Shown here in pieces: positions 1-64,000 of a DNA stretch of 64,000 nucleotides. The notes under the pieces are model-generated. The model did no database searches and had not been told where the DNA came from. It saw only the letters and a list, made by a program, of their open reading frames with translations. Source of the DNA: Gari tellinella (Eukaryota; Mollusca; Bivalvia; Cardiida; Psammobiidae); assembly GCA_922989275.2 (NCBI GenBank), contig OV277864.1, positions 25,555,550-25,619,549 on the forward strand, given 5' to 3'. Both the position numbers and the translations under genes were made by a program. Each line of letters starts with the position of its first letter. Position 1 is the stretch's first letter.

Positions 1-208
1 CACCAAATGTAACTGACTTAAATTGTAACCATCCAAACTAGGACCAGTAATGTCTTTGCTAAGTTGACATGAATACAAGGTTCGCTATGACTAATAAATA
101 AGGATTCAACAAGGGCATTGTTCTGGTACGTCTACGTTACAAAATTCCCAACATCTGTGCATATAATTTACCATATATTGGAAGACAAACTGGGACTGGG
201 TGGGTGGG

Positions 209-400
209 GTTTGTAGTTGTAGCGATAAGCCAAAAAGAGGAAGTGACACGAGCACTTCGTCCTTATAAAGCCCAGCGTGGGCCGGAAGTGACGATAAACG
301 TGACTTGCACTTATGGGCGAGACTAGTATCGTAACTAGGGACGCCAGCCCTTCGCGGAAATAAATTGTACTATTTAGATATAAAATCAATATAATACTTA
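209..400 (-). repeat. 192 bp promoter-like direct repeat, copy 1
   Basis: Identical base for base to 2503-2694 in the same orientation. Read on the minus strand it holds, in order, an ETS-like CACTTCCGG site, a TATA-like CTTTATAAGG (270-261) and, about 20 bases on, a pyrimidine run CCTCTTTTTGG that resembles the TCT/5'-TOP start of translation-related genes. Left and right flanks differ completely from copy 2. No intact gene follows this copy; a G/C-rich run (CCCACCCACCCAG on the minus strand) comes next. The promoter reading is inference; the duplication is seen directly. Confidence 0.8.
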
Positions 401-2317
401 TTATTTCAATGACTCCGGGCTAAGAAACAGAGCAACACACACTAACGTGTATGCCACTCTGCTAAGGACTAACAAGACATGACAACTTAATACATATTTA
501 ATATGACCTGGCTTTGTACATGCTAGCTGACAATTCATTCATTGATAAATAGAGTTTGTGGGGAAAATGGCCACGGGTTGTTTTTTATCTGAACACAATT
601 GAGCAGGAGGCAGTACACTCAGTTCCACTTAATTATACATGGCGGTTGACCTTTGAAGACCATTAAGCCATGCAGGCCAGGAGTTCTCTTTCTAAGTTGT
701 TTATATATGTTACCTGAATAATGCATTTATTAAGGCTTTTTCGCCACAATAAGGTTGAAAACCTTATCCCCCAAAAGACTTAATAAAATCAGACTATCCC
801 CTTGACTGAGTGGGGTATTCATATGCGGTTCTGATCCAATTGGCTGTTAGCAACCGAATGGTATTACTATTAGCTGAATTGAAATTCCTGAAATCATTAC
901 AATTCCTATATAGCGGCGGAGCATTATAACCATATGACCCTAGACCTTTTGTGCTGTAAAACCCAACTTAATCCATCAAACTAGGTTCAGTACTGTGTCT
1001 CTTATATTATACAGTCAAGATAGGACTCCCGACTTGCGAGGCTCGTGTTGACACCATCCCTTGAGTTTCCGGGGTGATAACCACCTACTGGATACACCGC
1101 CTCCTGCTATCGCTCAGTGATTTATGCTTTGTAGTTTTTTTGTTTGTTTTTTTTGAGTTGCTAAGTCGAATACAAGGGGAGCTCCCACGAGAGGTCCAAA
1201 ATGTGCCCCACACCTGGGTTAAACTTGTGTGGGAACGACAGTGCCTATGTATGATATTACCTGCTGAATGACCTTGAAGATTGTGGTTCTGTCCCACAAT
1301 GTCATTGCCACCTAACGTATAAAAAATTTACTTGGGAGGAATATTTAGGGCAACATTTACCTCGATATCCTCCCCGAGACAGCTCCAAGACAGGCCTTGC
1401 ACTCCCTCCCGGCCGATATGGGCATTCCCCGGCAGGTTGAGCTTAGGCTATCCTGATGACATGGCCCTGGAGCCGGCACAGTGAAGTAATTAGTTACCAC
1501 GGACCAGAGTATCTGCAGTGTAAACAAAATTGACTAAATATTGACCTGTTTCCTTAGATTTGCAGTTTGACAAACATACTTAGCTACTTTACTTAGCGTT
1601 TGACCAATATACAGATGCCAACTTCCGACTGCCAGCGACTTATGAAGTTATGAAGATGCCTTGCACACAGGGATCCACAGGTCGTTAAATACAAATACAA
1701 AAGCTTTATTTTCTGTCGGTACATATCAACAATCTAACGTAAGCTCTGTAGAGCTTTTAACACCGACAATTAGGGAGCAGATCTGATGGGTCAAGTGTTT
1801 TCTTAGTAAACTATTTGTCCTACTTCCGCCTTATCTGTACATTCCCGCATAATTACATGTTTTGCCGAATTTCGTGAATTCGATGGGGTGGTAGAAAGGT
1901 AGACTGAAGCATAATTATACTAAAAAACGCGTCTGTCCCCCTCTCGATCAATCGAACAAACGTTTATTTATTGTTGAACATTTCACAACATACAACGCCT
2001 CTCTATGGAATGAATCTTGTCTTACACTTTTTTCGATAACGTCTCGAGGCGCTCGTTAGAAAAAACTTTAAAGGAATCGCTCGAGAGCTCTCAACTTATT
2101 TTCCCTTTCGATAGCAACGTTGTCATAGGGGGCAGCCATTAAAAAGGTCACGTGGTCACCGGCATTCGGGTAAGACTTAGTCTCAACCCACGGCGCCGTT
2201 CCGCGGGAACCCGAATATTGATATGCGCATTATTCCCAACCATACGACTGTAATGTAATGTGTTTTCGCGAAACGCCTTCATTTAGCATTTGTTCGAAGA
2301 CAATAAAATTTGGGCCA
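401..2317. other. unassigned stretch without recognised repeats
   Basis: No MITE end, hairpin cassette or convincing exon was recognised here. The part around 1330-1500 is visibly richer in G+C than the rest of the window. On the minus strand an AATAAA signal lies near 1707, which could be a polyadenylation signal for a unit transcribed from the promoter-like repeat at 2503-2694, but no coding continuity was seen. Confidence 0.4.
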
Positions 2318-2502
2318 TTAGGCCCGATACCTGGGTTGTTTTGTTGAATTTCCGACTCTGTAGACTGCACCTCTTCTCTTACCCGACCTCTCAAATCTCA
2401 CCCTCCTAACAGAAGCGGGAGGCTTACTGCTAGCCGGAGCTTCCGTTTCACATCCTTTCCTCTCATTGCTTTCCAGTTTAATCTTGAAGCGTGCGAGTTC
2501 TT
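2318..2502 (-). other. open frame downstream of promoter-like repeat copy 2
   Basis: Directly after the 192 bp repeat the minus strand stays open for about 61 codons, giving a strongly basic, protein-like composition (for example ELARFKIKLESNERKG, then VRRVRFERSGKRRG). There is no in-frame ATG after the predicted start site. GT-containing donor-like sites occur inside it (GGGTGAGA, CGGGTAAGAG). It could be a first exon, a piece of a retroelement leader, or chance. I do not recognise the protein. Confidence 0.2.
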
Positions 2503-2694
2503 GTTTGTAGTTGTAGCGATAAGCCAAAAAGAGGAAGTGACACGAGCACTTCGTCCTTATAAAGCCCAGCGTGGGCCGGAAGTGACGATAAACGTGACTT
2601 GCACTTATGGGCGAGACTAGTATCGTAACTAGGGACGCCAGCCCTTCGCGGAAATAAATTGTACTATTTAGATATAAAATCAATATAATACTTA
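2503..2694 (-). repeat. 192 bp promoter-like direct repeat, copy 2
   Basis: Exact duplicate of 209-400. TATA-like CTTTATAAGG lies at 2564-2555 on the minus strand. Unlike copy 1 it is followed by a 61-codon open stretch. Identity over the full 192 bp implies a recent duplication, a retroelement-mediated copy, or an assembly artefact. Confidence 0.8.
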
Positions 2695-2819
2695 ATAATT
2701 ATAATATATTATCCTAGGTCGAGTTTAATCTTCAGTCAAAATATCAAATTCTATATTATTAACAAGTCAATATTTTAAAGCGAAACTGAAACTCAACAGT
2801 GAAAGGGTTACAATTTCGT

Positions 2820-3264
2820 TACTTTACCCCTTCACTGCCTTATCCCGAGTAAAGCGATGATTTCCAAACTTTTTGGATTCTGATCAGACGCCCGCATCAT
2901 CCGGTGTCTGATCACGATTCAAATTGTTTGACACTCGCAAGTCTTTATGGTATTACTTAACCAATTTGTGCCCACGATCCCATATATGGGACATAGGCAA
3001 ACATTGTAGACTCTGATCAGACGCCGCATTATGCGGCGTCTGATCAGAGTCTACGATGTTTGCTGATAGGATTTTCAATATAAAACAAAATAAAAATGAA
3101 AATTTTGACCAGGCATCCCTTTGATAAAAAATGGACTAATCCAATATAAAACATGGAAGAATCCACTTGGCGCAAAAGGGTTAAGTAAATTCATCTAAAA
3201 TCTAACTTGGAGAAGTAAAAACAATCGACAACTATTAGATGACGTCATGATAGTGAAGGAGTAT
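2820..3264. mobile_element. MITE-B copy split by a MITE-G insertion
   Basis: The left end ACCCCTTCACTGCC is followed by a degenerate cassette I hairpin (2887-2935). The copy is then interrupted by a TTAA-flanked MITE-G and resumes at 3181 with the usual right half (CAAACGACAATT-like run, GTCATGATAGTGAAGG). The break falls exactly at a duplicated TTAA. Confidence 0.6.
2961..3180. mobile_element. MITE-G copy, TTAA-flanked, inside MITE-B
   Basis: TTAA at 2957-2960 and again at 3181-3184. The left end CCAATTTGTGCCCACG and the right end GGCGCAAAAGGG are imperfect inverted repeats. It carries a cassette I hairpin with a GCATTATGC apex and AGACTC/GAGTCT arms (about 3007-3063). A CCCATATATGGG palindrome sits near the left end. 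Confidence 0.75.
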
Positions 3265-3734
3265 AATAAAAGTAATTTATTACCTTTAATTACCAGCGTA
3301 AATGTTCCTTCATAAACGTATGTTACGGTACGAGTTCAAACTGCAGTCGATAACAAACGAGTACATTAGTGTAACCTTATATTGCCGTCTGCTTATTTTA
3401 TACAGACAAACTTGTGTTGATCGGTCACTAAAAGATGATTAAGAAACAGACTTTAAAGCAGTTTGCTGCCTAATCCATTACAAATGCAAAGTAAAAAGCT
3501 ATCATTGACGCTTTCTACTTTATTTCATTCCTGCATCAAGCTACAATGTGTCTTCAAATACTGATATGGCTTTTCAAAGAGTGATCGCTTAATACAAGTT
3601 CACTGCACATGTACAAAGGGCGTTGGTTTAGAGATCCACAGTAAATAAGACGTAACTCTTTCGTGTTAAAACGGAACTCAACGCAATATAATAATTTGCA
3701 AAATAACAGCTTTTTGAAAAAAGTTTAACCAATT

Positions 3735-3860
3735 CATTGAGTAGCAGACAGTTTGGAGCCTGATCAAACGCCGGGTTACCCGGCGTCTGATCTGGCTCCA
3801 CACTTTTTGCAATATACTTTTAGCATTAACGCATTATTAGGGAAAATAACGTTTTTCTCA
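3735..3860. mobile_element. MITE-A right-half fragment
   Basis: It starts inside the element at GCAGACAGTTTGGAGCC, contains the cassette I hairpin (3751-3801), and runs to a decayed right end (GGGAAAATAACG). The left arm is missing. Confidence 0.6.
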
Positions 3861-3964
3861 CCGGTTCGAATAATGAAACAAGAGGGAGCTTTCCCTATAC
3901 ACGTGGAATCCAGTCTAACTACAAACACCTATGAACATAGTACCATTGTCATAATCACTTGATA
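3818..3964 (+). repeat. segmental duplication unit, copy 1
   Basis: Begins with the right end of a MITE-A remnant and ends in CACTTGATA. About 85-90% similar by eye to 4213-4375; shared landmarks are CTCACCGGTT, GGAATCCAGTCTAACTAC and ATCACTTGATA. A full MITE-A lies exactly between the two copies. Confidence 0.65.
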
Positions 3965-4211
3965 CAGTGGAAAAACCATTATTCTTTCCCGTTTAAACGC
4001 AAACGAAACGCAAACGCAAAACACTAAAATGTAATAAATAACAACTTTTTGACAATTCTGACCATTCTTTGTTAGCTGAGTGGCAAACAGTTTGGAGCCA
4101 GATCAGACGTCGGGTTACCCGGCGTCTGATCTTGCTCCAATCTGTTCGCATTTGAAATAATAGATTTAGCGTAAAGGCATTTATTGGGAAAGAATAACGT
4201 TTTCTCCACTG
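3965..4211 (+). mobile_element. MITE-A, full copy
   Basis: CAGTGGAAAAACCA to TTTTCTCCACTG, flanked by TA. Central hairpin with TCGGGTTACCCGG core. It sits at the junction of the duplicated segments 3818-3964 and 4213-4375. Confidence 0.8.
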
Positions 4212-4212
4212 T

Positions 4213-4375
4213 ACGTTTAGCATTAACACATTAATAGGGAAAATAACGTTTTTCTCACCGGTTTGAATAATGAAACAGGAGGAAGTTTCCCTCTAATACA
4301 CTTGGAATCCAGTCTAACTACAAACTCCTATATGAACATACTAAGTACCATTATTGTAATCACTTGATACCCACT
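4213..4375 (+). repeat. segmental duplication unit, copy 2
   Basis: Second copy of the 3818-3964 unit. It continues past CTTGATA into CCCACTATTG instead of into a MITE, so it shows the flank without the following insertion. Confidence 0.65.
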
Positions 4376-4441
4376 ATTGTCACTGCGTAGTGCAACACGT
4401 ACGTGTCCTCTTATACTGACAACTAGAATCCGAGAGTCATA

Positions 4442-4687
4442 CAGTGGAGAATGTGTTATTCTTTCCCAATAAACGCGTTTACGCTCAAACCATTATTTGC
4501 AGTGCAAACAAATTGGAGCCAGATCAGACGCCGGGTAACCCGGCGTCTGATCAGGCTCCAAACTGTTTGCCACCAAGATAAACATGAAATATCAGAATTG
4601 TCCAAAAGTTTTTCTTTTCTACGTTTTAGCGCTTTGCGTTTGCGTACGTTTGCGTTTAAACGGGAAAGAATAACATATTCTCTTCTG
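4442..4687 (-). mobile_element. MITE-A, full copy
   Basis: Left end CAGTGGAGAATGTG with the CCCAATAAACGCG arm; the right terminus has decayed to CTCTTCTG. The hairpin apex reads GGGTAACCC. Confidence 0.85.
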
Positions 4688-4860
4688 TAGCTGTACGATT
4701 AATTAGTTCGGTTACTAGGGAACCAGTTCCAATGACAATGTATCACTGCTATTCAAAACGCATCATTGATTAGTTATGGGCTTTGCAAAAACAGGTGTTA
4801 TATATATCAAATGGACATACGTATTAGTCTCACTTTTCAATACGATTGGCCGCGATTTTT

Positions 4861-5095
4861 ACAGAGAAGAAGATGATATTATTTTCCAATAACTGCATTT
4901 GTGTTGACCAATTATGTTCTTGCAAACAGTGTTGAGCCAAACCAGACGCACGGGTCACCCGGTGTTTGATCTGGCTCCAAACTGTTTGCCACTCAGATTA
5001 AATTTAAACTTACAAAGGGCTATCATTGTCCATTGTCCAATCTTAATTAAATTGCGTTTGTGTTTAGTATTGTTTAAATGGTGAAGAAAAAACAA
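4861..5095 (-). mobile_element. MITE-A, old degenerate copy
   Basis: Recognisable by GAGAAGAAGATG..ATTTTCCAATAACTGC at the left and a decayed hairpin near 4924-4990 (ACGGGTCACCCGGTG). Both termini are eroded. Confidence 0.55.
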
Positions 5096-5116
5096 CTTCT
5101 CTGTTATACTCCTTAA

Positions 5117-5331
5117 CCCATTTGTGCCCACGATCCCATATATGGGACATAGGCAAATAGTAAAGACTCTGATCAGACGCCATATTATGCGGCGTCTGGT
5201 CAGAGTCTACATTGTTTGCTGATAGGAATTGCAATACAAAATGAAAATGAAAATGTTGTCCAGGTACCCCTTTGATAAAAAATGGACTAATCCAATTTAA
5301 AAAATGGATGAATCCACTGGGCGCAAAGTGG
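5117..5331. mobile_element. MITE-G, full copy
   Basis: TTAA at 5113-5116 and 5332-5335. CCCATTTGTGCCCACG left end; the hairpin at about 5166-5222 has an ATTATGC apex, with the left arm decayed (GCCATATT) while the right arm remains GCGGCGTCTG. Confidence 0.75.
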
Positions 5332-5335
5332 TTAA

Positions 5336-5835
5336 AGAGAATTATAGCGTAATTAAGTCAACCATCTTTCTCCAATACTGAAATAACTATGGGGGAAAGG
5401 GTTAATACAATGTTAAACATATGACTATTTTAAAAAAGCGAAGATGTAGCATGTATATGAAAAGCGAAGCAAAACAATCTAAGTAAAAAACAATATTATC
5501 GATACCGTTTAAATTTTTGTCTTTGAATAAAATATTTCAAAAGATACTCAATAAATTATTTTTTGTGTGTGTATAGTTTTACTTATACGCAAATATTGTT
5601 TAATAAAAAAAAAGACAAATAAATACTGTAACTTCCCAGTGCACGCCTAGTATATTGAAATCAACTTTATCCAGTTGAAGGTGGCCGATTAAGAAGTACA
5701 AATATTGCAGGGGAACCAATATCGTGGAAATAAGATTTGACATAAATTATATCATGGAATGTTTCCTAACTTGAAACCATGTTCCAAAATAGAATATGCA
5801 TTTACGATGGTACTTAAAACGCATTTACGTGTTTA
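5336..5835. other. unassigned AT-rich stretch
   Basis: No repeat family or exon recognised. Long A/T runs, including nine A's near 5606. Confidence 0.4.
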
Positions 5836-6038
5836 ACTGCACGCCGTGATCTGCTTTCAATAATGGTCATCTGCTTTTATTCCTTAATTTCAAATTTGAA
5901 GTAAATTGACAAATGTTATATCATAATGAGTGCCAAACAGTTTTGATCGCGATCAGACGCCGCTTCAACACGCGGCGCCTGATCAGGATCAAAACTGTTT
6001 ACAAATAATCAATGTACTCGGTGTAAGGCATAAATGGG
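5836..6038. mobile_element. MITE-B remnant with variant hairpin
   Basis: Cassette I hairpin at about 5940-6000 with TTTTGATCGCGATCAG left arm and an expanded apex (GCTTCAACACGC). The surrounding TCATCTGCTTTTATT is typical of MITE-B interiors. The ends are eroded. Confidence 0.5.
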
Positions 6039-6051
6039 ACACATAGAAATA

Positions 6052-6250
6052 CAGTCGAACTACGATATCTCGAACTCGCTTAACTCGAACTTTCCGATAT
6101 GTCGACACATGAACTTCATTATTTCATGCTCGGTTATGTCGAACATACCCGTATTTCAAAGTTAAAACGCGGCTTAGCCGCGTTTTAACTTTGAAATACG
6201 TGTACCTGTATGTTCGACTAAACCGAGTTCAAGATATCGAAGTTCGACCA
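6052..6250. mobile_element. MITE-F, near-complete copy
   Basis: CAGTCGAACTACGATATC left end, preceded by TA; the right end GATATCGAAGTTCGAC is its inverted repeat. The centre is an exact palindrome of about 50 bp at about 6151-6200 with apex GCGGCTTAGCCGC. Confidence 0.8.
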
Positions 6251-6787
6251 TAGGCAGTCAGTGAACTATGACCAGTTCATTAGCCTTTCCAAGAGGTTAA
6301 TTGACCTTGTTACGTAACAGTTAAACGGATATTCTCGATTGCCGACTAGAAGACGATGTCACGTTTAATTCAATACTTCATTTAAGTTCAAGTGGATGGT
6401 CCCAGTTTAGTCCATTTTTAAAACATGTAGGACTGTAATAGGATATAAGGAGCTAGGGTATGTACTGTTTGACATTTCGCAATATATTGTAAAGCCCCAT
6501 TTCTTAAAAGTACCACATGAACAATATTTACTTGGAAACTGGCATTGCCCATTTGAAGTTTCAAGTTTCATTTAGATAAAAAAAAAGTAAAGAGTAATAA
6601 CTATTAATTACGTACTAATAATTGCACCATACCTATTTAAACCCTTCACGCTTTTACCACATGGCATCTAATTCAAATCGAAACTGTCGCACTCATTACG
6701 ATATTACTTTAGTCACTTAGTCACTTTATATGTATGAATGTATCTTTGATTAGAGTTTAAGAATTAAAATCATACGACAGTAGTTTA
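6251..6787. other. decayed repeat remnants
   Basis: Fragments resembling MITE-H interiors occur (GCCCATTTGAAGTTTCAAG near 6547; CAGTTTAGTCCATTTTT near 6403), but no ends could be paired. No gene seen. Confidence 0.35.
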
Positions 6788-6988
6788 CAGTGGAGAAGAC
6801 GTTATTCTTTCCCAATAAAAGCGTATACCCGGTGTCTGATCAGGCTTCTAACTGTTTGCCATCCAGGGCAAAATCAACATTCAAAATTGTCAAACAGTTG
6901 TCATTTTCTTCATTTTATTGCAATGCGTTTGCGTTTCGTTTGCGTTTCGTTTGCGTTTATACGGAAAAGAATAGCGTTTTCTCCACTG
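6788..6988 (-). mobile_element. MITE-A with internal deletion
   Basis: Intact ends CAGTGGAGAAGACG and CGTTTTCTCCACTG. The stretch from the CCCAATAAAAGCG arm to the middle of the hairpin is lost, so only the distal arm (GGTGTCTGATCAGGC) remains. Confidence 0.75.
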
Positions 6989-7099
6989 TAAGAAGATGGC
7001 GTCATGGCAGTGAAGGGGTTAAGAAATAAGGGTTGGTTATTCTTGTTAATGTAAGTAGAAATGGGTAAACACTCGTAAAATCACACACTGTCTTTCTTG

Positions 7100-7345
7100 T
7101 TTACACTGTATACGCTTAACAAAGTCGTTTGACATTTTACATTCTATAAAAGTCATTAAGCATGCTTAACAAAGCTGTTTAACCTCTGATATTCTTAACA
7201 AATTTGTGTACTATTTAAGATTCTCAACAAACTTGTTTAGCATTTGACAATCTGAACAAAGTTCCTTAACATCTAACACAAGTAACACTTTTGTAAGATG
7301 TAAGAAAGTCGTAACTAATTTGGATAATATTTAAACAAGTTACTC
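7100..7345. repeat. degenerate tandem-like repeats
   Basis: A phrase like TTAACAAAG(C/T)(T/C)GTTTAACATTTGACATTCT recurs about six times at roughly 33-40 base spacing (near 7115, 7167, 7197, 7224, 7253 and 7280), strongly diverged. Confidence 0.4.
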
Positions 7346-7385
7346 AATATTTGACACTTTTAACTGAGATGACATAGAGCAATCA

Positions 7386-7478
7386 GAATGGTAAACAGTT
7401 GCCATTTGCTTCATTTTATTGCAAGACGCTTGCATTTCGTATGCGTTTAAACGAGAAAGAATAACTTACCGATGTATA
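7386..7478. mobile_element. MITE-A terminal fragment
   Basis: Keeps only one arm: GTAAACAGTTG, CATTTTATTGCAAGACGC, CGTTTAAACGAGAAAGAATAAC. The hairpin is lost. Confidence 0.5.
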
Positions 7479-7663
7479 CACTTGAAGATTCCATCCAAAT
7501 ACCTTGAAATTACAACCCTTTCCTTTCCTTTCATCACTTTTATTATTAATATAAGCAATGTTCAGTAGTTTATGGGAGATTGTAAGCGGTTGTGATCAAA
7601 TTAAAGGTCAAGTGATGCTATTAAATCATCAAAGTTTATAGAGGGTGCCCTTTACTTCATGTA

Positions 7664-7811
7664 CAGTGGAAATTGAAACGTTCTATTAAATAGTTTGGAA
7701 CCTAATCAGACGCCAGGCATCCCGACGTCTGATCAGGCTCTAAACTGTTTGCAACAGCCAATTAGTTTTAAGCATAAACACGTTTATTTGGAAATATATA
7801 TCGTTAGTGAT
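7664..7811 (+). mobile_element. MITE-A, internally deleted
   Basis: Starts CAGTGGAAATTGAAACG; keeps a hairpin with substituted apex (AGGCATCCCGACG) and the ATAAACACGTTTATTTGG arm. The right terminus is eroded. Confidence 0.55.
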
Positions 7812-7812
7812 A

Positions 7813-7980
7813 CAGTGTAGAAGATTAAATATCATTTCCCGTTTAAACGAACCAAACGCAAAAGGAGTGCCATACATGTAGTATGTAGACATACATGTAT
7901 GTAATGTCTTGTTGACAATTATTTTCAATCGGTGTGGCAAATAGTTTGGAGTTTTATCAGACTCTGACCTTAACAAGTGA
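7813..7980 (+). mobile_element. MITE-A left-part fragment
   Basis: CAGTGTAGAAGATTAAATATCATTTCCCGTTTAAACG is visible across 7813-7848; the hairpin is truncated after GTTTGGAGTTTTATCAGAC. It directly abuts the previous copy. Confidence 0.5.
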
Positions 7981-8178
7981 TGTACATGTTGGGATCACAT
8001 TGTTTGATGCAAACAGTATATACTCTGACAGGGACGCAATATATTATAAAAGTTAACCTTAAATATTCCTAAAATAGGCTCTACTTTAATTGGAAACTAT
8101 TAGTGTCCATTTTTAGCTTCAGTGATTAATGTGATTTTAAAGAGTTCACATTGTTGTCATAGTTTAATTACGTGCTAA

Positions 8179-8426
8179 CAGTGGGGCAGACGTTATTATT
8201 TCCCGTTTAAACGCAAACGAAACGCAAACGCATTGCATTTAAATGTAGAAAATAACAACTTTTTGACAATTATTATTATCTATTTTATTTTGAGTGGCAA
8301 AACAGTTTGGAGCCTGATCAGACGCCGGGTTTCCCCGCTTGTGATCAGGCTTCAAACTGTTTGCAATGAAAATAATACTTTTAGCATAAACGCGTTAATT
8401 GGAAAAGGATAACGTTTACGCCACTG
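8179..8426 (+). mobile_element. MITE-A, full copy
   Basis: CAGTGGGGCAGACG to CGTTTACGCCACTG. The hairpin apex is altered to GGGTTTCCCC and the right inner arm is decayed. Confidence 0.75.
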
Positions 8427-8584
8427 TAAATTGTGCTATAAAATGGAAATCTACTGGTGCGGTTTTGATACTTTGATTTATATGTGCAGTTATTTCACTT
8501 GTTCACATTTGTCTGTCTCTTTGTTTATGATTGTAAGGACTTTTCTGTGTCAGACGTCCCTTGCTTGGAGGCACGACTGGTGTA

Positions 8585-8830
8585 CAGTGGAGAATCTGTT
8601 ATTCTTTCCCAATAAACGCGTTTACGCTAAAACTATTATTTGCAGTGCAAACAGTTTGGAGCCAGATCAGACGCCGGGTAACCCGGCGTCTGATTAGGCT
8701 CCAAACTGTTTGCCACCAAGATAAACATGAATTATCAGAATTGTCCAAAAGTTGTACTTTTCTACGTTTTAGCGCTTTGCGTTTGCGTACGTTTGCGTTT
8801 AAACGGGAAAGAATAACAGATTCTCCACTG
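8585..8830 (-). mobile_element. MITE-A, young full copy
   Basis: TA-flanked. By eye almost identical to the copies at 29084 and 44693, all with GAGAATCTGTTATTC ends, which points to a recent burst. Confidence 0.92.
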
Positions 8831-8841
8831 TATATATAGTA

Positions 8842-9068
8842 GAGAAGACGTTATTATTTCCTAGTAACTGTGATTATGTGATTATGCTAATAAGCATATG
8901 TCCATTGCAAACAGTTTGGAGCTAGATCAGACGCGTTTGAGCTACCCGGCGTCTGACCAGACTCCAAACTGACTGTCATTCAAATTTAATAGAGTCGTTA
9001 AAATGTTCTAAATGTTGACATTTCCCCCGTTCTGTCGCTATGCGTTTGTAGTTCTGTCTGGGGTTATC
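8842..9068. mobile_element. MITE-A, degenerate copy
   Basis: Left part TAGAGAAGACGTTATTATTTCC; hairpin near 8912-8970 carries an insertion at the apex (GCGTTTGAGCTACCCGGCG). The right end is unrecognisable. Confidence 0.5.
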
Positions 9069-9162
9069 AATGAATCATTTTGAAAAAGGGAGGTTTGTTA
9101 TTGAACTGGTAGAATCACAATCTGCACAAACGGGTTCGGTGTTTTAAACAGGCTGTAGTTAA

Positions 9163-9402
9163 CTCTTCCGCTGCCAAATAAATAATGAGAGTTTTACCCC
9201 TTCATCGTTTCATTGCCGTCTGATTCAATTTTGTTGTTTGCAAGATCGTTTCGAAGTAAGATCCAATGTTGTATGATTTAGGGCATATCGATGCGAGTGT
9301 CAAACAGTTTGGATCCTGATCTGACGCCGCGTTACGCGGCGTCAGATCAGGATCAAAATTGTTTGCAAAAGCGCCTTTTGACGTCATTAAGAGTAAAAAG
9401 GG
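9163..9402. mobile_element. MITE-B, full copy
   Basis: TTAA at 9159-9162 and 9403-9406. The hairpin at 9303-9363 has a near-perfect stem GTTTGGATCCTGATCTGACGCC with a GCGTTACGC apex. Inside the left end lies a second inverted MITE-B-like terminus (ACCCCTTCATCGTTTCATTGCC, 9195-9216). Confidence 0.75.
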
Positions 9403-9406
9403 TTAA

Positions 9407-9777
9407 AAAGGCAGCACAGTATTTTTGAGTATTATTTTCTTCTGAACTTGTTGCAGAATTAAATGAATCTTGAGATATGGTCTTAGTATTCTAATATTAT
9501 CCAAAAAAGTGTTATAATCTGCGCTTGAGCACGATGTGTGTTTCTTTTTGCACTGAGTGTAATAAGGTTTTTCCTCAATGTATCGACGCACTCAGGTCCT
9601 AAATCGTATTGTGTGATATAAGAAAGACGCCTTTTAATTAAAGCCTAGCTCGTTATTCGTAAAAGAATTCTGTAGAACATATTTCATTAATATGAGATAT
9701 AATTTCATTGAACTACAATGTATTTGAGTGGGCTTGTAATAAATAAGATGTGATTTATGAGATTGGCATGCTTCTCA
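9407..9777. other. unassigned stretch
   Basis: No repeat ends, hairpins or exon-like frames recognised. Confidence 0.4.
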
Positions 9778-9957
9778 CAACCCCTTCACTGTCATGAGTT
9801 GACGTCATCTGTAAACAATTGTCATCTGCTTTTTATTTCTCAAATCTAAAGTTCATGTAAATTAACTAAAGTATTATCGTTATAAATGTCAAACAGTTTT
9901 GATCCTCATCCTAAGTTTTTGCAAATAACCGTTGTGCTCGAGATAAGGCAGTGAATG
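9778..9957. mobile_element. MITE-B with collapsed hairpin
   Basis: ACCCCTTCACTGTCATG left end and GGCAGTGAATGAATT right end. The central palindrome is deleted, leaving AAACAGTTTTGATCCTCATCC joined to GTTTTTGCAAATAACC. Confidence 0.55.
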
Positions 9958-9968
9958 AATTTAAAAAA

Positions 9969-10213
9969 AACTCTTTCACTGCCAACGGCGTCAAAAGGCG
10001 ACTTTGCAAACAGATTGGACCCTGACCAGACTCCGTGTAATGCGGCGTCTGATCAGGATCCAAATTGTTTGAAACTCGTATCGAAATTTCTTCAGTCAAA
10101 ACAACTCTAAAGCTGACTTTAAAATTATTGCAGACGGCACTACCAATGCAGACGATATTTTGGCGGTAAGATTGTTAAAGCAGACAATATATCTTGGCAG
10201 TGAAAGAGCTAAA
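9969..10213. mobile_element. MITE-B copy
   Basis: ACTCTTTCACTGCC to GGCAGTGAAAGAGCT; cassette I hairpin at about 10005-10070. The interior CAGACGGCAC..CAGACGATATTTTGG matches the right half of other B copies. Confidence 0.65.
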
Positions 10214-10221
10214 CTGAATTA

Positions 10222-10427
10222 CAGTAAAACCTCGCTATTACGACCACTAAAACGAAGGCTTATTGATTGCATAATAGAGAGGTGGCAGCTTAAAGCAAGA
10301 TGACAGTGAAACAGAAAGCTCCTATAGGAGCTTTCTGTTTCATTGTCACCTTGCTTTAAGCGGTCACCTATTGTAAACACCCTTATAATTAACATAATTT
10401 AGTGGTCGTAATAGTGAGGTTTTACTG
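10222..10427. mobile_element. MITE-E, full copy
   Basis: CAGTAAAACCTCGC to GAGGTTTTACTG, TA-flanked, with TACGACCACTAAA inner ends. Central cassette II palindrome at about 10289-10360, apex GCTCCTATAGGAGC. Confidence 0.9.
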
Positions 10428-10575
10428 TAGTTGCCTTTCTATTGAGTGATGTTGTCCGCTAAATTTATATTGGCCTACTTGTATCCCACTATGTTCATCT
10501 ATAGATTGTTACGACTCATTGTGTCGATGTATACTTCAATTTGTCAAACACTTGATTGGCCGCGCCTTTTATTTA

Positions 10576-10749
10576 CAGTCGAACTTCGATATCTCGAACT
10601 CGGTTATGTCGAACATCCCCGTACAAGCCGCGTTTAAACTTTGAAACACGGGTATGTTCACCTAAGCCGAGCTTGAAATAAGGCAAATTCACGTTTCGAA
10701 ATATCAGATATTTCGAGTTAAGCGAGTTCGAGATATCGAAGTTCGACTG
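10576..10749. mobile_element. MITE-F, full copy
   Basis: CAGTCGAACTTCGATATC to GATATCGAAGTTCGACTG, TA-flanked. The central palindrome is partly lost compared with 6052-6250. Confidence 0.85.
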
Positions 10750-10835
10750 TAATCTTCAACATACTTAGCGTGACTTGTCAGACCGTAGAGTTTAAAATAG
10801 CGTTTGACCAGAATACAATATGACATTCGTGAGTA

Positions 10836-10998
10836 TCTTTCACTGCCAATGAGGCTTACAAACGGGTTTGCAAACAGTTTTAAGCCTGATCTGACACCAT
10901 GTTACGCTGTTTGAAACTCGGGTCGTTATTGCGTCAGTCAATGGAAGCCCTAAGTCTGACTTTTAACAGACGACAAACTTTGGCAATGAAAGAATTAA
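10836..10998. mobile_element. MITE-B, degenerate
   Basis: CTTTCACTGCCAATG left end, GGCAATGAAAGAATTAA right end; the distal hairpin arm is deleted. Confidence 0.5.
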
Positions 10999-11464
10999 AA
11001 AAGTTTTCGAGTTATTTTGCAGATGGCAATTAAAAGCAGACGATGATTCAACAGTTCAGCAGTTGTTATAACTCTACACCATAGCCTGCTTTTGGTCTTC
11101 AAGAGACAGGTGCTCACTTAAAGCAAACTAAAGTACAGCAGTCTGCTTTGCGTTTAGCCTGCTTTTATCTACCATCTAATATAGCAAATATCTCTTGTGG
11201 TACGCATTATTGATTAAATGAATTGGAACTATTTTCTTAAGTAAAGGAATAAGCACAAGACGTAAAAAGGCATATTGATAGAGTTATATGTTAAATAACA
11301 TTCTCACTCTATCAACGACCTTGCGTCCAAAACTATGTTGTAGAAAATAAATAATGATGTCCTTGTTCATAGCCAGACACATTAATCGTAATAGGATTCT
11401 ATAGAATATATTTGATTGATATAAGAACTTGTTCCATTGTCCATTTGAGTGAGCTAGTATCTTA
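10999..11464. other. unassigned, with cassette II remnant
   Basis: A decayed MITE-D/E hairpin is suggested near 11085-11170 (ACTTAAAGCAAACTAAAG..AGTCTGCTTTGCG). Nothing else recognised. Confidence 0.35.
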
Positions 11465-11664
11465 CAGTGAATAGGGCGTTATTCCTTCCTGTTTAGCCGC
11501 AAACGGAACGCAATCGCATTACATGTACATGTACAATACAATGTAGAAAATGCCAGCTTGTTTACAATTCTAACTACATGTACTAGTATTTATTCTAATC
11601 TAAACTGTTTGCAATAGTTTAGCATCAACGCGTTATTGGGGAAAGAATAACGTCTTCTCCACAG
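11465..11664 (+). mobile_element. MITE-A with hairpin deletion
   Basis: CAGTGAATAGGGCG left, GTCTTCTCCACAG right. Only the distal AAACTGTTTGC of the hairpin survives. Confidence 0.65.
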
Positions 11665-11763
11665 TATTTGCATAGCTTTCACCAGTTCAACCAGACTAAC
11701 TAAAATGGCTATTCTTATTGAGTTTGGTCCGCTTATAATATACTACTCAAAGTGTTTTAAGCA

Positions 11764-12025
11764 AACCTCCATAGGTTCAAATGCATTGCACCTATCACTT
11801 TCTTACCACATAATTTCCAACATTTTTGTTCGATTCCTTCCAAATTTGGAGACATTATAGCCAAGGATTCGCTTCTAATACATTATATGTTCTTAGAGAT
11901 GTTAATCGTTGGTAAAAACAATGTTTTACCTTTCAATGTTCAATTGTATTCATTTTAACATCTCAAATGATGAAAGTATTGCGGTGAGAAAGTGATAGGT
12001 TCAATGCATTGGAACCTATGGGGGT
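11764..12025. mobile_element. small foldback element
   Basis: Inverted ends of about 40 bases: CCATAGGTTCAAATGCATTG at 11770 and GGTTCAATGCATTGGAACC at 11998, each internally palindromic around AATGCATT, followed inward by CACCTATCACTTTCTTACC and its complement. Middle of about 180 bp unrecognised. Superfamily not determinable. Confidence 0.6.
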
Positions 12026-12029
12026 TTTA

Positions 12030-12275
12030 CAGTGGAGAATCTTTTATTCTTTCCCGTTTAAACGCAAACGTACGCAAACGCAAAGCGCTAACACGTAGAA
12101 AAGAACAACTTTTGGACAATTCTGATAGTTCATGTTTATCTTGGTGGCAAACAGTTTGGAGCCTGATCAGACGCCGGGTTACCCGGCGTCTGATCTGGCT
12201 CCAAACTGTTTGCACTGCAAATAATAGTTTTAGCGTAAACGCGTTTATTGGGAAAGAATAACACATTCTCCACTG
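12030..12275 (+). mobile_element. MITE-A, young full copy
   Basis: Intact ends and hairpin, inserted immediately beside the foldback element at 11764-12025. TA on both sides. Confidence 0.92.
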
Positions 12276-12389
12276 TACCCTAGGTGCTAGCAATCTTTGA
12301 GTAGTATTATTATATGAATATGCTGGCGTGTTTGCTCTTTCGGTAGTAGTAGGAACGGCTTTATGCCTTTGGAAAATGTAAAATTTTGT

Positions 12390-12530
12390 TTAATTTTGAG
12401 TGGCAAACTGTTTGAAGTCTGATCAGACGCTGAATTATTCTGATTTGGCTCCAAATTGTTTGAAATGGACATCATTGTTTTATGTATGGTACAGCACGTT
12501 TAGTTGAAAACAATAACGCCTTCCCAAAGC
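12390..12530. mobile_element. MITE-A fragment
   Basis: GAGTGGCAAACTGTTTGAAG, a decayed hairpin (CAGACGCTGAATTATTC) and an AACAATAACGCC remnant of one end. Confidence 0.4.
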
Positions 12531-12573
12531 TAAATACTGGTGTGTTAGTCTCTTAACTCTATGTAAAGTAGCA

Positions 12574-12808
12574 ACAGTAAGCAAACATGATATTCTTTCT
12601 GAATAAACGCGTTTATGCTACTTCAAAGATGACCGTTGCAAACAATTTGAAGCCAGATCAGACGCAAGGTGACCCTGTGTCTGATCTGGCTTCATCAGAT
12701 GCAAGTAAATCGTTAGAAATTACCAAAACTGTAGTTTCCTACATTAAATTGCATTGTGTTTTGCGTTTCTATTGCGTTAAACGGGAAATAATAGCGTTTT
12801 GACCACTG
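12574..12808 (-). mobile_element. MITE-A, diverged copy
   Basis: Left TIR decayed (CAGTAAGCAAACATG); the CTGAATAAACGCG arm and right GTTTTGACCACTG remain. Hairpin apex AAGGTGACCCTG. Confidence 0.6.
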
Positions 12809-13201
12809 TATATATTTTTTCTTCTTAACAAATTAAAATATACAGCCACTCTTATACTAGGAGAACATTTTATGGAAACTCCTTCGGTAGTATTTAATAA
12901 TGCTGAAAACTCCTCAACTCCATCTTTAAAACAATTAGTTTTTCAAAAAGGGTGACATCTGATTAGGTTTGACTTATTTGAAACCTGATCACTACATGTA
13001 GTTCCAATTATCAGAACCCCTTCTTGCTTAAGTTCAACCATCTGCTAAAAGCTGGAACAAATTTATTCATTCTATGCAAATTTAGTAATTGTTTCACTGT
13101 AATTGTTTTATCGGGCCAAAGGGAAAACAGTTTGATATCTGATGCTCCCCAATGGCTGAGATAATCTGTTCCAATTGCCTGCTTCATTCGGTATTCCTAT
13201 A
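12809..13201. other. unassigned stretch
   Basis: A short palindromic run ATCTGATTAGGTTTGAC..TTTGAAACCTGATCAC lies near 12957-12992. No ends or gene recognised. Confidence 0.35.
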
Positions 13202-13447
13202 CAGTGGAGAATGTGTTATTCTTTCCCGTTTAAACGAAACGAAACGCAAACTCAAAACACTAAAACGTAGAAAAGTGCAACCTTTGGACAATTCTGATAA
13301 TTCATGTTTATCTGGGTGGCAAACAGTTTGGAGCCTGGTCAGACGCCGGGTTACCCGGCGTCTGATCTGGCTCCAAACTGTTTGTAATGGAAATAATAGT
13401 TTAAGCGTAAACGCGTTTATTGGGAAAGAATAACGTTTTGTACACTG
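13202..13447 (+). mobile_element. MITE-A, full copy
   Basis: CAGTGGAGAATGTG to CGTTTTGTACACTG. Hairpin intact apart from GGTC for GATC in the left arm. Confidence 0.88.
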
Positions 13448-13599
13448 TAACAGTCTAACATCTATACAGCAGAGAAGACGGGGGGAAGGTCTTATTTAAT
13501 GTTGATAGAACTTGTGACCTAACCCTTTTTCCTTTATTTCTATGTTAAGTTAAGAATGAATGTTTGTAAATTACTTTGGAAATAAAATATGTTTAAACT

Positions 13600-13822
13600 T
13601 AAAGAGAAGACGTTATTCTTTCCCGTTTAAAAGCAAAACGAAATGCAAACTCAATGCCATTAAACGTAGCAAATGACAATTTGTTGACAATTCTGACTAT
13701 TTATTTCAAACCGACTGGCAAACAATTTGCCTGATCAGACGCCGGTTTCCCAACTGTTTGTACTTGAAATAATGGTTTTAGCGGAAATGCGTTTAGAGGA
13801 TGAGAAAATAGTCTTTTCCATT
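13600..13822 (+). mobile_element. MITE-A, degenerate
   Basis: GAGAAGACGTTATTCTTTCC at 13602 and GTCTTTTCC at the far end; the hairpin has lost its second arm. Confidence 0.55.
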
Positions 13823-13849
13823 TGACCTCCCACTTTCTTAACCATAACC

Positions 13850-14007
13850 AGATGAATACGCCTTTTTTACGCATTTATTTTATTCCTCCACTGAAGAAAA
13901 TAATGACACGATATATTTTATTTTATGATATCTATGCCATAAACACTCATGAAAATATGCCGTTAGAATTTCCCCCCTGGTATGTAGTAACTTAAAGCCT
14001 GCTTTAA
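13850..14007. mobile_element. MITE-D fragment, interrupted
   Basis: Reversed MITE-D outer part (TACGCATTTATTTTATTCC, TCCACTGAAGAAAATAA) leading to a cassette II half (CTTAAAGCCTGC), where a short TTAA element has inserted. Confidence 0.5.
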
Positions 14008-14111
14008 CCCATATCTGCCTAACGTCCCCATAGAAGAAAAACAGACGCACATGACCCAGGGTCTACACTATTTGCCAATTTCTACTTTAGAAGGCACTAT
14101 GCTTAAATGGG
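14008..14111. mobile_element. 104 bp TTAA-flanked MITE-G relative
   Basis: TTAA at 14004-14007 and 14112-14115; ends CCCATATCTGCC and GCTTAAATGGG. Contains CAGGGTCTACACTATTTGCC, a half cassette. One of the shortest complete elements here. Confidence 0.6.
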
Positions 14112-14455
14112 TTAAAATAATACCTCTGCCTTTTGGACGTTTTATACTCTAACTTTAATCTTCTAGTAACTTAGGCACATACATGTATGGGGAATGTTCT
14201 TTGCAATTCTCAGGCATAACTGATTTAACCATTCATCCATCCACCTAATCGCTCTGCACTTTTATGAATATCTCTTGGATCTGTCATTAATTCACATGTG
14301 ACTTCCAATAAACCATAATCGTACATGACCCTGAAATGTAGATAACGGTCTCTCTTCAAATGCTAATTTCGATTACTCCATATCGATCTCTCGAAGGAAG
14401 GCGTATTTCCGTATTTTAATCGCGCTTGCAAGCAAGTTAAATGCTACATATACGC
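14112..14455. other. unassigned stretch
   Basis: No confident feature; possible continuation of the interrupted MITE-D at its left. Confidence 0.3.
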
Positions 14456-14640
14456 CGTTTTACCCCTTTATAATTCCACTGATGAAAATACATATAGTTA
14501 AACCTTATGCAGTCATGAACATGCACCATAAAGATATGTTCTATGTTTACATTTATTTTCTAATGCTCCTCAATTGCAACCTGCTTTAAGCAAATAAGTT
14601 ACTTTAATGCTGAAACAAGCAATAGGGGAAGTGTTAAGTC
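14456..14640. mobile_element. MITE-D, degenerate
   Basis: TTTTACCCCTTTATAATTCC at the left, CAGTCATGAACATG in the interior, CCTGCTTTAAGC at the hairpin position; the right end is lost. Confidence 0.4.
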
Positions 14641-14909
14641 AGAGCGCCAGGTAGGCATTTAGTTCAAGCACAAAATATTTATGCTTCTACCAAAAGACTA
14701 CCATACTCTATGATGTGACTACTCATTGTAATACTTAACTGTGCGATGCTTGTAATAAATTGTGACAGAATATGGTACAGTTGATGCTTGTAAGAAGAAA
14801 ACGTTGGGTATAATTGGTTTATTTTCTTTTAAACGGAGCCCTTGTTGAGCAGAAATTTGCTGCACGAGTCCTTTTCTTTACAATTTTCTTTAGCTGGCAT
14901 GTTTCTTTA

Positions 14910-15152
14910 CAGTGGATAAGACGTTTCTTTCCTAATAAACGCATTTACATTAAAACTATTTTTCCATTGCAAACCGTTTTGAGCCAGATCAGACGCCGGG
15001 TAACCCGGCGTCTGATCAGGCTCCAAACTGTTTGCCACCAAGATAAACATGAAATATCAGAATTGTCCAAAATTTGTTCTTTTCTACGTTTTAGCGCTTT
15101 GCGTTTGCGTACGTTTGCGTTTAAACGGGAAAGAATAACAGATTCTCCACTG
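14910..15152 (-). mobile_element. MITE-A, full copy
   Basis: CAGTGGATAAGACG to CAGATTCTCCACTG. The left half is more diverged than the right half, so the two halves may have different histories. Confidence 0.85.
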
Positions 15153-15164
15153 TATGTATACATT

Positions 15165-15202
15165 ATCACACTTTAGTGGTCGTTATCGAGAGGTTTTACT
15201 GT
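15165..15202. mobile_element. MITE-E terminal fragment
   Basis: TTTAGTGGTCGTTATCGAGAGGTTTTACTGTA is visible across 15171-15202; only this end is present. Confidence 0.6.
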
Positions 15203-15413
15203 AATAGGTTGCATTGCATTTGCTTTAAGTTTCGTTAAAGTTTGCAATAAATAAATGTTATCCAGTCTAGTTTAAAAATATGCATTGTAGCAAAGTTTCT
15301 CTCTCATTAACCAAGTAACTCTGCGTGTAATCAGGACCCAATCTGTATGAAACTCATATTTAAGTTTATTCAGTAAAAACGAAATATACCTAAAATCCAG
15401 TTTTAAGAAAATA

Positions 15414-15797
15414 CAGCGTTCCATCTCTACAACGACATAAATTGGGAGATAAAATGTGTGTGCGTTGTTCGGAAGGAGTCGTTATAGGGAGGGAAATAGG
15501 CTTACATTTACAAACAGCTTGAATGCAGATCAGACGTCTAATCTGGATTCAAGCTGTTTGACTGTCGTCATTATGGTTTTTTACTTTTTTCTGTCAAACT
15601 GTCCAATGTATGACTTTGGGAAAACAGCAGATATCGTCATTATTTTTTATATCTGTCAAAAATCAGCAAACGACAATTTTTAGAAGACGCTATAATAGCC
15701 TATTGCAACAGAGAAAGTGTAAGACATAATTGTCTTGTTGGGGGAACAGCGGCAAAGGTCGTTATAAGGATGGAGTCGCTGTAGGGAGGGAGTGCTA
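15414..15797. mobile_element. MITE-C copy
   Basis: CAGCGTTCCATCTCTACAAC to GTCGCTGTAGGGAGGGAGTG. The hairpin is shortened (GAATGCAGATCAGACGTC directly joined to TAATCTGGATTC). Inner B-like core with AACGACAATTTTTAG. Confidence 0.75.
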
Positions 15798-15917
15798 TAT
15801 AAGCAGACGTAAAGCAGATGGCATCCTTACAGTGAAAGCTTAAAAGCCCAATGTGTTCTAGCATACATGTATACTAAAATGCTCAATAAATATGTCTGTC
15901 ACAGAAACCTCTATTAC

Positions 15918-16090
15918 ATTCGCTGACTCGAACTCCTTAAAGTCGAACTTAACCGTATTTCGGCAATTGATTTTCGATAGTTCGAGTTTCCTTAATTCGA
16001 ACATATACACATATTTCAAAGTTTAAACATGTCTATGCCATGTTTTAACTTTGAACTAAGGGTAAGTATGACTAAACTCTACCCTGGTAG
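15918..16090. mobile_element. MITE-F, degenerate
   Basis: GACTCGAACTCCTTAAAGTC and AGTTCGAGTTTCCTTAATTC; the central palindrome is decayed (ACATGTCTATGCCATGT). Confidence 0.5.
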
Positions 16091-16094
16091 CGGC

Positions 16095-16290
16095 ATATAT
16101 ATCCTACATTGATTAACTTTGCAAACAGTTTGCATCCAGATGAGACTCTGCGTGACGCGGCGTCCCACCAGAAACCAAACTGTTTGACACTCTGACCAAG
16201 TTGTTTTGAAAAGAAATTTTGAAAACTCTATTTTGTAAACAGTAGCAGACGACAATTGTTGCAGATGAGAAAATTACTCAGCATGCAAAG
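16095..16290. mobile_element. MITE-B, degenerate
   Basis: Cassette I hairpin at about 16121-16182 with GCGTGACGC apex; typical TTTGACACTC and CAGACGACAATTGTTGCAGA interior. Confidence 0.5.
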
Positions 16291-16542
16291 AGTTGAGCAA
16301 TTTTATATTATCGAGGCTCGACTGTACCATAATATGCCTATAGGCAGACAGACGATACTCAGCCTGTTCCTTTTATTATCTCTAAAATCATCAAGCAATT
16401 TAATAAATTGTTTTCGGCCGCGTGGTAGTATTCTATTTCATATGAAATTAGAATTGACGGTGAAGGGTTAGCAATAATAAGTACTGTCAAACCTCTGTCA
16501 CCCGAACTACTTCCGTTTCAGAGAGGTCTTAGACCAGATAGA

Positions 16543-16796
16543 CAGGGGAGAATGTGTTATTCTTTCCCAATAAACGCGTTTACGCTAAAACGTACGCAAA
16601 CGCAAAGCACTAAAACGTAGAAAGAACAACTTTTGGACAATTCTGATAATTCATGTTTATCTTGGTGGCAAACAGTTTGGAGCCTGATCAGACGCCGGGT
16701 TACCCGGCGTCTGATCTGGCTCCAAACTATTTGCACTGCAAATAATAGTTTTAGCATAATCGCGTTTATTGGGAAAGAATAACAGATTCTCCATTG
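16543..16796. mobile_element. chimeric MITE-A with two right-type ends
   Basis: The left end is CAGGGGAGAATGTG followed by CCCAATAAACGCG and GCTAAAAC, which is the inverse of the normal right end. It then jumps to GTACGCAAACGCAAAG of the normal left interior. The right end is the usual GTTTATTGGG arm. The hairpin is intact. Confidence 0.8.
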
Positions 16797-17046
16797 TACA
16801 TTGAGCCTGTAGTCTTTGCTAGGAAAATATTTCAATATGATTATAGTTCAGATGCTAACTCGATTCTTTCTCTGAGTTTCGTGTATGGGTATATTCAATC
16901 CGAGATGGGTCATTAATCTGTATTCGGAAATGGTAAATTTAATGACATCTATAACTTGCTGATTGGAGATGCAGATTGGCTAGTTCGTTCACATTCCTTT
17001 ACAAAATATTAATCAATACCTGGCGCTATGGAAGTAAAAGCTCGTT

Positions 17047-17190
17047 CCATGCTTATAAAGCGTTCGATGTCAGTCTGAAATAGTTTTCAAGCATTTGATT
17101 GGTCAGAATAGAGTCTAGGCTCAAATCTGATCAATCAAATGCTTGAGAACGCACTCAGACTCAACTCAAACGCTTTATAAGCGCTGGGCC
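17047..17190. repeat. foldback repeat I, copy 1
   Basis: Long imperfect palindrome: TTCAAGCATTTGATTGGTC and GATCAATCAAATGCTTGAG around TAGGCTCAAATCTG, with GCTTATAAAGCG outer ends. Related copies at 63398-63530 and about 45222-45310. Confidence 0.7.
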
Positions 17191-17301
17191 TGGTCTGACA
17201 ACATAAAAGAATGAATCGTCTTTCAAATATCAGATCTATTTAGAACAGAGCAAGGGATAATAAGAGCACAAACCACACTATTGCGACTACATGTATTAAG
17301 C

Positions 17302-17523
17302 TATGTAGCGGCATGATTTGAAAAAAACACCTATTTTGTAAAAAATTTACAAATCATGTCATTTTTTACAAATCATGTTTTCACAGTCGACATGATTTGT
17401 AAAAATATAATTTGTAAAAAAAAATATAAATCATGTCGAATACCGGCATCTGTGAATTTGATTAAACATGATTTGAAAAAAAAAGTTTTGCAAAAAAAAA
17501 GTATTAATATAGAATGGTATTAA
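17302..17523 (+). repeat. element J left terminal inverted repeat
   Basis: Contains at least four copies in both orientations of the ACATGATTTGTAAA unit plus the ACCGGCATCTGTGAATTTG block. Confidence 0.8.
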
Positions 17524-18560
17524 CCCTCATCCGGACCTTTGAAAAACTATCGTTTTGAGTCTTTTAGGGTCCATTGGACCCCATTTTGTAATTTTTATAT
17601 TTTTCTTAGTCAATATAGATATTTATGACATAACAAATGTCGTAATCACGAATGACTGTGTTTATGTTGTATTGTAGCGATAACACCGAAACGTAAAACT
17701 CACTGTTACCATAGTAACCAGTGACCATAATAACACAAAAAACGAAGTTTTTGCAATAAAATCAATTTTATAATATAACTTTTGCACAAAATGTACATAT
17801 GGTAAGATGTGAACATATTTACCACTGGGTATACGTTTTGTGATAATAATAGTGTACCTTTTACAGAAATATGATAATATAATATATATAAATGAATTAC
17901 AGAAAGATATTCAAGAAAATGGGGAAAATATGGTTAGGGTCCAGTGGACCCCAAATATTACTAATACATATTTAAATGGGATATATGATGCATTTTTCAA
18001 CTACGACTGACTTGAAAACTTCATCAAATGAGCATATGTCACAAACAACATCCTATCCAATCAATCTAGTCAATTTGTCAAGCTTTATACCTGCTTCCAA
18101 TTATTTCAAAGCAAGAGTTATCCAATTATTTCTGTCAGGGTGCACGTCAAAGCTCTGTGCACTATGTATGACGCTGGCCCTGAGACAATGACGGAGCAAA
18201 TACATGTGAGGTGAGAGAACTAGTATGGAAAACACATATATAATGAACTTAACAAACACACAACTTCAAGTGGTTATAAGATATAAGAGTTTTAACTATT
18301 AATTGCTTAATACAATGTATGGAGTATCACTTATAAAAATGTCTGATTCACATGTCTGATGAGCTGCATGGATGAGTTCAAGACTCATTTGCAGGTGTAA
18401 CAACAGGCCGGTTTAGCCACGTAATCCACTTCACTTTTTGTTTTATTCTAATGAAGTATTATTTGAGTCTAATTTCACATTCAATTCACTCAACTGTGTT
18501 CACTGTGTTGCGGTGCCGGAAACAATTATATCAATACTTACTTAATATTAACATGCTATA

Positions 18561-18789
18561 TAATACCAGCCTTTATAAATACTTTTTTTTGTAAAACTTT
18601 TTTTTCAAATCATGTTGAATCAAATTCACAGATGCCGGTATTCGACATGATTTGTAAAATATTTACAAATCATGGGTTTTTTTTACAAATCATGTCGACT
18701 GTGAAAACATGATTTGTAAAAATTGACATGAATTTTAAAAAATTTACAAATTAGATTTCTTTTCAAATCATGTCGCTTACAAAGCTACA
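18561..18789 (-). repeat. element J right terminal inverted repeat
   Basis: Inverse of the left arm; differences are mostly homopolymer lengths and a few extra bases near the outer end (CGCTTACAAAGCTACATG). Confidence 0.8.
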
Positions 18790-18831
18790 TGTCAGTTATT
18801 TTGCTGGTTTTTAAGGCAAATAGCTGCTTAA

Positions 18832-19757
18832 GGGTGTATCAATGTCATAAGCTAATTTTTAAAAGTATCAAACATTTTTTTTTGGAAGAGCTGTTTATGA
18901 TGAATGAAAAATTAAAAGAAATATATATGGTGGTGTCCTTTTTTTTGAGCTACAGCGATTTGAAAAAGGTATGTCAAATTTGGACGGTTTTTTTCAAATT
19001 TTACCAATTCAGAGTACAAGCTTCAGTAAAATTTATTTCAAAACAAAACAAACATGATACTTTGGGTTTTCATCTTTTATTTCATGTCTATGGTGGTATT
19101 TTCACATATAGAAACCAAATTTAGACAAAGCAGGCACCAGGTTTGAACAATATGGATCCTTAAATATCAAAAATATGCTTTGTATAGGGCATGATTTTAT
19201 TAGATTTTTTATTTTATGAAAAAAATTAAAAAAGTTTGAAAATGAAATAGTTCTAGTATTAAACTTTTTTTATATTCTACCAGATGAAAGCTCGTGCTAA
19301 GGCAGTTCAAAATATGAAAAGAAATTGAAAGGTCAGTGTTGAAAATTGTGAGTTATTAAAGTAAAAAGAGTTATCTCCCCTTACAAAATTTACAAAAAAG
19401 TACCATATCGATGCTATTTAGAGCTTTATAAATTTCAAATTTGGTGCCTTTTTTTTCTTAAATTAGTTTTTGTATGAAGAAATACTACCATAGATAGGAA
19501 ATAAATAACACAAAACCAAATTATCATATTTGTTTTCATTTAAAATGGATTTTATTGACACGGGCTGTTTGAAAAGGACAAAATAAGAGGAAGTGGGTGG
19601 GGTAAATTTTACATGGCCGTAGAGCCAACTGTTGTTCACCAAAATGTACACTTTTTCTATTTTTTCATTCATCTTAAATAGTTCTTCAATACAAAACCAT
19701 CATAGAGTGTTTTCATATACTTTGAAAATTTCCCAAAGTCATGATATTGATACACCC
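18832..19757 (+). mobile_element. element K, copy 1 (926 bp, TTAA-flanked)
   Basis: TTAA at 18828-18831 and 19758-19761. Ends GGGTGTATCAATGTCAT and ATGATATTGATACACCC. Beyond the ends, the two halves are diverged inverted copies of each other (for example TTTATGATGAATGAAAAA near 18895 and its relative on the minus strand near 19680). Frames on either half are broken by indels relative to copy 2, so I do not call them genes. piggyBac-like by target duplication only. Confidence 0.88.
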
Positions 19758-19835
19758 TTAAACACGATGAAAGTAAAACAGAGAGCTCCTTAACTGTTAT
19801 TTGAATTTCTAACATTTATTATACTCATTCAAAAC

Positions 19836-19905
19836 CTATGCTGTGACTTCTCATCCAAGTCGTCTCACAGAGATGATTCTGACGATGAGTCGAAACATAA
19901 TTTTC
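19836..19905. repeat. small foldback P, diverged copy
   Basis: AACCTATGCTGTGACTTCTC and GTCTCACAGAGATGATT resemble the arm of the clearer palindrome at 37455-37545. Confidence 0.35.
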
Positions 19906-20097
19906 AATTCTAATTTTGTATAGAATTCGCCTTTTAAAATCCCGAGAGGATAATTAATTAGAATATTCGCAGATATGGTGGCTTATCAGTGACATCAAAT
20001 TGTAATCAGAAAATTACCACATGCATCTACCTTTAAACCCCCGTTAAACGTCCGTAATATGAGGTGCAAGGTATTTTAAAGATAGGTTCATGCTTAA

Positions 20098-20341
20098 CCC
20101 TTTCCCCCATAGAAGCGCCTTTTAGCGAATATGGTTTATTCCTCCGCTGAAGAAAATAGTTCCATTTTAATCAGTCATGAATATATATTATAGGGAATAG
20201 TTTTCTATTTTCTAGCACATGATAGCTTAAAGCAGGCTGAAAGTAAAGCAGAATGCGCCTTAGGGCGCATTCTGCTTTACTTTCAACCTGCTTTAAGAAG
20301 TCACCTATCTTCAACATAGATATAGACTATCAGGTAAAGGG
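20098..20341 (-). mobile_element. MITE-D, full copy
   Basis: TTAA at 20094-20097 and 20342-20345. Ends CCCTTTCCCCCATAGAAG and CAGGTAAAGGG. Cassette II hairpin at about 20230-20296, apex GCGCCTTAGGGCGC. Confidence 0.88.
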
Positions 20342-20345
20342 TTAA

Positions 20346-20689
20346 TGCAGGACAATAACAATACAATCAGCCACCGTTGGAGTTTCTGCACTAGTTTGAT
20401 ACAGCATTAATTGTCACCTACATGTATCTACAAGTCTGAACGAATAAATATTGTTCGCCTAATACCTTTGATTTGGGAGCTCAGTTGTTTTCTATTTTAG
20501 AAGGAATAACTAATTGAATTATGTAGTATGCATTAACGTTTCTCCAAAATATTTTATAAAATTCTACCAATATACATGTAACGTCTGATCCTGGGTGTTT
20601 TCGAGTGTCTATTTGTTTAAAGAGGGACTGCACATTCCTATTCGTTTAAATTGTCATCACTTATCCAGGTCGCCTAATTTTTTACATGC
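20346..20689. other. unassigned stretch
   Basis: No recognised feature; ordinary AT-rich sequence. Confidence 0.4.
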
Positions 20690-20867
20690 TATCTTTGAAA
20701 AGTACATTAATGATGTGTCTGTTTCTAATTTAATTTATTGCAAAATTGCAAAATCCTGATCAGAGGGCCCTAATAGGGCCCTCTTATCGTTTTCTGCACT
20801 GTATAAATAGGACAAGTGACGTTTGCACAAATAACATTGTTAAAGGACGCGTATACTCGTCGCTAGG
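20690..20867. mobile_element. MITE-H fragment
   Basis: Hairpin GATCAGAGGGCCCTAATAGGGCCCTCTTATC (20758 onwards), then GGACAAGTGACG and GACGCGTATACTCG, which match the right part of MITE-H. Confidence 0.55.
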
Positions 20868-21085
20868 ATACTATTATTATTATTATTATACCAGATTTAT
20901 AAAGCGCTCTTTTCACACAGGGGTAGTGCGTTCAAAAGCGCTTCACATGAAATTACACAAATGTACCTACAAAGCAAGAAAAGACCAAATAACTACAATA
21001 AGATCTAAAATAAACATGAATAAACATATAAAAGACAGCCCCCAAAATGGCGATCACATTACTCCCCTCAATCAGCAATGAAGCG
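20868..21085. repeat. ATT microsatellite followed by GCGC hairpin repeat
   Basis: (TAT)n at 20870-20889 leads into ACCAGATTTATAAAGCGCTC, and AAAAGCGCTTCACATG follows about 35 bases on. This AGCGC hairpin pattern looks like a dispersed repeat; family unknown. Confidence 0.4.
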
Positions 21086-21309
21086 ACCGATTGTCGACCG
21101 ATAGAAACAATAGTAGAGCGCCCAAATGCAGGCCGCATTGGGTTACAATGGGTTAAAGCAGGAAACAGTTTTGTTTGTAAATAGAACAGAACAATATTTT
21201 CCTCAGGTCTGTAAAACCAACCAATACATGTAGTATCGGGACTGAATTGAACAGAAGGTATCGTAATTGCAAACGTCTGTGTCACTTTTCTCCAAGTGTG
21301 TTTGCCATA

Positions 21310-21672
21310 CAGTATTCCCTCTCTACAACGACACCCAATGGGAGACACAGATTGTATGTGTTGTGCCGAATGAGTTGTTATAGGGCGGGACAATTAAGAA
21401 TTGCCTTACATTTGCAAACAGCTTGAATTCAGATCAGACGCCGCGTAACGCGGCGTCTGATCTGGATTCGAGCTGTTTGTCATTCGTCATTATATTTCTT
21501 CTGTCAAAATGTCCAATATGTAAAATTGAGAAACTGCCAACGACAATTTTAAGCAGACGATATTGTAGCAGTATAAGCGTTAGACATAATTGTCTTGTTT
21601 AGGGAACTGTGGAAAGCGTTGTTGTATGGAGGGAGTCGTTGTTGGGAGGGCCGTTGTAGGAAGGGAGCACGG
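21310..21672. mobile_element. MITE-C, full copy
   Basis: CAGTATTCCCTCTCTACAAC to GTTGTAGGAAGGGAGCACGG, TA-flanked. Perfect cassette I hairpin (21414-21481) with AGCTTGAATTCAG arms and a GCGTAACGC apex. Confidence 0.88.
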
Positions 21673-21905
21673 TATTTCCCGTTTTAACGCAAACGCATAT
21701 CAATGCATTGTAAAAAGTTATGACATTTTGAAGTCCCTAGCTACCTATTTTAATATGAGTGACAAACAGTTTGAAGCTTGATACATGTAAGACGCCAGAT
21801 TATCCGGCATCTGATAAGGTTCCAAACTTTGTGCAAAGAAAATAATAGTTTAAGGTTAATAATAGTTTAAGTTTATTGAGAAATAATAACGTATACTCCA
21901 CTATA
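21673..21905 (+). mobile_element. MITE-A, 5'-truncated
   Basis: Begins directly at TTTCCCGTTTTAACG next to the end of the MITE-C. The right end GTATACTCCACTA is decayed, and a 20-base stretch AATAATAGTTTAAG.. is duplicated inside. Confidence 0.65.
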
Positions 21906-21961
21906 CTGTCACAGTAAGACATAAGGAAACGGTTTGACAAACAATCTAGGGGATTTATGTA

Positions 21962-22207
21962 CAGTGGAGAATCTGTTATTCTTTCCCGTTTAAACGCAAA
22001 CGTACGCAAACGCAAAGCACTAAAACGTAGAAAAGAACAACTTTTAGACAATTCTGATAATTCATGTTTATCTTGGGGGCAAACAGTTTGGAGCCTGATC
22101 AGACGCCGGGTTACCCGGCGTCTGATCTGGCTCCAAACTGTTTCCATTGGAAATACTAGTTTTAGCGTAAAAGCGTTTATTGGGAAAGAATAACGTTTTC
22201 TCCACTG
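21962..22207 (+). mobile_element. MITE-A, young full copy
   Basis: CAGTGGAGAATCTG to CGTTTTCTCCACTG, TA-flanked; the two ends belong to different TIR subtypes (ATCTG left, AACG right). Confidence 0.92.
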
Positions 22208-22215
22208 TACATGTA

Positions 22216-22545
22216 CTGTGGAGAAGACGCTATTCCTTTTTAATTAGAGCGTGTCTAGATATTTCCAATTGCAAACAGTTTGGAACTAGATCAGACACCG
22301 GGTAACCCAATATCCCTTCTCAATAAACGCGTTTTTATGAGAATGTTTTTTATGTCTATTACAAACAGTTTGGACCATTTTCAGACGGCGGTTTACGCGA
22401 CCTTTTTATGTGGCTCCAAACTGTTTACCACCACTATAGCAATACGAGTTCAAAATTCCAAAACCTTTTGCCGTTTCTACACATTATTTCATTGTGTATG
22501 TGTATAATTTCGTTCCAACTGGAAAGGATAAGGTTTTCTCCACTG
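22216..22545 (-). mobile_element. two overlapping degenerate MITE-A copies
   Basis: CTGTGGAGAAGACGCTATTC starts a first copy that breaks after GACACCGGGTAACCC. A second copy beginning at CTCAATAAACGCG (22319) supplies a full hairpin region and the right end GGTTTTCTCCACTG. Confidence 0.6.
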
Positions 22546-22599
22546 TAGACCGAAAGAATATTACACCTTTTAATATGTTAAAGTCATAAATCCAGGAAA

Positions 22600-22922
22600 G
22601 AGTGTGCGTTGTTCGGAGGGCGTCGTGTTAGGGAGGGAAATCGGCTTACATTTGCGAACAGCTTGAATCCAGACCAGACGTTGCGTGACGCGGCGTCCGA
22701 TCTGGATTCAAGCTGTTTATCACTCATCGTTGGGGGGGGGGGGGGGTTCTGTCCAAATGTCCATGATGTATCTTTGAGAAAAACAGCAGACGACAATTTA
22801 AAACAGCCGACATTTCAGCCGTGAATAGGTTAGAAATATTAGTATTGTGTAGGAGAAGAGTGGCAAGCGTTGTTGTAAAGAGGAATCGTTGTTTGGAGGG
22901 CCGTTGTAGGGAGGGAGCACTG
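22600..22922. mobile_element. MITE-C, 5'-truncated
   Basis: Starts at GTGTGCGTTGTTCGGAGGG. Hairpin 22657-22720 with TTGCGTGACGCGG apex. A run of about 15 G (22732-22746) interrupts the interior. Right end GGGAGGGAGCACTG. Confidence 0.75.
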
Positions 22923-22931
22923 TGTTGACTA

Positions 22932-23399
22932 CAACGAAGACTACACTATCCTTTACCATTTCAACGAAACGAAATGCAAACACAAAACAATAACATCTAA
23001 ATTTTAATGTTGAAAATGATAACTTTTGACAAAATTGACGATTCATTTTATTCTGAGTGGCAAACAATCTGAGTGACAAACATTCTGAGTGAGCTCCAAA
23101 CTGTTTGCACTGGAAATATTCAAGTGGTTTAATGTAAAGGCGTTTAACTCTTTGAACCCTAGTCACGCATATATACGTCATTTGCAAACAGCAAACATGT
23201 GAAGAGTACACTTGTCCTATGCAAACAGTGTTGACTCTTATCAGAGGGCTCCTTAACACTGTTTGTCATTTTGACATAATTATTTTTAAAATATCAAACC
23301 TAAATAGTCAAAAATGGACTAGACTAAATTGATAACTAGAATTGTCCATTTGAGGTTTCAGGGAGGAAAGGGTTAATTGGAAAAACGTCTTCTCCACTG
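22932..23399 (+). mobile_element. MITE-A host split by MITE-H
   Basis: Left part from TACAACGAAGACTACACTATCC to TAATGTAAAGGCGTTTAA; the right part resumes at TTGGAAAAACGTCTTCTCC. The central hairpin was already lost. MITE-H sits between duplicated TTAA. Confidence 0.7.
23148..23372 (+). mobile_element. MITE-H inside MITE-A
   Basis: TTAA at 23144-23147 and 23373-23376. CTCTTTGAACCCTAGTC to TTTCAGGGAGGAAAGGG. Hairpin-like AACAGTGTTGACTCTTATCAGAGGGCTCC..AACACTGTTTG near 23227-23270 is shortened at the apex. Confidence 0.8.
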
Positions 23400-23624
23400 A
23401 ACTATAGAGTCATGTACTCTTTGTCTATACTAAAGACACGTTTATTTTTCAATAATTAGACTATAGACGTCGCTAAATTAGGTATTTGATCTGGCTTCAT
23501 ACTGTTTGTATTCATATTTAATTAAATCGTCATATTTGCAAGAACCTATCATTTTCGTCGTACATGTATCATTTTCGTCATACGGCTGTACTGCGTTTCA
23601 AGATCGTAGCAGCTGACTGAATTC

Positions 23625-23822
23625 GACTTTGCAACAGTTTGGATCTTGATCAGAAGCCACGTTAAGCGGCGTCTGATCTGAATCCAAACTGGTTGATACT
23701 CTAATCTATAGTTCTTCAGTCAAACTGCTATAAATCTAAATTTGAGATAATAGTTTAGCCATTGTTATTTAACGGGGGAATGACAGTGATAAATACGAAA
23801 CTAGTTGACAATGAAAGGGTTA
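23625..23822. mobile_element. MITE-B, degenerate
   Basis: Hairpin 23632-23690 with arms GTTTGGATCTTGATCAG and GATCTGAATCCAAAC, apex CGTTAAGCGG; right end GACAATGAAAGGGTTAA. Confidence 0.6.
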
Positions 23823-23957
23823 AAAGAGCAGGAATTACTTCGTATTTTATTGAGTCTGTCTAATAGAAAGACTACCTTGGGCGTTTCTTCGTAGGCTTCA
23901 AAGCAAGCTGTATTGTGGTGGATTAATGTACATTTTGCTTCCGATTAAACTCTTATA

Positions 23958-24193
23958 CAGTGGAGAATGTGTTATTCTTTTCCAATAAACGCGTTTACGC
24001 TAAAACTATTTTTTCTTTTACAAACAGTTTGCAGCCAGATCAGACGCCGGGTAACCCGGCGTCTGATCAGGCTCCAAACTGTTTGCCACCAAGATAAACA
24101 TTATATATCAGAATTGTCCAAAAGTTGTTCTTTTCTACGTTTTAGCGCTTTGCGTTTGCGTTTAAACGGGAAAGAATAACAGATTCTCCACTG
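23958..24193 (-). mobile_element. MITE-A, full copy
   Basis: Intact TA-flanked ends. The CGTACGCAAACG spacer on the right arm is shortened by one 10-base unit (GCGTTTGCGTTTAAACGGG). Confidence 0.9.
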
Positions 24194-24274
24194 TAAGTCT
24201 TCTACAATATCCGTCGTAGTATATCATCTGCAATTGTTTTAAGATTTAATCTTATAAAGCCATTTTAACTAAAG

Positions 24275-24396
24275 ACAGATTAACTAGAGGGACAAACAGT
24301 ATGTATGCTGATCAGACGCCGCATATCGCGGCGTCTGATCAGGATCCAAACTGTTTTGAAATTCGTAGAAAGTGGCGATAAGCAGGAAAAGGGTTG
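24275..24396. mobile_element. MITE-B, half copy
   Basis: Hairpin 24303-24357 with a GCATATCGC apex; ends with AGGAAAAGGGTTGAAG. The left end is missing. Confidence 0.5.
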
Positions 24397-24536
24397 AAGT
24401 TAATAGAAGATTGTACATGGTTTTTATGTTCAAGTCACGAATCCCGGTGGGTTTGTGTATTTGAAAGCATCAAAGAACAGAATAGAAACACATGTACATG
24501 TATAATCACAATGTCATTCAAGAAAATAACTATATA

Positions 24537-24782
24537 CAGTGGAGAATCTGTTATTCTTTCCCGTTTAAACGCAAACGTACGCAAACGCATTGCACTAAAA
24601 CATAGAAAAGGACAACTTTTCGACAATTTTGACTATTCATGTTGATCTAATTGGCAAACAGTTTGGAGCCTGATCAGACGCCGGGTTACCCGGCGTCTGA
24701 TCTGGCTCCAAACTGTTTGCAATGGAAAAAATAGTTTTAGCGTAAACGCGTTTATTGGGAAATAATAACGTTTTCTCCACTG
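24537..24782 (+). mobile_element. MITE-A, full copy
   Basis: CAGTGGAGAATCTG to CGTTTTCTCCACTG; hairpin intact with the GGGTTACCC apex. Confidence 0.92.
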
Positions 24783-24803
24783 TACATACAACGAGAGCTG
24801 ATA

Positions 24804-25165
24804 CAATGCCCTCTTTCATCAACGACACCCAATGGGAGACGCACATTGTGTGCGTTGTTCGGAGGGTATCGTTATAGGGAGAGAGATTTAAATTTTGGCT
24901 TACATTTGCAAATAGCTTGAATCCAGATCAGACGTCGCGTATTGCGATGTCTGTTCTGGGTTCAAGCTGTTAGTCATTACTAATTATATTTATTCTATAG
25001 TAATGTCCACTTATATGTAAATTTTAGAAAAACACCAGACGACAATTTTAAGCAGACGATTCTTAAAAATCGTTAGACATATTGGTCCTGTTTAGAGAAC
25101 AGCGGCAATGATCGTTGTAAGGAGGGAGTCGTTGTTAGGAGGACCGTTGTACGGAGGGAATATTG
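24804..25165. mobile_element. MITE-C, full copy
   Basis: CAATGCCCTCTTTCATCAAC to GGACCGTTGTACGGAGGG. Hairpin arms AGCTTGAATCCAGATCAGACG and TCTGGGTTCAAGCTG with a decayed TCGCGTATTGCGA apex. Confidence 0.8.
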
Positions 25166-25167
25166 TA

Positions 25168-25388
25168 TCTCTTTAACTGCATGCCATAAGCCGACTTCAA
25201 TGACATTTGCAAACAGTTTACATGTAGATCAATATCAGACGCCGAGAAACGTGGCATCTGGTTAGGGTCCACACTGCTGTACACTCGTATAAATATTTAT
25301 TCAGTCAAAATTTCAAATTTCTCAATTTGAGCAAACAAATGCAGACGACAATTTTAAGCAAACGACACCATAGCTATGAAAGCGTTTA
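25168..25388. mobile_element. MITE-B, degenerate, abutting MITE-C
   Basis: CTCTTTAACTGCATGCC left end; hairpin with a small insertion (CATGTAGATCAATATCAGACGCC); right end CATAGCTATGAAAGCG. Confidence 0.5.
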
Positions 25389-25567
25389 GAATATAAGGCA
25401 ACTTGATAGTCGATGGTTATTAATGTGAAATAAAATCACCTTCAACATTCACTATAGAAATTACCTTTTTCAACTCTGATCCCATGTGGGTAATTAGCAA
25501 ATACATGTACAGCAAACCGACAACTTTACGACAACTCCGGGAAATAATTATTTTTAGCTTTTTAAGT

Positions 25568-25650
25568 CAGATGACTGCTTAAAGCAGAATAAAAGCAAAA
25601 CAGAAAGCTCCTAAAGGAGCTTTTGTTTTACTTTTATCCTGTTTTAAGCT
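25568..25650. repeat. isolated cassette II hairpin (MITE-E type)
   Basis: GCTTAAAGCAGAATAAAAGC and its inverse around apex GCTCCTAAAGGAGC. No paired element ends found. Confidence 0.6.
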
Positions 25651-25985
25651 TAAATCTATCTTTTATGTGTGTATTACAATATTTATGAGTCTTTATTGAG
25701 TTGTCGTAACATCGTGGAATTACCAAACACTATCAATTCTATCAGTTCTAATGGCTTTTCATTTATCTGTGACACACTTTTTATCAGGAAATCACACGTG
25801 CAACTTCTATTGTAATCATCTATAAAAAATACATTTATATCAGCCTCAGAGGCTTTAACCCACTTATACCTGCTTTCTTCTTATAATTTCAATGGACTTT
25901 ACCCTTTTGTAATTATTTGACTAGTTCATTACAGTTCATTAGGGTGATCTAAAGGCATGGTAGTGTTAGTCTACATGGTTGGTCT
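25651..25985. other. unassigned stretch
   Basis: A MITE-G-like start (TTTAACCCACTTATACCTGC, about 25855) is present without a matching end. Confidence 0.35.
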
Positions 25986-26201
25986 ACAGTCGAGCAAGCG
26001 TTATTCTTTCCCGTTTAAACGCATACGAAACGCATTGCGATAAAATGAAGAAAATGACAACTTTTTAGACAAATCTGAATGCTGATTTTATCCTTGATGG
26101 CAAACAGTTTGGAGTCTGATCTGACTCAAAACTGTTTGCATTTGAAAACATAGATTTAGCGTTAACGCGTTTATTGGGAAAGAATAACGTTTTCTCCACT
26201 G
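25986..26201 (+). mobile_element. MITE-A with hairpin core deleted
   Basis: CAGTCGAGCAAGCG to GTTTTCTCCACTG. The stem is reduced to GTTTGGAGTCTGATCTGACTCAAAAC, so the whole GACGCC core is gone. Confidence 0.8.
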
Positions 26202-26334
26202 TACAATTTAATGTTTATACAAAATAACCACAGTTTAGATTCTGATAAGACGTCTCACATTTCTCACCAGGGTCTACAATATTGACAATGTTTTAAGTTT
26301 TCGACGGAAAGCATTAATAGGTTTAAAATGTAAC

Positions 26335-26510
26335 AGATGTCAAAGAGTAACAAACCTGATCTGACACGGCTTTATGCTTTCCGCTAGATTGTGGCTGTAT
26401 GAATACAGACTAAAACAAAAACAGTTTGGTTCTAGATCAGACGCTGCGTTACGCGGCCTCTGATCTGGATCCCAAATGTTAACAAATGTCAGACAAGTCG
26501 CGCTTAGCAT
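26335..26510. mobile_element. MITE-B, degenerate
   Basis: Hairpin 26421-26478 with TTGGTTCTAGATCAGACGC and GGCCTCTGATCTGGATCCC; GCGTTACGCGG apex. Confidence 0.5.
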
Positions 26511-26784
26511 GGCAAAGAAGCTTAACGCCATTTGAAGTACTTTTCATCTAAACACGGTTGTCATATCTCTTTTTTTCTCTTGAAGGGTTGTTTTGCATGC
26601 AAATATTTCATGATGATAAAATAATGTTAATTAATCTAAATTTCTAAATAGAATGTCTGCAAAATAATAAGTTATCTTTTAATTGTATCGTTTCCATCAC
26701 AACAGTGACGTTTGTTGTCACAGTGACAGACGAAATACCTGAAAGGTGCATGGAACTGCCATAAATCTTTACCAGAATGTATGT

Positions 26785-26900
26785 TCAACCCTTCAGGCGG
26801 TAGAGAAATGGAATTTGCAAACAGTTTGGATTCTGAAATGAATAACTCGGTGTCTGTTTAGTATCAACACTGTTTTACACTCATTCCGATGTTTAATCGG
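26785..26900. mobile_element. MITE-B left fragment interrupted by element L
   Basis: AACCCTTCAGGCGG, then CAAACAGTTTGGATTCTGA and CAACACTGTTTTACACTC; it ends at the TTA where element L is inserted. Confidence 0.4.
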
Positions 26901-26903
26901 TTA

Positions 26904-28036
26904 TGCTAGGTTCACACCAACGGCGCTTTGATGGCGCTTTAAAGCGGCGTGCAAAGCGGCACCAAAGCGTAACAAAGCTTGATTAAAGCTCCAGGGTCGT
27001 AATACATCGTGGGAAAGCTTGGAGTAAAGCGGGACATTCGGCAAGAGCGCCCAATTTTTTTAAACTGTTTAAAAATTTGGGGCGCTCTGTCACGAATTGA
27101 TTAAAGCGCCTAGGGCGTAGCAAAGCTTATCAAAGCTTAACAAAGCGTAACAAAGCTCAGCAAAGCTTGACTCAAAGCGTAGGAAAGCTTAACAGAGCTT
27201 GGTTCAAAGCGGGGACCCAAGTCTTCGCGGTCTGTCACCACTTGACACGCTTCGTTAAGATGTCTCAAGATTTGTTACGATCTGGCACGAAGATCTGACA
27301 CGAGGTCAGACGCTTTCATCAAGATCTGACACGCTTTGTTACGATTTGTTACGTTTTCATGAAGGACTCTCACGCTTTCCCACGAATTGAGACGCTTCGA
27401 TCAAGGATTGACACGTTTTGTTAGGCTTTGTTACGCTTGGCAAGTTTCTTCACGCTCTCTCACGCTCTTTCACGCTTTCAATGGCTAGGATGTAGTTATA
27501 CAACAAAGAGACAAACATCATGTCTTCTTCAGATAGATCATGCTCTGGTTCATCTGGAACTTCTGGATCTTGTTGTTCTGCCATCATGTTCTGGAGTCAA
27601 AGATGCAATGATAGTTTGGAACTTCTGCATCTTTATGTAGGCTCTGGATAAAAATCGGCATGAAATCGGCGAACTTGACAGTTTCCAATGCGTAACAGAG
27701 CTGAACTGAGCGTAACAATGCACAACAAAGCTTGATAATCGTATCAGAGCTTGATTTAAAGCGCCATAATCGCATCAAAGCGTAATAAAGTGTAATAAAT
27801 CTTATTAAAGCGTGACTTCAAGCGTAACAAAGCCTGATGAAAGCGGGACCAAAGCGCGAGGAACCGTAACAAGTCGGGAAATAATTCGTCCCAAAGCGGC
27901 AACCAATTCGTATCAGAGCGTATCAGAGCTTATCAGAGCGTAAGAGATCGTGATATTTTTTGAAAAATTAACAAAAATGACGACGCTTTGCTCGCCGATT
28001 TAAAGCGCGGCATTCGCCGTTGGTGTGAACCTAGCA
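26904..28036. mobile_element. element L: 1.13 kb foldback with strand-switching 10-12 bp arrays
   Basis: TTA at 26901-26903 and 28037-28039. Perfect 22-base inverted ends (TGCTAGGTTCACACCAACGG outermost), with inner GCGCTTTAAA also shared. Left part (about 26930-27230) is an array of units like CAAAGCGTAAC and AAAGCTTGATT. From about 27235 to 27480 the array reads on the opposite strand (ACGCTTTGTTACG, CACGCTTTC). About 27690-27960 returns to the first strand. Middle (27480-27690) is non-repetitive, no transposase. TTA duplication would fit PIF/Harbinger; assignment tentative. Confidence 0.85.
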
Positions 28037-28045
28037 TTAATAACA

Positions 28046-28110
28046 GTAGTTCAGACATTATTATTCCCCAATAAACGCGTTTACGCTAAAACTATTATTT
28101 CTATTCGTTA
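28046..28110 (-). mobile_element. MITE-A left-end fragment
   Basis: CATTATTATTCCCCAATAAACGCG then GCTAAAACTATTATTTC is readable; it stops before the hairpin. Confidence 0.55.
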
Positions 28111-28129
28111 TTATGCAGGGAAGGGTTAA

Positions 28130-28313
28130 CCCTTTGCCTGCTGGTCGCGACTTTATTGATAGTTGCAAACAGTTTAGATCCAGATCTGATCTGGATCCAA
28201 ACTGTTTGAAACTCTTCTTTAGGTTTTTTTACTTTAAAAAATGTATAAATCTAAATTTAACAAACTTTGCAGACGACAATTTCGAAGCAGACGATATCAC
28301 CGCAGGATAAGGG
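28130..28313. mobile_element. MITE-B, complete, hairpin core missing
   Basis: TTAA at 28126-28129 and 28314-28317. CCCTTTGCCTGCTGG to CCGCAGGATAAGGG. The stem is only GTTTAGATCCAGATCTGATCTGGATCC, lacking the AGACGCC core, so the core is dispensable for this copy's survival. Confidence 0.75.
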
Positions 28314-28365
28314 TTAATGAAGTGCTGGGTACCAGTGGTCCGTCTTACGAAATGTCGTACGACCA

Positions 28366-28556
28366 AAAGTTATCGTAAGTCAAAACTTTAAAAAAAAAAA
28401 ACCATTTCATTTCTGATTTCTCCATATCAAGTAATCTTGTCTTGTAAAATCTCTTTGGAATTATCTTTCAAGACAAGTCCAAAGAGATGTCACAAGACAG
28501 GAGAAAATGGAGAAATAAATGATAATTGAGAATATAATAATCTGACTTACGACATT
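28366..28556. repeat. foldback with two-part arms
   Basis: Outer arms TCGTAAGTCA and TGACTTACGA; inner arms ATTTCTCCAT, CTTGTCTTGT, ATCTCTTTGGA facing TCCAAAGAGAT, ACAAGACAG, ATGGAGAAAT. Loop near 28455-28470. Confidence 0.6.
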
Positions 28557-28629
28557 ATGTGTAGTACGCCGTTTCGCAAAACGACCCAGGAAAATTGCTG
28601 GACCCGAACAAGTGTAAGAAATGTAAGAA

Positions 28630-28766
28630 AACTCGGCGCCTGCTCAGGCTCCAAACTGTTTGCCATTCAGATTAAAACGAACCATCAACATTTTCAGGAA
28701 AGTTTGATTGTTTTCCTTTTAATGCACTGTGTTGAATAAACGGAAAGAATAACGTCTGTTGCGCTG
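28630..28766 (-). mobile_element. MITE-A right-half fragment
   Basis: Starts inside the hairpin (CTCGGCGCCTGCTCAGGCTCC) and runs to AACGTCTGTTGCGCTG. Confidence 0.55.
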
Positions 28767-28897
28767 TAACATAACGTTCATATTCAGGACAGTTCTAGCT
28801 CTATACCACAATCTATCTGTTGTGTAAACCCACCTCTCATTCATTTCTAAATAATGTTTACAACTTTCGGCCTTATTATATATTTATCTTTATAAAT

Positions 28898-29376
28898 AAG
28901 CCTTTCACGCATTTAATTTATTCCTCCACTGTAGATAATAGTTCCTATTTAAACAACCATGATCATGTATTATAAGAAATATTATCTACATGCTACATGT
29001 AGCAGATGGTATATGTATAGCTTAAAACAGTTACATAAAGCAGAATGCATTCTGCTCTACTTTCAATCTGCTTTTAGTGGTTACAGTGGAGAATCTGTTA
29101 TTCTTTCCCAATAAACGCGTTTACGCTAAAACTATTATTTGCAGTGCAAACAGTTTGGAGCCAGATCAGACGCCGGGTAACCCGGCGTCTGATCAGGCTC
29201 CAAACTGTTTGCCACCAAGATAAACATGAATTATCAAAATTGTCAAAAAGTTGTACTTTTCTACATTTTAGTGTTTTGCGTTTGCGTACGTTTGCGTTTA
29301 AACGGGAAAGAATAACAGATTCTCCACTGTATACATGTATGTCTTGCAAACTAGAAATAGGCAATAGGGTAACGGG
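28898..29376 (-). mobile_element. MITE-D host split by MITE-A
   Basis: Left part: CACGCATTTAATTTATTCC, CACTGTAGATAATAGTTCC, reduced hairpin GAATGCATTCTGC. The right part after the insertion, GTCTTGCAAACTAGAAATAG and GGGTAACGGG, is the expected MITE-D end. Confidence 0.75.
29084..29329 (-). mobile_element. MITE-A, young copy inside MITE-D
   Basis: Intact; flanked by TA on both sides, inserted in the stretch that follows the MITE-D hairpin, as at 48518. Confidence 0.92.
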
Positions 29377-29573
29377 TTAAGCAACTATGTTTCTCATTTC
29401 GAGTGATGGCTTAAATGGACAAGATTGACTATATGGAAATGAACATTGTAAAGGAAATACATCCAGTATGGGTTTGCATGTGATATGCTACTTTAATGAA
29501 GGCAACAACACGCTTCAACACACATGTTCTGTAACCTTTTAACGACCACACGCAATCGGTCTTTCTACAAATA

Positions 29574-29712
29574 ACAGTAACAACTCTCTATTACGACCAC
29601 TAAATTTTGTTAATTATATGGTGTTTACGACAGGTTATAAGCAAGATGACAGTAAGACAGTTATACAATCAATTAGTCTTCGTTTGGTGGCCATAATAAA
29701 GAGCATTTACTG
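29574..29712. mobile_element. MITE-E, internally deleted
   Basis: CAGTAACAACTCTCTATTACG to AAGAGCATTTACTG; one hairpin arm remains (AAGCAAGATGACAGTAAGAC). Confidence 0.65.
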
Positions 29713-30186
29713 TAGGTTTAAAACTGCATTTACAACAAGAGGGTCGTGATTGTCCTGGGTCGCTAACCTAGGGAAGTGTGCATTGGCCATGGTGGCATTT
29801 AATTTGGGCAAGTGCTTGATATGTAAGCTTGCGCTTGAGCCATATCCCGTCCCTTTCGGCTATGATTTTTAAGCCAAAAACATATTTTGAGAAACATGGT
29901 TAATGATTACCAATGGGTCAATTCTTCAGTCATATTGCCTTAAATCTAATTGTGAAACAATATTACATACACTACTATAGTATCGATGTAGGCGAAAATA
30001 CTATGTCGTTGAAGGGGTTACAATCTTACGATCAATTTTACAGTGATGGGGTTAAATGTTTCTAGGACTTGCAATAAGTAATGTCATTTTTCTCGCAACC
30101 AGACTCTTATATTCGCATGAGACATTACAGACTGAATTTCATGTGTTTCTGATTGAATAAAGAAGCATTACATGGGAGAAAAATGC
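29713..30186. other. unassigned, with MITE-B-like tail
   Basis: CAATTCTTCAGTCATATTGCC and GTCGTTGAAGGGGTTAC (29918-30022) look like a right half of MITE-B. No gene seen. Confidence 0.35.
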
Positions 30187-30413
30187 CGTTAAACCTCTCT
30201 CGTACGACCACGAAAACGAGAAATAAGTGATTGTATAAAAGACTGATGACAGCTTAAAGAAAGGTGACAGTAAAACAGAAAGCTCTTGTTTTACTCTCCT
30301 CTTGCTTGGTCTTACTGCTTACTGTCACATTGGTTTAAGCGGCTTCCTGTCACAAACAGTCTAAACACCAAATAATTAACATAGTTATGTGGTCGTAATA
30401 GAGGGATTTTACT
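30187..30413. mobile_element. MITE-E with disturbed hairpin
   Basis: TTAAACCTCTCTCGTACGACC to GAGGGATTTTACTG. The apex region carries an extra partial stem (CTTGCTTGGTCTTACTGC) between the arms. Confidence 0.7.
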
Positions 30414-30975
30414 GTGCAGTTTTCAGACATGTTTATAGACAGTTGGTTCGTTGAAAATGTCATTAAACAAAAATTAAATTCAAATGGAAGCAAGTAAAAA
30501 TCTCGTTTATCGAAAGTGCTATTTTGTTTGACGTCATTCCAAAAACGAATCTGTCAGGAAACAGGCAGAATAATATCGCTCAAACACGTGTATTATTGTC
30601 TTGCTGTAAATAACTTTTGCCCAGCAACCATTTATTGTACATAGATTGAATAATTCTTAATCTATCCACACCTGGACTTTGCAATGAACTTTTCCTATAT
30701 GCTTCTTAGAATATTTCATCGGGGGTGATTAACTCTTTTAAAACTAAGTAACTCTTGGGTTTTAAGGTCCCTTGTGGATCTGTTTAATTACCAAAATGAT
30801 AACCAGTCTACTTGGAATTCTGAGCAGTTTAATAAATACTGCTTTGAATAAGCAAACAATGTAGACCTTGATCCAGCAAACAATTTGGCGTCTTATTTGA
30901 ATCGAAACTGTTTGCAACAGTGATGAGAAATTCGCCTGCAACATTGAGTGGATTGCTGCAACTGTCCAAGTTCAT
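30414..30975. other. unassigned, with decayed B-type hairpin
   Basis: Near 30855-30920 AACAATGTAGACCTTGATCC and TTGAATCGAAACTGTTTGC suggest a collapsed cassette I. Otherwise nothing recognised. Confidence 0.35.
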
Positions 30976-30979
30976 GATG

Positions 30980-31007
30980 ATAGTGGAGAAAACTTTATTA
31001 TTCCAGT
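30980..31007 (+). mobile_element. MITE-A left-end fragment
   Basis: TAGTGGAGAAAACTTTATTATTCCAGT; cut at the TTAA of its GTTTAAAC box, where MITE-H is inserted. Confidence 0.55.
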
Positions 31008-31011
31008 TTAA

Positions 31012-31255
31012 TCCTTTCCTCCCTGAAACCACAAATGGACAGTTCTAGTTTTCAATTTACTCTAGTCCATTTTTTACATTTTATGGTTGATTTTTACAAT
31101 ATATGTCAAAATTACAAACAGTGTGGATCCTGACCAGAGGGCTCCTATAGGAGCACTCTGATCAGGGTCTACACTGTTTGCATATGACAAGTTAACTTCT
31201 CACAGGTACACTGTTTGCAAATGACGCATATATGCGTGACTAGGGTTCAAAGAGT
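31012..31255 (-). mobile_element. MITE-H, full copy
   Basis: TTAA at 31008-31011 and 31256-31259. Hairpin at about 31117-31182: ACAGTGTGGATCCTGACCAG, apex GGCTCCTATAGGAGC. A direct TACACTGTTTGC follows on the right. Confidence 0.85.
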
Positions 31256-31259
31256 TTAA

Positions 31260-31506
31260 CCACTACCCAATAAAATGAATGCGCCTTTTCACGTTTTTGA
31301 TTTTATTCCCCAGCGGCAGAAAATAGTCCTACTTTATAAAGTCATTAATGTGAATCATAATAGTTTCTATATCCTAGCAGATGGTAGCTTAAAGCAGACT
31401 GAAAGTATTTAGCAGAATGCGCAGTAAGGAACATTCTGCTTTACTTTCAACTTGCGTTATGCAGTCACCCCTACACAATACCAGAAACTTGAGATAGAGT
31501 AATGGG
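31260..31506 (-). mobile_element. MITE-D, sharing a TTAA with MITE-H
   Basis: The TTAA at 31256-31259 ends MITE-H and starts this element; TTAA at 31507-31510 closes it. Cassette II hairpin 31388-31456 with a disrupted apex (GCGCAGTAAGGAAC). Confidence 0.8.
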
Positions 31507-31510
31507 TTAA

Positions 31511-31844
31511 TGAAGATTCAAGATTTCTTTATTCAGTAATGTAAACACATAGTGTTTCTTATTACATCAACATAATCATGATAATAAAATCATAGTCACA
31601 TGTCAAGAACTTCCTAACAATCTTTATTTGCATAAACATATGTACAATAAATACTGAACTCGGAAAAAAGAGGTTAAACCCAAAACGGTTAAATCCATTC
31701 ACCCTCTATAGATTACGTATATATATACTTTAAACAGTATTTGAAATTGACAATCGTCTTTTAAATGCTTCAGATAAAAACTTACCCAAATTGAAAAGAT
31801 CTTTAGTATTTTCATTTTGCATCAGTGAAACACAAAAAGCAAAC
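31511..31844. other. unassigned stretch
   Basis: Nothing recognised. Confidence 0.4.
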
Positions 31845-31978
31845 GCATCATTTTCAAACTGTTTGAAATCCATTTCAATATTTCTGAAGTCAAACTAGAT
31901 CTACCTAAATTTAAATTTGAGAAATAAAAACAAACGATAATTGTTTAAAAATTATGACGTTATTGCAGTGAATGGGTC
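31845..31978. mobile_element. MITE-B right half
   Basis: TTTTCAAACTGTTTGAAATCC, TTCTGAAGTCAAACTAG, CAAACGATAATTGTTT, GCAGTGAATGGGTCAA. Confidence 0.5.
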
Positions 31979-32037
31979 AAACATGATGTTTGTGTATTTC
32001 AAAGACGACATCTTGTGAAACTGATGATCACTGAGTA

Positions 32038-32283
32038 CAGTGAAGAATCTGTTATTCTTTCTCGTTTAAACGCAAACGTACGCAAACGCAAAGCGCTAAA
32101 ACGTAGAAAAGAACAACTTTTGGACAATTCTGATATTTCATGTTTATCTTGGTGGCAAACAGTTTGGAGCCTGATCAGACGCCGGGTTACCCGGCGTCTG
32201 ATCTGGCTCTAAACTGTTTGCACTGCAAATAATAGTTTTAGCGTAAACGCGTTTATTGGGAAAGAATAACACATTCTCCACTG
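32038..32283 (+). mobile_element. MITE-A, young full copy
   Basis: CAGTGAAGAATCTG to CACATTCTCCACTG; hairpin intact except GGCTCT for GGCTCC on the right arm. Confidence 0.9.
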
Positions 32284-32561
32284 TATGTCAGATTAAACAT
32301 CCATGTGATATGAAGGTAGAATGACATTTCTACTATCGTGTAGTATTGCATGTAACCTTTCAATATTGTAATATCATCTCCTCCAAATATTGCCGTTTGC
32401 TTTTAGTTCTCGAAAATAATTATAAAATAGAATGATATCATCTATATTAGATAATTCAGACCGACAAAAATCTTCGAAACGACCGTCTGTTCTGTATCCA
32501 AACTGTTTGCTACTGTAAGCCGTCCCGCAACCAGCTCTCTAAGGACTGAATGAAACATTTA
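32284..32561. other. MITE-B remnants
   Basis: TTGCCGTTTGCTTTTAGTTC and CTGTATCCAAACTGTTTGC (about 32388-32513) are B-type pieces; no ends. Confidence 0.35.
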
Positions 32562-32890
32562 CAGTGTTCCCTCTCTACAACGACACCGAATGGAAGACAC
32601 AGATTGTGTATGTTGTTCGGAGGGAGTCGTCATATGGAGGAAAAATTAAGACTTGGCTTACTTTTGCAAACAGCTTGGATCCAGATCAGATCTGGATTCA
32701 AGCTGTTTGCTACTCGTAAAAAACATTCTGTCAAAATGTATAAAACGTGACATTGAGAATAACAGCATAAAAAGACAATATTGTAGCCGTAAAAAGGTTG
32801 GACATGCTTGTCTTGTTTGGGGAACAGCGACAAACATTGTTGTGAAGAAGGAATCGTTGTGGAGAGGTCCGTTATAGAGAGTGAGCACTG
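32562..32890. mobile_element. MITE-C, full copy, reduced hairpin
   Basis: CAGTGTTCCCTCTCTACAAC to GTTATAGAGAGTGAGCACTG, TA-flanked. Stem shortened to AGCTTGGATCCAGATCAGATCTGGATTC. Confidence 0.85.
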
Positions 32891-33055
32891 TACATACGAA
32901 TTTGTGTTTAGTACATCTGCACTGGCGTAAATGTGCCGTTTGGTATCTGACATTAAGATACACAGTGTCACTTGTTACGCCTACTATTTTGACACTAGCA
33001 TACCGTTTGGCATTTGACATTTCCATACACATTGCCGATTATACGCCTACTGGTA

Positions 33056-33299
33056 CAGTTGAGAAGACGTTATTCTTTCCCGTTTGAACGAGAACGAAAT
33101 GCAAATACATAGCAATAAAATGAAAATGACAACTTGTTGACAATTCGGCCTATTCGTTTTAATATGAGTGGCAAACAGCTTTGAGCCTGATCAGACGCCG
33201 AGTCATCCGGCATCTGATCTGGCTCCAAACTGTTTGCACTGCAAATAAAAGTTTTATCGTAAACGCGTTTATTGGGAAAGAAATACGTCTTCTCTACTG
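33056..33299 (+). mobile_element. MITE-A, full copy, older
   Basis: CAGTTGAGAAGACG to GTCTTCTCTACTG. Hairpin apex GAGTCATCC; left-arm AAACAGCTTTGAGCC. Confidence 0.85.
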
Positions 33300-33315
33300 T
33301 ATTAACGCCAGCATA

Positions 33316-33561
33316 CAGTGGAGAATCTGTTATTCTTTCCCGTTTAAACGCAAACGTACGCAAACGCAAAGCGCTAAAACGTAGAAAAGTACAACTTTTG
33401 GACAATTCTGATATTTCATGTTTATCTTGGTGGCAAACAGTTTGAAGCCTGATCAGACGCCGGGTAACCCGGCGTCTGATCTGGCTCCAAACTGTTTGCA
33501 CTGCAAATAATAGTTTTAGCGTAAACGCGTTTATTGGGAAAGAATAACACATTCTCCACTG
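33316..33561 (+). mobile_element. MITE-A, young full copy
   Basis: Only 16 bp after the previous copy; same orientation but a different subtype (ATCTG ends), so independent insertions. Hairpin with GGGTAACCC apex. Confidence 0.92.
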
Positions 33562-33651
33562 TACAATGTACGGGCTGGCATTTTATGCGTTCATCGGTTG
33601 CTGTGCAAATTTGTCTGCCTGCACAAACAATAAAACTGTCTACATGTATCT

Positions 33652-33868
33652 TTAACACTTTCCATGCCAAAGGCGCAATCATGGCGTCTTTATTTTGCAA
33701 ATGGTAAGATTCCATATCAGAGAGTCGCATAAAGAGGTGTCTAATCAGAAATCAAACTGTTTAACACCGGTACGAATATTTCACCAGTAAATATTTCAAA
33801 ATAATGAATTTGGTATTATTGCAGAAAACAATGTTTCTTAGTCGGCAATTTAGCAGTGAAATAATTAA
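33652..33868. mobile_element. MITE-B, degenerate
   Basis: ACACTTTCCATGCCAAAGGCG left end; TTTAACACCGG after a collapsed hairpin; GGCAATTTAGCAGTGAAAT right end. Confidence 0.45.
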
Positions 33869-33894
33869 CGAACTATGTATGGGAACATGCGCAC

Positions 33895-34075
33895 TAAATC
33901 CTCCACTGCCTTACCTCGAAACAATGTTGTTGGTTTTTTTTTGCAAACTGTATGGATCCTGACCAGACGCCGCGAAACGAGGGTTGGACTTAAATTATAT
34001 ATTTTCTTAAGTCAAACTACATAATTTCTTTTAAAATCAGACGACAATCCACGGTAGTAACGGAGCTAAAGTCCC
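33895..34075. mobile_element. MITE-B, degenerate
   Basis: AATCCTCCACTGCCTTACC, GCAAACTGTATGGATCCTGACC, CAGACGACAATCCACGG; distal hairpin arm lost. Confidence 0.45.
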
Positions 34076-34079
34076 GCAT

Positions 34080-35040
34080 ATAATTACCAGTCATTCATCT
34101 ACTGAAATGAGGTATTATTTTGTTCAAGTTAATGCGTATGTGCTCAAATAATTATATTCATTGCAAACAAATTGCCGCCTTAATCTTGTAGTGCTTGAAC
34201 TCCATTTTTTACAACATTTGAGATTTTTATATAACTGAATTCGTCTCACAGATATCTATATCCTAGTGTTTTCATCGTTTTGATGTTATACTGAGCTATA
34301 TTCTGTACATGTAGTATTGTTATAATGAGTAATGTCTTAATATAAGCCAATAGAAATGTCGTATTCGTGCAATGTGACCTTTGGGAAAGAAAGTCATTTT
34401 GTACCGTTTCTGAGAGTGAATGACAAAGTATTACATACGCCATGGGTTTATTTAACATGAATTCGTTTGCATAATTGTGGGTATCATAGCATCGCAGATT
34501 GATGACGCCAACAATCAACAGTAAATACGCATAGTCTAGCGTAAATATTTTGTTTTTGTTTCGTTATACGTATTATTCGGATGCTCTAATTTCGGACAAA
34601 TAGCAATGCTACCAATTTCATTCTTGTTCCATGCAGGTTTGCCCGTCAGCTCTTTACGAGTTTTATCATCAACATTGGTAGTAATTTTACAATAAGTCTG
34701 CCACCCAAAATGTCATTTTTTTATGGCCAGGCTAATGTCACAAGGAAATGGCCACTGGCCCAGATTAGTGTCACAATAAATGACTAGGTTAATGTCACAA
34801 GAGATGCCCAGTTAATTTCTACGAAAATACCAAAAAGACCTGCGAACAGATTCTAAAGTTTACCCAACCCTAACCATAGTTTTTGGTGGCGGACCAATTG
34901 TACATTTGTAAACCCAAGCCCAACTTGTGCACATGCAATACATGATTGTTGACCAGAAATAAATAGCTTGGTACATAAATAATCCCCTTCTAGTGTTTGA
35001 AATATGTATTACAGAGACCTCAGACGTGTCTTGTATATGT
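34080..35040. other. quiet stretch with a short tandem motif
   Basis: No gene or element ends seen. Within 34731-34806 the motif GGCTAATGTCACAAGG recurs three times in diverged form (GATTAGTGTCACAATA, GGTTAATGTCACAAGA) at about 33-base spacing. Confidence 0.4.
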
Positions 35041-35042
35041 TA

Positions 35043-35262
35043 CAGGGATTATGTGTAATCAGGAAATACGTGAAATCCCTAAAAATTAGGGATTTCACGA
35101 CAACCCTAAATCTCCCAGGGAAAAGGCGTAATTTTGAAGCTTTTCGTTGATTTTTTATAAATATTTGGCAGTTACTTTTGGTTCCCTAAAACGTCCAGTG
35201 ATTACGCGTAACCCCTAAAAAATCAGGAATTATGCGTTATCTCTGATTACACTAAATCCCTG
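35043..35262. mobile_element. 220 bp MITE, CAGGGATT ends, TA-flanked
   Basis: CAGGGATTATGTGTAATCAG to CTGATTACACTAAATCCCTG, TA at 35041-35042 and 35263-35264. Carries its own perfect hairpin CGTGAAATCCCTAA/TTAGGGATTTCACG (35070-35100), unrelated to cassettes I and II. Only copy in the window. Confidence 0.8.
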
Positions 35263-35273
35263 TAAAATATATA

Positions 35274-35509
35274 CAGTGGAGAATCTGTTATTCTTTCCCG
35301 TTTAAACGCAAACGCAAAGCACTAAAACGTAGAAAAGAACAACTTTTGGACAATTCTGATAATTCTTGTTTATCTTGGTGGCAAACAGTTTGGAGCCTGA
35401 TCAGACGCCGGGTTACCCGGCGTCTGATCTGGCTCCAAACTGTTTGCACTGCAAATAATAGTTTTAGCGTAAACGCGTTTATTGGGAAAGAATAACAGAT
35501 TCTCCACTG
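35274..35509 (+). mobile_element. MITE-A, young copy
   Basis: Lies 9 bp after the CAGGGATT element. Lacks one GTACGCAAAC unit of the left arm; otherwise intact. Confidence 0.92.
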
Positions 35510-36782
35510 TATTCATTATCATTTGACTGATTTGTGCAGAGATTTGGCGAGTATAATAAAGTGGTTTGGGTACTTTTTTGGTGCAAATTAAACGTGTGAC
35601 TAAGCGTATCCCTTTGCTTTGTGTTTTGCTTAAATTTAACAATTTAACGAAAGCCTTGAAAAGAATAGGCTTTTGTTAAAATCTTATTGCTTTTACGTTT
35701 CTGTTTTGCTGTTGTTCTTTTTTGTAAATTTAAATGTTTGTTAATAGTTAGTTACTAGTTCTGATTACCATGTATACTGTCAGATCTAGGAAATAGTCTA
35801 TGTCTTGTATAAAGTCTTTCTGTGGAATTTTCACACAATTTCTGTTGCACCAGATAATCAAAACCATACAGATGTATAAGAAATTATTAGGTTGGTTCAG
35901 TAAAACTGTTAAAACGAAAAAGCAAATAAAATAACAAATAGCAAATTCTTTTCTTACACTGTTACTTTAAATTTAGTTGTGATTTACATTCTCGTGTATA
36001 CTTCGCTGTCGTAAAAATCAAGTGTAATGGTAGATGTTGCAAGATATTATTTTTTCAAGGGTTACTGTTTCATAGAATTGCTCATTTGAATTGAAAAGTT
36101 ACTAAAAGAAGCACCAGTACCCTTATGATGATTTTTGTTTGTCTAAGAACGCATCGACCAAGTGCCACAATTATCTTGAACTTTTTTCAGTCTGTTTGTC
36201 TGCATGCTACAACTATACCGCATTCTGTTCACTAAACCCATATTATAATACTGTCTTTCAATTATTGCGAATACCAGTAGGTGCTGGTTTCTTAACTAAT
36301 TGATTTACAAGTAGAGAAATGTACATATGAAGTGACACATATAATAGACTGTTGGTGCCATTTGAGATGCAACTGGCACCAAGTTCCATTGAGGTATAGT
36401 CCTAGAAAAAAGGAGAACGTATGTACATATTTTGCTGTACTAAGGAATCCGAAGCTATATGACGTATCGTATCCTTTGGACATGAGTGAATAGCAACATA
36501 TACATGAACTGTCTTATAAATATTTCAAGACGCGCAATTGTTCTGCTTGTTTCTGGTTTTGGCCAACCAAGACTGTCAATCTTGTGTGTCACAGACCTAG
36601 TGCTGTGATTGCGATTGCATATTCATCTGGCAGCCCAACGCTGTACTTCCGCAATCTTGTTGATCATATTGCTATTCCAGAAGGTGGAGGAATTATCCAG
36701 ATTTGCGACGAACAAAGGCTTTTTACTACGTTTTTAGGCATGGTCGTTGCCTTAATGCGATGAGACTTTTAATAACACTGTA
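35510..36782. other. 1.27 kb without repeats or recognised gene
   Basis: AT-rich, no MITE ends, no hairpins and no frame longer than about 90 codons with protein-like composition. Among the longest unique-looking stretches in the window. Confidence 0.45.
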
Positions 36783-37028
36783 CAGTGGAGAAAACGTTAT
36801 TCTTTCCCGTTTAAACGCAAACGTACGCAAACGCATCGCAATAAAACATAGAAAAGGACAAGTTATTGACAATCATGACCATTTATTTTTATCTGAGTGG
36901 CAAACAGTTTGGAGCCTGATTAGACGCCGGGTTACCCGGCGTCTGATCTGGCCCCAAACTGTTTGCACTGCAAATAATAGTTTTAGCGTAAACGCGTTCA
37001 TTAGGAAAGGATAGTGTTTTCTCCACTG
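36783..37028 (+). mobile_element. MITE-A, full copy
   Basis: CAGTGGAGAAAACG to GTGTTTTCTCCACTG; GATTAG in the left hairpin arm and GGCCCC in the right arm are uncompensated changes. Confidence 0.9.
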
Positions 37029-37454
37029 TATGACAGATACGTTTTTTATACTTTAACTACGAATTTAGAGTCACATCAGTCACTTGGTAACCTGACGTTC
37101 AACACAAAAGTTCAAAATATGAGCAAAATCTATTGGTTATGCTTATGCGACGTCTGATCTGGATCCAAACTGTCTGCAAAAAATGAACTCGCTATCAGCA
37201 GACAAAAGAAAACAAGTATCAACATAACAAGTATCTGATAAGGACATTCATTACAATATTTCTTTAGACAGTGTACCTAAATTAAGATTTGATAACACAA
37301 AGCGGACAACAATGGTTAAAAGAAGGTGAACCAATCGCAGTGAAGGGGATTATTTGAGACTTGTCTATTGGAGGGTTCAAGATGCATTCAGCTGACAAAG
37401 TAAAATTTAGGGCTCCAGATAAGAGGAAGTAAAATGAACTAATCCAACGTTTCA
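37029..37454. other. unassigned, with B-type remnant
   Basis: GCGACGTCTGATCTGGATCC (about 37147) and CGCAGTGAAGGGGATTA (about 37337) are pieces of a MITE-B. Confidence 0.4.
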
Positions 37455-37545
37455 TTTCATCACCAAATCCTATGGTGTTACTACTCATTAGAATAGTCTC
37501 GCAGAGACAAATCTAATGAGAAGTGACACCATAGGGTTTGGTGTA
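37455..37545. repeat. foldback P, clear copy
   Basis: ACCAAATCCTATGGTG, TACTACTCATTAGA facing TCTAATGAGAAGTG, CACCATAGGGTTTGGTG; central AGTCTCGCAGAGAC. Confidence 0.65.
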
Positions 37546-37804
37546 TCAATAAAGATTGTGATATTTGAAATACTCCCCTTATATGGAGCTCTCCAATTTA
37601 AAGTTGAAACTGTTTGTACACGATAACCCTACTACAATTCTTCATAAGTGTTAAACGTGAAATCAATAAACCTGTACTCGTAATTAGTAAACCACGGTAC
37701 TTGCTGTTTAGTTCCAATTAGAGATAGAAAATATACGTGTCCCACTTCCGTGAATTAGTCGAATACTGTAGCTAGCAATATGTAGCAGCAATACGCATAC
37801 GACA

Positions 37805-37950
37805 GCTGGGTCAAAGGATAAAACGTTATTAGTTTCTGATAAACGCAGTGGGGTACAATAACTGATGACCATTGCTTATAATTTAAAGCTAGATCAGACG
37901 CTGAGTAACTCGGCATCTTCTCTGGCTCTAGAAACTGTTTGAGACTTAGA
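37805..37950 (-). mobile_element. MITE-A, degenerate fragment
   Basis: AAACGTTATTAGTTTCTGATAAACGC; hairpin AGCTAGATCAGACGCTGAG..CTCGGCATCTTCTCTGG. Confidence 0.45.
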
Positions 37951-37975
37951 TTGAAATGAATAAATATCTTAATGT

Positions 37976-38230
37976 TATCCCTTTCGCACTCAATGGTGCC
38001 TTATAGCGCACTTGCAAACAGTTTGGGTCCTGATCAGACGCCGCATAACGCGGCGTCTGATCAGGTCCCAAACAGTTTGACACTCTTACCGATATGTTTT
38101 AAGTCATACAACCTTAGATTTAACTTTGAAAAGTGTCTTGCAGACAACAATATTAAAGCAGACGACAGTAAAGAGGTGAAGAAAGAGGTGAAGTAAAACT
38201 CTCCAGAATAATTTGATCATGAAAGGGTTA
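37976..38230. mobile_element. MITE-B, full copy with perfect hairpin
   Basis: CCCTTTCGCACTCAATGG to GATCATGAAAGGGTTA. Hairpin at 38012-38075: GTTTGGGTCCTGATCAGACG, apex CCGCATAACGCGG. The GGGTCC/GGACCC change relative to GGATCC occurs on both arms. Confidence 0.75.
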
Positions 38231-38243
38231 TTGCACCAAGTTT

Positions 38244-38485
38244 GTTATCCCTTTACCTGATTTCTAATATTGAAGATAGGCGACTTCTTAAAGCATGTTG
38301 AAAGTAAAGCAGAATGCGCCTAAAGGCGCATTCTGCTTTACTTTCAGCCTGATTTAAGCTATCATGTGCTAGAATATAGAAAATATTCCCTATAATATAT
38401 CTTCAAAACTGATTAAATTGGAACTATTTTCTTCAGCGGATGAATAAATTAAACGCGCTAAAAGGCGCTTCTATTGGGAAAAGGG
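38244..38485 (+). mobile_element. MITE-D, full copy
   Basis: TATCCCTTTACCTG to TTGGGAAAAGGG, TTAA at 38486-38489. Cassette II hairpin 38290-38356 with exact apex GCGCCTAAAGGCGC. Confidence 0.85.
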
Positions 38486-38499
38486 TTAAATGTTTTGTG

Positions 38500-38752
38500 T
38501 GACCCTTTCACTGCCAATTCTTACAACAGGTACAATTTCAAACAATTTATAATTTTGATTCTGATTTGAAGCCGCGTAACAGGATCAAAACTTTTTGATA
38601 CCCAACTACATATTTCTTCAGTAGATCTTAATAAATGCCAAACTTTCAAATTTTATAAATAAAAGCAGGCGAAAAATGGAAGCAGAAGATCTATTATGAC
38701 AGTGGCCGTGTAAGACGGATAATTACGTCATAATGGTAGTGAAAGGGTTCAA
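38500..38752. mobile_element. MITE-B, degenerate
   Basis: ACCCTTTCACTGCCAATTC to GTAGTGAAAGGGTTC; hairpin reduced to TTTTGATTCTGATTTGAAGCC..AGGATCAAAAC. Confidence 0.6.
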
Positions 38753-38759
38753 CTGTTTT

Positions 38760-38900
38760 CTCCCCTCTCTTCTCTCTCTCTCTCTCTCTCCCTCTCTCTC
38801 TTTCTCTTTCTCTCTCTCTCTCTCTCACTTCTAACACCCACATACACATACACTCTCTCCCACTTTGTCTCTCTCTCTCTTTCTCCCATTATCTATATCC

Positions 38901-38932
<32 letters not shown>

Positions 38933-38935
38933 TAC
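38760..38935. repeat. CT-rich and CA microsatellites
   Basis: (CT)n and (TC)n runs interrupted by T and ACC tracts, ending in (CA)n at about 38910-38931. Confidence 0.95.
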
Positions 38936-39176
38936 ACGTATTACAGACACATGCAATTGTACGGTGTTAATATCTACTAAAATGAGATGTCTTCCACATA
39001 TCCGGATTTTTATTTTATTGCATACACGTATCACCATAATTTATATCACCATAGTGGAATATAAAGACTTCGGAATATGATCTTGTAAGTCCGCAATACG
39101 AGTCTTATGGGGTTTGGTACCGATACGTTAACAATGAGAGGAATTCACTGCACCATTAATTACTTCATAGATGGTA

Positions 39177-39422
39177 CAGTGGAGAAAACGTTATTCTTTC
39201 CCGTTTAAACGCAAACGTACGCAAACGCATTATACTTAAACGTACAAAAAAACAACTTATTGACAATCCTGATAATTTATTTTAATCTGAGTGGCAAACA
39301 GTTTGGAGCCTGATCAGACGCCGGGTTACCCGGCGTCTGATCTGGCTCCAAACTGTTTGCACTGGAAGTAAATGGTTTAGCGTAAACGCGTTTATTGGGA
39401 AAGAATAGCAGATTCTTCACTG
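39177..39422 (+). mobile_element. MITE-A, full copy
   Basis: CAGTGGAGAAAACG to CAGATTCTTCACTG: mixed TIR subtypes, intact hairpin. Confidence 0.9.
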
Positions 39423-39532
39423 TAGAAATCTTTCCAAAGAATCTAAAGAGCGAGTGCTGTTTCAAGAATAAGTACATGTAGTTATCTATACATCGCAAGG
39501 ACATCTTCACCAGTCCTACCCTATTTTACTAA

Positions 39533-39840
39533 AGTGCTCCTTCTCTACCACAACACCCAGGAGGAGACACATATTATGTGTGTTGTTCGGGTGGGAATTA
39601 TATGGAGGGGAAAAGAATACCCATAGAGTGCTGAATATGACTTGGCTTACATTAGCAAAAACTTTTAATCCTGATCTGGTTTCAACCGTTTGTCACTCGT
39701 CTTTATGTGTCTTCTGTCAAAATATCCAATACGTAACTTTGAAAATAAAATACACAGCAGACGACAATTTTAAACAGACGACAATTTTAAGCAGACGAAA
39801 TTGCAGTAGTGAAAGTGTTAGACATAATTGTCTTGATTTG
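39533..39840. mobile_element. MITE-C, truncated by MITE-D
   Basis: AAGTGCTCCTTCTCTACCAC left; hairpin collapsed (TTTTAATCCTGATCTGG). Keeps GCAGTAGTGAAAGTGTTAG, which is a MITE-B terminus inside the C element, then ACATAATTGTCTTG before MITE-D begins. Confidence 0.7.
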
Positions 39841-39841
39841 G

Positions 39842-40083
39842 CTTTACCCCATAGCCTATTTCTAGTTTTGAAGATAGTTGGCTACTTAAAGCAGGTGGAA
39901 AGTAAAGCAGAATGTGCCTTAAGGCACATTCTGCTTTACTTTCAGCCTGCTTTAAGCTCTAATCTGCAAGGAAACTGAAAATAATTCTAATGAATTATAT
40001 TCATGACTGTATAATTTGGAACTATTTTTTTCAGCGGAGGAATAAATAAAATACGCTAAAAGTCGTTTCTATTGGGGAAAGGG
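39842..40083 (+). mobile_element. MITE-D, full copy
   Basis: CTTTACCCCATAGCC to GGGGAAAGGG, TTAA at 40084-40087. Hairpin 39889-39956 with apex GTGCCTTAAGGCAC, where a compensated GC to GT/AC change distinguishes it from other copies. Confidence 0.85.
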
Positions 40084-40184
40084 TTAACAAACATCAAAAT
40101 ATATATATATTTACTAAGTGCATAGACAGATGACCAAATCAACTATGCGGTTATCTGTCTATATTGTTTGTACAAATAATGTTC

Positions 40185-40265
40185 ACTAATTGCTGATCAA
40201 CGTGGAGACCTGACGAGACGCCCATTCTACGGACTCTAACCAGGTTCTACACTATTTGCAAATAG
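40185..40265. repeat. isolated cassette I hairpin, decayed
   Basis: TGGAGACCTGACGAGACGCCC and ACCAGGTTCTACACTATTTGC. Confidence 0.45.
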
Positions 40266-40316
40266 CCTGACTATGTTGACAAATAAGTCGCTTTGATATA
40301 CATTTGAATACCAATA

Positions 40317-40739
40317 CAGTGTTCCCTCACTATAACAACACCCAATGGAAGACAAACATTATGTGTGTGTTGTTCGGATGGAGTTGTTATAGGGTTGGAA
40401 ATCGACTTACATTTGTAAATAGCTTGAATCCAGATCCAACGCCGCGAACGCGGCATCTGGTATGACTTCAAAAAAGTAAAAAAAAAGAGTAATATACCAA
40501 GTTAAAGTCTTCTTTCAGTCCGAATGACCGCTCAGCCGACTGTACATATACTTCAAACTGTTTGTCACTCGTTATTTTTATGGTTTTTTTCCATAACGTC
40601 CAATATGTGACTTTGAAAAAAACAACAGACGACAATTTTAACAGACGATATTGCAGCCGTAAAAATGATAGACATAAATATCTTGCTTTAAGGAAGGTGT
40701 CGTTGTTAGGAGGACCGTTTGTTTAGGGAGGGAGAACTG
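40317..40739. mobile_element. MITE-C, full length, with internal insertion
   Basis: CAGTGTTCCCTCACTATAAC to TTTAGGGAGGGAGAACTG. The hairpin's distal arm is separated by about 90 bp of unrelated sequence (about 40465-40550). Confidence 0.75.
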
Positions 40740-41330
40740 TAGCCTGACTATTTTGCTAAAAAATCATTTTTATATAAGTTTGAACAGATTTACCAATAAC
40801 CTAATTTACATTATAGAGTAATTTCTCACATAAATATATGCATAGTGTAGACGTTAGTTTTCCCCAATAAACACGTTTGCGCTATTGTATCCACCATTGT
40901 TTCCTTTGTAAACAAAAAGTATAAACAAGATTGTGTGGTAATGGTATCACAAACGCCACCATATAATAAATCTGTGATAACAAGAAATTTGCAAATAATT
41001 CCTTATACGTGGTGCAAACTGGTCTAAAGGTCTTCTCTTCAGTCATATTCTGATGGTATTACTTGCCAATATAGTTACGTAAGATTCAAGCACATATACA
41101 CCAATTTCATTTAAACAGCGCATTATTTCTCAATTTTAAAGGGAACATCGGAGAAGACGTTATTATTAAATTTCTTTTCATAGAACGTTAAACCTAACTT
41201 TTCCCTATGTTTAATCATGATATATGGACAAAGAAGTAAAGATGTTTTTCTTTGCCGACTCACATGTGTAAACGGAAGCAATTATTTCAGTTGCAAATAG
41301 TTCGGAGCCAGATCATAATGTCTACTTCAC
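40740..41330. other. unassigned, with MITE-A scraps
   Basis: GTTTTCCCCAATAAACACG (about 40857) and GAACATCGGAGAAGACGTTATT (about 41143) are end fragments of MITE-A; no complete element. Confidence 0.4.
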
Positions 41331-41378
41331 TGTATGTTCGACTTAACAGCGAAGTCGAGTTATCAGAACTTGATTGTA
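41331..41378. mobile_element. MITE-F fragment
   Basis: ATGTTCGACTTAACAGCGAAG then GAGTTATCAGAACTTGATTGTA, cut by the following MITE-A. Confidence 0.5.
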
Positions 41379-41625
41379 CAGTAGAGAAAATGGTATCTCT
41401 TCCCGTTTAAAAGCAGATGAATCGCAAATGCATTGCAATTATTATGTAGGAACAGACAACTGATTGACAATTCTGCCTATTTATATCAATTTTAGTGGCA
41501 AACAGTTTGGAGTCCGATCAGGCGCCGGGTAACCCGGCGCCCGATCGGACTCCAAACTGTTGCATTGGAAAAAATAGATGTAGGGTAAACGCGTTTATTG
41601 GGAAAGAATAACGCCTTCTCCACTG
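41379..41625 (+). mobile_element. MITE-A with compensated hairpin changes
   Basis: CAGTAGAGAAAATGG to GCCTTCTCCACTG. Hairpin 41505-41559 has GTCCGATCAGGCGCC on the left and GGCGCCCGATCGGAC on the right; several substitutions relative to the family are matched on both arms. Confidence 0.88.
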
Positions 41626-41689
41626 TATCTAATTTAAATGAAAATCACTCTGTTCGTGACAGCAGCTCATTGAGGCTTTAATTTTCTGC

Positions 41690-41880
41690 ACGATATATGT
41701 GAGAATTGCGATAACAGATGCAAACAGTTTAGATCTAGATTAAGAGGTCAAGTGACATTGTGTCTCATATGGATCAAAACCTTTTGAAACAGGTAATAAT
41801 TGCTGAAAGAAAAATGCAGATAAATTATTTTTTTTATAATTATTGCAGACGACAAATATTGCCGAATACAATTCCACACC
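41690..41880. mobile_element. MITE-B, degenerate
   Basis: GCAAACAGTTTAGATCTAGAT, ATGGATCAAAACCTTTTGAAAC, CAGACGACAAATATTGCCG. Confidence 0.45.
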
Positions 41881-42017
41881 GGGTGCGACAGGTTTGATAA
41901 TAAACATGAAGTGTGATCGCAGCAGCCATTATTACTAATTAACTGCCGGAATGCTTTCGTGATAGACTGTGCAATGCCTAGTTAATGCTATTATACAAGT
42001 GCAGTCAAACTTAATAC

Positions 42018-42062
42018 ATTCAACCCTCGCGACGAGTATACTCGTCATTTACACACAGCATT
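42018..42062. mobile_element. MITE-H terminal fragment
   Basis: TTCAACCCTCGCGACGAGTATACTCGTCATTTACA is readable; only this end survives. Confidence 0.5.
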
Positions 42063-42072
42063 ACTCGATGTC

Positions 42073-42276
42073 TTACCCCCTTCACTGCCAAATCTTTTGT
42101 GAGAAGTTTACCCCTTCGCCGTTTCACTATCGTCTGCTTCCATTATTTTCTCTGCAATATCGTTTCAAAGTTAGAAAATAAGGCAGTATCACTTAAAAAA
42201 TTTCAAAACGAGTGTCAAATTAATTGGTTCCTGATCAGACGCCGCGTTAAGCGACATTGAGACTGAAAGGGTTAAG
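42073..42276. mobile_element. MITE-B, degenerate
   Basis: TTACCCCCTTCACTGCC, then an inverted second terminus (CCCCTTCGCCGTTTCAC) as in the copy at 9163; hairpin lost after GATCAGACGCCGCGTTAAGC. Confidence 0.5.
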
Positions 42277-42430
42277 AATGTACTTGTCAAATGAAAACAG
42301 TGAAGAACCTGATTAGTTCCTACAGAAACCCACTATTCATGGTTAGCACTGTTTGTTATTTTGAAATATATTGTAGCTTAATTGGAAACTGGAATCGCCC
42401 ATTTGAAGTTTCAGGGCTGAATATAAAGAG
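42277..42430. mobile_element. MITE-H-like remnant
   Basis: AAACAGTGAAGAACCTGATT, GCACTGTTTGTTATTTTG, GCCCATTTGAAGTTTCAGGG. Confidence 0.45.
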
Positions 42431-42604
42431 ACCACTGAATGAAGAACCATTGCGGGTTGTTTTTTTTATAAAAACAAAACATGTTTCCACATAATGCATG
42501 ACAATAGCTATTGCTAAATCTCCTAAATGAGGTTTCTGCATGTATATTGGCTTATATTAAGCTATCTCAAGGACACATGTACCAACTAGAATACAGCTTA
42601 AACT

Positions 42605-42632
42605 TTTACCCCATAACTTTTTCTAGTTTTAA
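42605..42632. mobile_element. MITE-D end fragment hosting MITE-G
   Basis: TTTTACCCCATAACTTTTTC matches a MITE-D start; interrupted at TTAA by the MITE-G that follows. Confidence 0.5.
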
Positions 42633-42870
42633 CCCATTTGTGCCCACGATCCAATATATGGGACATAGGAACACAGTGAAGACTCTGATCAGACGCCATT
42701 TTTTATCAAAGGGGATGTCTGGTCAAATTTTTCATTTTGATCTTGTTTTATATTGAAATTCCTATCAGCAAACAGTGTAGACTCTGATCAGACGCCGCAT
42801 AATGCGGCGTCTGCTCAGAGTCTACACTGTTTGCCTATGTCCCATATATTGAATCGTGGGCACAAATGGG
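42633..42870. mobile_element. MITE-G, rearranged symmetric copy
   Basis: TTAA at 42629-42632 and 42871-42874. Both ends are the same terminus in inverted form (CCCATTTGTGCCCACGATCC and its complement, with the CATATATTG box). The left half breaks off inside the hairpin and joins the opposite interior (TTTTTTATCAAAGGGGATG). Hairpin on the right intact with a GCATAATGC apex. Confidence 0.8.
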
Positions 42871-42874
42871 TTAA

Positions 42875-43271
42875 ATGTTGAAAATGATAGCCTTTTAAAA
42901 AACTTAACTAGTGTTTCTTGACGGTAAACAGTGTTGAGCACTATCAGACCCGACGTCTGGGCAAACTGTTTGCAAGGTGGCTAATGGTTTTGACACCATT
43001 CTTGTGATTCATTCGGAGATAATAAGGTAATACTTTAGACGCGATTCTATCCGGTATATGGCAACCTGATACTTATGAAGAATGGGCAGTAAAAGACATA
43101 CAGTATGAAACACACTTTCAGTAATAATGTCTGTATAAGTAAATCCGGATGATTGAGTGTAATTCTATTCATTTAATGTCGTGCTTGCTATTCAGTTTTC
43201 ATCAGGTTACAAGAATGCTCAATACTGTCTGCAATAGATAGTAACATGGTATAAATACATCCAGATATGTA
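42875..43271. other. unassigned stretch
   Basis: A shortened hairpin-like piece (AACAGTGTTGAGCAC..GACGTCTGGGC) lies near 42928-42970. Nothing else recognised. Confidence 0.35.
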
Positions 43272-43519
43272 CAGTGGAGAAAACGTTATTCTTTCCCAAT
43301 AAACGCGTTTACGCTAAAACTATTATTTCCATTGAAAACAGTTTAGAGCCAGATCAGACGCCGGATAACCCGGCGTCTGATCAGGCTCCAAACTGTTTGC
43401 CACTCAGAATAACATGAATAGTCAGAAATGTCGAAATCTTGTTATTTTTCTATGTTTTATTTCCATGTGTTTGCGTTTTGTTTGCGTTTTAACAGGAAAG
43501 AATAACGTTTTCTCCACTA
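43272..43519 (-). mobile_element. MITE-A, full copy
   Basis: CAGTGGAGAAAACG to CGTTTTCTCCACTA. Hairpin apex GGATAACCC carries one unmatched change. Confidence 0.88.
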
Positions 43520-43550
43520 TATGAGTCAACCGTTCATCAACATTAACATA

Positions 43551-43770
43551 CAATGGAGAAGGCGAACATTTTCCCGTCTTTATGCAAATGGAACGAAAGC
43601 GCGTTGCAATAAAATGTAGAAAATGGTTACTGTTGGACACTTATGACGCTTTTTAATTCGTGTGGCCAACAGATTTGAGCCTGATCAGATGCTTGGGTCC
43701 CCGGCGTCTGATGTGGAACAAAACTGTTTGGCATAAACCAGCTTATTGGGAAACAATACGTCCTCCCCTA
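43551..43770 (+). mobile_element. MITE-A, degenerate
   Basis: CAATGGAGAAGGCGAACATTTTCCC to GGGAAACAATACGTCCTCCC; hairpin decayed (GATGCTTGGGTCCCCGGCG). Confidence 0.6.
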
Positions 43771-43975
43771 AAACCACACGAAACATGTGACACCATACTG
43801 CAGCACACAAATAGTAAGAAGAGCTCTTTTGGGATCTTTCTGTATTTACATTTGTCAAGCACTAAGCAATACATCTTCAAAGAAATAACTCAAAACACAA
43901 GTCTGTCTGTATATAAATCTGTTAGCCAGGATGTTAGATATCTGTTATGCGTTTGTAAATAATGTCCTTTGAAAT

Positions 43976-44075
43976 GTTTGGCTCCTCCAGTCTCGACATT
44001 CCGTAGACAACAATATCTATGTTGAAAACCAATGGCGACATTGTGCCAGAGTTATAGGATATTAAAGCAGAGCTT
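43976..44075. repeat. diverged dispersed repeat, copy 1
   Basis: TGTTTGGCTCCTCCAGTC and AATGGCGACATTGTGCCAGAG align loosely with 45748-45835. Both copies lie upstream of a MITE-E-type hairpin. Confidence 0.4.
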
Positions 44076-44182
44076 GGAATAATGAAGCTGGCTTGTAGCA
44101 AAGAATTTCATCTTTGATAAAACTTTTACTTCATAGTCATCGTTCTAAATCATCTGTGTTGGATCGGTTTCAATGTATGATA

Positions 44183-44265
44183 CCGCTTAAAGCAATGTCA
44201 AATAAAAGCAGAAAGCTCATTCAGGAGTTTTTTGTTTAACTTTTCTTTTGTTTCAAGCTTGCACT
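44183..44265. repeat. cassette II hairpin, decayed
   Basis: CGCTTAAAGCAATGTCAAAT, AAGCAGAAAGCTCATTCAGGAG, CTTTTGTTTCAAGC. Confidence 0.5.
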
Positions 44266-44304
44266 TGATTTCAACACTTATTGAAATTCCAATGTTGACT
44301 CCTT

Positions 44305-44619
44305 AATTGTGTGTGTTGTTCGGAAGGAGTTGATATAGGGAGGGGAATTGGCTTACATTTGCAAACAGCTTGAATTCAGACCAGACGCCGCATAACGTGG
44401 CGTCTGATCTGGATTCAAGCTGTTTGTCACTCATCATTATGTTTCTTCTGTTAAAATGTCCAATATATCACTTTGAGAAAAACACCAGACGACAATTTTA
44501 AGCAGGCGATATTACAGCCGAAAAGGTTTGACAAAATTATCTTGTTTGGGGAACAGCGGCAAGCATCGTTGTGAGGAGGGAATCGTTGTTCAGAGAGTCA
44601 TTGCATGGAAGGAGCACTG
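44305..44619. mobile_element. MITE-C, 5'-truncated
   Basis: GTGTGTGTTGTTCGGAAGGAG start; near-perfect hairpin 44361-44428 (GCATAACGTGG apex); GGAAGGAGCACTG end flanked by TCG rather than TA. Confidence 0.75.
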
Positions 44620-44692
44620 TCGTAGAGTATATAGTTCTAAGCGCACTAAGGCGCATCTATGGAGGAAATGGTTAAACAAACTTGTATACATA

Positions 44693-44938
44693 CAGTGGAG
44701 AATCTGTTATTCTTTCCCAATAAACGCGTTTACGCTAAAACTATTATTTGCAGTGCAAACAGTTTGGAGCCAGATCAGACGCCGGATAACCCGGCGTCTG
44801 ATCAGGTTTCAAACTGTTTGCCACCAAGATAAACATGAAATATCAGAATTGTCCAAACGTTGTTCTTTTCTACGTTTTAGCGCTTTGCGTTTGCGTACGT
44901 TTGCGTTTAAACGGGAAAGAATAATAGATTCTCCACTG
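44693..44938 (-). mobile_element. MITE-A, young full copy
   Basis: CAGTGGAGAATCTG to AGATTCTCCACTG; hairpin with GGTTTC in place of GGCTCC on the right arm. Confidence 0.92.
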
Positions 44939-45221
44939 TACAAAAAGGTCACGTTACTTAGAGAACAACTGTTTGATGTGTTAGATATAAGGGATTATTG
45001 TAAAGCAGAAAGTACCTAATGGTTTTTTGACTTATTTGCATCGTACATTAAGCTGCCACCTATATTGAATAAAAACTTCATTCCGTTTTTATTTTATTCT
45101 TCGTAAAAGCGACGTAAATGTATTACTGTATTTTGTGTATATATTTGTCGTAAGGTGATACCGGCACGACCCCAAGGGGCTGCACATTAGATCCCGAGAT
45201 TCCTGTGTCTTGTTGGTAAGG
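44939..45221. other. unassigned stretch
   Basis: No recognised feature. Confidence 0.4.
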
Positions 45222-45310
45222 TCCCGTGTTTATAATGCGTTTGAGACGAGTTTGGGATCTTTCTCCAGCTTTTGATTAGTCAGATTTGGACAAATTCTCA
45301 AATCAGACTT
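45222..45310. repeat. foldback I, degenerate copy 3
   Basis: TTTATAATGCGTTTGAGACG, TTTGATTAGTCAGATTTGG; only one arm is clear. Confidence 0.4.
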
Positions 45311-45315
45311 ATTAA

Positions 45316-45531
45316 CCCTTTACCTTATAGCCTGTTTCAATTATTGAATATTGATGGCCACTTAAAGCAGGTTGCATTCTGCTTAACTTTCAACCTGCTT
45401 TAAGCTTCCATGTGCTAGAATATGGAAAATATTCCCTATACTATATATTCATGACTGGTTAAATTGGAACTACTTTCTTCAGCGGAGGAATAAATCAAAT
45501 CCGCTAAAAGGCGCTTCTATGGGGGAAAGGG
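45316..45531 (+). mobile_element. MITE-D with half hairpin
   Basis: TTAA at 45312-45315 and 45532-45535. CCCTTTACCTTATAGCC to TGGGGGAAAGGG. The left arm and apex of cassette II are deleted (GCAGGTTGCATTCTGC). Confidence 0.85.
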
Positions 45532-45583
45532 TTAAAATCTTGAGAATGTTTGGTCTCAGACTTATCTCAAATGCTTTAAAACG

Positions 45584-45796
45584 ATGGTGTGGGTAAAGGT
45601 CGTTGTCCATTTCCGATTGCAACGCGTTGTCAAAAGGTTGCAAAGCAAAAAATACGAAATCAAACAATTAGATAATGAACTATTTCGCAACAATTCAGAC
45701 ATTTTGAAAAAGGAAAGTGCGCTTGCAAGAGTATTTCTTGTAAAGATGTTTGGCTCCGCTAGTTCGACAAACCAAAGAAAACTAACCCTGTGTTGA
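45584..45796 (+). CDS. possible short coding fragment, unrecognised
   Basis: A 70-codon open frame rich in K, E, L and R (VVKRLQSKKYEIKQLDNE, then NSDILKKESALARVF) with helix-forming composition, unlike the MITE-derived frames elsewhere. It overlaps a diverged repeat (45748-45835), so it could be a fragment of an unidentified mobile-element protein, an exon, or chance. No family recognised and no splice sites established. Confidence 0.2.
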   Translation: MVWVKVVVHFRLQRVVKRLQSKKYEIKQLDNELFRNNSDILKKESALARVFLVKMFGSASSTNQRKLTLC

Positions 45797-45835
45797 ATAA
45801 CAATGATGGCAATGTACCAGAGTTTAGGACATCGT
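45748..45835. repeat. diverged dispersed repeat, copy 2
   Basis: TGTTTGGCTCCGCTAGTTC and AATGATGGCAATGTACCAGAG; relative of 43976-44075. Confidence 0.4.
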
Positions 45836-45892
45836 GGCGGGTTTGGATTGATATTCTCATTGACCTCAAACAAGTTTATCTGCTGTATGTAT

Positions 45893-46094
45893 ACAATAAC
45901 GTCACTTCATTACGACCAATTTAATAAGTGATTTTTTGTATTTGTGGAAGATGGTTTCTTGAAGCGAGATGAGAGTAAATCAGAGAGGCCTCTAAAGGAG
46001 CATTCAATTACTTTTGATCTTGCTTTAAGCTATAACTTGTCTTTAGAATCATCGATGTAGTTATTTAAGTGGTCATTTTAGCTGACTTTACTCA
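45893..46094. mobile_element. MITE-E, degenerate
   Basis: CAATAACGTCACTTCATTACG to TTTTAGCTGACTTTACT; hairpin AAGCGAGATGAGAGTAAATC, apex GGCCTCTAAAGGAGC. Confidence 0.65.
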
Positions 46095-47454
46095 TGGTTT
46101 AATCAATTAAGCCTGGGTACTTTATGAGAGATTGCCTGTTAACCTTGCCGCGACTCTCTGATAAACTGTGATAACCTCTGCAGATAGAACTATTGATAAT
46201 TACGGGTCAATGTCAGCTCTTTATCCAGGATTCAATCACAGGATTTGTTATATGTATAAGTGTTATATCTATGTTTGTAAACACCCGACTATCAATAAAG
46301 TTTCTTGTATCTTGCATAATGCCATTAATAAATAAAGCATCAAACAGCTTATTGCTAAGGTTTAAAGGCTATAAAAAATAAATATTATATAAGAAACAGT
46401 GATTCTTAACAAGGAAGACCTGTAAAAAGGAGTTGCATGACGCACTACTTGTTGTCCGGTTCTTGTTTTGAAGCGCTCCATTTTGCAATCTTCGTAACTA
46501 TGTCTCCTAGCGGAAACAAAAAACGTTTAATGATAGAAGTATAAGACATTATAAATTACTACAGCTACAAAACGATACAAACGTAGATACCATCTAATAA
46601 TACTTCAAATATAAGCGCCGTGATCTGATTGGTTAATTTGCCATAGTACATTACACTATGTCTCGCTGGACCCACAAAAGCGCGTACAATTTGTTATGGG
46701 CTTGAGGGTATATATAAAAGTGCGTGCGATTTATTTTAGTCTTGGTGGTTCGCAAATTACACGCGCATGCTACTATTTGTTTCGTTATTGCCGGGTATAA
46801 AAGAGCATGCTAGTACCAACCGTTATTTATTTGTTTTCAACTAGACTAAAACATTTATTGGATATAACTTTGTAACTAGATGTGATAGAAACTTCATATT
46901 TTTGCAGGTGTACTCGACTCAAGCAGTTTTTAGCTCAGTACACATTTGGCCTGTCCGTGAAAAGTTAAGGTTATTCGAAAGTCAAATAGGCTGATTTCCA
47001 CATAGGTGATTGTTTTTGAATACATGTTTTAGAGGCTTCATAGTTTGCCCGTGTACTCCACTAAAGAAACTATTGTGCTCAGTACAAGTTGGGTCATGTA
47101 CTATATGAAAATACTTACCTGGGTACACACTGTTTGCATTGGACAAGTGTACTATTCACGAGTACGCGGTTTATTAAAGACGTTATGCTCGTCATTGCAG
47201 TTCAATGGGATTATTTGCAAAATGCAAGTACATTAACTTTGAAGTATGGGTATGCTCAAACTAACGCGAGTTCGAATCATCGATTTTCAACTGTTGTTCG
47301 TATCCAGCTCCGATGCCGAATAACATAGTGAACAAGCCACTTGAAGCGGTCGTATCAACATTACTTTACTGGCTACAGATTATAACAAACAGGGTGTGCA
47401 ACACATAACGTTACCATGACAACGTACTTTATTGTCCTCAACCGAGAATTACTT
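46095..47454. other. quiet stretch with two TATA-like boxes
   Basis: No gene assigned. A CTGATTGGTT box at about 46627, GTATATATAAAAG at about 46709 and GGGTATAAAAGAGC at about 46795 resemble core promoter elements on the plus strand, but no downstream coding sequence was recognised. MITE-H-like words (ACACTGTTTGCATTGGACAA) occur near 47127. Confidence 0.35.
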
Positions 47455-47580
47455 CATCCACTTGTTACGGCTTTCCTAAAACTTGCAAAACTGTTAGGAT
47501 CCAGTACAGACGCTCACAAACGCGGCGTCTGATCAGGATCCAATCTGAATGATTCTCGTGTTCAGGTTTCTTGAGTTACA
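47455..47580. mobile_element. MITE-B fragment
   Basis: AAACTGTTAGGATCCAGTAC, GCGGCGTCTGATCAGGATCC; apex CACAAAC is decayed. Confidence 0.5.
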
Positions 47581-47764
47581 TTGTCTTAAAATTAGTTTTC
47601 AAAAATCAAAAAATAGACTGCAACTATGGAGTAGAAGAAAAATGTTCGAGCTGGACACGATCAAGGTATCATAACTCTTTGCTGGGTGCATGTGTACATG
47701 TATTTGTTTCGTCTGTAATACAAATATCAACTGCCAATGTTCTAAAAATAGTTTTCAAAACCGG

Positions 47765-47890
47765 GTCCGAATGCCAAACAGTCTAATAGTTTGGAACCTC
47801 ATGAGACGCAACTTAACGCGGTGTCTCACCGGGATCCAATTTGTTCGCAAAGGTTAGATGGTTTCACTTCTAGCATGCTAAGAGTTAAGA
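47765..47890. mobile_element. MITE-B fragment
   Basis: TTTGGAACCTCATGAGACGC and GGTGTCTCACCGGGATCC. Confidence 0.45.
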
Positions 47891-47921
47891 GAGCACTGGT
47901 ATCGATTCCACCAACTATGTA

Positions 47922-48167
47922 CAATGGACAAGATGTTATTCTCTCCCGTTTCAACGCAAACTAAACGCAAACGCATTGCAATAAATCGAAGAAAATGACA
48001 ACTTGTTGACAATTCTGAATTTTTATTTTAATCTGAGTGGCAAACAGTTTGGAGCCTGATCAGACGCCGGGTTACCCGGCGTCTGATCTGGCTCCAAACT
48101 GTTTGCACTGGCAATATTAGGTTTAGTATAAACGCGTTTATTGGAAGGATTAACGTCCTCTCCACTG
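47922..48167 (+). mobile_element. MITE-A, full copy
   Basis: CAATGGACAAGATG to CGTCCTCTCCACTG, TA at the right; hairpin fully intact although the arms are diverged. Confidence 0.85.
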
Positions 48168-48397
48168 TATGCTTCAGATTTATGGCTGTTTTCATTACAG
48201 ATCTCTTTCCTAAGCTTTTAGAGAGCTTCAGTGAAACATAATATTTTCATGACAATTCACCATCACTACTCATTAATTCTTTTATGCTTTGCGAGTCCTT
48301 AACGTATCCATGACGAGCATGTAATGCCTCAAAACAATAAATAATGTCTCGACAATATTTCCCCCCAGTCGAACCAAGAAAACTTGAATTAACTTAA

Positions 48398-48874
48398 CCC
48401 TTTATTCCATAGTATGTTTCTAGTTTTGAAGACAGGTGGCTACTTAAAGCAGGTTGTAAGTAAAGCAGAATGCGCCATAAACCGCATTCTGATTTAATTT
48501 CAGCCTGATTTAAGCTACAGTGGAGAATCTGTTATTCTTTCCCGTTTAAACGCAAACGTACGCATACGCAAAGCGCTAAAACGTAGAAAATAACAACTTT
48601 TTGACAATTCTGATATTTCATGTTTATCTTGGTGGCAAACAGTTTGGAGCCTGATCAGACGCCGGGTTACCCGGCGTCTGATCTGGCTCGAAACTGTTTG
48701 CAATAGAAATAATAGTTTTAGCGTAAACGCGTTTATTGGGAAAGAATAACGTTTTCTCCACTGTACCATATGCTAGGATATAGGAAATATTTTAGGTTAC
48801 ACCTTCATGAATTTATAAATGTGAACTATTTTCTTAATTGGCGGAATATATAAAGTGCGCTATGTGGGAAAGGG
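48398..48874 (+). mobile_element. MITE-D host split by MITE-A
   Basis: TTAA at 48394-48397; CCCTTTATTCCATAG to TGTGGGAAAGGG, TTGA at the right. Cassette II hairpin 48444-48514 precedes the insertion. The host resumes with CCATATGCTAGGATATAGG, the expected MITE-D continuation. Confidence 0.88.
48518..48763 (+). mobile_element. MITE-A inside MITE-D with exact TA duplication
   Basis: TA at 48516-48517 and 48764-48765. Removing the element and one TA restores AAGCTACCATATGCTAG, matching intact MITE-D copies. Ends ATCTG (left) and AACG (right). Confidence 0.95.
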
Positions 48875-48879
48875 TTGAA

Positions 48880-48960
48880 TAGAACTTGTCCGTATTCCTA
48901 CAGATGAATTTCGATTGCTCGAGCTATCTTTTAAAGTCGAAAATACCCGTATTCAACCTC
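48880..48960. mobile_element. MITE-F fragment
   Basis: GATGAATTTCGATTGCTCGAG, AAAGTCGAAAATACCCGTATT. Confidence 0.4.
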
Positions 48961-49116
48961 CTTTACAAAGAGAATTCATTCATCCCTCAACATGATTTTT
49001 CTGCTCGAGTTTCCAAGTTTCTTGGAATAACCTTCAAAATGCAAATTATTTATAAAATACGAAAGTAAATTAATGTGTTTTCAAAGAGAATATGTGGCGA
49101 GGTCACGTTTTAAAAT

Positions 49117-49358
49117 GGGGAAGGCGTGATTCTTGCCCGTTTAAATACAAACGCTTTGTAATAAAACGTAGAAAATGACAATGTGTTGATAATTTTGAAT
49201 ACTTATTGTAATCTTGATGGCAAACAGTTTGAAGCCTGATCAGACGCCGGGCTACCCGGCGTCTGATCTGTCTCCAAACAGTTTGCACTGGAGATACTAG
49301 TTTCAGCGTAAAACTTTTCTTAACTTATTTCAGCGTTTAGGGAAAGAATAACGTATTC
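49117..49358 (+). mobile_element. MITE-A, older copy
   Basis: GGGGAAGGCGTGATTCTTGCCC to AATAACGTATTCTC. Hairpin nearly perfect (GGGCTACCCGG apex), although the flanks have decayed. Confidence 0.75.
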
Positions 49359-49359
49359 T

Positions 49360-49462
49360 CAAATTTAACTTTGAAATACGGGTGAGTTCGAGAGAATCGA
49401 GTTTAAGTTATTAAGGCTCGAACTTTCTTGCAAATTGGTTCGAAATTATCAAGGACGAATAT
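49360..49462. mobile_element. MITE-F fragment
   Basis: TTAACTTTGAAATACGGGTG, GAGTTCGAGAGAATCGAG; possibly the other half of 48880-48960. Confidence 0.4.
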
Positions 49463-49469
49463 GGGTTAG

Positions 49470-49492
49470 TAAATAAATAAATAAATAAATAA
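49470..49492. repeat. AAAT microsatellite
   Basis: (AAAT) repeated about five times. Confidence 0.9.
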
Positions 49493-49699
49493 GTGTTTTA
49501 TAAACGTTTCAATCAACCATGCTTGAAACAAGATACTTTTGTCATTTTCACTATTGCTTTTATCAGTGTTTAAAAAAGGAAAGTGACTAAAGCAAACTAA
49601 ACGTAAATGAGAAAAGATCATGCCATTTGTCAGATCACCCTTAAAATCTATGAGGAAATCTTCCAGCAAGCACTTGGGGCGATTTGTATACAAAAATAA

Positions 49700-49700
<1 letters not shown>

Positions 49701-49736
<36 letters not shown>
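49701..49736. repeat. TA microsatellite at the 3' end of the Penelope element
   Basis: About 17 TA units directly next to the element's terminal repeat. A second TA run borders the other end. Confidence 0.9.
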
Positions 49737-49737
<1 letters not shown>

Positions 49738-49900
49738 CGAATTAAAAAAAGAGAAAGATTATGCCTTTGTTTAAACAATATTTAATAAAAACATTACGCT
49801 CCTCTACTAAACTAGTTTCGCCTTTCGGCTCCTCAGTAGTCAATGGAAATAACGTCATTACGTCGTTGGTGACGTCATCGACGTTGTTTCGTTATTTGAC
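49737..49900 (-). repeat. Penelope terminal repeat, 3' copy
   Basis: 164 bp, nearly identical to 53354-53517 (one obvious change, GAAAGATT versus GAAAAATT). Contains the hammerhead-like core. Confidence 0.92.
49805..49836 (-). ncRNA. hammerhead-ribozyme-like core in 3' terminal repeat
   Basis: Read on the minus strand: CTGAGGA, helix II GCC-GAAA-GGC, GAAA, short helix III (ACUA/UAGU around GUU) and GUA as cleavage triplet. All invariant core positions (CUGANGA, GAAA, UH) are present. Helix I is weak by eye. Hammerhead motifs in terminal repeats of Penelope-like elements are established; function of this copy is inferred. Confidence 0.6.
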
Positions 49901-49939
49901 GTCAATGAAGTTTTTAATAAGAGTATTACTTGAGTAGTT

Positions 49940-50278
49940 TTAAGCATTTAATTTCGGCTTAAAACATTTTATGAAATAGTTTTCTTTGGCTAACCTAGCA
50001 GATGCCTTTGTTGAACGTACTTTGTAGAAAGGGAACATTTGAAATTTAGGGTCATAATTGGAACATTGGTCTAAATGTGCACTGAGCGGAATTTGGCGTG
50101 TTGATGGATCTCGAATTTGCTGCGCATGGATTGTTCTTCTTGTTCTGAGTTTGTCACCCGTTTGGCCTATATAATATTCTTTGCATCCATTACAGGTAAT
50201 AACATAAATACAATTTTTAACATCACAAGACATATTTGCGTTTACTTTGAATTTTTTTCCATTAAAATTATGAGTCAC
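49940..50278 (-). CDS. GIY-YIG endonuclease domain of Penelope polyprotein
   Basis: 112 codons open from a GTG, with no ATG, so it is a frame-shifted continuation of the RT protein, not a separate gene. Visible motifs: NCIYVITC (residues 22-29, GIY part), YYIGQT (35-40, YIG part), an arginine-rich helix LRTRRTIH (44-51), the KEN glutamate near residue 99 and a terminal N. Paired cysteines (C18, C23, C29, C32) fit the Zn-binding additions of some Penelope endonucleases. The domain would nick the target DNA to prime reverse transcription. Confidence 0.92.
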   Translation of the reverse strand: MTHNFNGKKFKVNANMSCDVKNCIYVITCNGCKEYYIGQTGDKLRTRRTIHAQQIRDPSTRQIPLSAHLDQCSNYDPKFQMFPFYKVRSTKASARLAKENYFIKCFKPKLNA

Positions 50279-52160
50279 TTTCTGTAATATGTTGACAGAG
50301 GCTACAGTTTGACCTTCCGCACTTTACAACTTTATTTGTTTGGTTAATGGAGAATTTGGCTTTAGTTAATAATTTCTTCAAATTTGGAAGTTGTCTTTTA
50401 CTTTTGATCAGTTTGGTTTCGTCAAGAATTTTGCTCATTTTAGAGTCTGATTTAAGGATATGTAGACTGTTAGAAAAAATCCCAAACATTTCAGGATTTT
50501 TAAAATTGTTCGTAGATACGTATGGTGTTTTATCAGTTTTTTGTTTTATTTGTACTTTGCATAGTTGTTCTCTTGGGATTTTCTTAGCTTCGTTGATTCC
50601 AGCGTCTATAATGCGCTTTGGGTATTCTCTTGTTTTTAAATGTAGGGAAAGTTCAAATAATCTTTTATCTCTTGTGTTTTGATCTGAAACAATGGTACAA
50701 ATTCGTCTTGCTAGATTATATGGTATGCTATTTATTGTGTGGTTGGGGTGACATGACTTGTAGTTAAGATATTGTTTGGAGTCAGTTGGTTTGAAGTATA
50801 TATCGGTATTTAAGGTTGTGTCAATCTTTATTATCAAAATGTCTAAGAAAGGGAGATATTTTTCGTCACATTCAATGGTAAATTGTATATCTGGATGTAA
50901 ATTATTTAGAATACAGTGGAATTTTTCGAGGTCGCTTTTAGACATGTCCCAAAACATAAAACAATCATCAAGGTAACGTTTCCAAAGTCTTTTAAGGTTG
51001 TTTCCAAAGTCTTCTCCAAATTCTCTTTCCGATATTTCGTACAATGATTCTTCGAGGTAAGCCAAAACAAGTGTAGCATAGGTAGGTGCGAATTTAGTAC
51101 CCATAGCTGTTCCTTTTACTTGAGTATAAAATTTACCATTGAATGTGAATATGTTGTTTTCAAGGATTACTTTTATGGCTTCTATAATGAAATTAGTGTT
51201 AAATCGCCTATGAATTAGTTGGGGATATTTGTTTAACCAGTAATTAATTGCTTCTATACCTAAACTGTGCGAAATATTTGAATACAGATTGGTGACGTCA
51301 AAGGACACCAAAAGAGTGTTTGATTTTACGTTTTTTGGAATATAATTCAAAAAGTCTATGTCATCTCTAATGTAGCTTTGAATCTTTTCAATGAATGGCT
51401 TCAAGAGTATGTCTACTAAATTACTTAAACGGTGGGTTTCGCAAACTGGACCTGCTACGATTGGTCTAAATGTTAAGTCGTCCGGTTCCAGAATTTCTAC
51501 GTATGTGCCGGACGTTTGTAGGCATTTTTCTTTGATAGATTTACTTTTGTGTATTTTCGGCAGGCCGTAAAATGTACTTGTTTTACATTCAAAATCTAAG
51601 AGGTAATTCAATTCATTTTTAGTTATATCCTTTGTTAGTTCAATCACTTTTTGAATTTTCTTAAACGTCTGTTTACAGCTGTCATCATTGGTTTCATTGT
51701 AAAATGAATCGTCTTGTAACATGGATAATATTTTTGTTTTGTAATAATCTCTGTTCATTATAACTATTCCCCCACCTTTATCTGCTTCTTTTATTATTAT
51801 GTTATCATCTTCTTGTAATGACTTTATAGCTTGTCGTTCTGAAAGTGAGACGTTATGTTTCTTTTTGTTATCCGGCTTGTTTGGTATTTTCTTTGTTACA
51901 TTGATAAAGTCATCTAGAGCTTGGTTTCGACCCTTTGGTGGTTGAAAGTCACTTTTATTTCTTACTAATGACTCGTCTTGTTTTATATTACTATCATGAA
52001 AAAATTCCTTGAGTTTTAATTTCCTATGAAACTCTGAAATATCTGCATCAAGCTCCTGTTTATTTGACTTTTCTGAAGTTGGAGTGTATTTAAAGCCTTT
52101 TAAAAGTAGTTTAAGTTCACTGTCGGATAATTTTCGATTAGAAAGATTAAATATTTTCAC
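50268..52160 (-). CDS. Penelope-type reverse transcriptase
   Basis: 630 codons without a stop. Motifs in order: EADKGGG (125-131, DKG box), GLPKIHK (199-205), FRPIVAGP (231-238), motif A LVSFDVTNLYS (catalytic D288), motif B KGTAMGTKFAPT (349-360), motif C RYLDDC (catalytic D398 and D399), then thumb-like TDSKQYLNYKSCHPNH and the linker zinc-knuckle CGRSNCSLCQH (614-624). The fold is telomerase-like in this family. The first codon shown is GTG; the frame is open about 30 codons upstream to a TGA, so the true start lies in the broken N-terminal section. The stop at 50268 overlaps the endonuclease frame by 11 bases; moving by one base restores continuity. Confidence 0.96.
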   Translation of the reverse strand: MKIFNLSNRKLSDSELKLLLKGFKYTPTSEKSNKQELDADISEFHRKLKLKEFFHDSNIKQDESLVRNKSDFQPPKGRNQALDDFINVTKKIPNKPDNKKKHNVSLSERQAIKSLQEDDNIIIKEADKGGGIVIMNRDYYKTKILSMLQDDSFYNETNDDSCKQTFKKIQKVIELTKDITKNELNYLLDFECKTSTFYGLPKIHKSKSIKEKCLQTSGTYVEILEPDDLTFRPIVAGPVCETHRLSNLVDILLKPFIEKIQSYIRDDIDFLNYIPKNVKSNTLLVSFDVTNLYSNISHSLGIEAINYWLNKYPQLIHRRFNTNFIIEAIKVILENNIFTFNGKFYTQVKGTAMGTKFAPTYATLVLAYLEESLYEISEREFGEDFGNNLKRLWKRYLDDCFMFWDMSKSDLEKFHCILNNLHPDIQFTIECDEKYLPFLDILIIKIDTTLNTDIYFKPTDSKQYLNYKSCHPNHTINSIPYNLARRICTIVSDQNTRDKRLFELSLHLKTREYPKRIIDAGINEAKKIPREQLCKVQIKQKTDKTPYVSTNNFKNPEMFGIFSNSLHILKSDSKMSKILDETKLIKSKRQLPNLKKLLTKAKFSINQTNKVVKCGRSNCSLCQHITESDS

Positions 52161-52245
52161 TTGTTCTGAGTTGGCATCTGCTAGGTTAATGTTTCGATTC
52201 TCGTGCTTTCGTCTAAAAAATCGTCCTGTTCTTCATTGACATGCG

Positions 52246-53340
52246 TCAGGTGTAAAAATCGTTGCGAGTTTCTGTGTTTGGATTTCTTGCGTTTCTGCCT
52301 GTTATGCTCGTCCTTCTATTTGCTCTGTCTTCTGGGTAACGTCCTGCTTGTTGATTTCGGTGTCCGGTCGGTGCACTGTTATTTTTCCGGATTGTTGGAT
52401 TTGTTCCTTGACTGGTCTGATTGGTGCTGGGACTCTCGACCTCCTGTAGGTCTTTGAAGAATGGATTTTTGTTCTCATGATTTTTAATAAAATCAACTTC
52501 ATATTGTTTTAACCAACGCTTATTCTTTTGCCATCTTCTCGTTGAGATGGTCTCGTTGTGTGATATTTGGTTCTCCCACCACTCTAGAAGAATGCTCTTC
52601 ACGCTACCTCTGGCCTTTTCGTCTATGATCCTTGTTATGTCTGTATCTATTTGCTTACATCTTTCGTAGTGTTGTTCTGATCTTAGTTTCTGAAGCTCTA
52701 TTTCCATCTCAAAGTCGTTTTGAACTGCTTTTTCTCTCAGTTGTCGCTGGTTTTCTGGTTCATTTTTCCAGGATTTCTTCTGTACATGCTTTGGCAGGAT
52801 AATATTTTCGCTTTAAAGCCAATTCGAATACATTTCATGAAGTCCCTCGCTTCTCGTCTTGCTCCAGAATGCGTCGGTTCGTTTTTGTAGTTTAAAATTC
52901 CAAACATTTGCTATATCAGATTTAATTTTCAGGGCTTCGTTTTCCACGTGGGGTTGATGCCGCAAAGTGTTATTTTGTGCAGAGCTTGAATTGTCAGTAT
53001 TGTTTGGAATATTATTCGAAATGGTTGTCAGAACTTGTGTCATTTCCGAGAGAACAGGATTTATTGAAGTGTTTTGGTCGTTTTGTGATTCCGGCTGCTT
53101 TTGCTTGATAACATCAGTAAGTGTTTCAATGGCGTTAAGAATTTGAGTTAATTTTCTACTTATCTCATTTAGTTTTCTTCCTTCCCTTGCTTCTAGTCCC
53201 GTCGATGATGTTTCTCCGATTTCCTGGCTTGCTTGTCCAACTTCTGCATCTTTGGTTTTCTTTGGTGGCATTATCCGTCTCTTGTACCGGTTAAATATAA
53301 ACGGAAATGCAAAGGTCCGACAAAAGTCGGTCCGGTACAA
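52246..53340 (-). pseudogene. broken N-terminal region of the Penelope protein
   Basis: 53340-52816 encodes 175 residues, then TAA (52815-52813), and the same frame continues as SENIILPKHVQKKSW into a 153-residue stretch ending at 52246. The two pieces are therefore one reading frame with a nonsense codon. A third frame (HVNEEQDDFLDEST) is open across 52246-52190, so at least one further frame change separates it from the RT. The likely natural start is ATG at 53271 (MPPKKTKDAEVG), because upstream residues overlap the inverted terminal arm. The N-terminal piece has a predicted coiled-coil (LNEISRKLTQILNAIETL) and a Q/N-rich linker; the second is basic and helical. No known domain recognised. 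Confidence 0.8.
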
Positions 53341-53454
53341 GTTTAGATATATATCGAATTAAAAAAAGAGAAAAATTATGCCTTTGTTTAAACAATATTT
53401 AATAAAAACATTACGCTCCTCTACTAAACTAGTTTCGCCTTTCGGCTCCTCAGT
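53295..53454 (+). repeat. inner arm of Penelope 5' inverted repeat
   Basis: About 160 bp, inverted at 53516-53675 with a 61-base loop. Includes the terminal repeat outer part plus ACAAAAGTCGGTCCGG from the leader. Confidence 0.9.
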
Positions 53455-53517
53455 AGTCAATGGAAATAACGTCATTACGTCGTTGGTGACGTCATCGACG
53501 TTGTTTCGTTATTTGAC
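53354..53517 (-). repeat. Penelope terminal repeat, 5' copy
   Basis: 164 bp direct partner of 49737-49900. Confidence 0.92.
53422..53453 (-). ncRNA. hammerhead-ribozyme-like core in 5' terminal repeat
   Basis: Same core as at 49805-49836. The inverted arm contains the complementary copy on the plus strand (about 53517-53548), but there helix III reads CTAGTTTACTAG, so the conserved A-U closing pair and GUA triplet are lost. Confidence 0.6.
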
Positions 53518-53667
53518 TGAGGAGCCGAAAGGCGAAACTAGTTTACTAGAGGAGCGTAATGTTTTTATTAAATATTGTTTAAACAAAGGCATAATCTTTC
53601 TCTTTTTTTAATTCGATATATATCTAAACTTGTACCGGACCGACTTTTGTCGGACCTTTGCATTTCC

Positions 53668-53675
<8 letters not shown>
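53516..53675 (-). repeat. outer arm of Penelope 5' inverted repeat
   Basis: Inverted partial copy of terminal repeat and leader; ends in CCGTTTATAT running into a TA microsatellite (53671-53699). Confidence 0.9.
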
Positions 53676-53701
<26 letters not shown>

Positions 53702-53789
53702 AGACAGGAATGAGTTAAAGTGCATTTCATTTCCGTGAGGGAAAGATTTATAGAGACTGACAATTGGATCATGCATCTTTAACATCGTA

Positions 53790-54035
53790 CAGTGGAGAAT
53801 CTGTTATTCTTTCCCGTTTAAACGCAAACGTACGCAAACGAAAAACACTAAAACATAGAAAAGTACAATATTTGGACAATTCTGATAATTCATGTTTATC
53901 TTGGTGGCAAACAGTTTGGAGCCTGATCAGACGCCGGGTTACCCGGCGTCTGATCTGGCTCCAAACTGTTTGCACTGCAAATAATAGTTTTAGCGTAAAC
54001 GCGTTTATTGGGAAAGAATAACAGATTCTCCACTG
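53790..54035 (+). mobile_element. MITE-A, young full copy
   Basis: CAGTGGAGAATCTG to CAGATTCTCCACTG, TA-flanked. Interior shared with 29084 (AAACACTAAAAC). Confidence 0.92.
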
Positions 54036-54058
54036 TACACACATGTTGCAATAAACTA

Positions 54059-54307
54059 CAGTAGAGAAGACGTAATTCTTTCCCCATGTAAACGCAAACG
54101 TATTACAATCGTAAAACGTGGAAAATGAAAAATCATTAGCAAGTCTGGCAATTTACTTTAATGTGCGTGGCAAACAGTTTGGAACCTGATCAGATGCCGG
54201 GTTATACCTGGTGTCTGATCTGGCTCGAATCTGTTTGATCTGGTCATTATAGTGTATAACAACGTATAAACGCATTTATTTGGGAAGGAATAATGTCTTC
54301 TATAGTG
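54059..54307 (+). mobile_element. MITE-A, older copy
   Basis: CAGTAGAGAAGACG to ATGTCTTCTATAGTG, 23 bp after the young copy. Hairpin apex GGGTTATACCTGG. Confidence 0.75.
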
Positions 54308-54544
54308 TATGTTCACATTTAACTGAATCGCAAGTATTCGGATTCATTTTGACCGCAATCTCCCCTTTCGAGAATTGTTATGATTACTAAGCTTAAATTA
54401 GGCATCGTTTTCGTATGCCTCTAAGAGCGGGGACTATGTTTAATTTTATTGCCGCGTCGTCTGCGGTTCTAATCTGCCTCTGGCGAAATGTGTCTTTCTC
54501 TCTGGGAGTTGCGTTTTAAATCTATTTTCCATGTGCTCATTAGG

Positions 54545-54826
54545 TGTAGACGTTGTTAGTTTTTCCCGATGAACGCAGTTGTACTAAAAACATTATTCCC
54601 TTTGCAAACAGTTTGCCTTGCAATTCCCTTTGCAGTTTGGAATTGTGGAATTGATCAGACGTCGAGTTACCCGATGTCTTATTAGGCACCAAACTGATTG
54701 CTACTCTGGTTAGAATAAAGTGTCAACATTCCAGAAAACAGCTGCCAATTTCTACATTTTAGTTCAATGCGTTTGCATTTTTGTTTCATTTAAAAGGGAA
54801 AGAATAATGATAATTCCTCCATAGTA
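54545..54826 (-). mobile_element. MITE-A, degenerate with internal tandem
   Basis: GTAGACGTTGTTAGTTTTTCCC to GATAATTCCTCCATAG. CCCTTTGCA(A)ACAGTTTG is partly repeated before the hairpin (54598-54640). Confidence 0.55.
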
Positions 54827-54879
54827 TCTATAGTGGTAAACATCGATTGTAAGAAAACGGTTATAACGACCCGATACTA

Positions 54880-55580
54880 CAGTGGTAAATACGCTATTCC
54901 TACCCACCTTACGCGTTTCTTACGCATTTCTTAAGCGTTTCTTACGCGTTTACTATCCGTTTCGTTAATCGCGTTTCCTAGCCGTTTCTTTACGCGTATC
55001 TTTACGCGTTTAAAGGAGCCAGAAATATTGCTAAAGGTTAAGCCTGTTGTTTAGTACAGGTCTACCATACCACACGTCCCACAGGAATGTGAAATTACGT
55101 AATCTTATCTGAACAGTGGAGCCGCACTTAGAATGACGATAAGCAATATACAATCACAACATGAGTTACTTCTTCAGCGAGCCGATAACTTATGCAATGC
55201 ATATTTGGATACTGATCTCCACATGGAATATGGAGCTTACTTAGACATGCGATTTGACTACTGTAACCGCATGGTATTTTTGATTCAGATCACAAAAATG
55301 AAACATAAACTATTGCAAACAGTTTTAATCCAGATCAAGCTGCAAAAATGTTGGATTCATAGAGTATATCCGAAATCAATAAGATCCGAAATCTCAGCGT
55401 GAAACGGAAAACTGACGCACCAATCGCAACATCTCTGGTATAATCGTTTATTAACGCGTTTAAACGCGTTAAATTCGTTAGGCGTTAATCGTTCGTTAAC
55501 CGTTCGTAAACCGTTCACTATGCGTTTCTTACGCATAGATTAACGCGTAAATGGGTAAGAATAGCGTGTATTTACCACTG
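54880..55580. mobile_element. element M: 701 bp, CAGTGGTAAA ends, TA-flanked
   Basis: CAGTGGTAAATACGCTATTC to GAATAGCGTGTATTTACCACTG readable across both ends; TA on both sides. Subterminal arrays of TTACGCGTTTC-like 10-12-mers at 54905-55015 and in inverted form at 55440-55550. The middle has no transposase. End sequence and array word resemble MITE-A, suggesting a common transposase group. Confidence 0.88.
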
Positions 55581-55984
55581 TATTTTGGGATATCTTAAAT
55601 ATTCGATAGAGAGTATGTGTTTTAGTAGTTCTGTTGGAATGTTCTTGTACATGTAATTTTAACCAATTATTTGAGACTGAAACCAAATTTGCTGGAACTC
55701 TTTTTTTATAAATGGATGACAGACACCTTCATAAAAACGTAAATATTAATTTAGGAAAAAGGTTATTAATTTTCTAGAAACACATTTCAAAGAAAACAAT
55801 ATTGAGCTTGGTCGAGATGGAACATTTACGGAGAAGGCGAAACAAGAAAATGCTATAATTGTATCGACGCTTTAGAAATAGCCATCAGTGAATTTTCCTG
55901 AGGATGATTTTACACAGGTCTTATTTCTCTGAGGTCATAATGTTTGAGTATTTTCTCCTTTTTGCAAATACAGTCTGTGCATGT
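55581..55984. other. unassigned stretch
   Basis: No recognised feature. Confidence 0.4.
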
Positions 55985-56148
55985 TTAGAGAAGGAAATGA
56001 GGCACATTCTACTTTAGGCTACCAAATGCTAAAATAGGAAAATATGTTTCTCAATAGACATATTCATTACCGTATTATATTTTAACTATTCTTCCGTAGT
56101 GGAATAATTTAACTGCGAAAAAATGTGTATATATGGAGTAATAGGTTA
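55985..56148. mobile_element. MITE-D fragment
   Basis: GGCACATTCTACTTTAGGCTACC, ATATTCATTACCG, TGGAATAATTTAACTGCG; left end and one arm missing. Confidence 0.45.
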
Positions 56149-56239
56149 ATTAAATGGGTAAATTGTCAATCTCTTTGGATTGCAACACATTTAGTTTTCA
56201 TCTGGTAAAATATCAGAAATCTGAATTGAAAAAAAAATA

Positions 56240-56500
56240 ATACTGACGACATTTTCTTAGCAGACGACAATGTGACAATGACAACCCTATCGTGCTTAGC
56301 GCGATTTTGCTAGCATTTGCAAACAGTTTGGATCCAGATCAGACGCCGCGTAACGCGGCATCTGAACTGGATCCAAACTATTTGTCACTCATATTCATTT
56401 TTTCTTCCAACTATTAAAAGCATAACAGCTAATTCTGATTTTTTTTCGCAGACGGTGTACTTGATGCAAACGACTCTTCAGCATGATAAGGGTTAAAGCA
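56240..56500. mobile_element. MITE-B pair of halves
   Basis: CAACCCTATCGTGCTTAGCG, perfect hairpin at 56318-56383 (GCGTAACGC apex), then GCAGACGGTGTACTTGATG and GCATGATAAGGGTTAA. Confidence 0.6.
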
Positions 56501-56544
56501 ATTATGACTTGAACTCATTGTGCGCTGATGCTGATTACATGTAC

Positions 56545-56710
56545 CTTTGCAAATAGTTTTGATCCGGACGAGACGCCGAGTCACTCGGTTACTCACCAGT
56601 ATCATAGATGTATATATATCTGATCCTATTCTGGAAGGAAATTTGAAGATTATACATCTCGAACAGTGGCAGACGACAGTTATTGCAGAAGACATAATTA
56701 CTTGCCGTTC
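56545..56710. mobile_element. MITE-B, degenerate
   Basis: GCAAATAGTTTTGATCCGGAC, GAGTCACTCGG apex, CAGACGACAGTTATTGCAG. Confidence 0.45.
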
Positions 56711-56784
56711 TAGGATTTAATAACCAAGTACAATATAGGAATATTATCGTTCAAAGCAATGAATGAGTGGCGTATTAATGAATA

Positions 56785-57003
56785 TCTAACTCTTTGCGAG
56801 CTACTTTAATATCGTCTGCTGCACTGTTAGCGTCTTCAATAATCAAAATCTGAATTATTTTTAATTTAGTTTATGAAAATCTCAACACAAGGGTCAAACT
56901 ATTGGACCCTGATCATGTAGACGCCACATTTCGTGATATCTGATATTGATCCAAATTGTTTGCAAATTCTACTGAGGCCAGGACTGGCTAGCTAAGGGTT
57001 AAT
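56785..57003. mobile_element. MITE-B, degenerate, reversed
   Basis: TAACTCTTTGCGAGC to GCTAGCTAAGGGTTAA; hairpin GTCAAACTATTGGACCCTGATC with ATATCTGATATTGATCC. Confidence 0.5.
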
Positions 57004-57102
57004 TTTAAGGACATCCTGTATTCATGGTAACGAAAGACAGTATTAAAGTACATCAGAGTGATGCTATTACAACCACTCGTAGATGGTGATATAAACAGTT
57101 TT

Positions 57103-57168
57103 CAGCTTAAAAGATGTTGAAAGTAAAACAGAAAGCCCCTATCGGACTTTCTACTTGCTTTAACCAAT
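57103..57168. repeat. cassette II hairpin, shortened
   Basis: CAGCTTAAAAGATGTTGAAAG, GCCCCTATCGGAC apex, TTCTACTTGCTTTAACC. Confidence 0.5.
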
Positions 57169-57169
57169 T

Positions 57170-57395
57170 ATACCATAAACACGCATGTTCGCGTTCTTAA
57201 TCTATTTTATTCCTCCTCTAAAAATTCAGTAACGAATAATCACCATGAGAAATTGTTCCTATATCATTACAGATTGTAGACAAAAAAAAGCTGAAAGTAA
57301 ACGCTTTAGGAGCATTCTGTATTACGTTCGGCCTGCCATAAGGAACTGTCTGTCTTTCATACTGAAAACAAGCTATTGGGGGAAACGATTTAGGA
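57170..57395. mobile_element. MITE-D, degenerate, reversed
   Basis: ATACCATAAACACGCATG, TTTTATTCCTCCTCTAAA, CTGAAAGTAAACGC, GCTATTGGGGGAAACG. Confidence 0.45.
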
Positions 57396-57522
57396 GTCAC
57401 CTGTCTGAAAGGATAGATTGAGAATTATACAAAGCAAATAACTGAGCACTATATGTAATTCATTTATCGCTGAAATGCCAGATGCAGTTTCCACTATAAA
57501 AGTATATCCATTTTTTACTTAA

Positions 57523-58464
57523 GGGTGTATCAATGTCATGAATTTGGGAACTTTTCAAAGTATATGAAAACACTCTATGATGGTTTTGTATTGAAGAGCT
57601 ATTTAAGATGAATGAAAACATAGAACAAAGTGTACATTGTGGTGAACAACAGTTGGCTCTACGGCCATGTAAAATTTACCCCACCCACTTCCTCTTATTT
57701 TGTCCTTTTCAAACAGCCCGCTTCAATAAAACCAATTTTAAATGAAAACTAATATGATAATTTGGTTTTGTGTTATTTATTTCCTATCTATGGTAGTATT
57801 TCTTCATACAAAAACTAATTTAAGAAAAAAAAGGCACCAAATGTGAAATTTATAAAGCTCTAAATATCATCGATATGGTACTTTTTTGTAAATTTTGTAA
57901 GGGGCGAGAACTCTTTTTACTTTAATAACTAAAAATTTTCAACACTGACCTTTCAATTTCTTTTTATATTTTGAACTGCCTTAGTATGGGCTTTCATCTG
58001 GTAGAATATAAGAAAAAGTTTAATACTAGAACTATTTCATTTTCAAACTTTTTTACTTTTTTTCATAAAATAAAAAATCTAATAAAATCATGCCCTATAT
58101 AAAGCATATTTTTGATATTCAAGGATCCATATTGTTCAAACCTGGTGCCTGCTTTGTCTAAATTTGGTTTATATATGTGAACATACCACCATAGACATGA
58201 AATAAATAAAGAAAACCCAAATTAACATTTTTGTTTTGTTTTGAAATAGATTTTACTGAAGCTTGTACTCTGAATGGGTAAAATTTGGGGAAAAAATCCC
58301 AATTTGACATACCTTTTTCAAATCGCTGTAGCTCAAAAAAAAGGACACCACCATATATATTTTTTTTCATTTTTTCATTCATCATAAATAGCTCTTCCAA
58401 AAAAACAATGATAGAAAAAAAGTTTAATACTTTGAAAAAAATGGCTCATGACATTGATACACCC
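57523..58464 (-). mobile_element. element K, copy 2 (942 bp, TTAA-flanked)
   Basis: TTAA at 57519-57522 and 58465-58468. Inverted relative to copy 1. Same ends (GGGTGTATCAATGTCATG and CATGACATTGATACACCC) and the same diverged-arm structure. Indels relative to copy 1 break the short open frames, arguing against coding function. Confidence 0.88.
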
Positions 58465-58710
58465 TTAATGTTTCTTTTTTCAAAACATTATTGCAAAGAG
58501 GCAAATGATTTTCACAATAACAATGTTCGTAAAGGACAGGTACATTTGTACACGAGTCGCTAAATCAGACAGAGTGGGTGAAGAACGAAACATCTGGTAC
58601 ACTCTTGTTAAACTCGTCCGCACGTTCGGACAGGTTAATCACTATTAACAGTTGAGAACACGCTATTTCCCGTTTAAAAGCAACGAAACACACACGCATC
58701 GCAAAATCAT

Positions 58711-60711
58711 GGAATGTCGGTCCGGACATGCCAATTACTAAATGCTAATTGCTTCTTTGCTTTATCTTTATCTTTATTACTTTATTACACTCAGTTCATG
58801 ATTTTACATGAAAACATGAGGAACAGACAATATACATAGACAAAACATGAGGAACATAACAAAATGTACATAGACAATACATACATATTCACAAACAAAT
58901 AATTCAGTACATTATCAGTTTCTGTAAATGATTCCGGATTTGTATATGATTTTTGGGAGTTACCAAATGGCAGTTGCTTTTTATTTGCTAATTGCTAATT
59001 TGCCAGTTTCTAAATACTAATATATGTAACTTGCTAGTTCTATAATACTAAGTTGCCAATTGCCAATATGCCAGTTGCTACATGCTTACTGCCATTTGTC
59101 GTAAATCTAATGCCGTGCGGACATGCAAATTGCTAAAAGATAATTGCTTCTTTGCCAGTTGCTAAATACCAATTGCTTATTTGCTAATTGCTAATTTGCC
59201 AGTTGCTAAATACTAATAAATGTCTATTGCTAGTTATATAATGCTAATTTTCCCATTGCCAATATGTTATTTGCCAGTTGCTAAATGCTAATTTCCATTT
59301 GTCGTAAATCTAATTTCTTTTCACTGAAGAGTGTTGGGACCACAAAGTATGGAAGGCCGGTGCGCAATGCTAAATTCTAACTGCGAATTGCTATATGCGA
59401 AATGCTAAATACGAATTGAAAAATGCTATTTAAATTCAAAACTCAATAAGGTGGTGCAAAATGCTATTTGTAAAACGCCAAATGCTAAATGCTGATTGCA
59501 AAATGCCATTTGCGAATTGCAAAAATGCTAAATGCGAATTGCAAAAATGCTATTCGCAAATTCCTAAATGCCAAAATACGAATTGCTGTACTTAGGCCAA
59601 ACAAAAAACCTATGTTTCCGGTAACTCGACCGACCCTAATTAATCCCTCCGACCCTAAACTATTTTTTTTATTTTTCGAAAATGCCGAATGTCGATCATT
59701 TTTGCGGCGCAATTGACAGTCGTTTTTGAGGAACATGTAATAGAAGATATTCTTCAGTTAATTATTTTAAAAGCTGCTTTACAGTCGTTTAAGTGTTTTA
59801 AAAATTGATTTTTAAATAAGATTAGCAAATATCTAAGAGAAATTTGATCTAAATCTGTCATAAAGTACCTTCCTTGCAGGTATGATCTGCTAGTTAATTA
59901 CCATTGACATATTCAACATGCAGTCGACACATTTTATTGACATATTTGGCAAGCATATTATACATTTCAAAATATTATTGATTCCACCTATTATATATAA
60001 GTCGCTACTTTGCCGGTCGGTATACCAATATTGGTTAACAATCATACCAGTTTCAATTTTAAGGTAATTTTGGAAATGGGACCTATCAATTGAATTAACA
60101 ATTTGAATTGATATTTGTAAGGTATTTTATGTTTGGCCCAGGGCTCGGCAAAATAAAATACCTTCATATGTTTTCATACATTAATATGATTATATAAAAT
60201 ACTCCATCAGAAAAGATAAATATATCATTATATGATTGTGTTAAAAAAGATTCTCCGACCGCCAGTCCCTAAATAGTTTGCATGTAATAGGAAACACGGA
60301 TATTCTTTTATTTGGCCTAAATGCGATTTGCTAAAGGCTAAAAGCGATTTGCTGAATGTCAAATGATTGAGAAAACCGCAATTTGAAGAAACCGCCAAGG
60401 TATTTGGTATTCAGTGCAAATAGCATTACGCATTTGGCAAATAACAATTCGCATTTAGCTAATAGCATTTAATATTTCACAAAAAGCATTTCGCATTTAG
60501 CATTTGGCATTTTACAACTAGTAATTAGCATGGCGCACTATGAACTTTTGGCAAATGGCTATTTGGCAAATAGCTATACGCATGTCTGGACCGGCATTCC
60601 TTAGCATTTAGCAACTGGCACATTAGCAAATAGCAAACAAGCAATTGTCATTTAGCAACTGGCAAAGAAGCAATTATCATTTAGCAATTGGCATGTCCGG
60701 ACAGGCATTCC
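58711..60711. mobile_element. element N: 2.0 kb with TAATTGC arrays
   Basis: Inverted ends GGAATGTCGGTCCGGACATG and CATGTCCGGACAGGCATTCC. Left third is an array of short words such as GCTAATTGC, TTTGCCAGTTGC and AAATGCTAA; right part has the same words inverted (AGCAATTGGC, TTTAGCATTTGGC). Flanks CAAAAT on both sides suggest a degenerate 8 bp duplication, which would fit hAT; not certain. No transposase. Confidence 0.82.
59592..60320. mobile_element. element O: 0.73 kb inside element N
   Basis: Inverted ends TTAGGCCAAACAAAA and TTTTATTTGGCCTAA with CTATGTTTCC and GGAAACACGG just inside. Element N array words resume on both sides. Interior AT-rich, no frame of note. Confidence 0.72.
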
Positions 60712-60948
60712 ATACAAAATACATAGAAAATTATAAATTGTTGACAATTCTGATTTTTTTTTAATTTGAGTGGCAAATATTTGTGAGCCTGATCAAACGA
60801 TGGGTTTCCCGGTGTCTGCCCTTGCTCGAAACTGTTTGCAATGTAAAGCGTAAACGGGTTTATTGAGAAAGAGTAACGTCTTCTCCACTGTACCTTATAG
60901 CGCAAGAGTAGGGTCCGAGGCTGTAAAAAACTGATAAGTTCGACTTAA

Positions 60949-61392
60949 CCATTTCCTTCCTGAAACTTCAAACAATCAATTCCAGTGTCCAATTTAGTCT
61001 AGTCCATTTTAGGGCTATTTATACTTGATTTTATCTACAATGTTTTGCAATATGACAAACAATGTGGTCACTGGTCAGAGGGCTCCTCTTATCTGGGGTT
61101 TTACTGTTTGCATAGGACAAGTGTACGTTTAACAGGTACACTGTTTTCAAAGAACGCGTATATAGTAAAACCGCTCTATTACGACCACTAAAATAAGGCT
61201 AATGGGTTGTATAAAAGACAGGTGACAGCTTAAAGCAAGGTGACAGTAAAACAGAAAGCTCCTACAGGAGCTTTCTGTTTTACAGTCACTTTGCTTTAAA
61301 TAGTCACCTGTGCTTAATCCCTTATAATTAACCCAATTTGGTGGTCGTAATAGAGGGGTTTTACTGTATATACGTGACCACGAATCAAAGGG
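60949..61392 (-). mobile_element. MITE-H host split by MITE-E
   Basis: TTAA at 60945-60948; CCATTTCCTTCCTGAAAC to CGTGACCACGAATCAAAGGG. The hairpin is shortened (CAGAGGGCTCCTCTTATCTGG). Confidence 0.8.
61163..61366. mobile_element. MITE-E inside MITE-H
   Basis: TAGTAAAACCGCTC to GGGGTTTTACTG, inserted in GCGTATATACGTG of the host, i.e. at TA. Perfect cassette II hairpin, apex GCTCCTACAGGAGC. Confidence 0.9.
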
Positions 61393-61564
61393 TTATCCGA
61401 GTACATTGACTAACCTGTTAGAAAGGAGTCTCTTGTATAAGGTGTTTGTATTACACGACGTCCACTGTCCTAGAATCAGCCCATATGCTATTAGTCCAAT
61501 AATTCCGGCGTTAATAATCCACTATACGTATAGTCTGTATTCAATTATATTTAGCTAGGATGTA

Positions 61565-61810
61565 CAGTGGAGAAAACATTATTCTTTCCCGTTTAAACGC
61601 AAACGAAAAGCAAACGCATTGCAACCAAATGTACAAAATAACAACTTTTTGATGAATTCTACTTTTAATTTTTATTCGAGTAGCAAACAGTTTGGAGCCT
61701 GGTCAGACGCCGGTGACCCGGCGTCTGATCTGCCTCCAAACTGTTTGCAATGGAAATAATAGTTTTAGCGTAAACGCTTTAATAGGGAAAGAATACCGTT
61801 TTCTCCACTG
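61565..61810 (+). mobile_element. MITE-A, full copy
   Basis: CAGTGGAGAAAACA to CGTTTTCTCCACTG. Hairpin apex reduced to CCGGTGACCCGG. Confidence 0.9.
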
Positions 61811-61818
61811 TATAGATA

Positions 61819-62305
61819 CAGTTGAGAAAACGATACTATTCCCCGTTGACATGTAAACGAAACGCAAATACATGTACATAACAATAAAAAGTAGAAAAAG
61901 ACAGGCTTTTGAAAATCCCCACTTCATATTTATTTCGATATCAGTGGCAAACAGTTTGCAACCTGGTCAGTCGCTGTGTACATTACCGGGCATCTTGTCT
62001 GGCTCTTACAGTGGAGAATCTGTTATTCTTTCCCATTTAAACGCAAACGTACGCAAACGCAAAGCACTAAAACGTAGAAAAGAACAACTTTTGGACAATT
62101 CTGATAATTCTTGTTTATCTTGGTGGCAAACAGGTTACCCGGCGTCTGATCTGGCTCCAAACTGTTTGCACTGCAAATAATAGTTTTAGCGTAAACGCGC
62201 TTATTGGGAAAGAATAACAGATTCTCCACTGTAACTGTTTGCAATTGAAATAATGATTTTAGCATAAAATACATTTACTGAGAAAGAATAACATATTCTC
62301 CACTG
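61819..62305 (+). mobile_element. MITE-A host of another MITE-A
   Basis: CAGTTGAGAAAACGATAC at the left, CATATTCTCCACTG at the right. Interrupted inside its right hairpin arm (GTCTGGCTCT, then AACTGTTTGC). Confidence 0.85.
62009..62231 (+). mobile_element. young MITE-A inside old MITE-A
   Basis: TA duplicated on both sides. The left hairpin arm and part of the apex (about 23 bp) are deleted: CAAACAG joins GTTACCCGGCG. Confidence 0.92.
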
Positions 62306-62574
62306 TGTGTATATTTTTGCACCGTAAATATGAACTAATATTCATTACAGAGAATAGTTATTAATGATTTACGTACAATCAAATTTGTACCAAGCAACAG
62401 TTCAGAAAAGGTGCATGGCTTTCCCTAAAAAAGATAGCAACTTAATGCAGAAAAGAACACAAATGAAACATCTCAATCAGGAGCTTTCTGCATTGCTTTC
62501 ATTGACATGTTTCAGTCTGAGTATGATAGTAATTTGCATTTAATAGATATTATATTTTATGCATTCTGAATAAA
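62306..62574. other. unassigned, with cassette II scrap
   Basis: ACTTAATGCAGAAAAGAAC, AGGAGCTTTCTGCATTGC near 62450-62505 look like a decayed hairpin. Confidence 0.4.
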
Positions 62575-62705
62575 ACTGTATTAATGCAATTTAAAACAGT
62601 TTTGACCCTGATCAGGAGCCGAGTTAATCTCCGAAGTACTCGGAGTCTGATCAGAATCCAAAATGTTGCAAATGAAACTCAAGTCGTCATTAATGGTGAT
62701 ATTAT
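62575..62705. mobile_element. MITE-B fragment
   Basis: AACAGTTTTGACCCTGATCAG, GAGTACTTCGG-like expanded apex, CGGAGTCTGATCAGAATCC. Confidence 0.45.
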
Positions 62706-63025
62706 GATAAAATAAAGTTCATCCTTGTACACTTATCCAATTGCAAAACCCATTCCTCGGGGCACATACTTGACTATCTCCGGTCTTGCTACTTAAAACT
62801 CCAACAAGAAATTACACGGGTCGGCCTAGCATCCATACAGCATCAGCACCAGAATCACGCTTACCACGTTCTGTTCCATTTAATAATTTTCTTGTTTCAC
62901 GGAAACATGCGGAAGGTATCGATCGCTCGGTGCTTTGAAGACTATTTACACTGGGGAATTGACTCTATTGGGAAAATCTTGTTGCTACTTCACAATCTCT
63001 CCTCTCAGGTACGCCAAGTCCCCCT
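62706..63025. other. unassigned stretch
   Basis: No repeat or exon recognised; slightly richer in C than its surroundings. Confidence 0.4.
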
Positions 63026-63031
63026 CTGTAG

Positions 63032-63267
63032 CAGGGCTGCCATAAATTTATAAAAAAAAATCCTAAGATTTCAGAATTTTCAATTTGGCAAGCGCGATCT
63101 TCCGAATTATACCTATTACCCGTAGTCTGTTTTTAGTTTTAAGACACGTTATGCTTACAGCAGGTTGAAAGTAAGCGCATTCTGCTTTACTTTCAGCCTG
63201 CTTTAAGCTACCATGTACTGGGAAAAAATTCCAAAAATAGGAAAAATCCGGAGAAATAGCAGCCCTG
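63032..63267. mobile_element. hAT-like MITE carrying a MITE-D fragment
   Basis: CAGGGCTGCCATAAATTTAT to GGAGAAATAGCAGCCCTG; CTGTAG directly repeated at 63026-63031 and 63268-63273. CAGGG ends fit hAT elements, though the clean duplication is 6 rather than 8 bases. Its interior (about 63105-63222) is a MITE-D piece with a shortened cassette II. Confidence 0.7.
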
Positions 63268-63299
63268 CTGTAGCCATTCGCTCTTCAGCTTATACAATT

Positions 63300-63397
63300 A
63301 ACCCATTTATGCCTAGACATTGCAATGAACTTTCCCTATTTGGTTGCAGGAAGTGTTCATTGTAGATATTCAAGATTGGTATAGAAAACTATATTAG
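63300..63397. mobile_element. MITE-G-like start fragment
   Basis: TTAACCCATTTATGCCTAGAC; no matching end. Confidence 0.35.
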
Positions 63398-63530
63398 GTT
63401 ATAAAGCTTTTCAGTTGAGTCTAAAGTCGTTCTCAAGCATTTGATGGGTCAGATTTGAGCCTAGGCTCAAATCTGACCAATCAAATGCTTGAGAATACAC
63501 TCAGACTCAGCTCAAACGCTTTACAACCAT
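63398..63530. repeat. foldback repeat I, copy 2
   Basis: TTCTCAAGCATTTGATGGGTC and GACCAATCAAATGCTTGAG around the exact palindrome CAGATTTGAGCCTAGGCTCAAATCTG (63449-63474). Ends TTATAAAGC and GCTTTACAA. Confidence 0.75.
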
Positions 63531-63974
63531 GGACCCCGATGTTGCATAGTGTTTCCTAATAGTATGTAATACCCAACAGTACAGATTCCGATGTTGTGCC
63601 GCTAATTTCGGCGTCTCATCAGTGTCGGCAGCATGTGTTTACTACTTATGTGGACAATAGATTTTGATTGGTATATGAAACGAGACGAAATGATAATGGA
63701 AATGTCAAAAATACTATTCATTGGCAATGTTTTAGTATTTTATAAACATTTGTCACGCAATGGACAACTATAATACCTCGGTATTTCTAAACAAAATAGA
63801 GTCAGTAATGAATATGCCCAATGCGCATTTGCTTTACTTTTGCCTTTTTAAGCAGCCAACCGTCTACAAAATTGAAAACAAAAAACGGGGGAGGGTTAAG
63901 CAAATGATTGCAGTCTATATTCCAAAATTATTGTTCTGTTCTGTTCCATTGTAGAAACAAGAGTGAAACAGATA
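63531..63974. other. unassigned stretch
   Basis: A scrap of cassette I (GCGTCTCATCAG) near 63611; otherwise nothing recognised. Confidence 0.4.
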
Positions 63975-64000
63975 CAGTGGAGAATGTGTTATTCTTTCCC
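63975..64000. mobile_element. MITE-A cut by the window edge
   Basis: CAGTGGAGAATGTG and TTATTCTTTCCC, preceded by TA. Confidence 0.85.

Follow-up and report, generated by a model that had tools for sequence, protein, structure and literature searches.

The short DNA transposons closest to those described here belong to two well-known groups. MITEs of the Tc1/mariner type are recognised by a TA duplication and inverted ends of the CAGT/CAGC type, and those of the piggyBac superfamily by TTAA at both ends and CCC/CTC-type termini. It is, to our knowledge, an open question why certain MITE families far outnumber their autonomous partners. A third relevant system is found among SINEs, whose highly conserved domains, such as the V domain, pass between element types as modules; MER6, for example, is a Tc1/mariner-type MITE with a piece of a V-SINE, according to excerpts of its description (PMC6887750). 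The cassettes considered here resemble these domains in that respect, and differ in being covarying hairpins common, in one genome, to DNA transposons of three duplication types. The elements have inverted ends and TA or TTAA duplications, with no SINE body derived from a tRNA, 7SL or 5S-type RNA gene, and in the window ARAGORN found no genes and Rfam no matches.

The window is a stretch of 64,000 nucleotides from the 1.6-Gb genome of Gari tellinella (GCA_922989275.2, contig OV277864.1, 25,555,550-25,619,549, forward strand). Two near-perfect hairpins recur in it, cassette I of 65-66 nt and cassette II of 72 nt. The pattern GATCAGACGCC-N9-GGCGTCTGATC, with at most 6 mismatches in 22, marked 55 cassette I palindromes in the window, and 67 when the loop length was free to vary. 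The initial annotation had proposed that TA and TTAA families hold hairpins in common, and this was confirmed on a scale far beyond the window: the exact core of cassette I occurs 178,681 times genome-wide, and its reversed pattern not once. A cassette I 11-mer gave 291,405 + 290,986 occurrences, against 32 + 19 for the reversed control. Twenty arbitrary 10-kb pieces of the genome (200 kb in all, with the reversed sequence as null) contained 129 degenerate copies of cassette I, in 20/20 pieces (null 2), and 52 of cassette II, in 18/20 (null 0); scaled up, the former figure corresponds to about 1 million degenerate copies per genome. Exact matches joining a hairpin foot to a transposon end numbered 44,956 + 44,868 = 89,824 for the TA family A and 1,877 + 1,769 = 3,646 for the TTAA family B1, with none in either control. 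Among TA families two host cassette I, and among TTAA families at least seven do; cassette II is hosted by TTAA, TA and 6-bp-duplication families.

The association is also evident when elements are found by their ends alone, with palindromes unused (at most 3 mismatches in 12 for TTAA ends and 3 in 14 for TA ends). A long palindrome was present in 39 of 47 TA elements so bounded, mostly family A, and in 13 of 16 TTAA elements; one shuffle of each set gave 0/47 and 0/16. The 47 TA elements, 178-427 bp in length, have the TA duplication and CAGT/CAGC-type inverted ends of Tc1/mariner-type MITEs, from which they differ by the shared hairpin. A search for DDE_3 gave 1441 candidates, of which 150 were scored. 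The TA families are A, C, E and N, and their features in the window include the following (palindromes are given without strand).

12028..12277, plus strand: family A element with cassette I, TA, TIR CAGTGGAGAA, 250 bp, one of many in the window
12148..12212: 65-nt copy of cassette I
53788..54037, plus strand: family A element with cassette I
29082..29331, minus strand: family A element with cassette I
41499..41563: cassette I in an A copy whose two hairpin arms show coupled changes
21415..21479: cassette I of family C, TA, CAGTGCTCCCTCCCTACAACG-type TIR, with a B-type right arm inside
44362..44426: cassette I of family C
32560..32892, plus strand: family C element, TA, hairpin apex lost
10220..10429, plus strand: family E element, TA, CAGTAAAACCTC, cassette II, apex GCTCCTATAGGAGC

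The TTAA elements are 192-318 bp long, with TTAACCC or TTAACTC ends and no coding seen. The 16 that were bounded include B1, D, F, G, K, M and T10, all with TTAA at both ends and CCC/CTC-type termini; B2 is not among them, its ends being known from flank consensuses and three copies. An element listed earlier as H, with a related stem, proved to be the TTAA family F, and the stem a 66-nt variant of cassette I.

10007..10071: cassette I of a B-type element, TTAA side, ends like CTCTTTCACTGCC
9301..9365: a further B-type cassette I
28126..28317, plus strand: TTAA element (CCCTTTGCCTGC) with cassette I shortened yet palindromic
2998..3062: cassette I of family G, TTAA, CCCATTTGTGCCCAC
42769..42833: a further family G cassette I
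31008..31259, plus strand: family F element, TTAA
31115..31180: cassette I variant of family F, 66 nt, apex GGGCTCCTATAGGAGC
20094..20345, minus strand: family D element, TTAA, with cassette II
38287..38358: 72-nt cassette II in family D
39885..39956: a further family D cassette II

Ends matching those of autonomous elements were found for family D and for one B2 locus. A D copy (L027) agrees with an autonomous piggyBac (L029) at 20/20 bases of one end and 30/37 of the other, and at a tandemly repeated B2 locus (L003-L005) the end of the L005 copy agrees with piggyBac L030 at 17/17 bases and its tandem neighbours at 16/17. Among seven bounded piggyBacs (12 loci read), no partner was found for any other TTAA family, and none of these seven TIR-bounded elements, of about five kinds, has a cassette-like hairpin of its own. 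The TTAA families are like piggyBac-superfamily MITEs in duplication, ends, short length and apparent absence of coding, and differ from them by a hairpin common with non-piggyBac elements and an interior not seen in L029 or L030.

The third type of duplication, of 6 bp, is found in family J, where it flanks 7 of 8 copies.

63032..63267, plus strand: family J element, CAGGGCTGCC, 6-bp duplication CTGTAG, cassette II

The left arm of D lies inside J. Similarly, family C, with TA ends, aligns with the TTAA family B1 over 179 columns, reaching a TTAA-end remnant; C had been taken as separate from B outside the hairpin, and this is contradicted by about 110 further columns of alignment. A whole D element is nested inside a TA element (L024:9-375). 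Some hairpins have therefore reached new ends by capture or nesting, and the composites C and J then multiplied. Since the arm beside the hairpin is common to B1, B2, T10 and C, some of what these families have in common was inherited as a larger core, moved by nesting or capture. Beyond the hairpin, homology over the whole element was not found across all families: the A arms resemble the B arm only marginally (z 1.9, p about 0.05 before correcting for 66 comparisons), and between the arms of E and D only about 10 stem-extending bases match (best of four comparisons, z 2.8, p 0.03). Cassette I and cassette II are each a single homologous sequence across families with different ends and duplications. 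The view that the hairpins are portable modules is partly supported: homologous hairpins occur in elements with unrelated ends, some of them carried within larger cores by nesting or capture, and portable here means captured, with no self-mobility implied.

A cassette that is itself mobile, hopping into transposons, would be expected to appear among unrelated ends and to have a tight length, and 103 of 130 palindromes with cassette I feet, up to 70 nt, are of 65-66 nt (at least seven of the remainder are cassette II). However, a scored cassette is present in 53 of 64 end-paired A elements, and the other 11 offer no clean empty site: the gap matches the limits of the cassette in none of them, and at least 10 cassette bases remain in 10 of the 11. 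In B/C and D/J, hairpin and arms have also moved together. Independent mobility is rejected as the main explanation and, of all those considered, we regard it as the most improbable.

The copy of cassette I at 12148..12212 consists of 16 bp, a T.T mismatch, 14 bp and a 3-nt loop. In nine family representatives, 269 of 279 stem cells are Watson-Crick (96%), and both sides have changed in 23 of 31 pairs, compared with 2-7 in slid controls. Stem pairing is maintained through paired changes. Coupled changes of the two arms were also found in single copies, 9 against 3.9 expected (50 copies, p 0.008); this null replaced a less strict one, blind to copy age, that had given 12 against 4.4 in 59 copies. 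As RNA, the 65-72-nt stems are nearly perfect, at -56 and -60 kcal/mol, as would suit a source of siRNA or miRNA precursors. Such a role is very improbable: none of 4227 Rfam families matched the window at the gathering threshold and, by general reasoning, siRNA directed at the element itself should hinder rather than help it.

In 50 copies of family A from one genome, selected on their ends and length, singletons occur equally often in the cassette and elsewhere (54/3225 and 150/9155, p 0.87), whereas sites with a variant in at least 8 copies number 0/65 in the cassette and 26/185 elsewhere (p 5e-4). With CpG sites excluded, the contrast for variants in at least 3 copies weakens to p 0.006. 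None of 21 consensus differences between A subfamilies falls in the cassette (p 0.003), which is not counted as independent evidence because arm and end sites had served to define the two groups. In family D (29 of 39 right-arm matches retained, one genome) variants in at least 3 copies have a frequency of 0.051 in hairpin II and 0.153 and 0.113 in the arms, and singletons 0.036 against 0.034 and 0.030; for doubletons the hairpin shows no deficit (0.048 against 0.041 and 0.030). In A, shared variants are several-fold rarer in the hairpin and private ones equal, with the same trend for hairpin II in D; this points to selection on transposing lineages and not on each copy. Source lineages appear to keep the hairpin while single copies decay evenly, a pattern that is statistical in A and a trend in D. 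Constraint on every copy, or homogenisation, is rejected on the equal singleton rates in A.

The hairpins might nevertheless have no function, being relics of ancestry and nesting whose palindromes are kept perfect by template switching, that is, by copying of one arm from the other. Nesting is real, single copies do show coupled arm changes, and hairpins are reported (PMC8794818) to be both generated and preserved by template switching in some cases; such switching could yield the paired stem changes without selection. It does not by itself account for fewer shared hairpin variants, since arm copying, by reasoning, preserves symmetry without reducing divergence between source lineages, and the contrast at widely shared variants in A, with a similar one in hairpin II, also argues against this unlikely reading. 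Binding of a protein to the palindrome, either a host protein or the transposase, might aid movement, avoidance of silencing or a local chromatin gain with no hinge. The outer CAAACA is unchanged in 9/9 representative rows and GATCAGA keeps its place in 6/9, on top of pairing, and a transposase binds 19-bp palindromes in piggyBac ends, as reported in excerpts of PMC11707139. A piggyBac site, however, leaves the TA and 6-bp families unexplained, and hairpin II, with other letters, has a similar lineage-level trend; we consider this explanation quite improbable.

The hairpins probably help transposons to spread. The explanation to which we tentatively lean is that they are modules of miniature DNA transposons, kept by source lineages, that would improve transposition by acting as a cruciform hinge. 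A cruciform extruded within a stiff element of about 190-370 bp, possibly in complex with a host HMG-type protein, could bring both ends together in the transposase complex. The benefit would be independent of the type of transposase, and long autonomous elements could dispense with it. Lineages bearing the hairpin would then transpose better. If this is true, a structural module kept by successive source lineages, whichever transposase they use, would give a direct and testable answer on the excess of MITEs, and a route would have been shown for interior sequence to move between unrelated transposon superfamilies. Possible, though on the doubtful side, is a broader reading, in which the hairpins are selfish sub-elements: amplification enhancers independent of the transposase, spread by capture across superfamilies, selected for hairpin formation and present in more than 1 million copies per genome.

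Among the literature listed, from which Repbase and most subscription papers fell outside the scope, there was no description of shared or palindromic MITE interiors. By word search, the Mercenaria genome paper has no words starting with mite, palindrom or hairpin, and a survey of bivalve transposons mentions MITEs and has neither palindrom nor hairpin. No cross-species evidence emerged: the hairpin patterns gave no matches in viral and genome contig collections, and an A element had none by blastn in phages and plasmids; no homologue was found for proteins translated across the hairpin, and the 15 papers that matched letters of hairpin pieces were judged unrelated from the listing alone.

Family A keeps the letters of its hairpin beyond pairing alone, which is more than a pure hinge requires. 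The cassette had been placed at the centre of its elements; it is mostly off-centre, which also speaks against the hinge, with a midpoint at about 0.30-0.44 of the length in most families and about 0.5 in E and N. Exchange of apices, as proposed in the initial annotation, is without proof because six independent bases are too few; the likeness behind it is real, GCTCCT..AGGAGC being found, in the sampled copies, both in cassette I of F and K and in cassette II of E and N.

Cassette I is a palindrome of 65 nt (66 nt in families F and K) with abrupt edges: pairing stays high over 28 bases on each side of a 9-base centre, with the exception of one position, and drops immediately beyond. In family A it folds into stem segments of 16 bp and then 14 bp, separated by one T.T mismatch and closed by a 3-nt loop; a copy of family M, written in other letters, has the identical layout with G.G replacing T.T. 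DNA folding energies were -38.8 kcal/mol for A and -34.0 kcal/mol for M, and none of 200 shuffles was as good. Cassette II is a palindrome of 72 nt.

The exact core, the central sequence of cassette I, occurs 178,681 times in the genome searched (1,597,604,326 bp, 80 contigs), and the same pattern read backwards occurs 0 times. The window corresponds to C9:25555550-25619549 of this genome. A 200-kb sample, taken as 20 pieces from the 5-Mb and 15-Mb positions of contigs C1-C10 rather than drawn at random, holds 22 exact cores; this scales to ~176,000 and matches the exact count. The sample also contains 129 degenerate cassette I copies (null 2) and 52 copies of cassette II (null 0), which simple scaling puts at ~1.0 million and ~0.4 million in the whole genome.

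Clustering by flanks of 223 cassettes from the window, the sample and eight pattern-fetched loci yielded families A, B1, B2, C, F, G and T10, with both flanks unassigned in 62 cassettes; an ends-only scan brought in K, M, N and others. Cassette I is carried by A and C, which are flanked by TA, and by B1, B2, F, G, K, M and T10, which are flanked by TTAA. Cassette II is found in D (TTAA), E and N (TA), and J, in which 6-bp duplications flank 7 of 8 copies. The J hairpin was flagged by script in 7/8 copies, and the eighth has it in a separate cassette II listing. Hairpin distance does not track the ends: over 31 arm positions, A (TA) has 2 differences from B1 (TTAA) and 5 from C (TA). A TA element with matching CAGTCGAACTTCGA ends at 10574-10751 of the window lacks a long hairpin (palindrome score 10) and could serve as a control family. 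The GCAGACGACA / CAGACG motif, a candidate binding site, recurs in the arms of B1, B2, C and T10 and is present in the hairpin core too.

The movement of hairpins between families has left several traces. The family C element at L020:2792-3155 and the B1 element at L016:6322-6538 align over 179 columns, spanning the hairpin and the entire right arm to a decayed GGGT end, and this B1-like part sits within TA ends of a different type. At L024:9-375 a TA element (CAGTGAAACCCCTC) has a complete D, TTAA to TTAA, nested inside it, and J retains the D left arm up to GGGGTAAAGG. No captured-element remnant was found in A and E. Arm homology was scored for 66 pairs, using 300 single-base shuffles per pair; z values were 15.9 for BC/B2, 7.9 for BC/T10, 5.2 for B2/T10, 5.0 for B2-left/F, 4.2 for both G/F and A/F, and 1.9 for A/BC. 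Locus L016:6322-7150 holds three B1-type cassettes (6449, 6691, 6933) in 242-bp steps and is a MITE turned tandem repeat.

Covariation was assessed in nine families, one representative each, typed gap-free. Pairing is seen in 269/279 cells, and both-side changes in 23 of 31 pairs (42 cells) vs. 2-7 pairs and 2-8 cells in six slid versions; these rows are single copies or consensus-like and were picked for good condition, so that single-copy damage is under-represented. Positions 1-6 and 28 are invariant in the nine representatives and thus uninformative on pairing. Comparing cassette II of D with that of E shows 5 paired changes and 1 other change; the D and N versions are separated by 7 and 3, respectively. 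Coupled arm changes exceed expectation (9 vs. 3.9, p 0.008), and template switching may therefore be a source of paired changes; alone, it leaves the constancy of the hairpin letters unexplained.

Constraint on those letters was examined in 50 A elements chosen by ends and length (225-280 bp), the cassette being ignored. Outside CpG, copies diverge from the consensus by a mean of 0.039 within the cassette against 0.104 for the arms, and the cassette was less diverged than the arms in 46 of the 50 copies. Singletons are alike (54/3225 in the cassette, 150/9155 elsewhere, p 0.87). Variants shared by at least 3, 5 and 8 copies occur at 9, 1 and 0 of 65 cassette sites vs. 67, 33 and 26 of 185 other sites (p ~5e-4 each; 0.006, 0.001 and 5e-4 minus CpG). 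The consensuses of two A groups differ at 21 sites, 0 of them in the cassette; the p of 0.003 is not independent, since arm and end sites were the basis of the clustering that built the groups, which favours arm differences. The trend is the same in D (39 right-arm matches, 29 retained for coverage): variants in at least 3 copies stand at 0.051 in the hairpin vs. 0.153 and 0.113 for the two arms, singletons at 0.036 vs. 0.034 and 0.030, doubletons at 0.048 vs. 0.041 and 0.030, and the hairpin is less diverged in 23/29 copies. We read this as free decay of every copy once inserted, with the hairpin being kept by the lineages that go on multiplying.

A scored cassette is present in 53 of 64 end-paired A elements. 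When the other 11 were aligned to an A reference, 10 retained at least 10 cassette bases (in one of these the full 65 persist, though damaged), and L019:5032 retains 7, with a gap extending into the arm. None of the 11 has a gap exactly matching the cassette. A single GATC remains in place of two at L025:2408 and at 25985 of the window, and a few palindromes are shortened yet symmetric, which would fit hairpins forming while the DNA is replicated.

DNA bending and cofactors of the HMG-box type are known in transposition. The hairpin may help to bring the element ends together, as suggested by a benefit that would be transposase-independent and tied to pairing, and that elements of about 190-370 bp would have but those of 2.6-4.4 kb would lack.

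There are 86 matches to PF13843, and 7 of the 12 loci read have matching TTAA ends by our own test, with identical ends within two pairs (L032/L034 and L035/L036). None of these seven piggyBacs carries its own cassette-like hairpin. The ends of the autonomous element L029 are those of a D copy (20/20 and 30/37 bases); its interior contains a single AT-rich palindrome together with a decayed K-type MITE. L030, also autonomous, has the CCCTTTCGGCGCC end in common with B2 copies L003-L005, which adjoin one another on contig C1 and probably represent a single repeated locus; B2 elements in general have a different end. L031 contains a decayed F-type hairpin, and L040, which lacks matching ends, has 3 core 11-mers within 6 kb. 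Stop-free piggyBac transposase matches with identical scores lie at C3:39235269 and C4:43502536 of this genome (G000), and likewise at C1:44790294, C4:86013003, C5:70060585 and C17:23677199; given the scores and the lack of internal stops, these elements may have moved recently.

The window also holds an element of another class:
49940-53358, minus strand: Penelope-type retroelement (RVT_1 slightly below cut-off, GIY-YIG above cut-off)

Its best relative among the matches listed is 78% identical. The few named matches of its RT ORF, among the 120 listed of 1011, are Mytilus and Saccostrea proteins; the same listed matches include bins from metagenomes of bivalve symbionts (Ca. Thiodiazotropha, Solemya velum gill symbiont). 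We take these bins to be host contamination, which makes a bivalve the most probable host. On its 5' side lies a 182-nt inverted repeat (94%, 23-nt spacer) at 53292-53678. Short tandem units of the TGCAAAATGCTAATT type form two stretches, at 59142-59586 and 60416-60693, both lying close to the two arms (59115-59222 and 60595-60702) of an inverted repeat of 108 nt.
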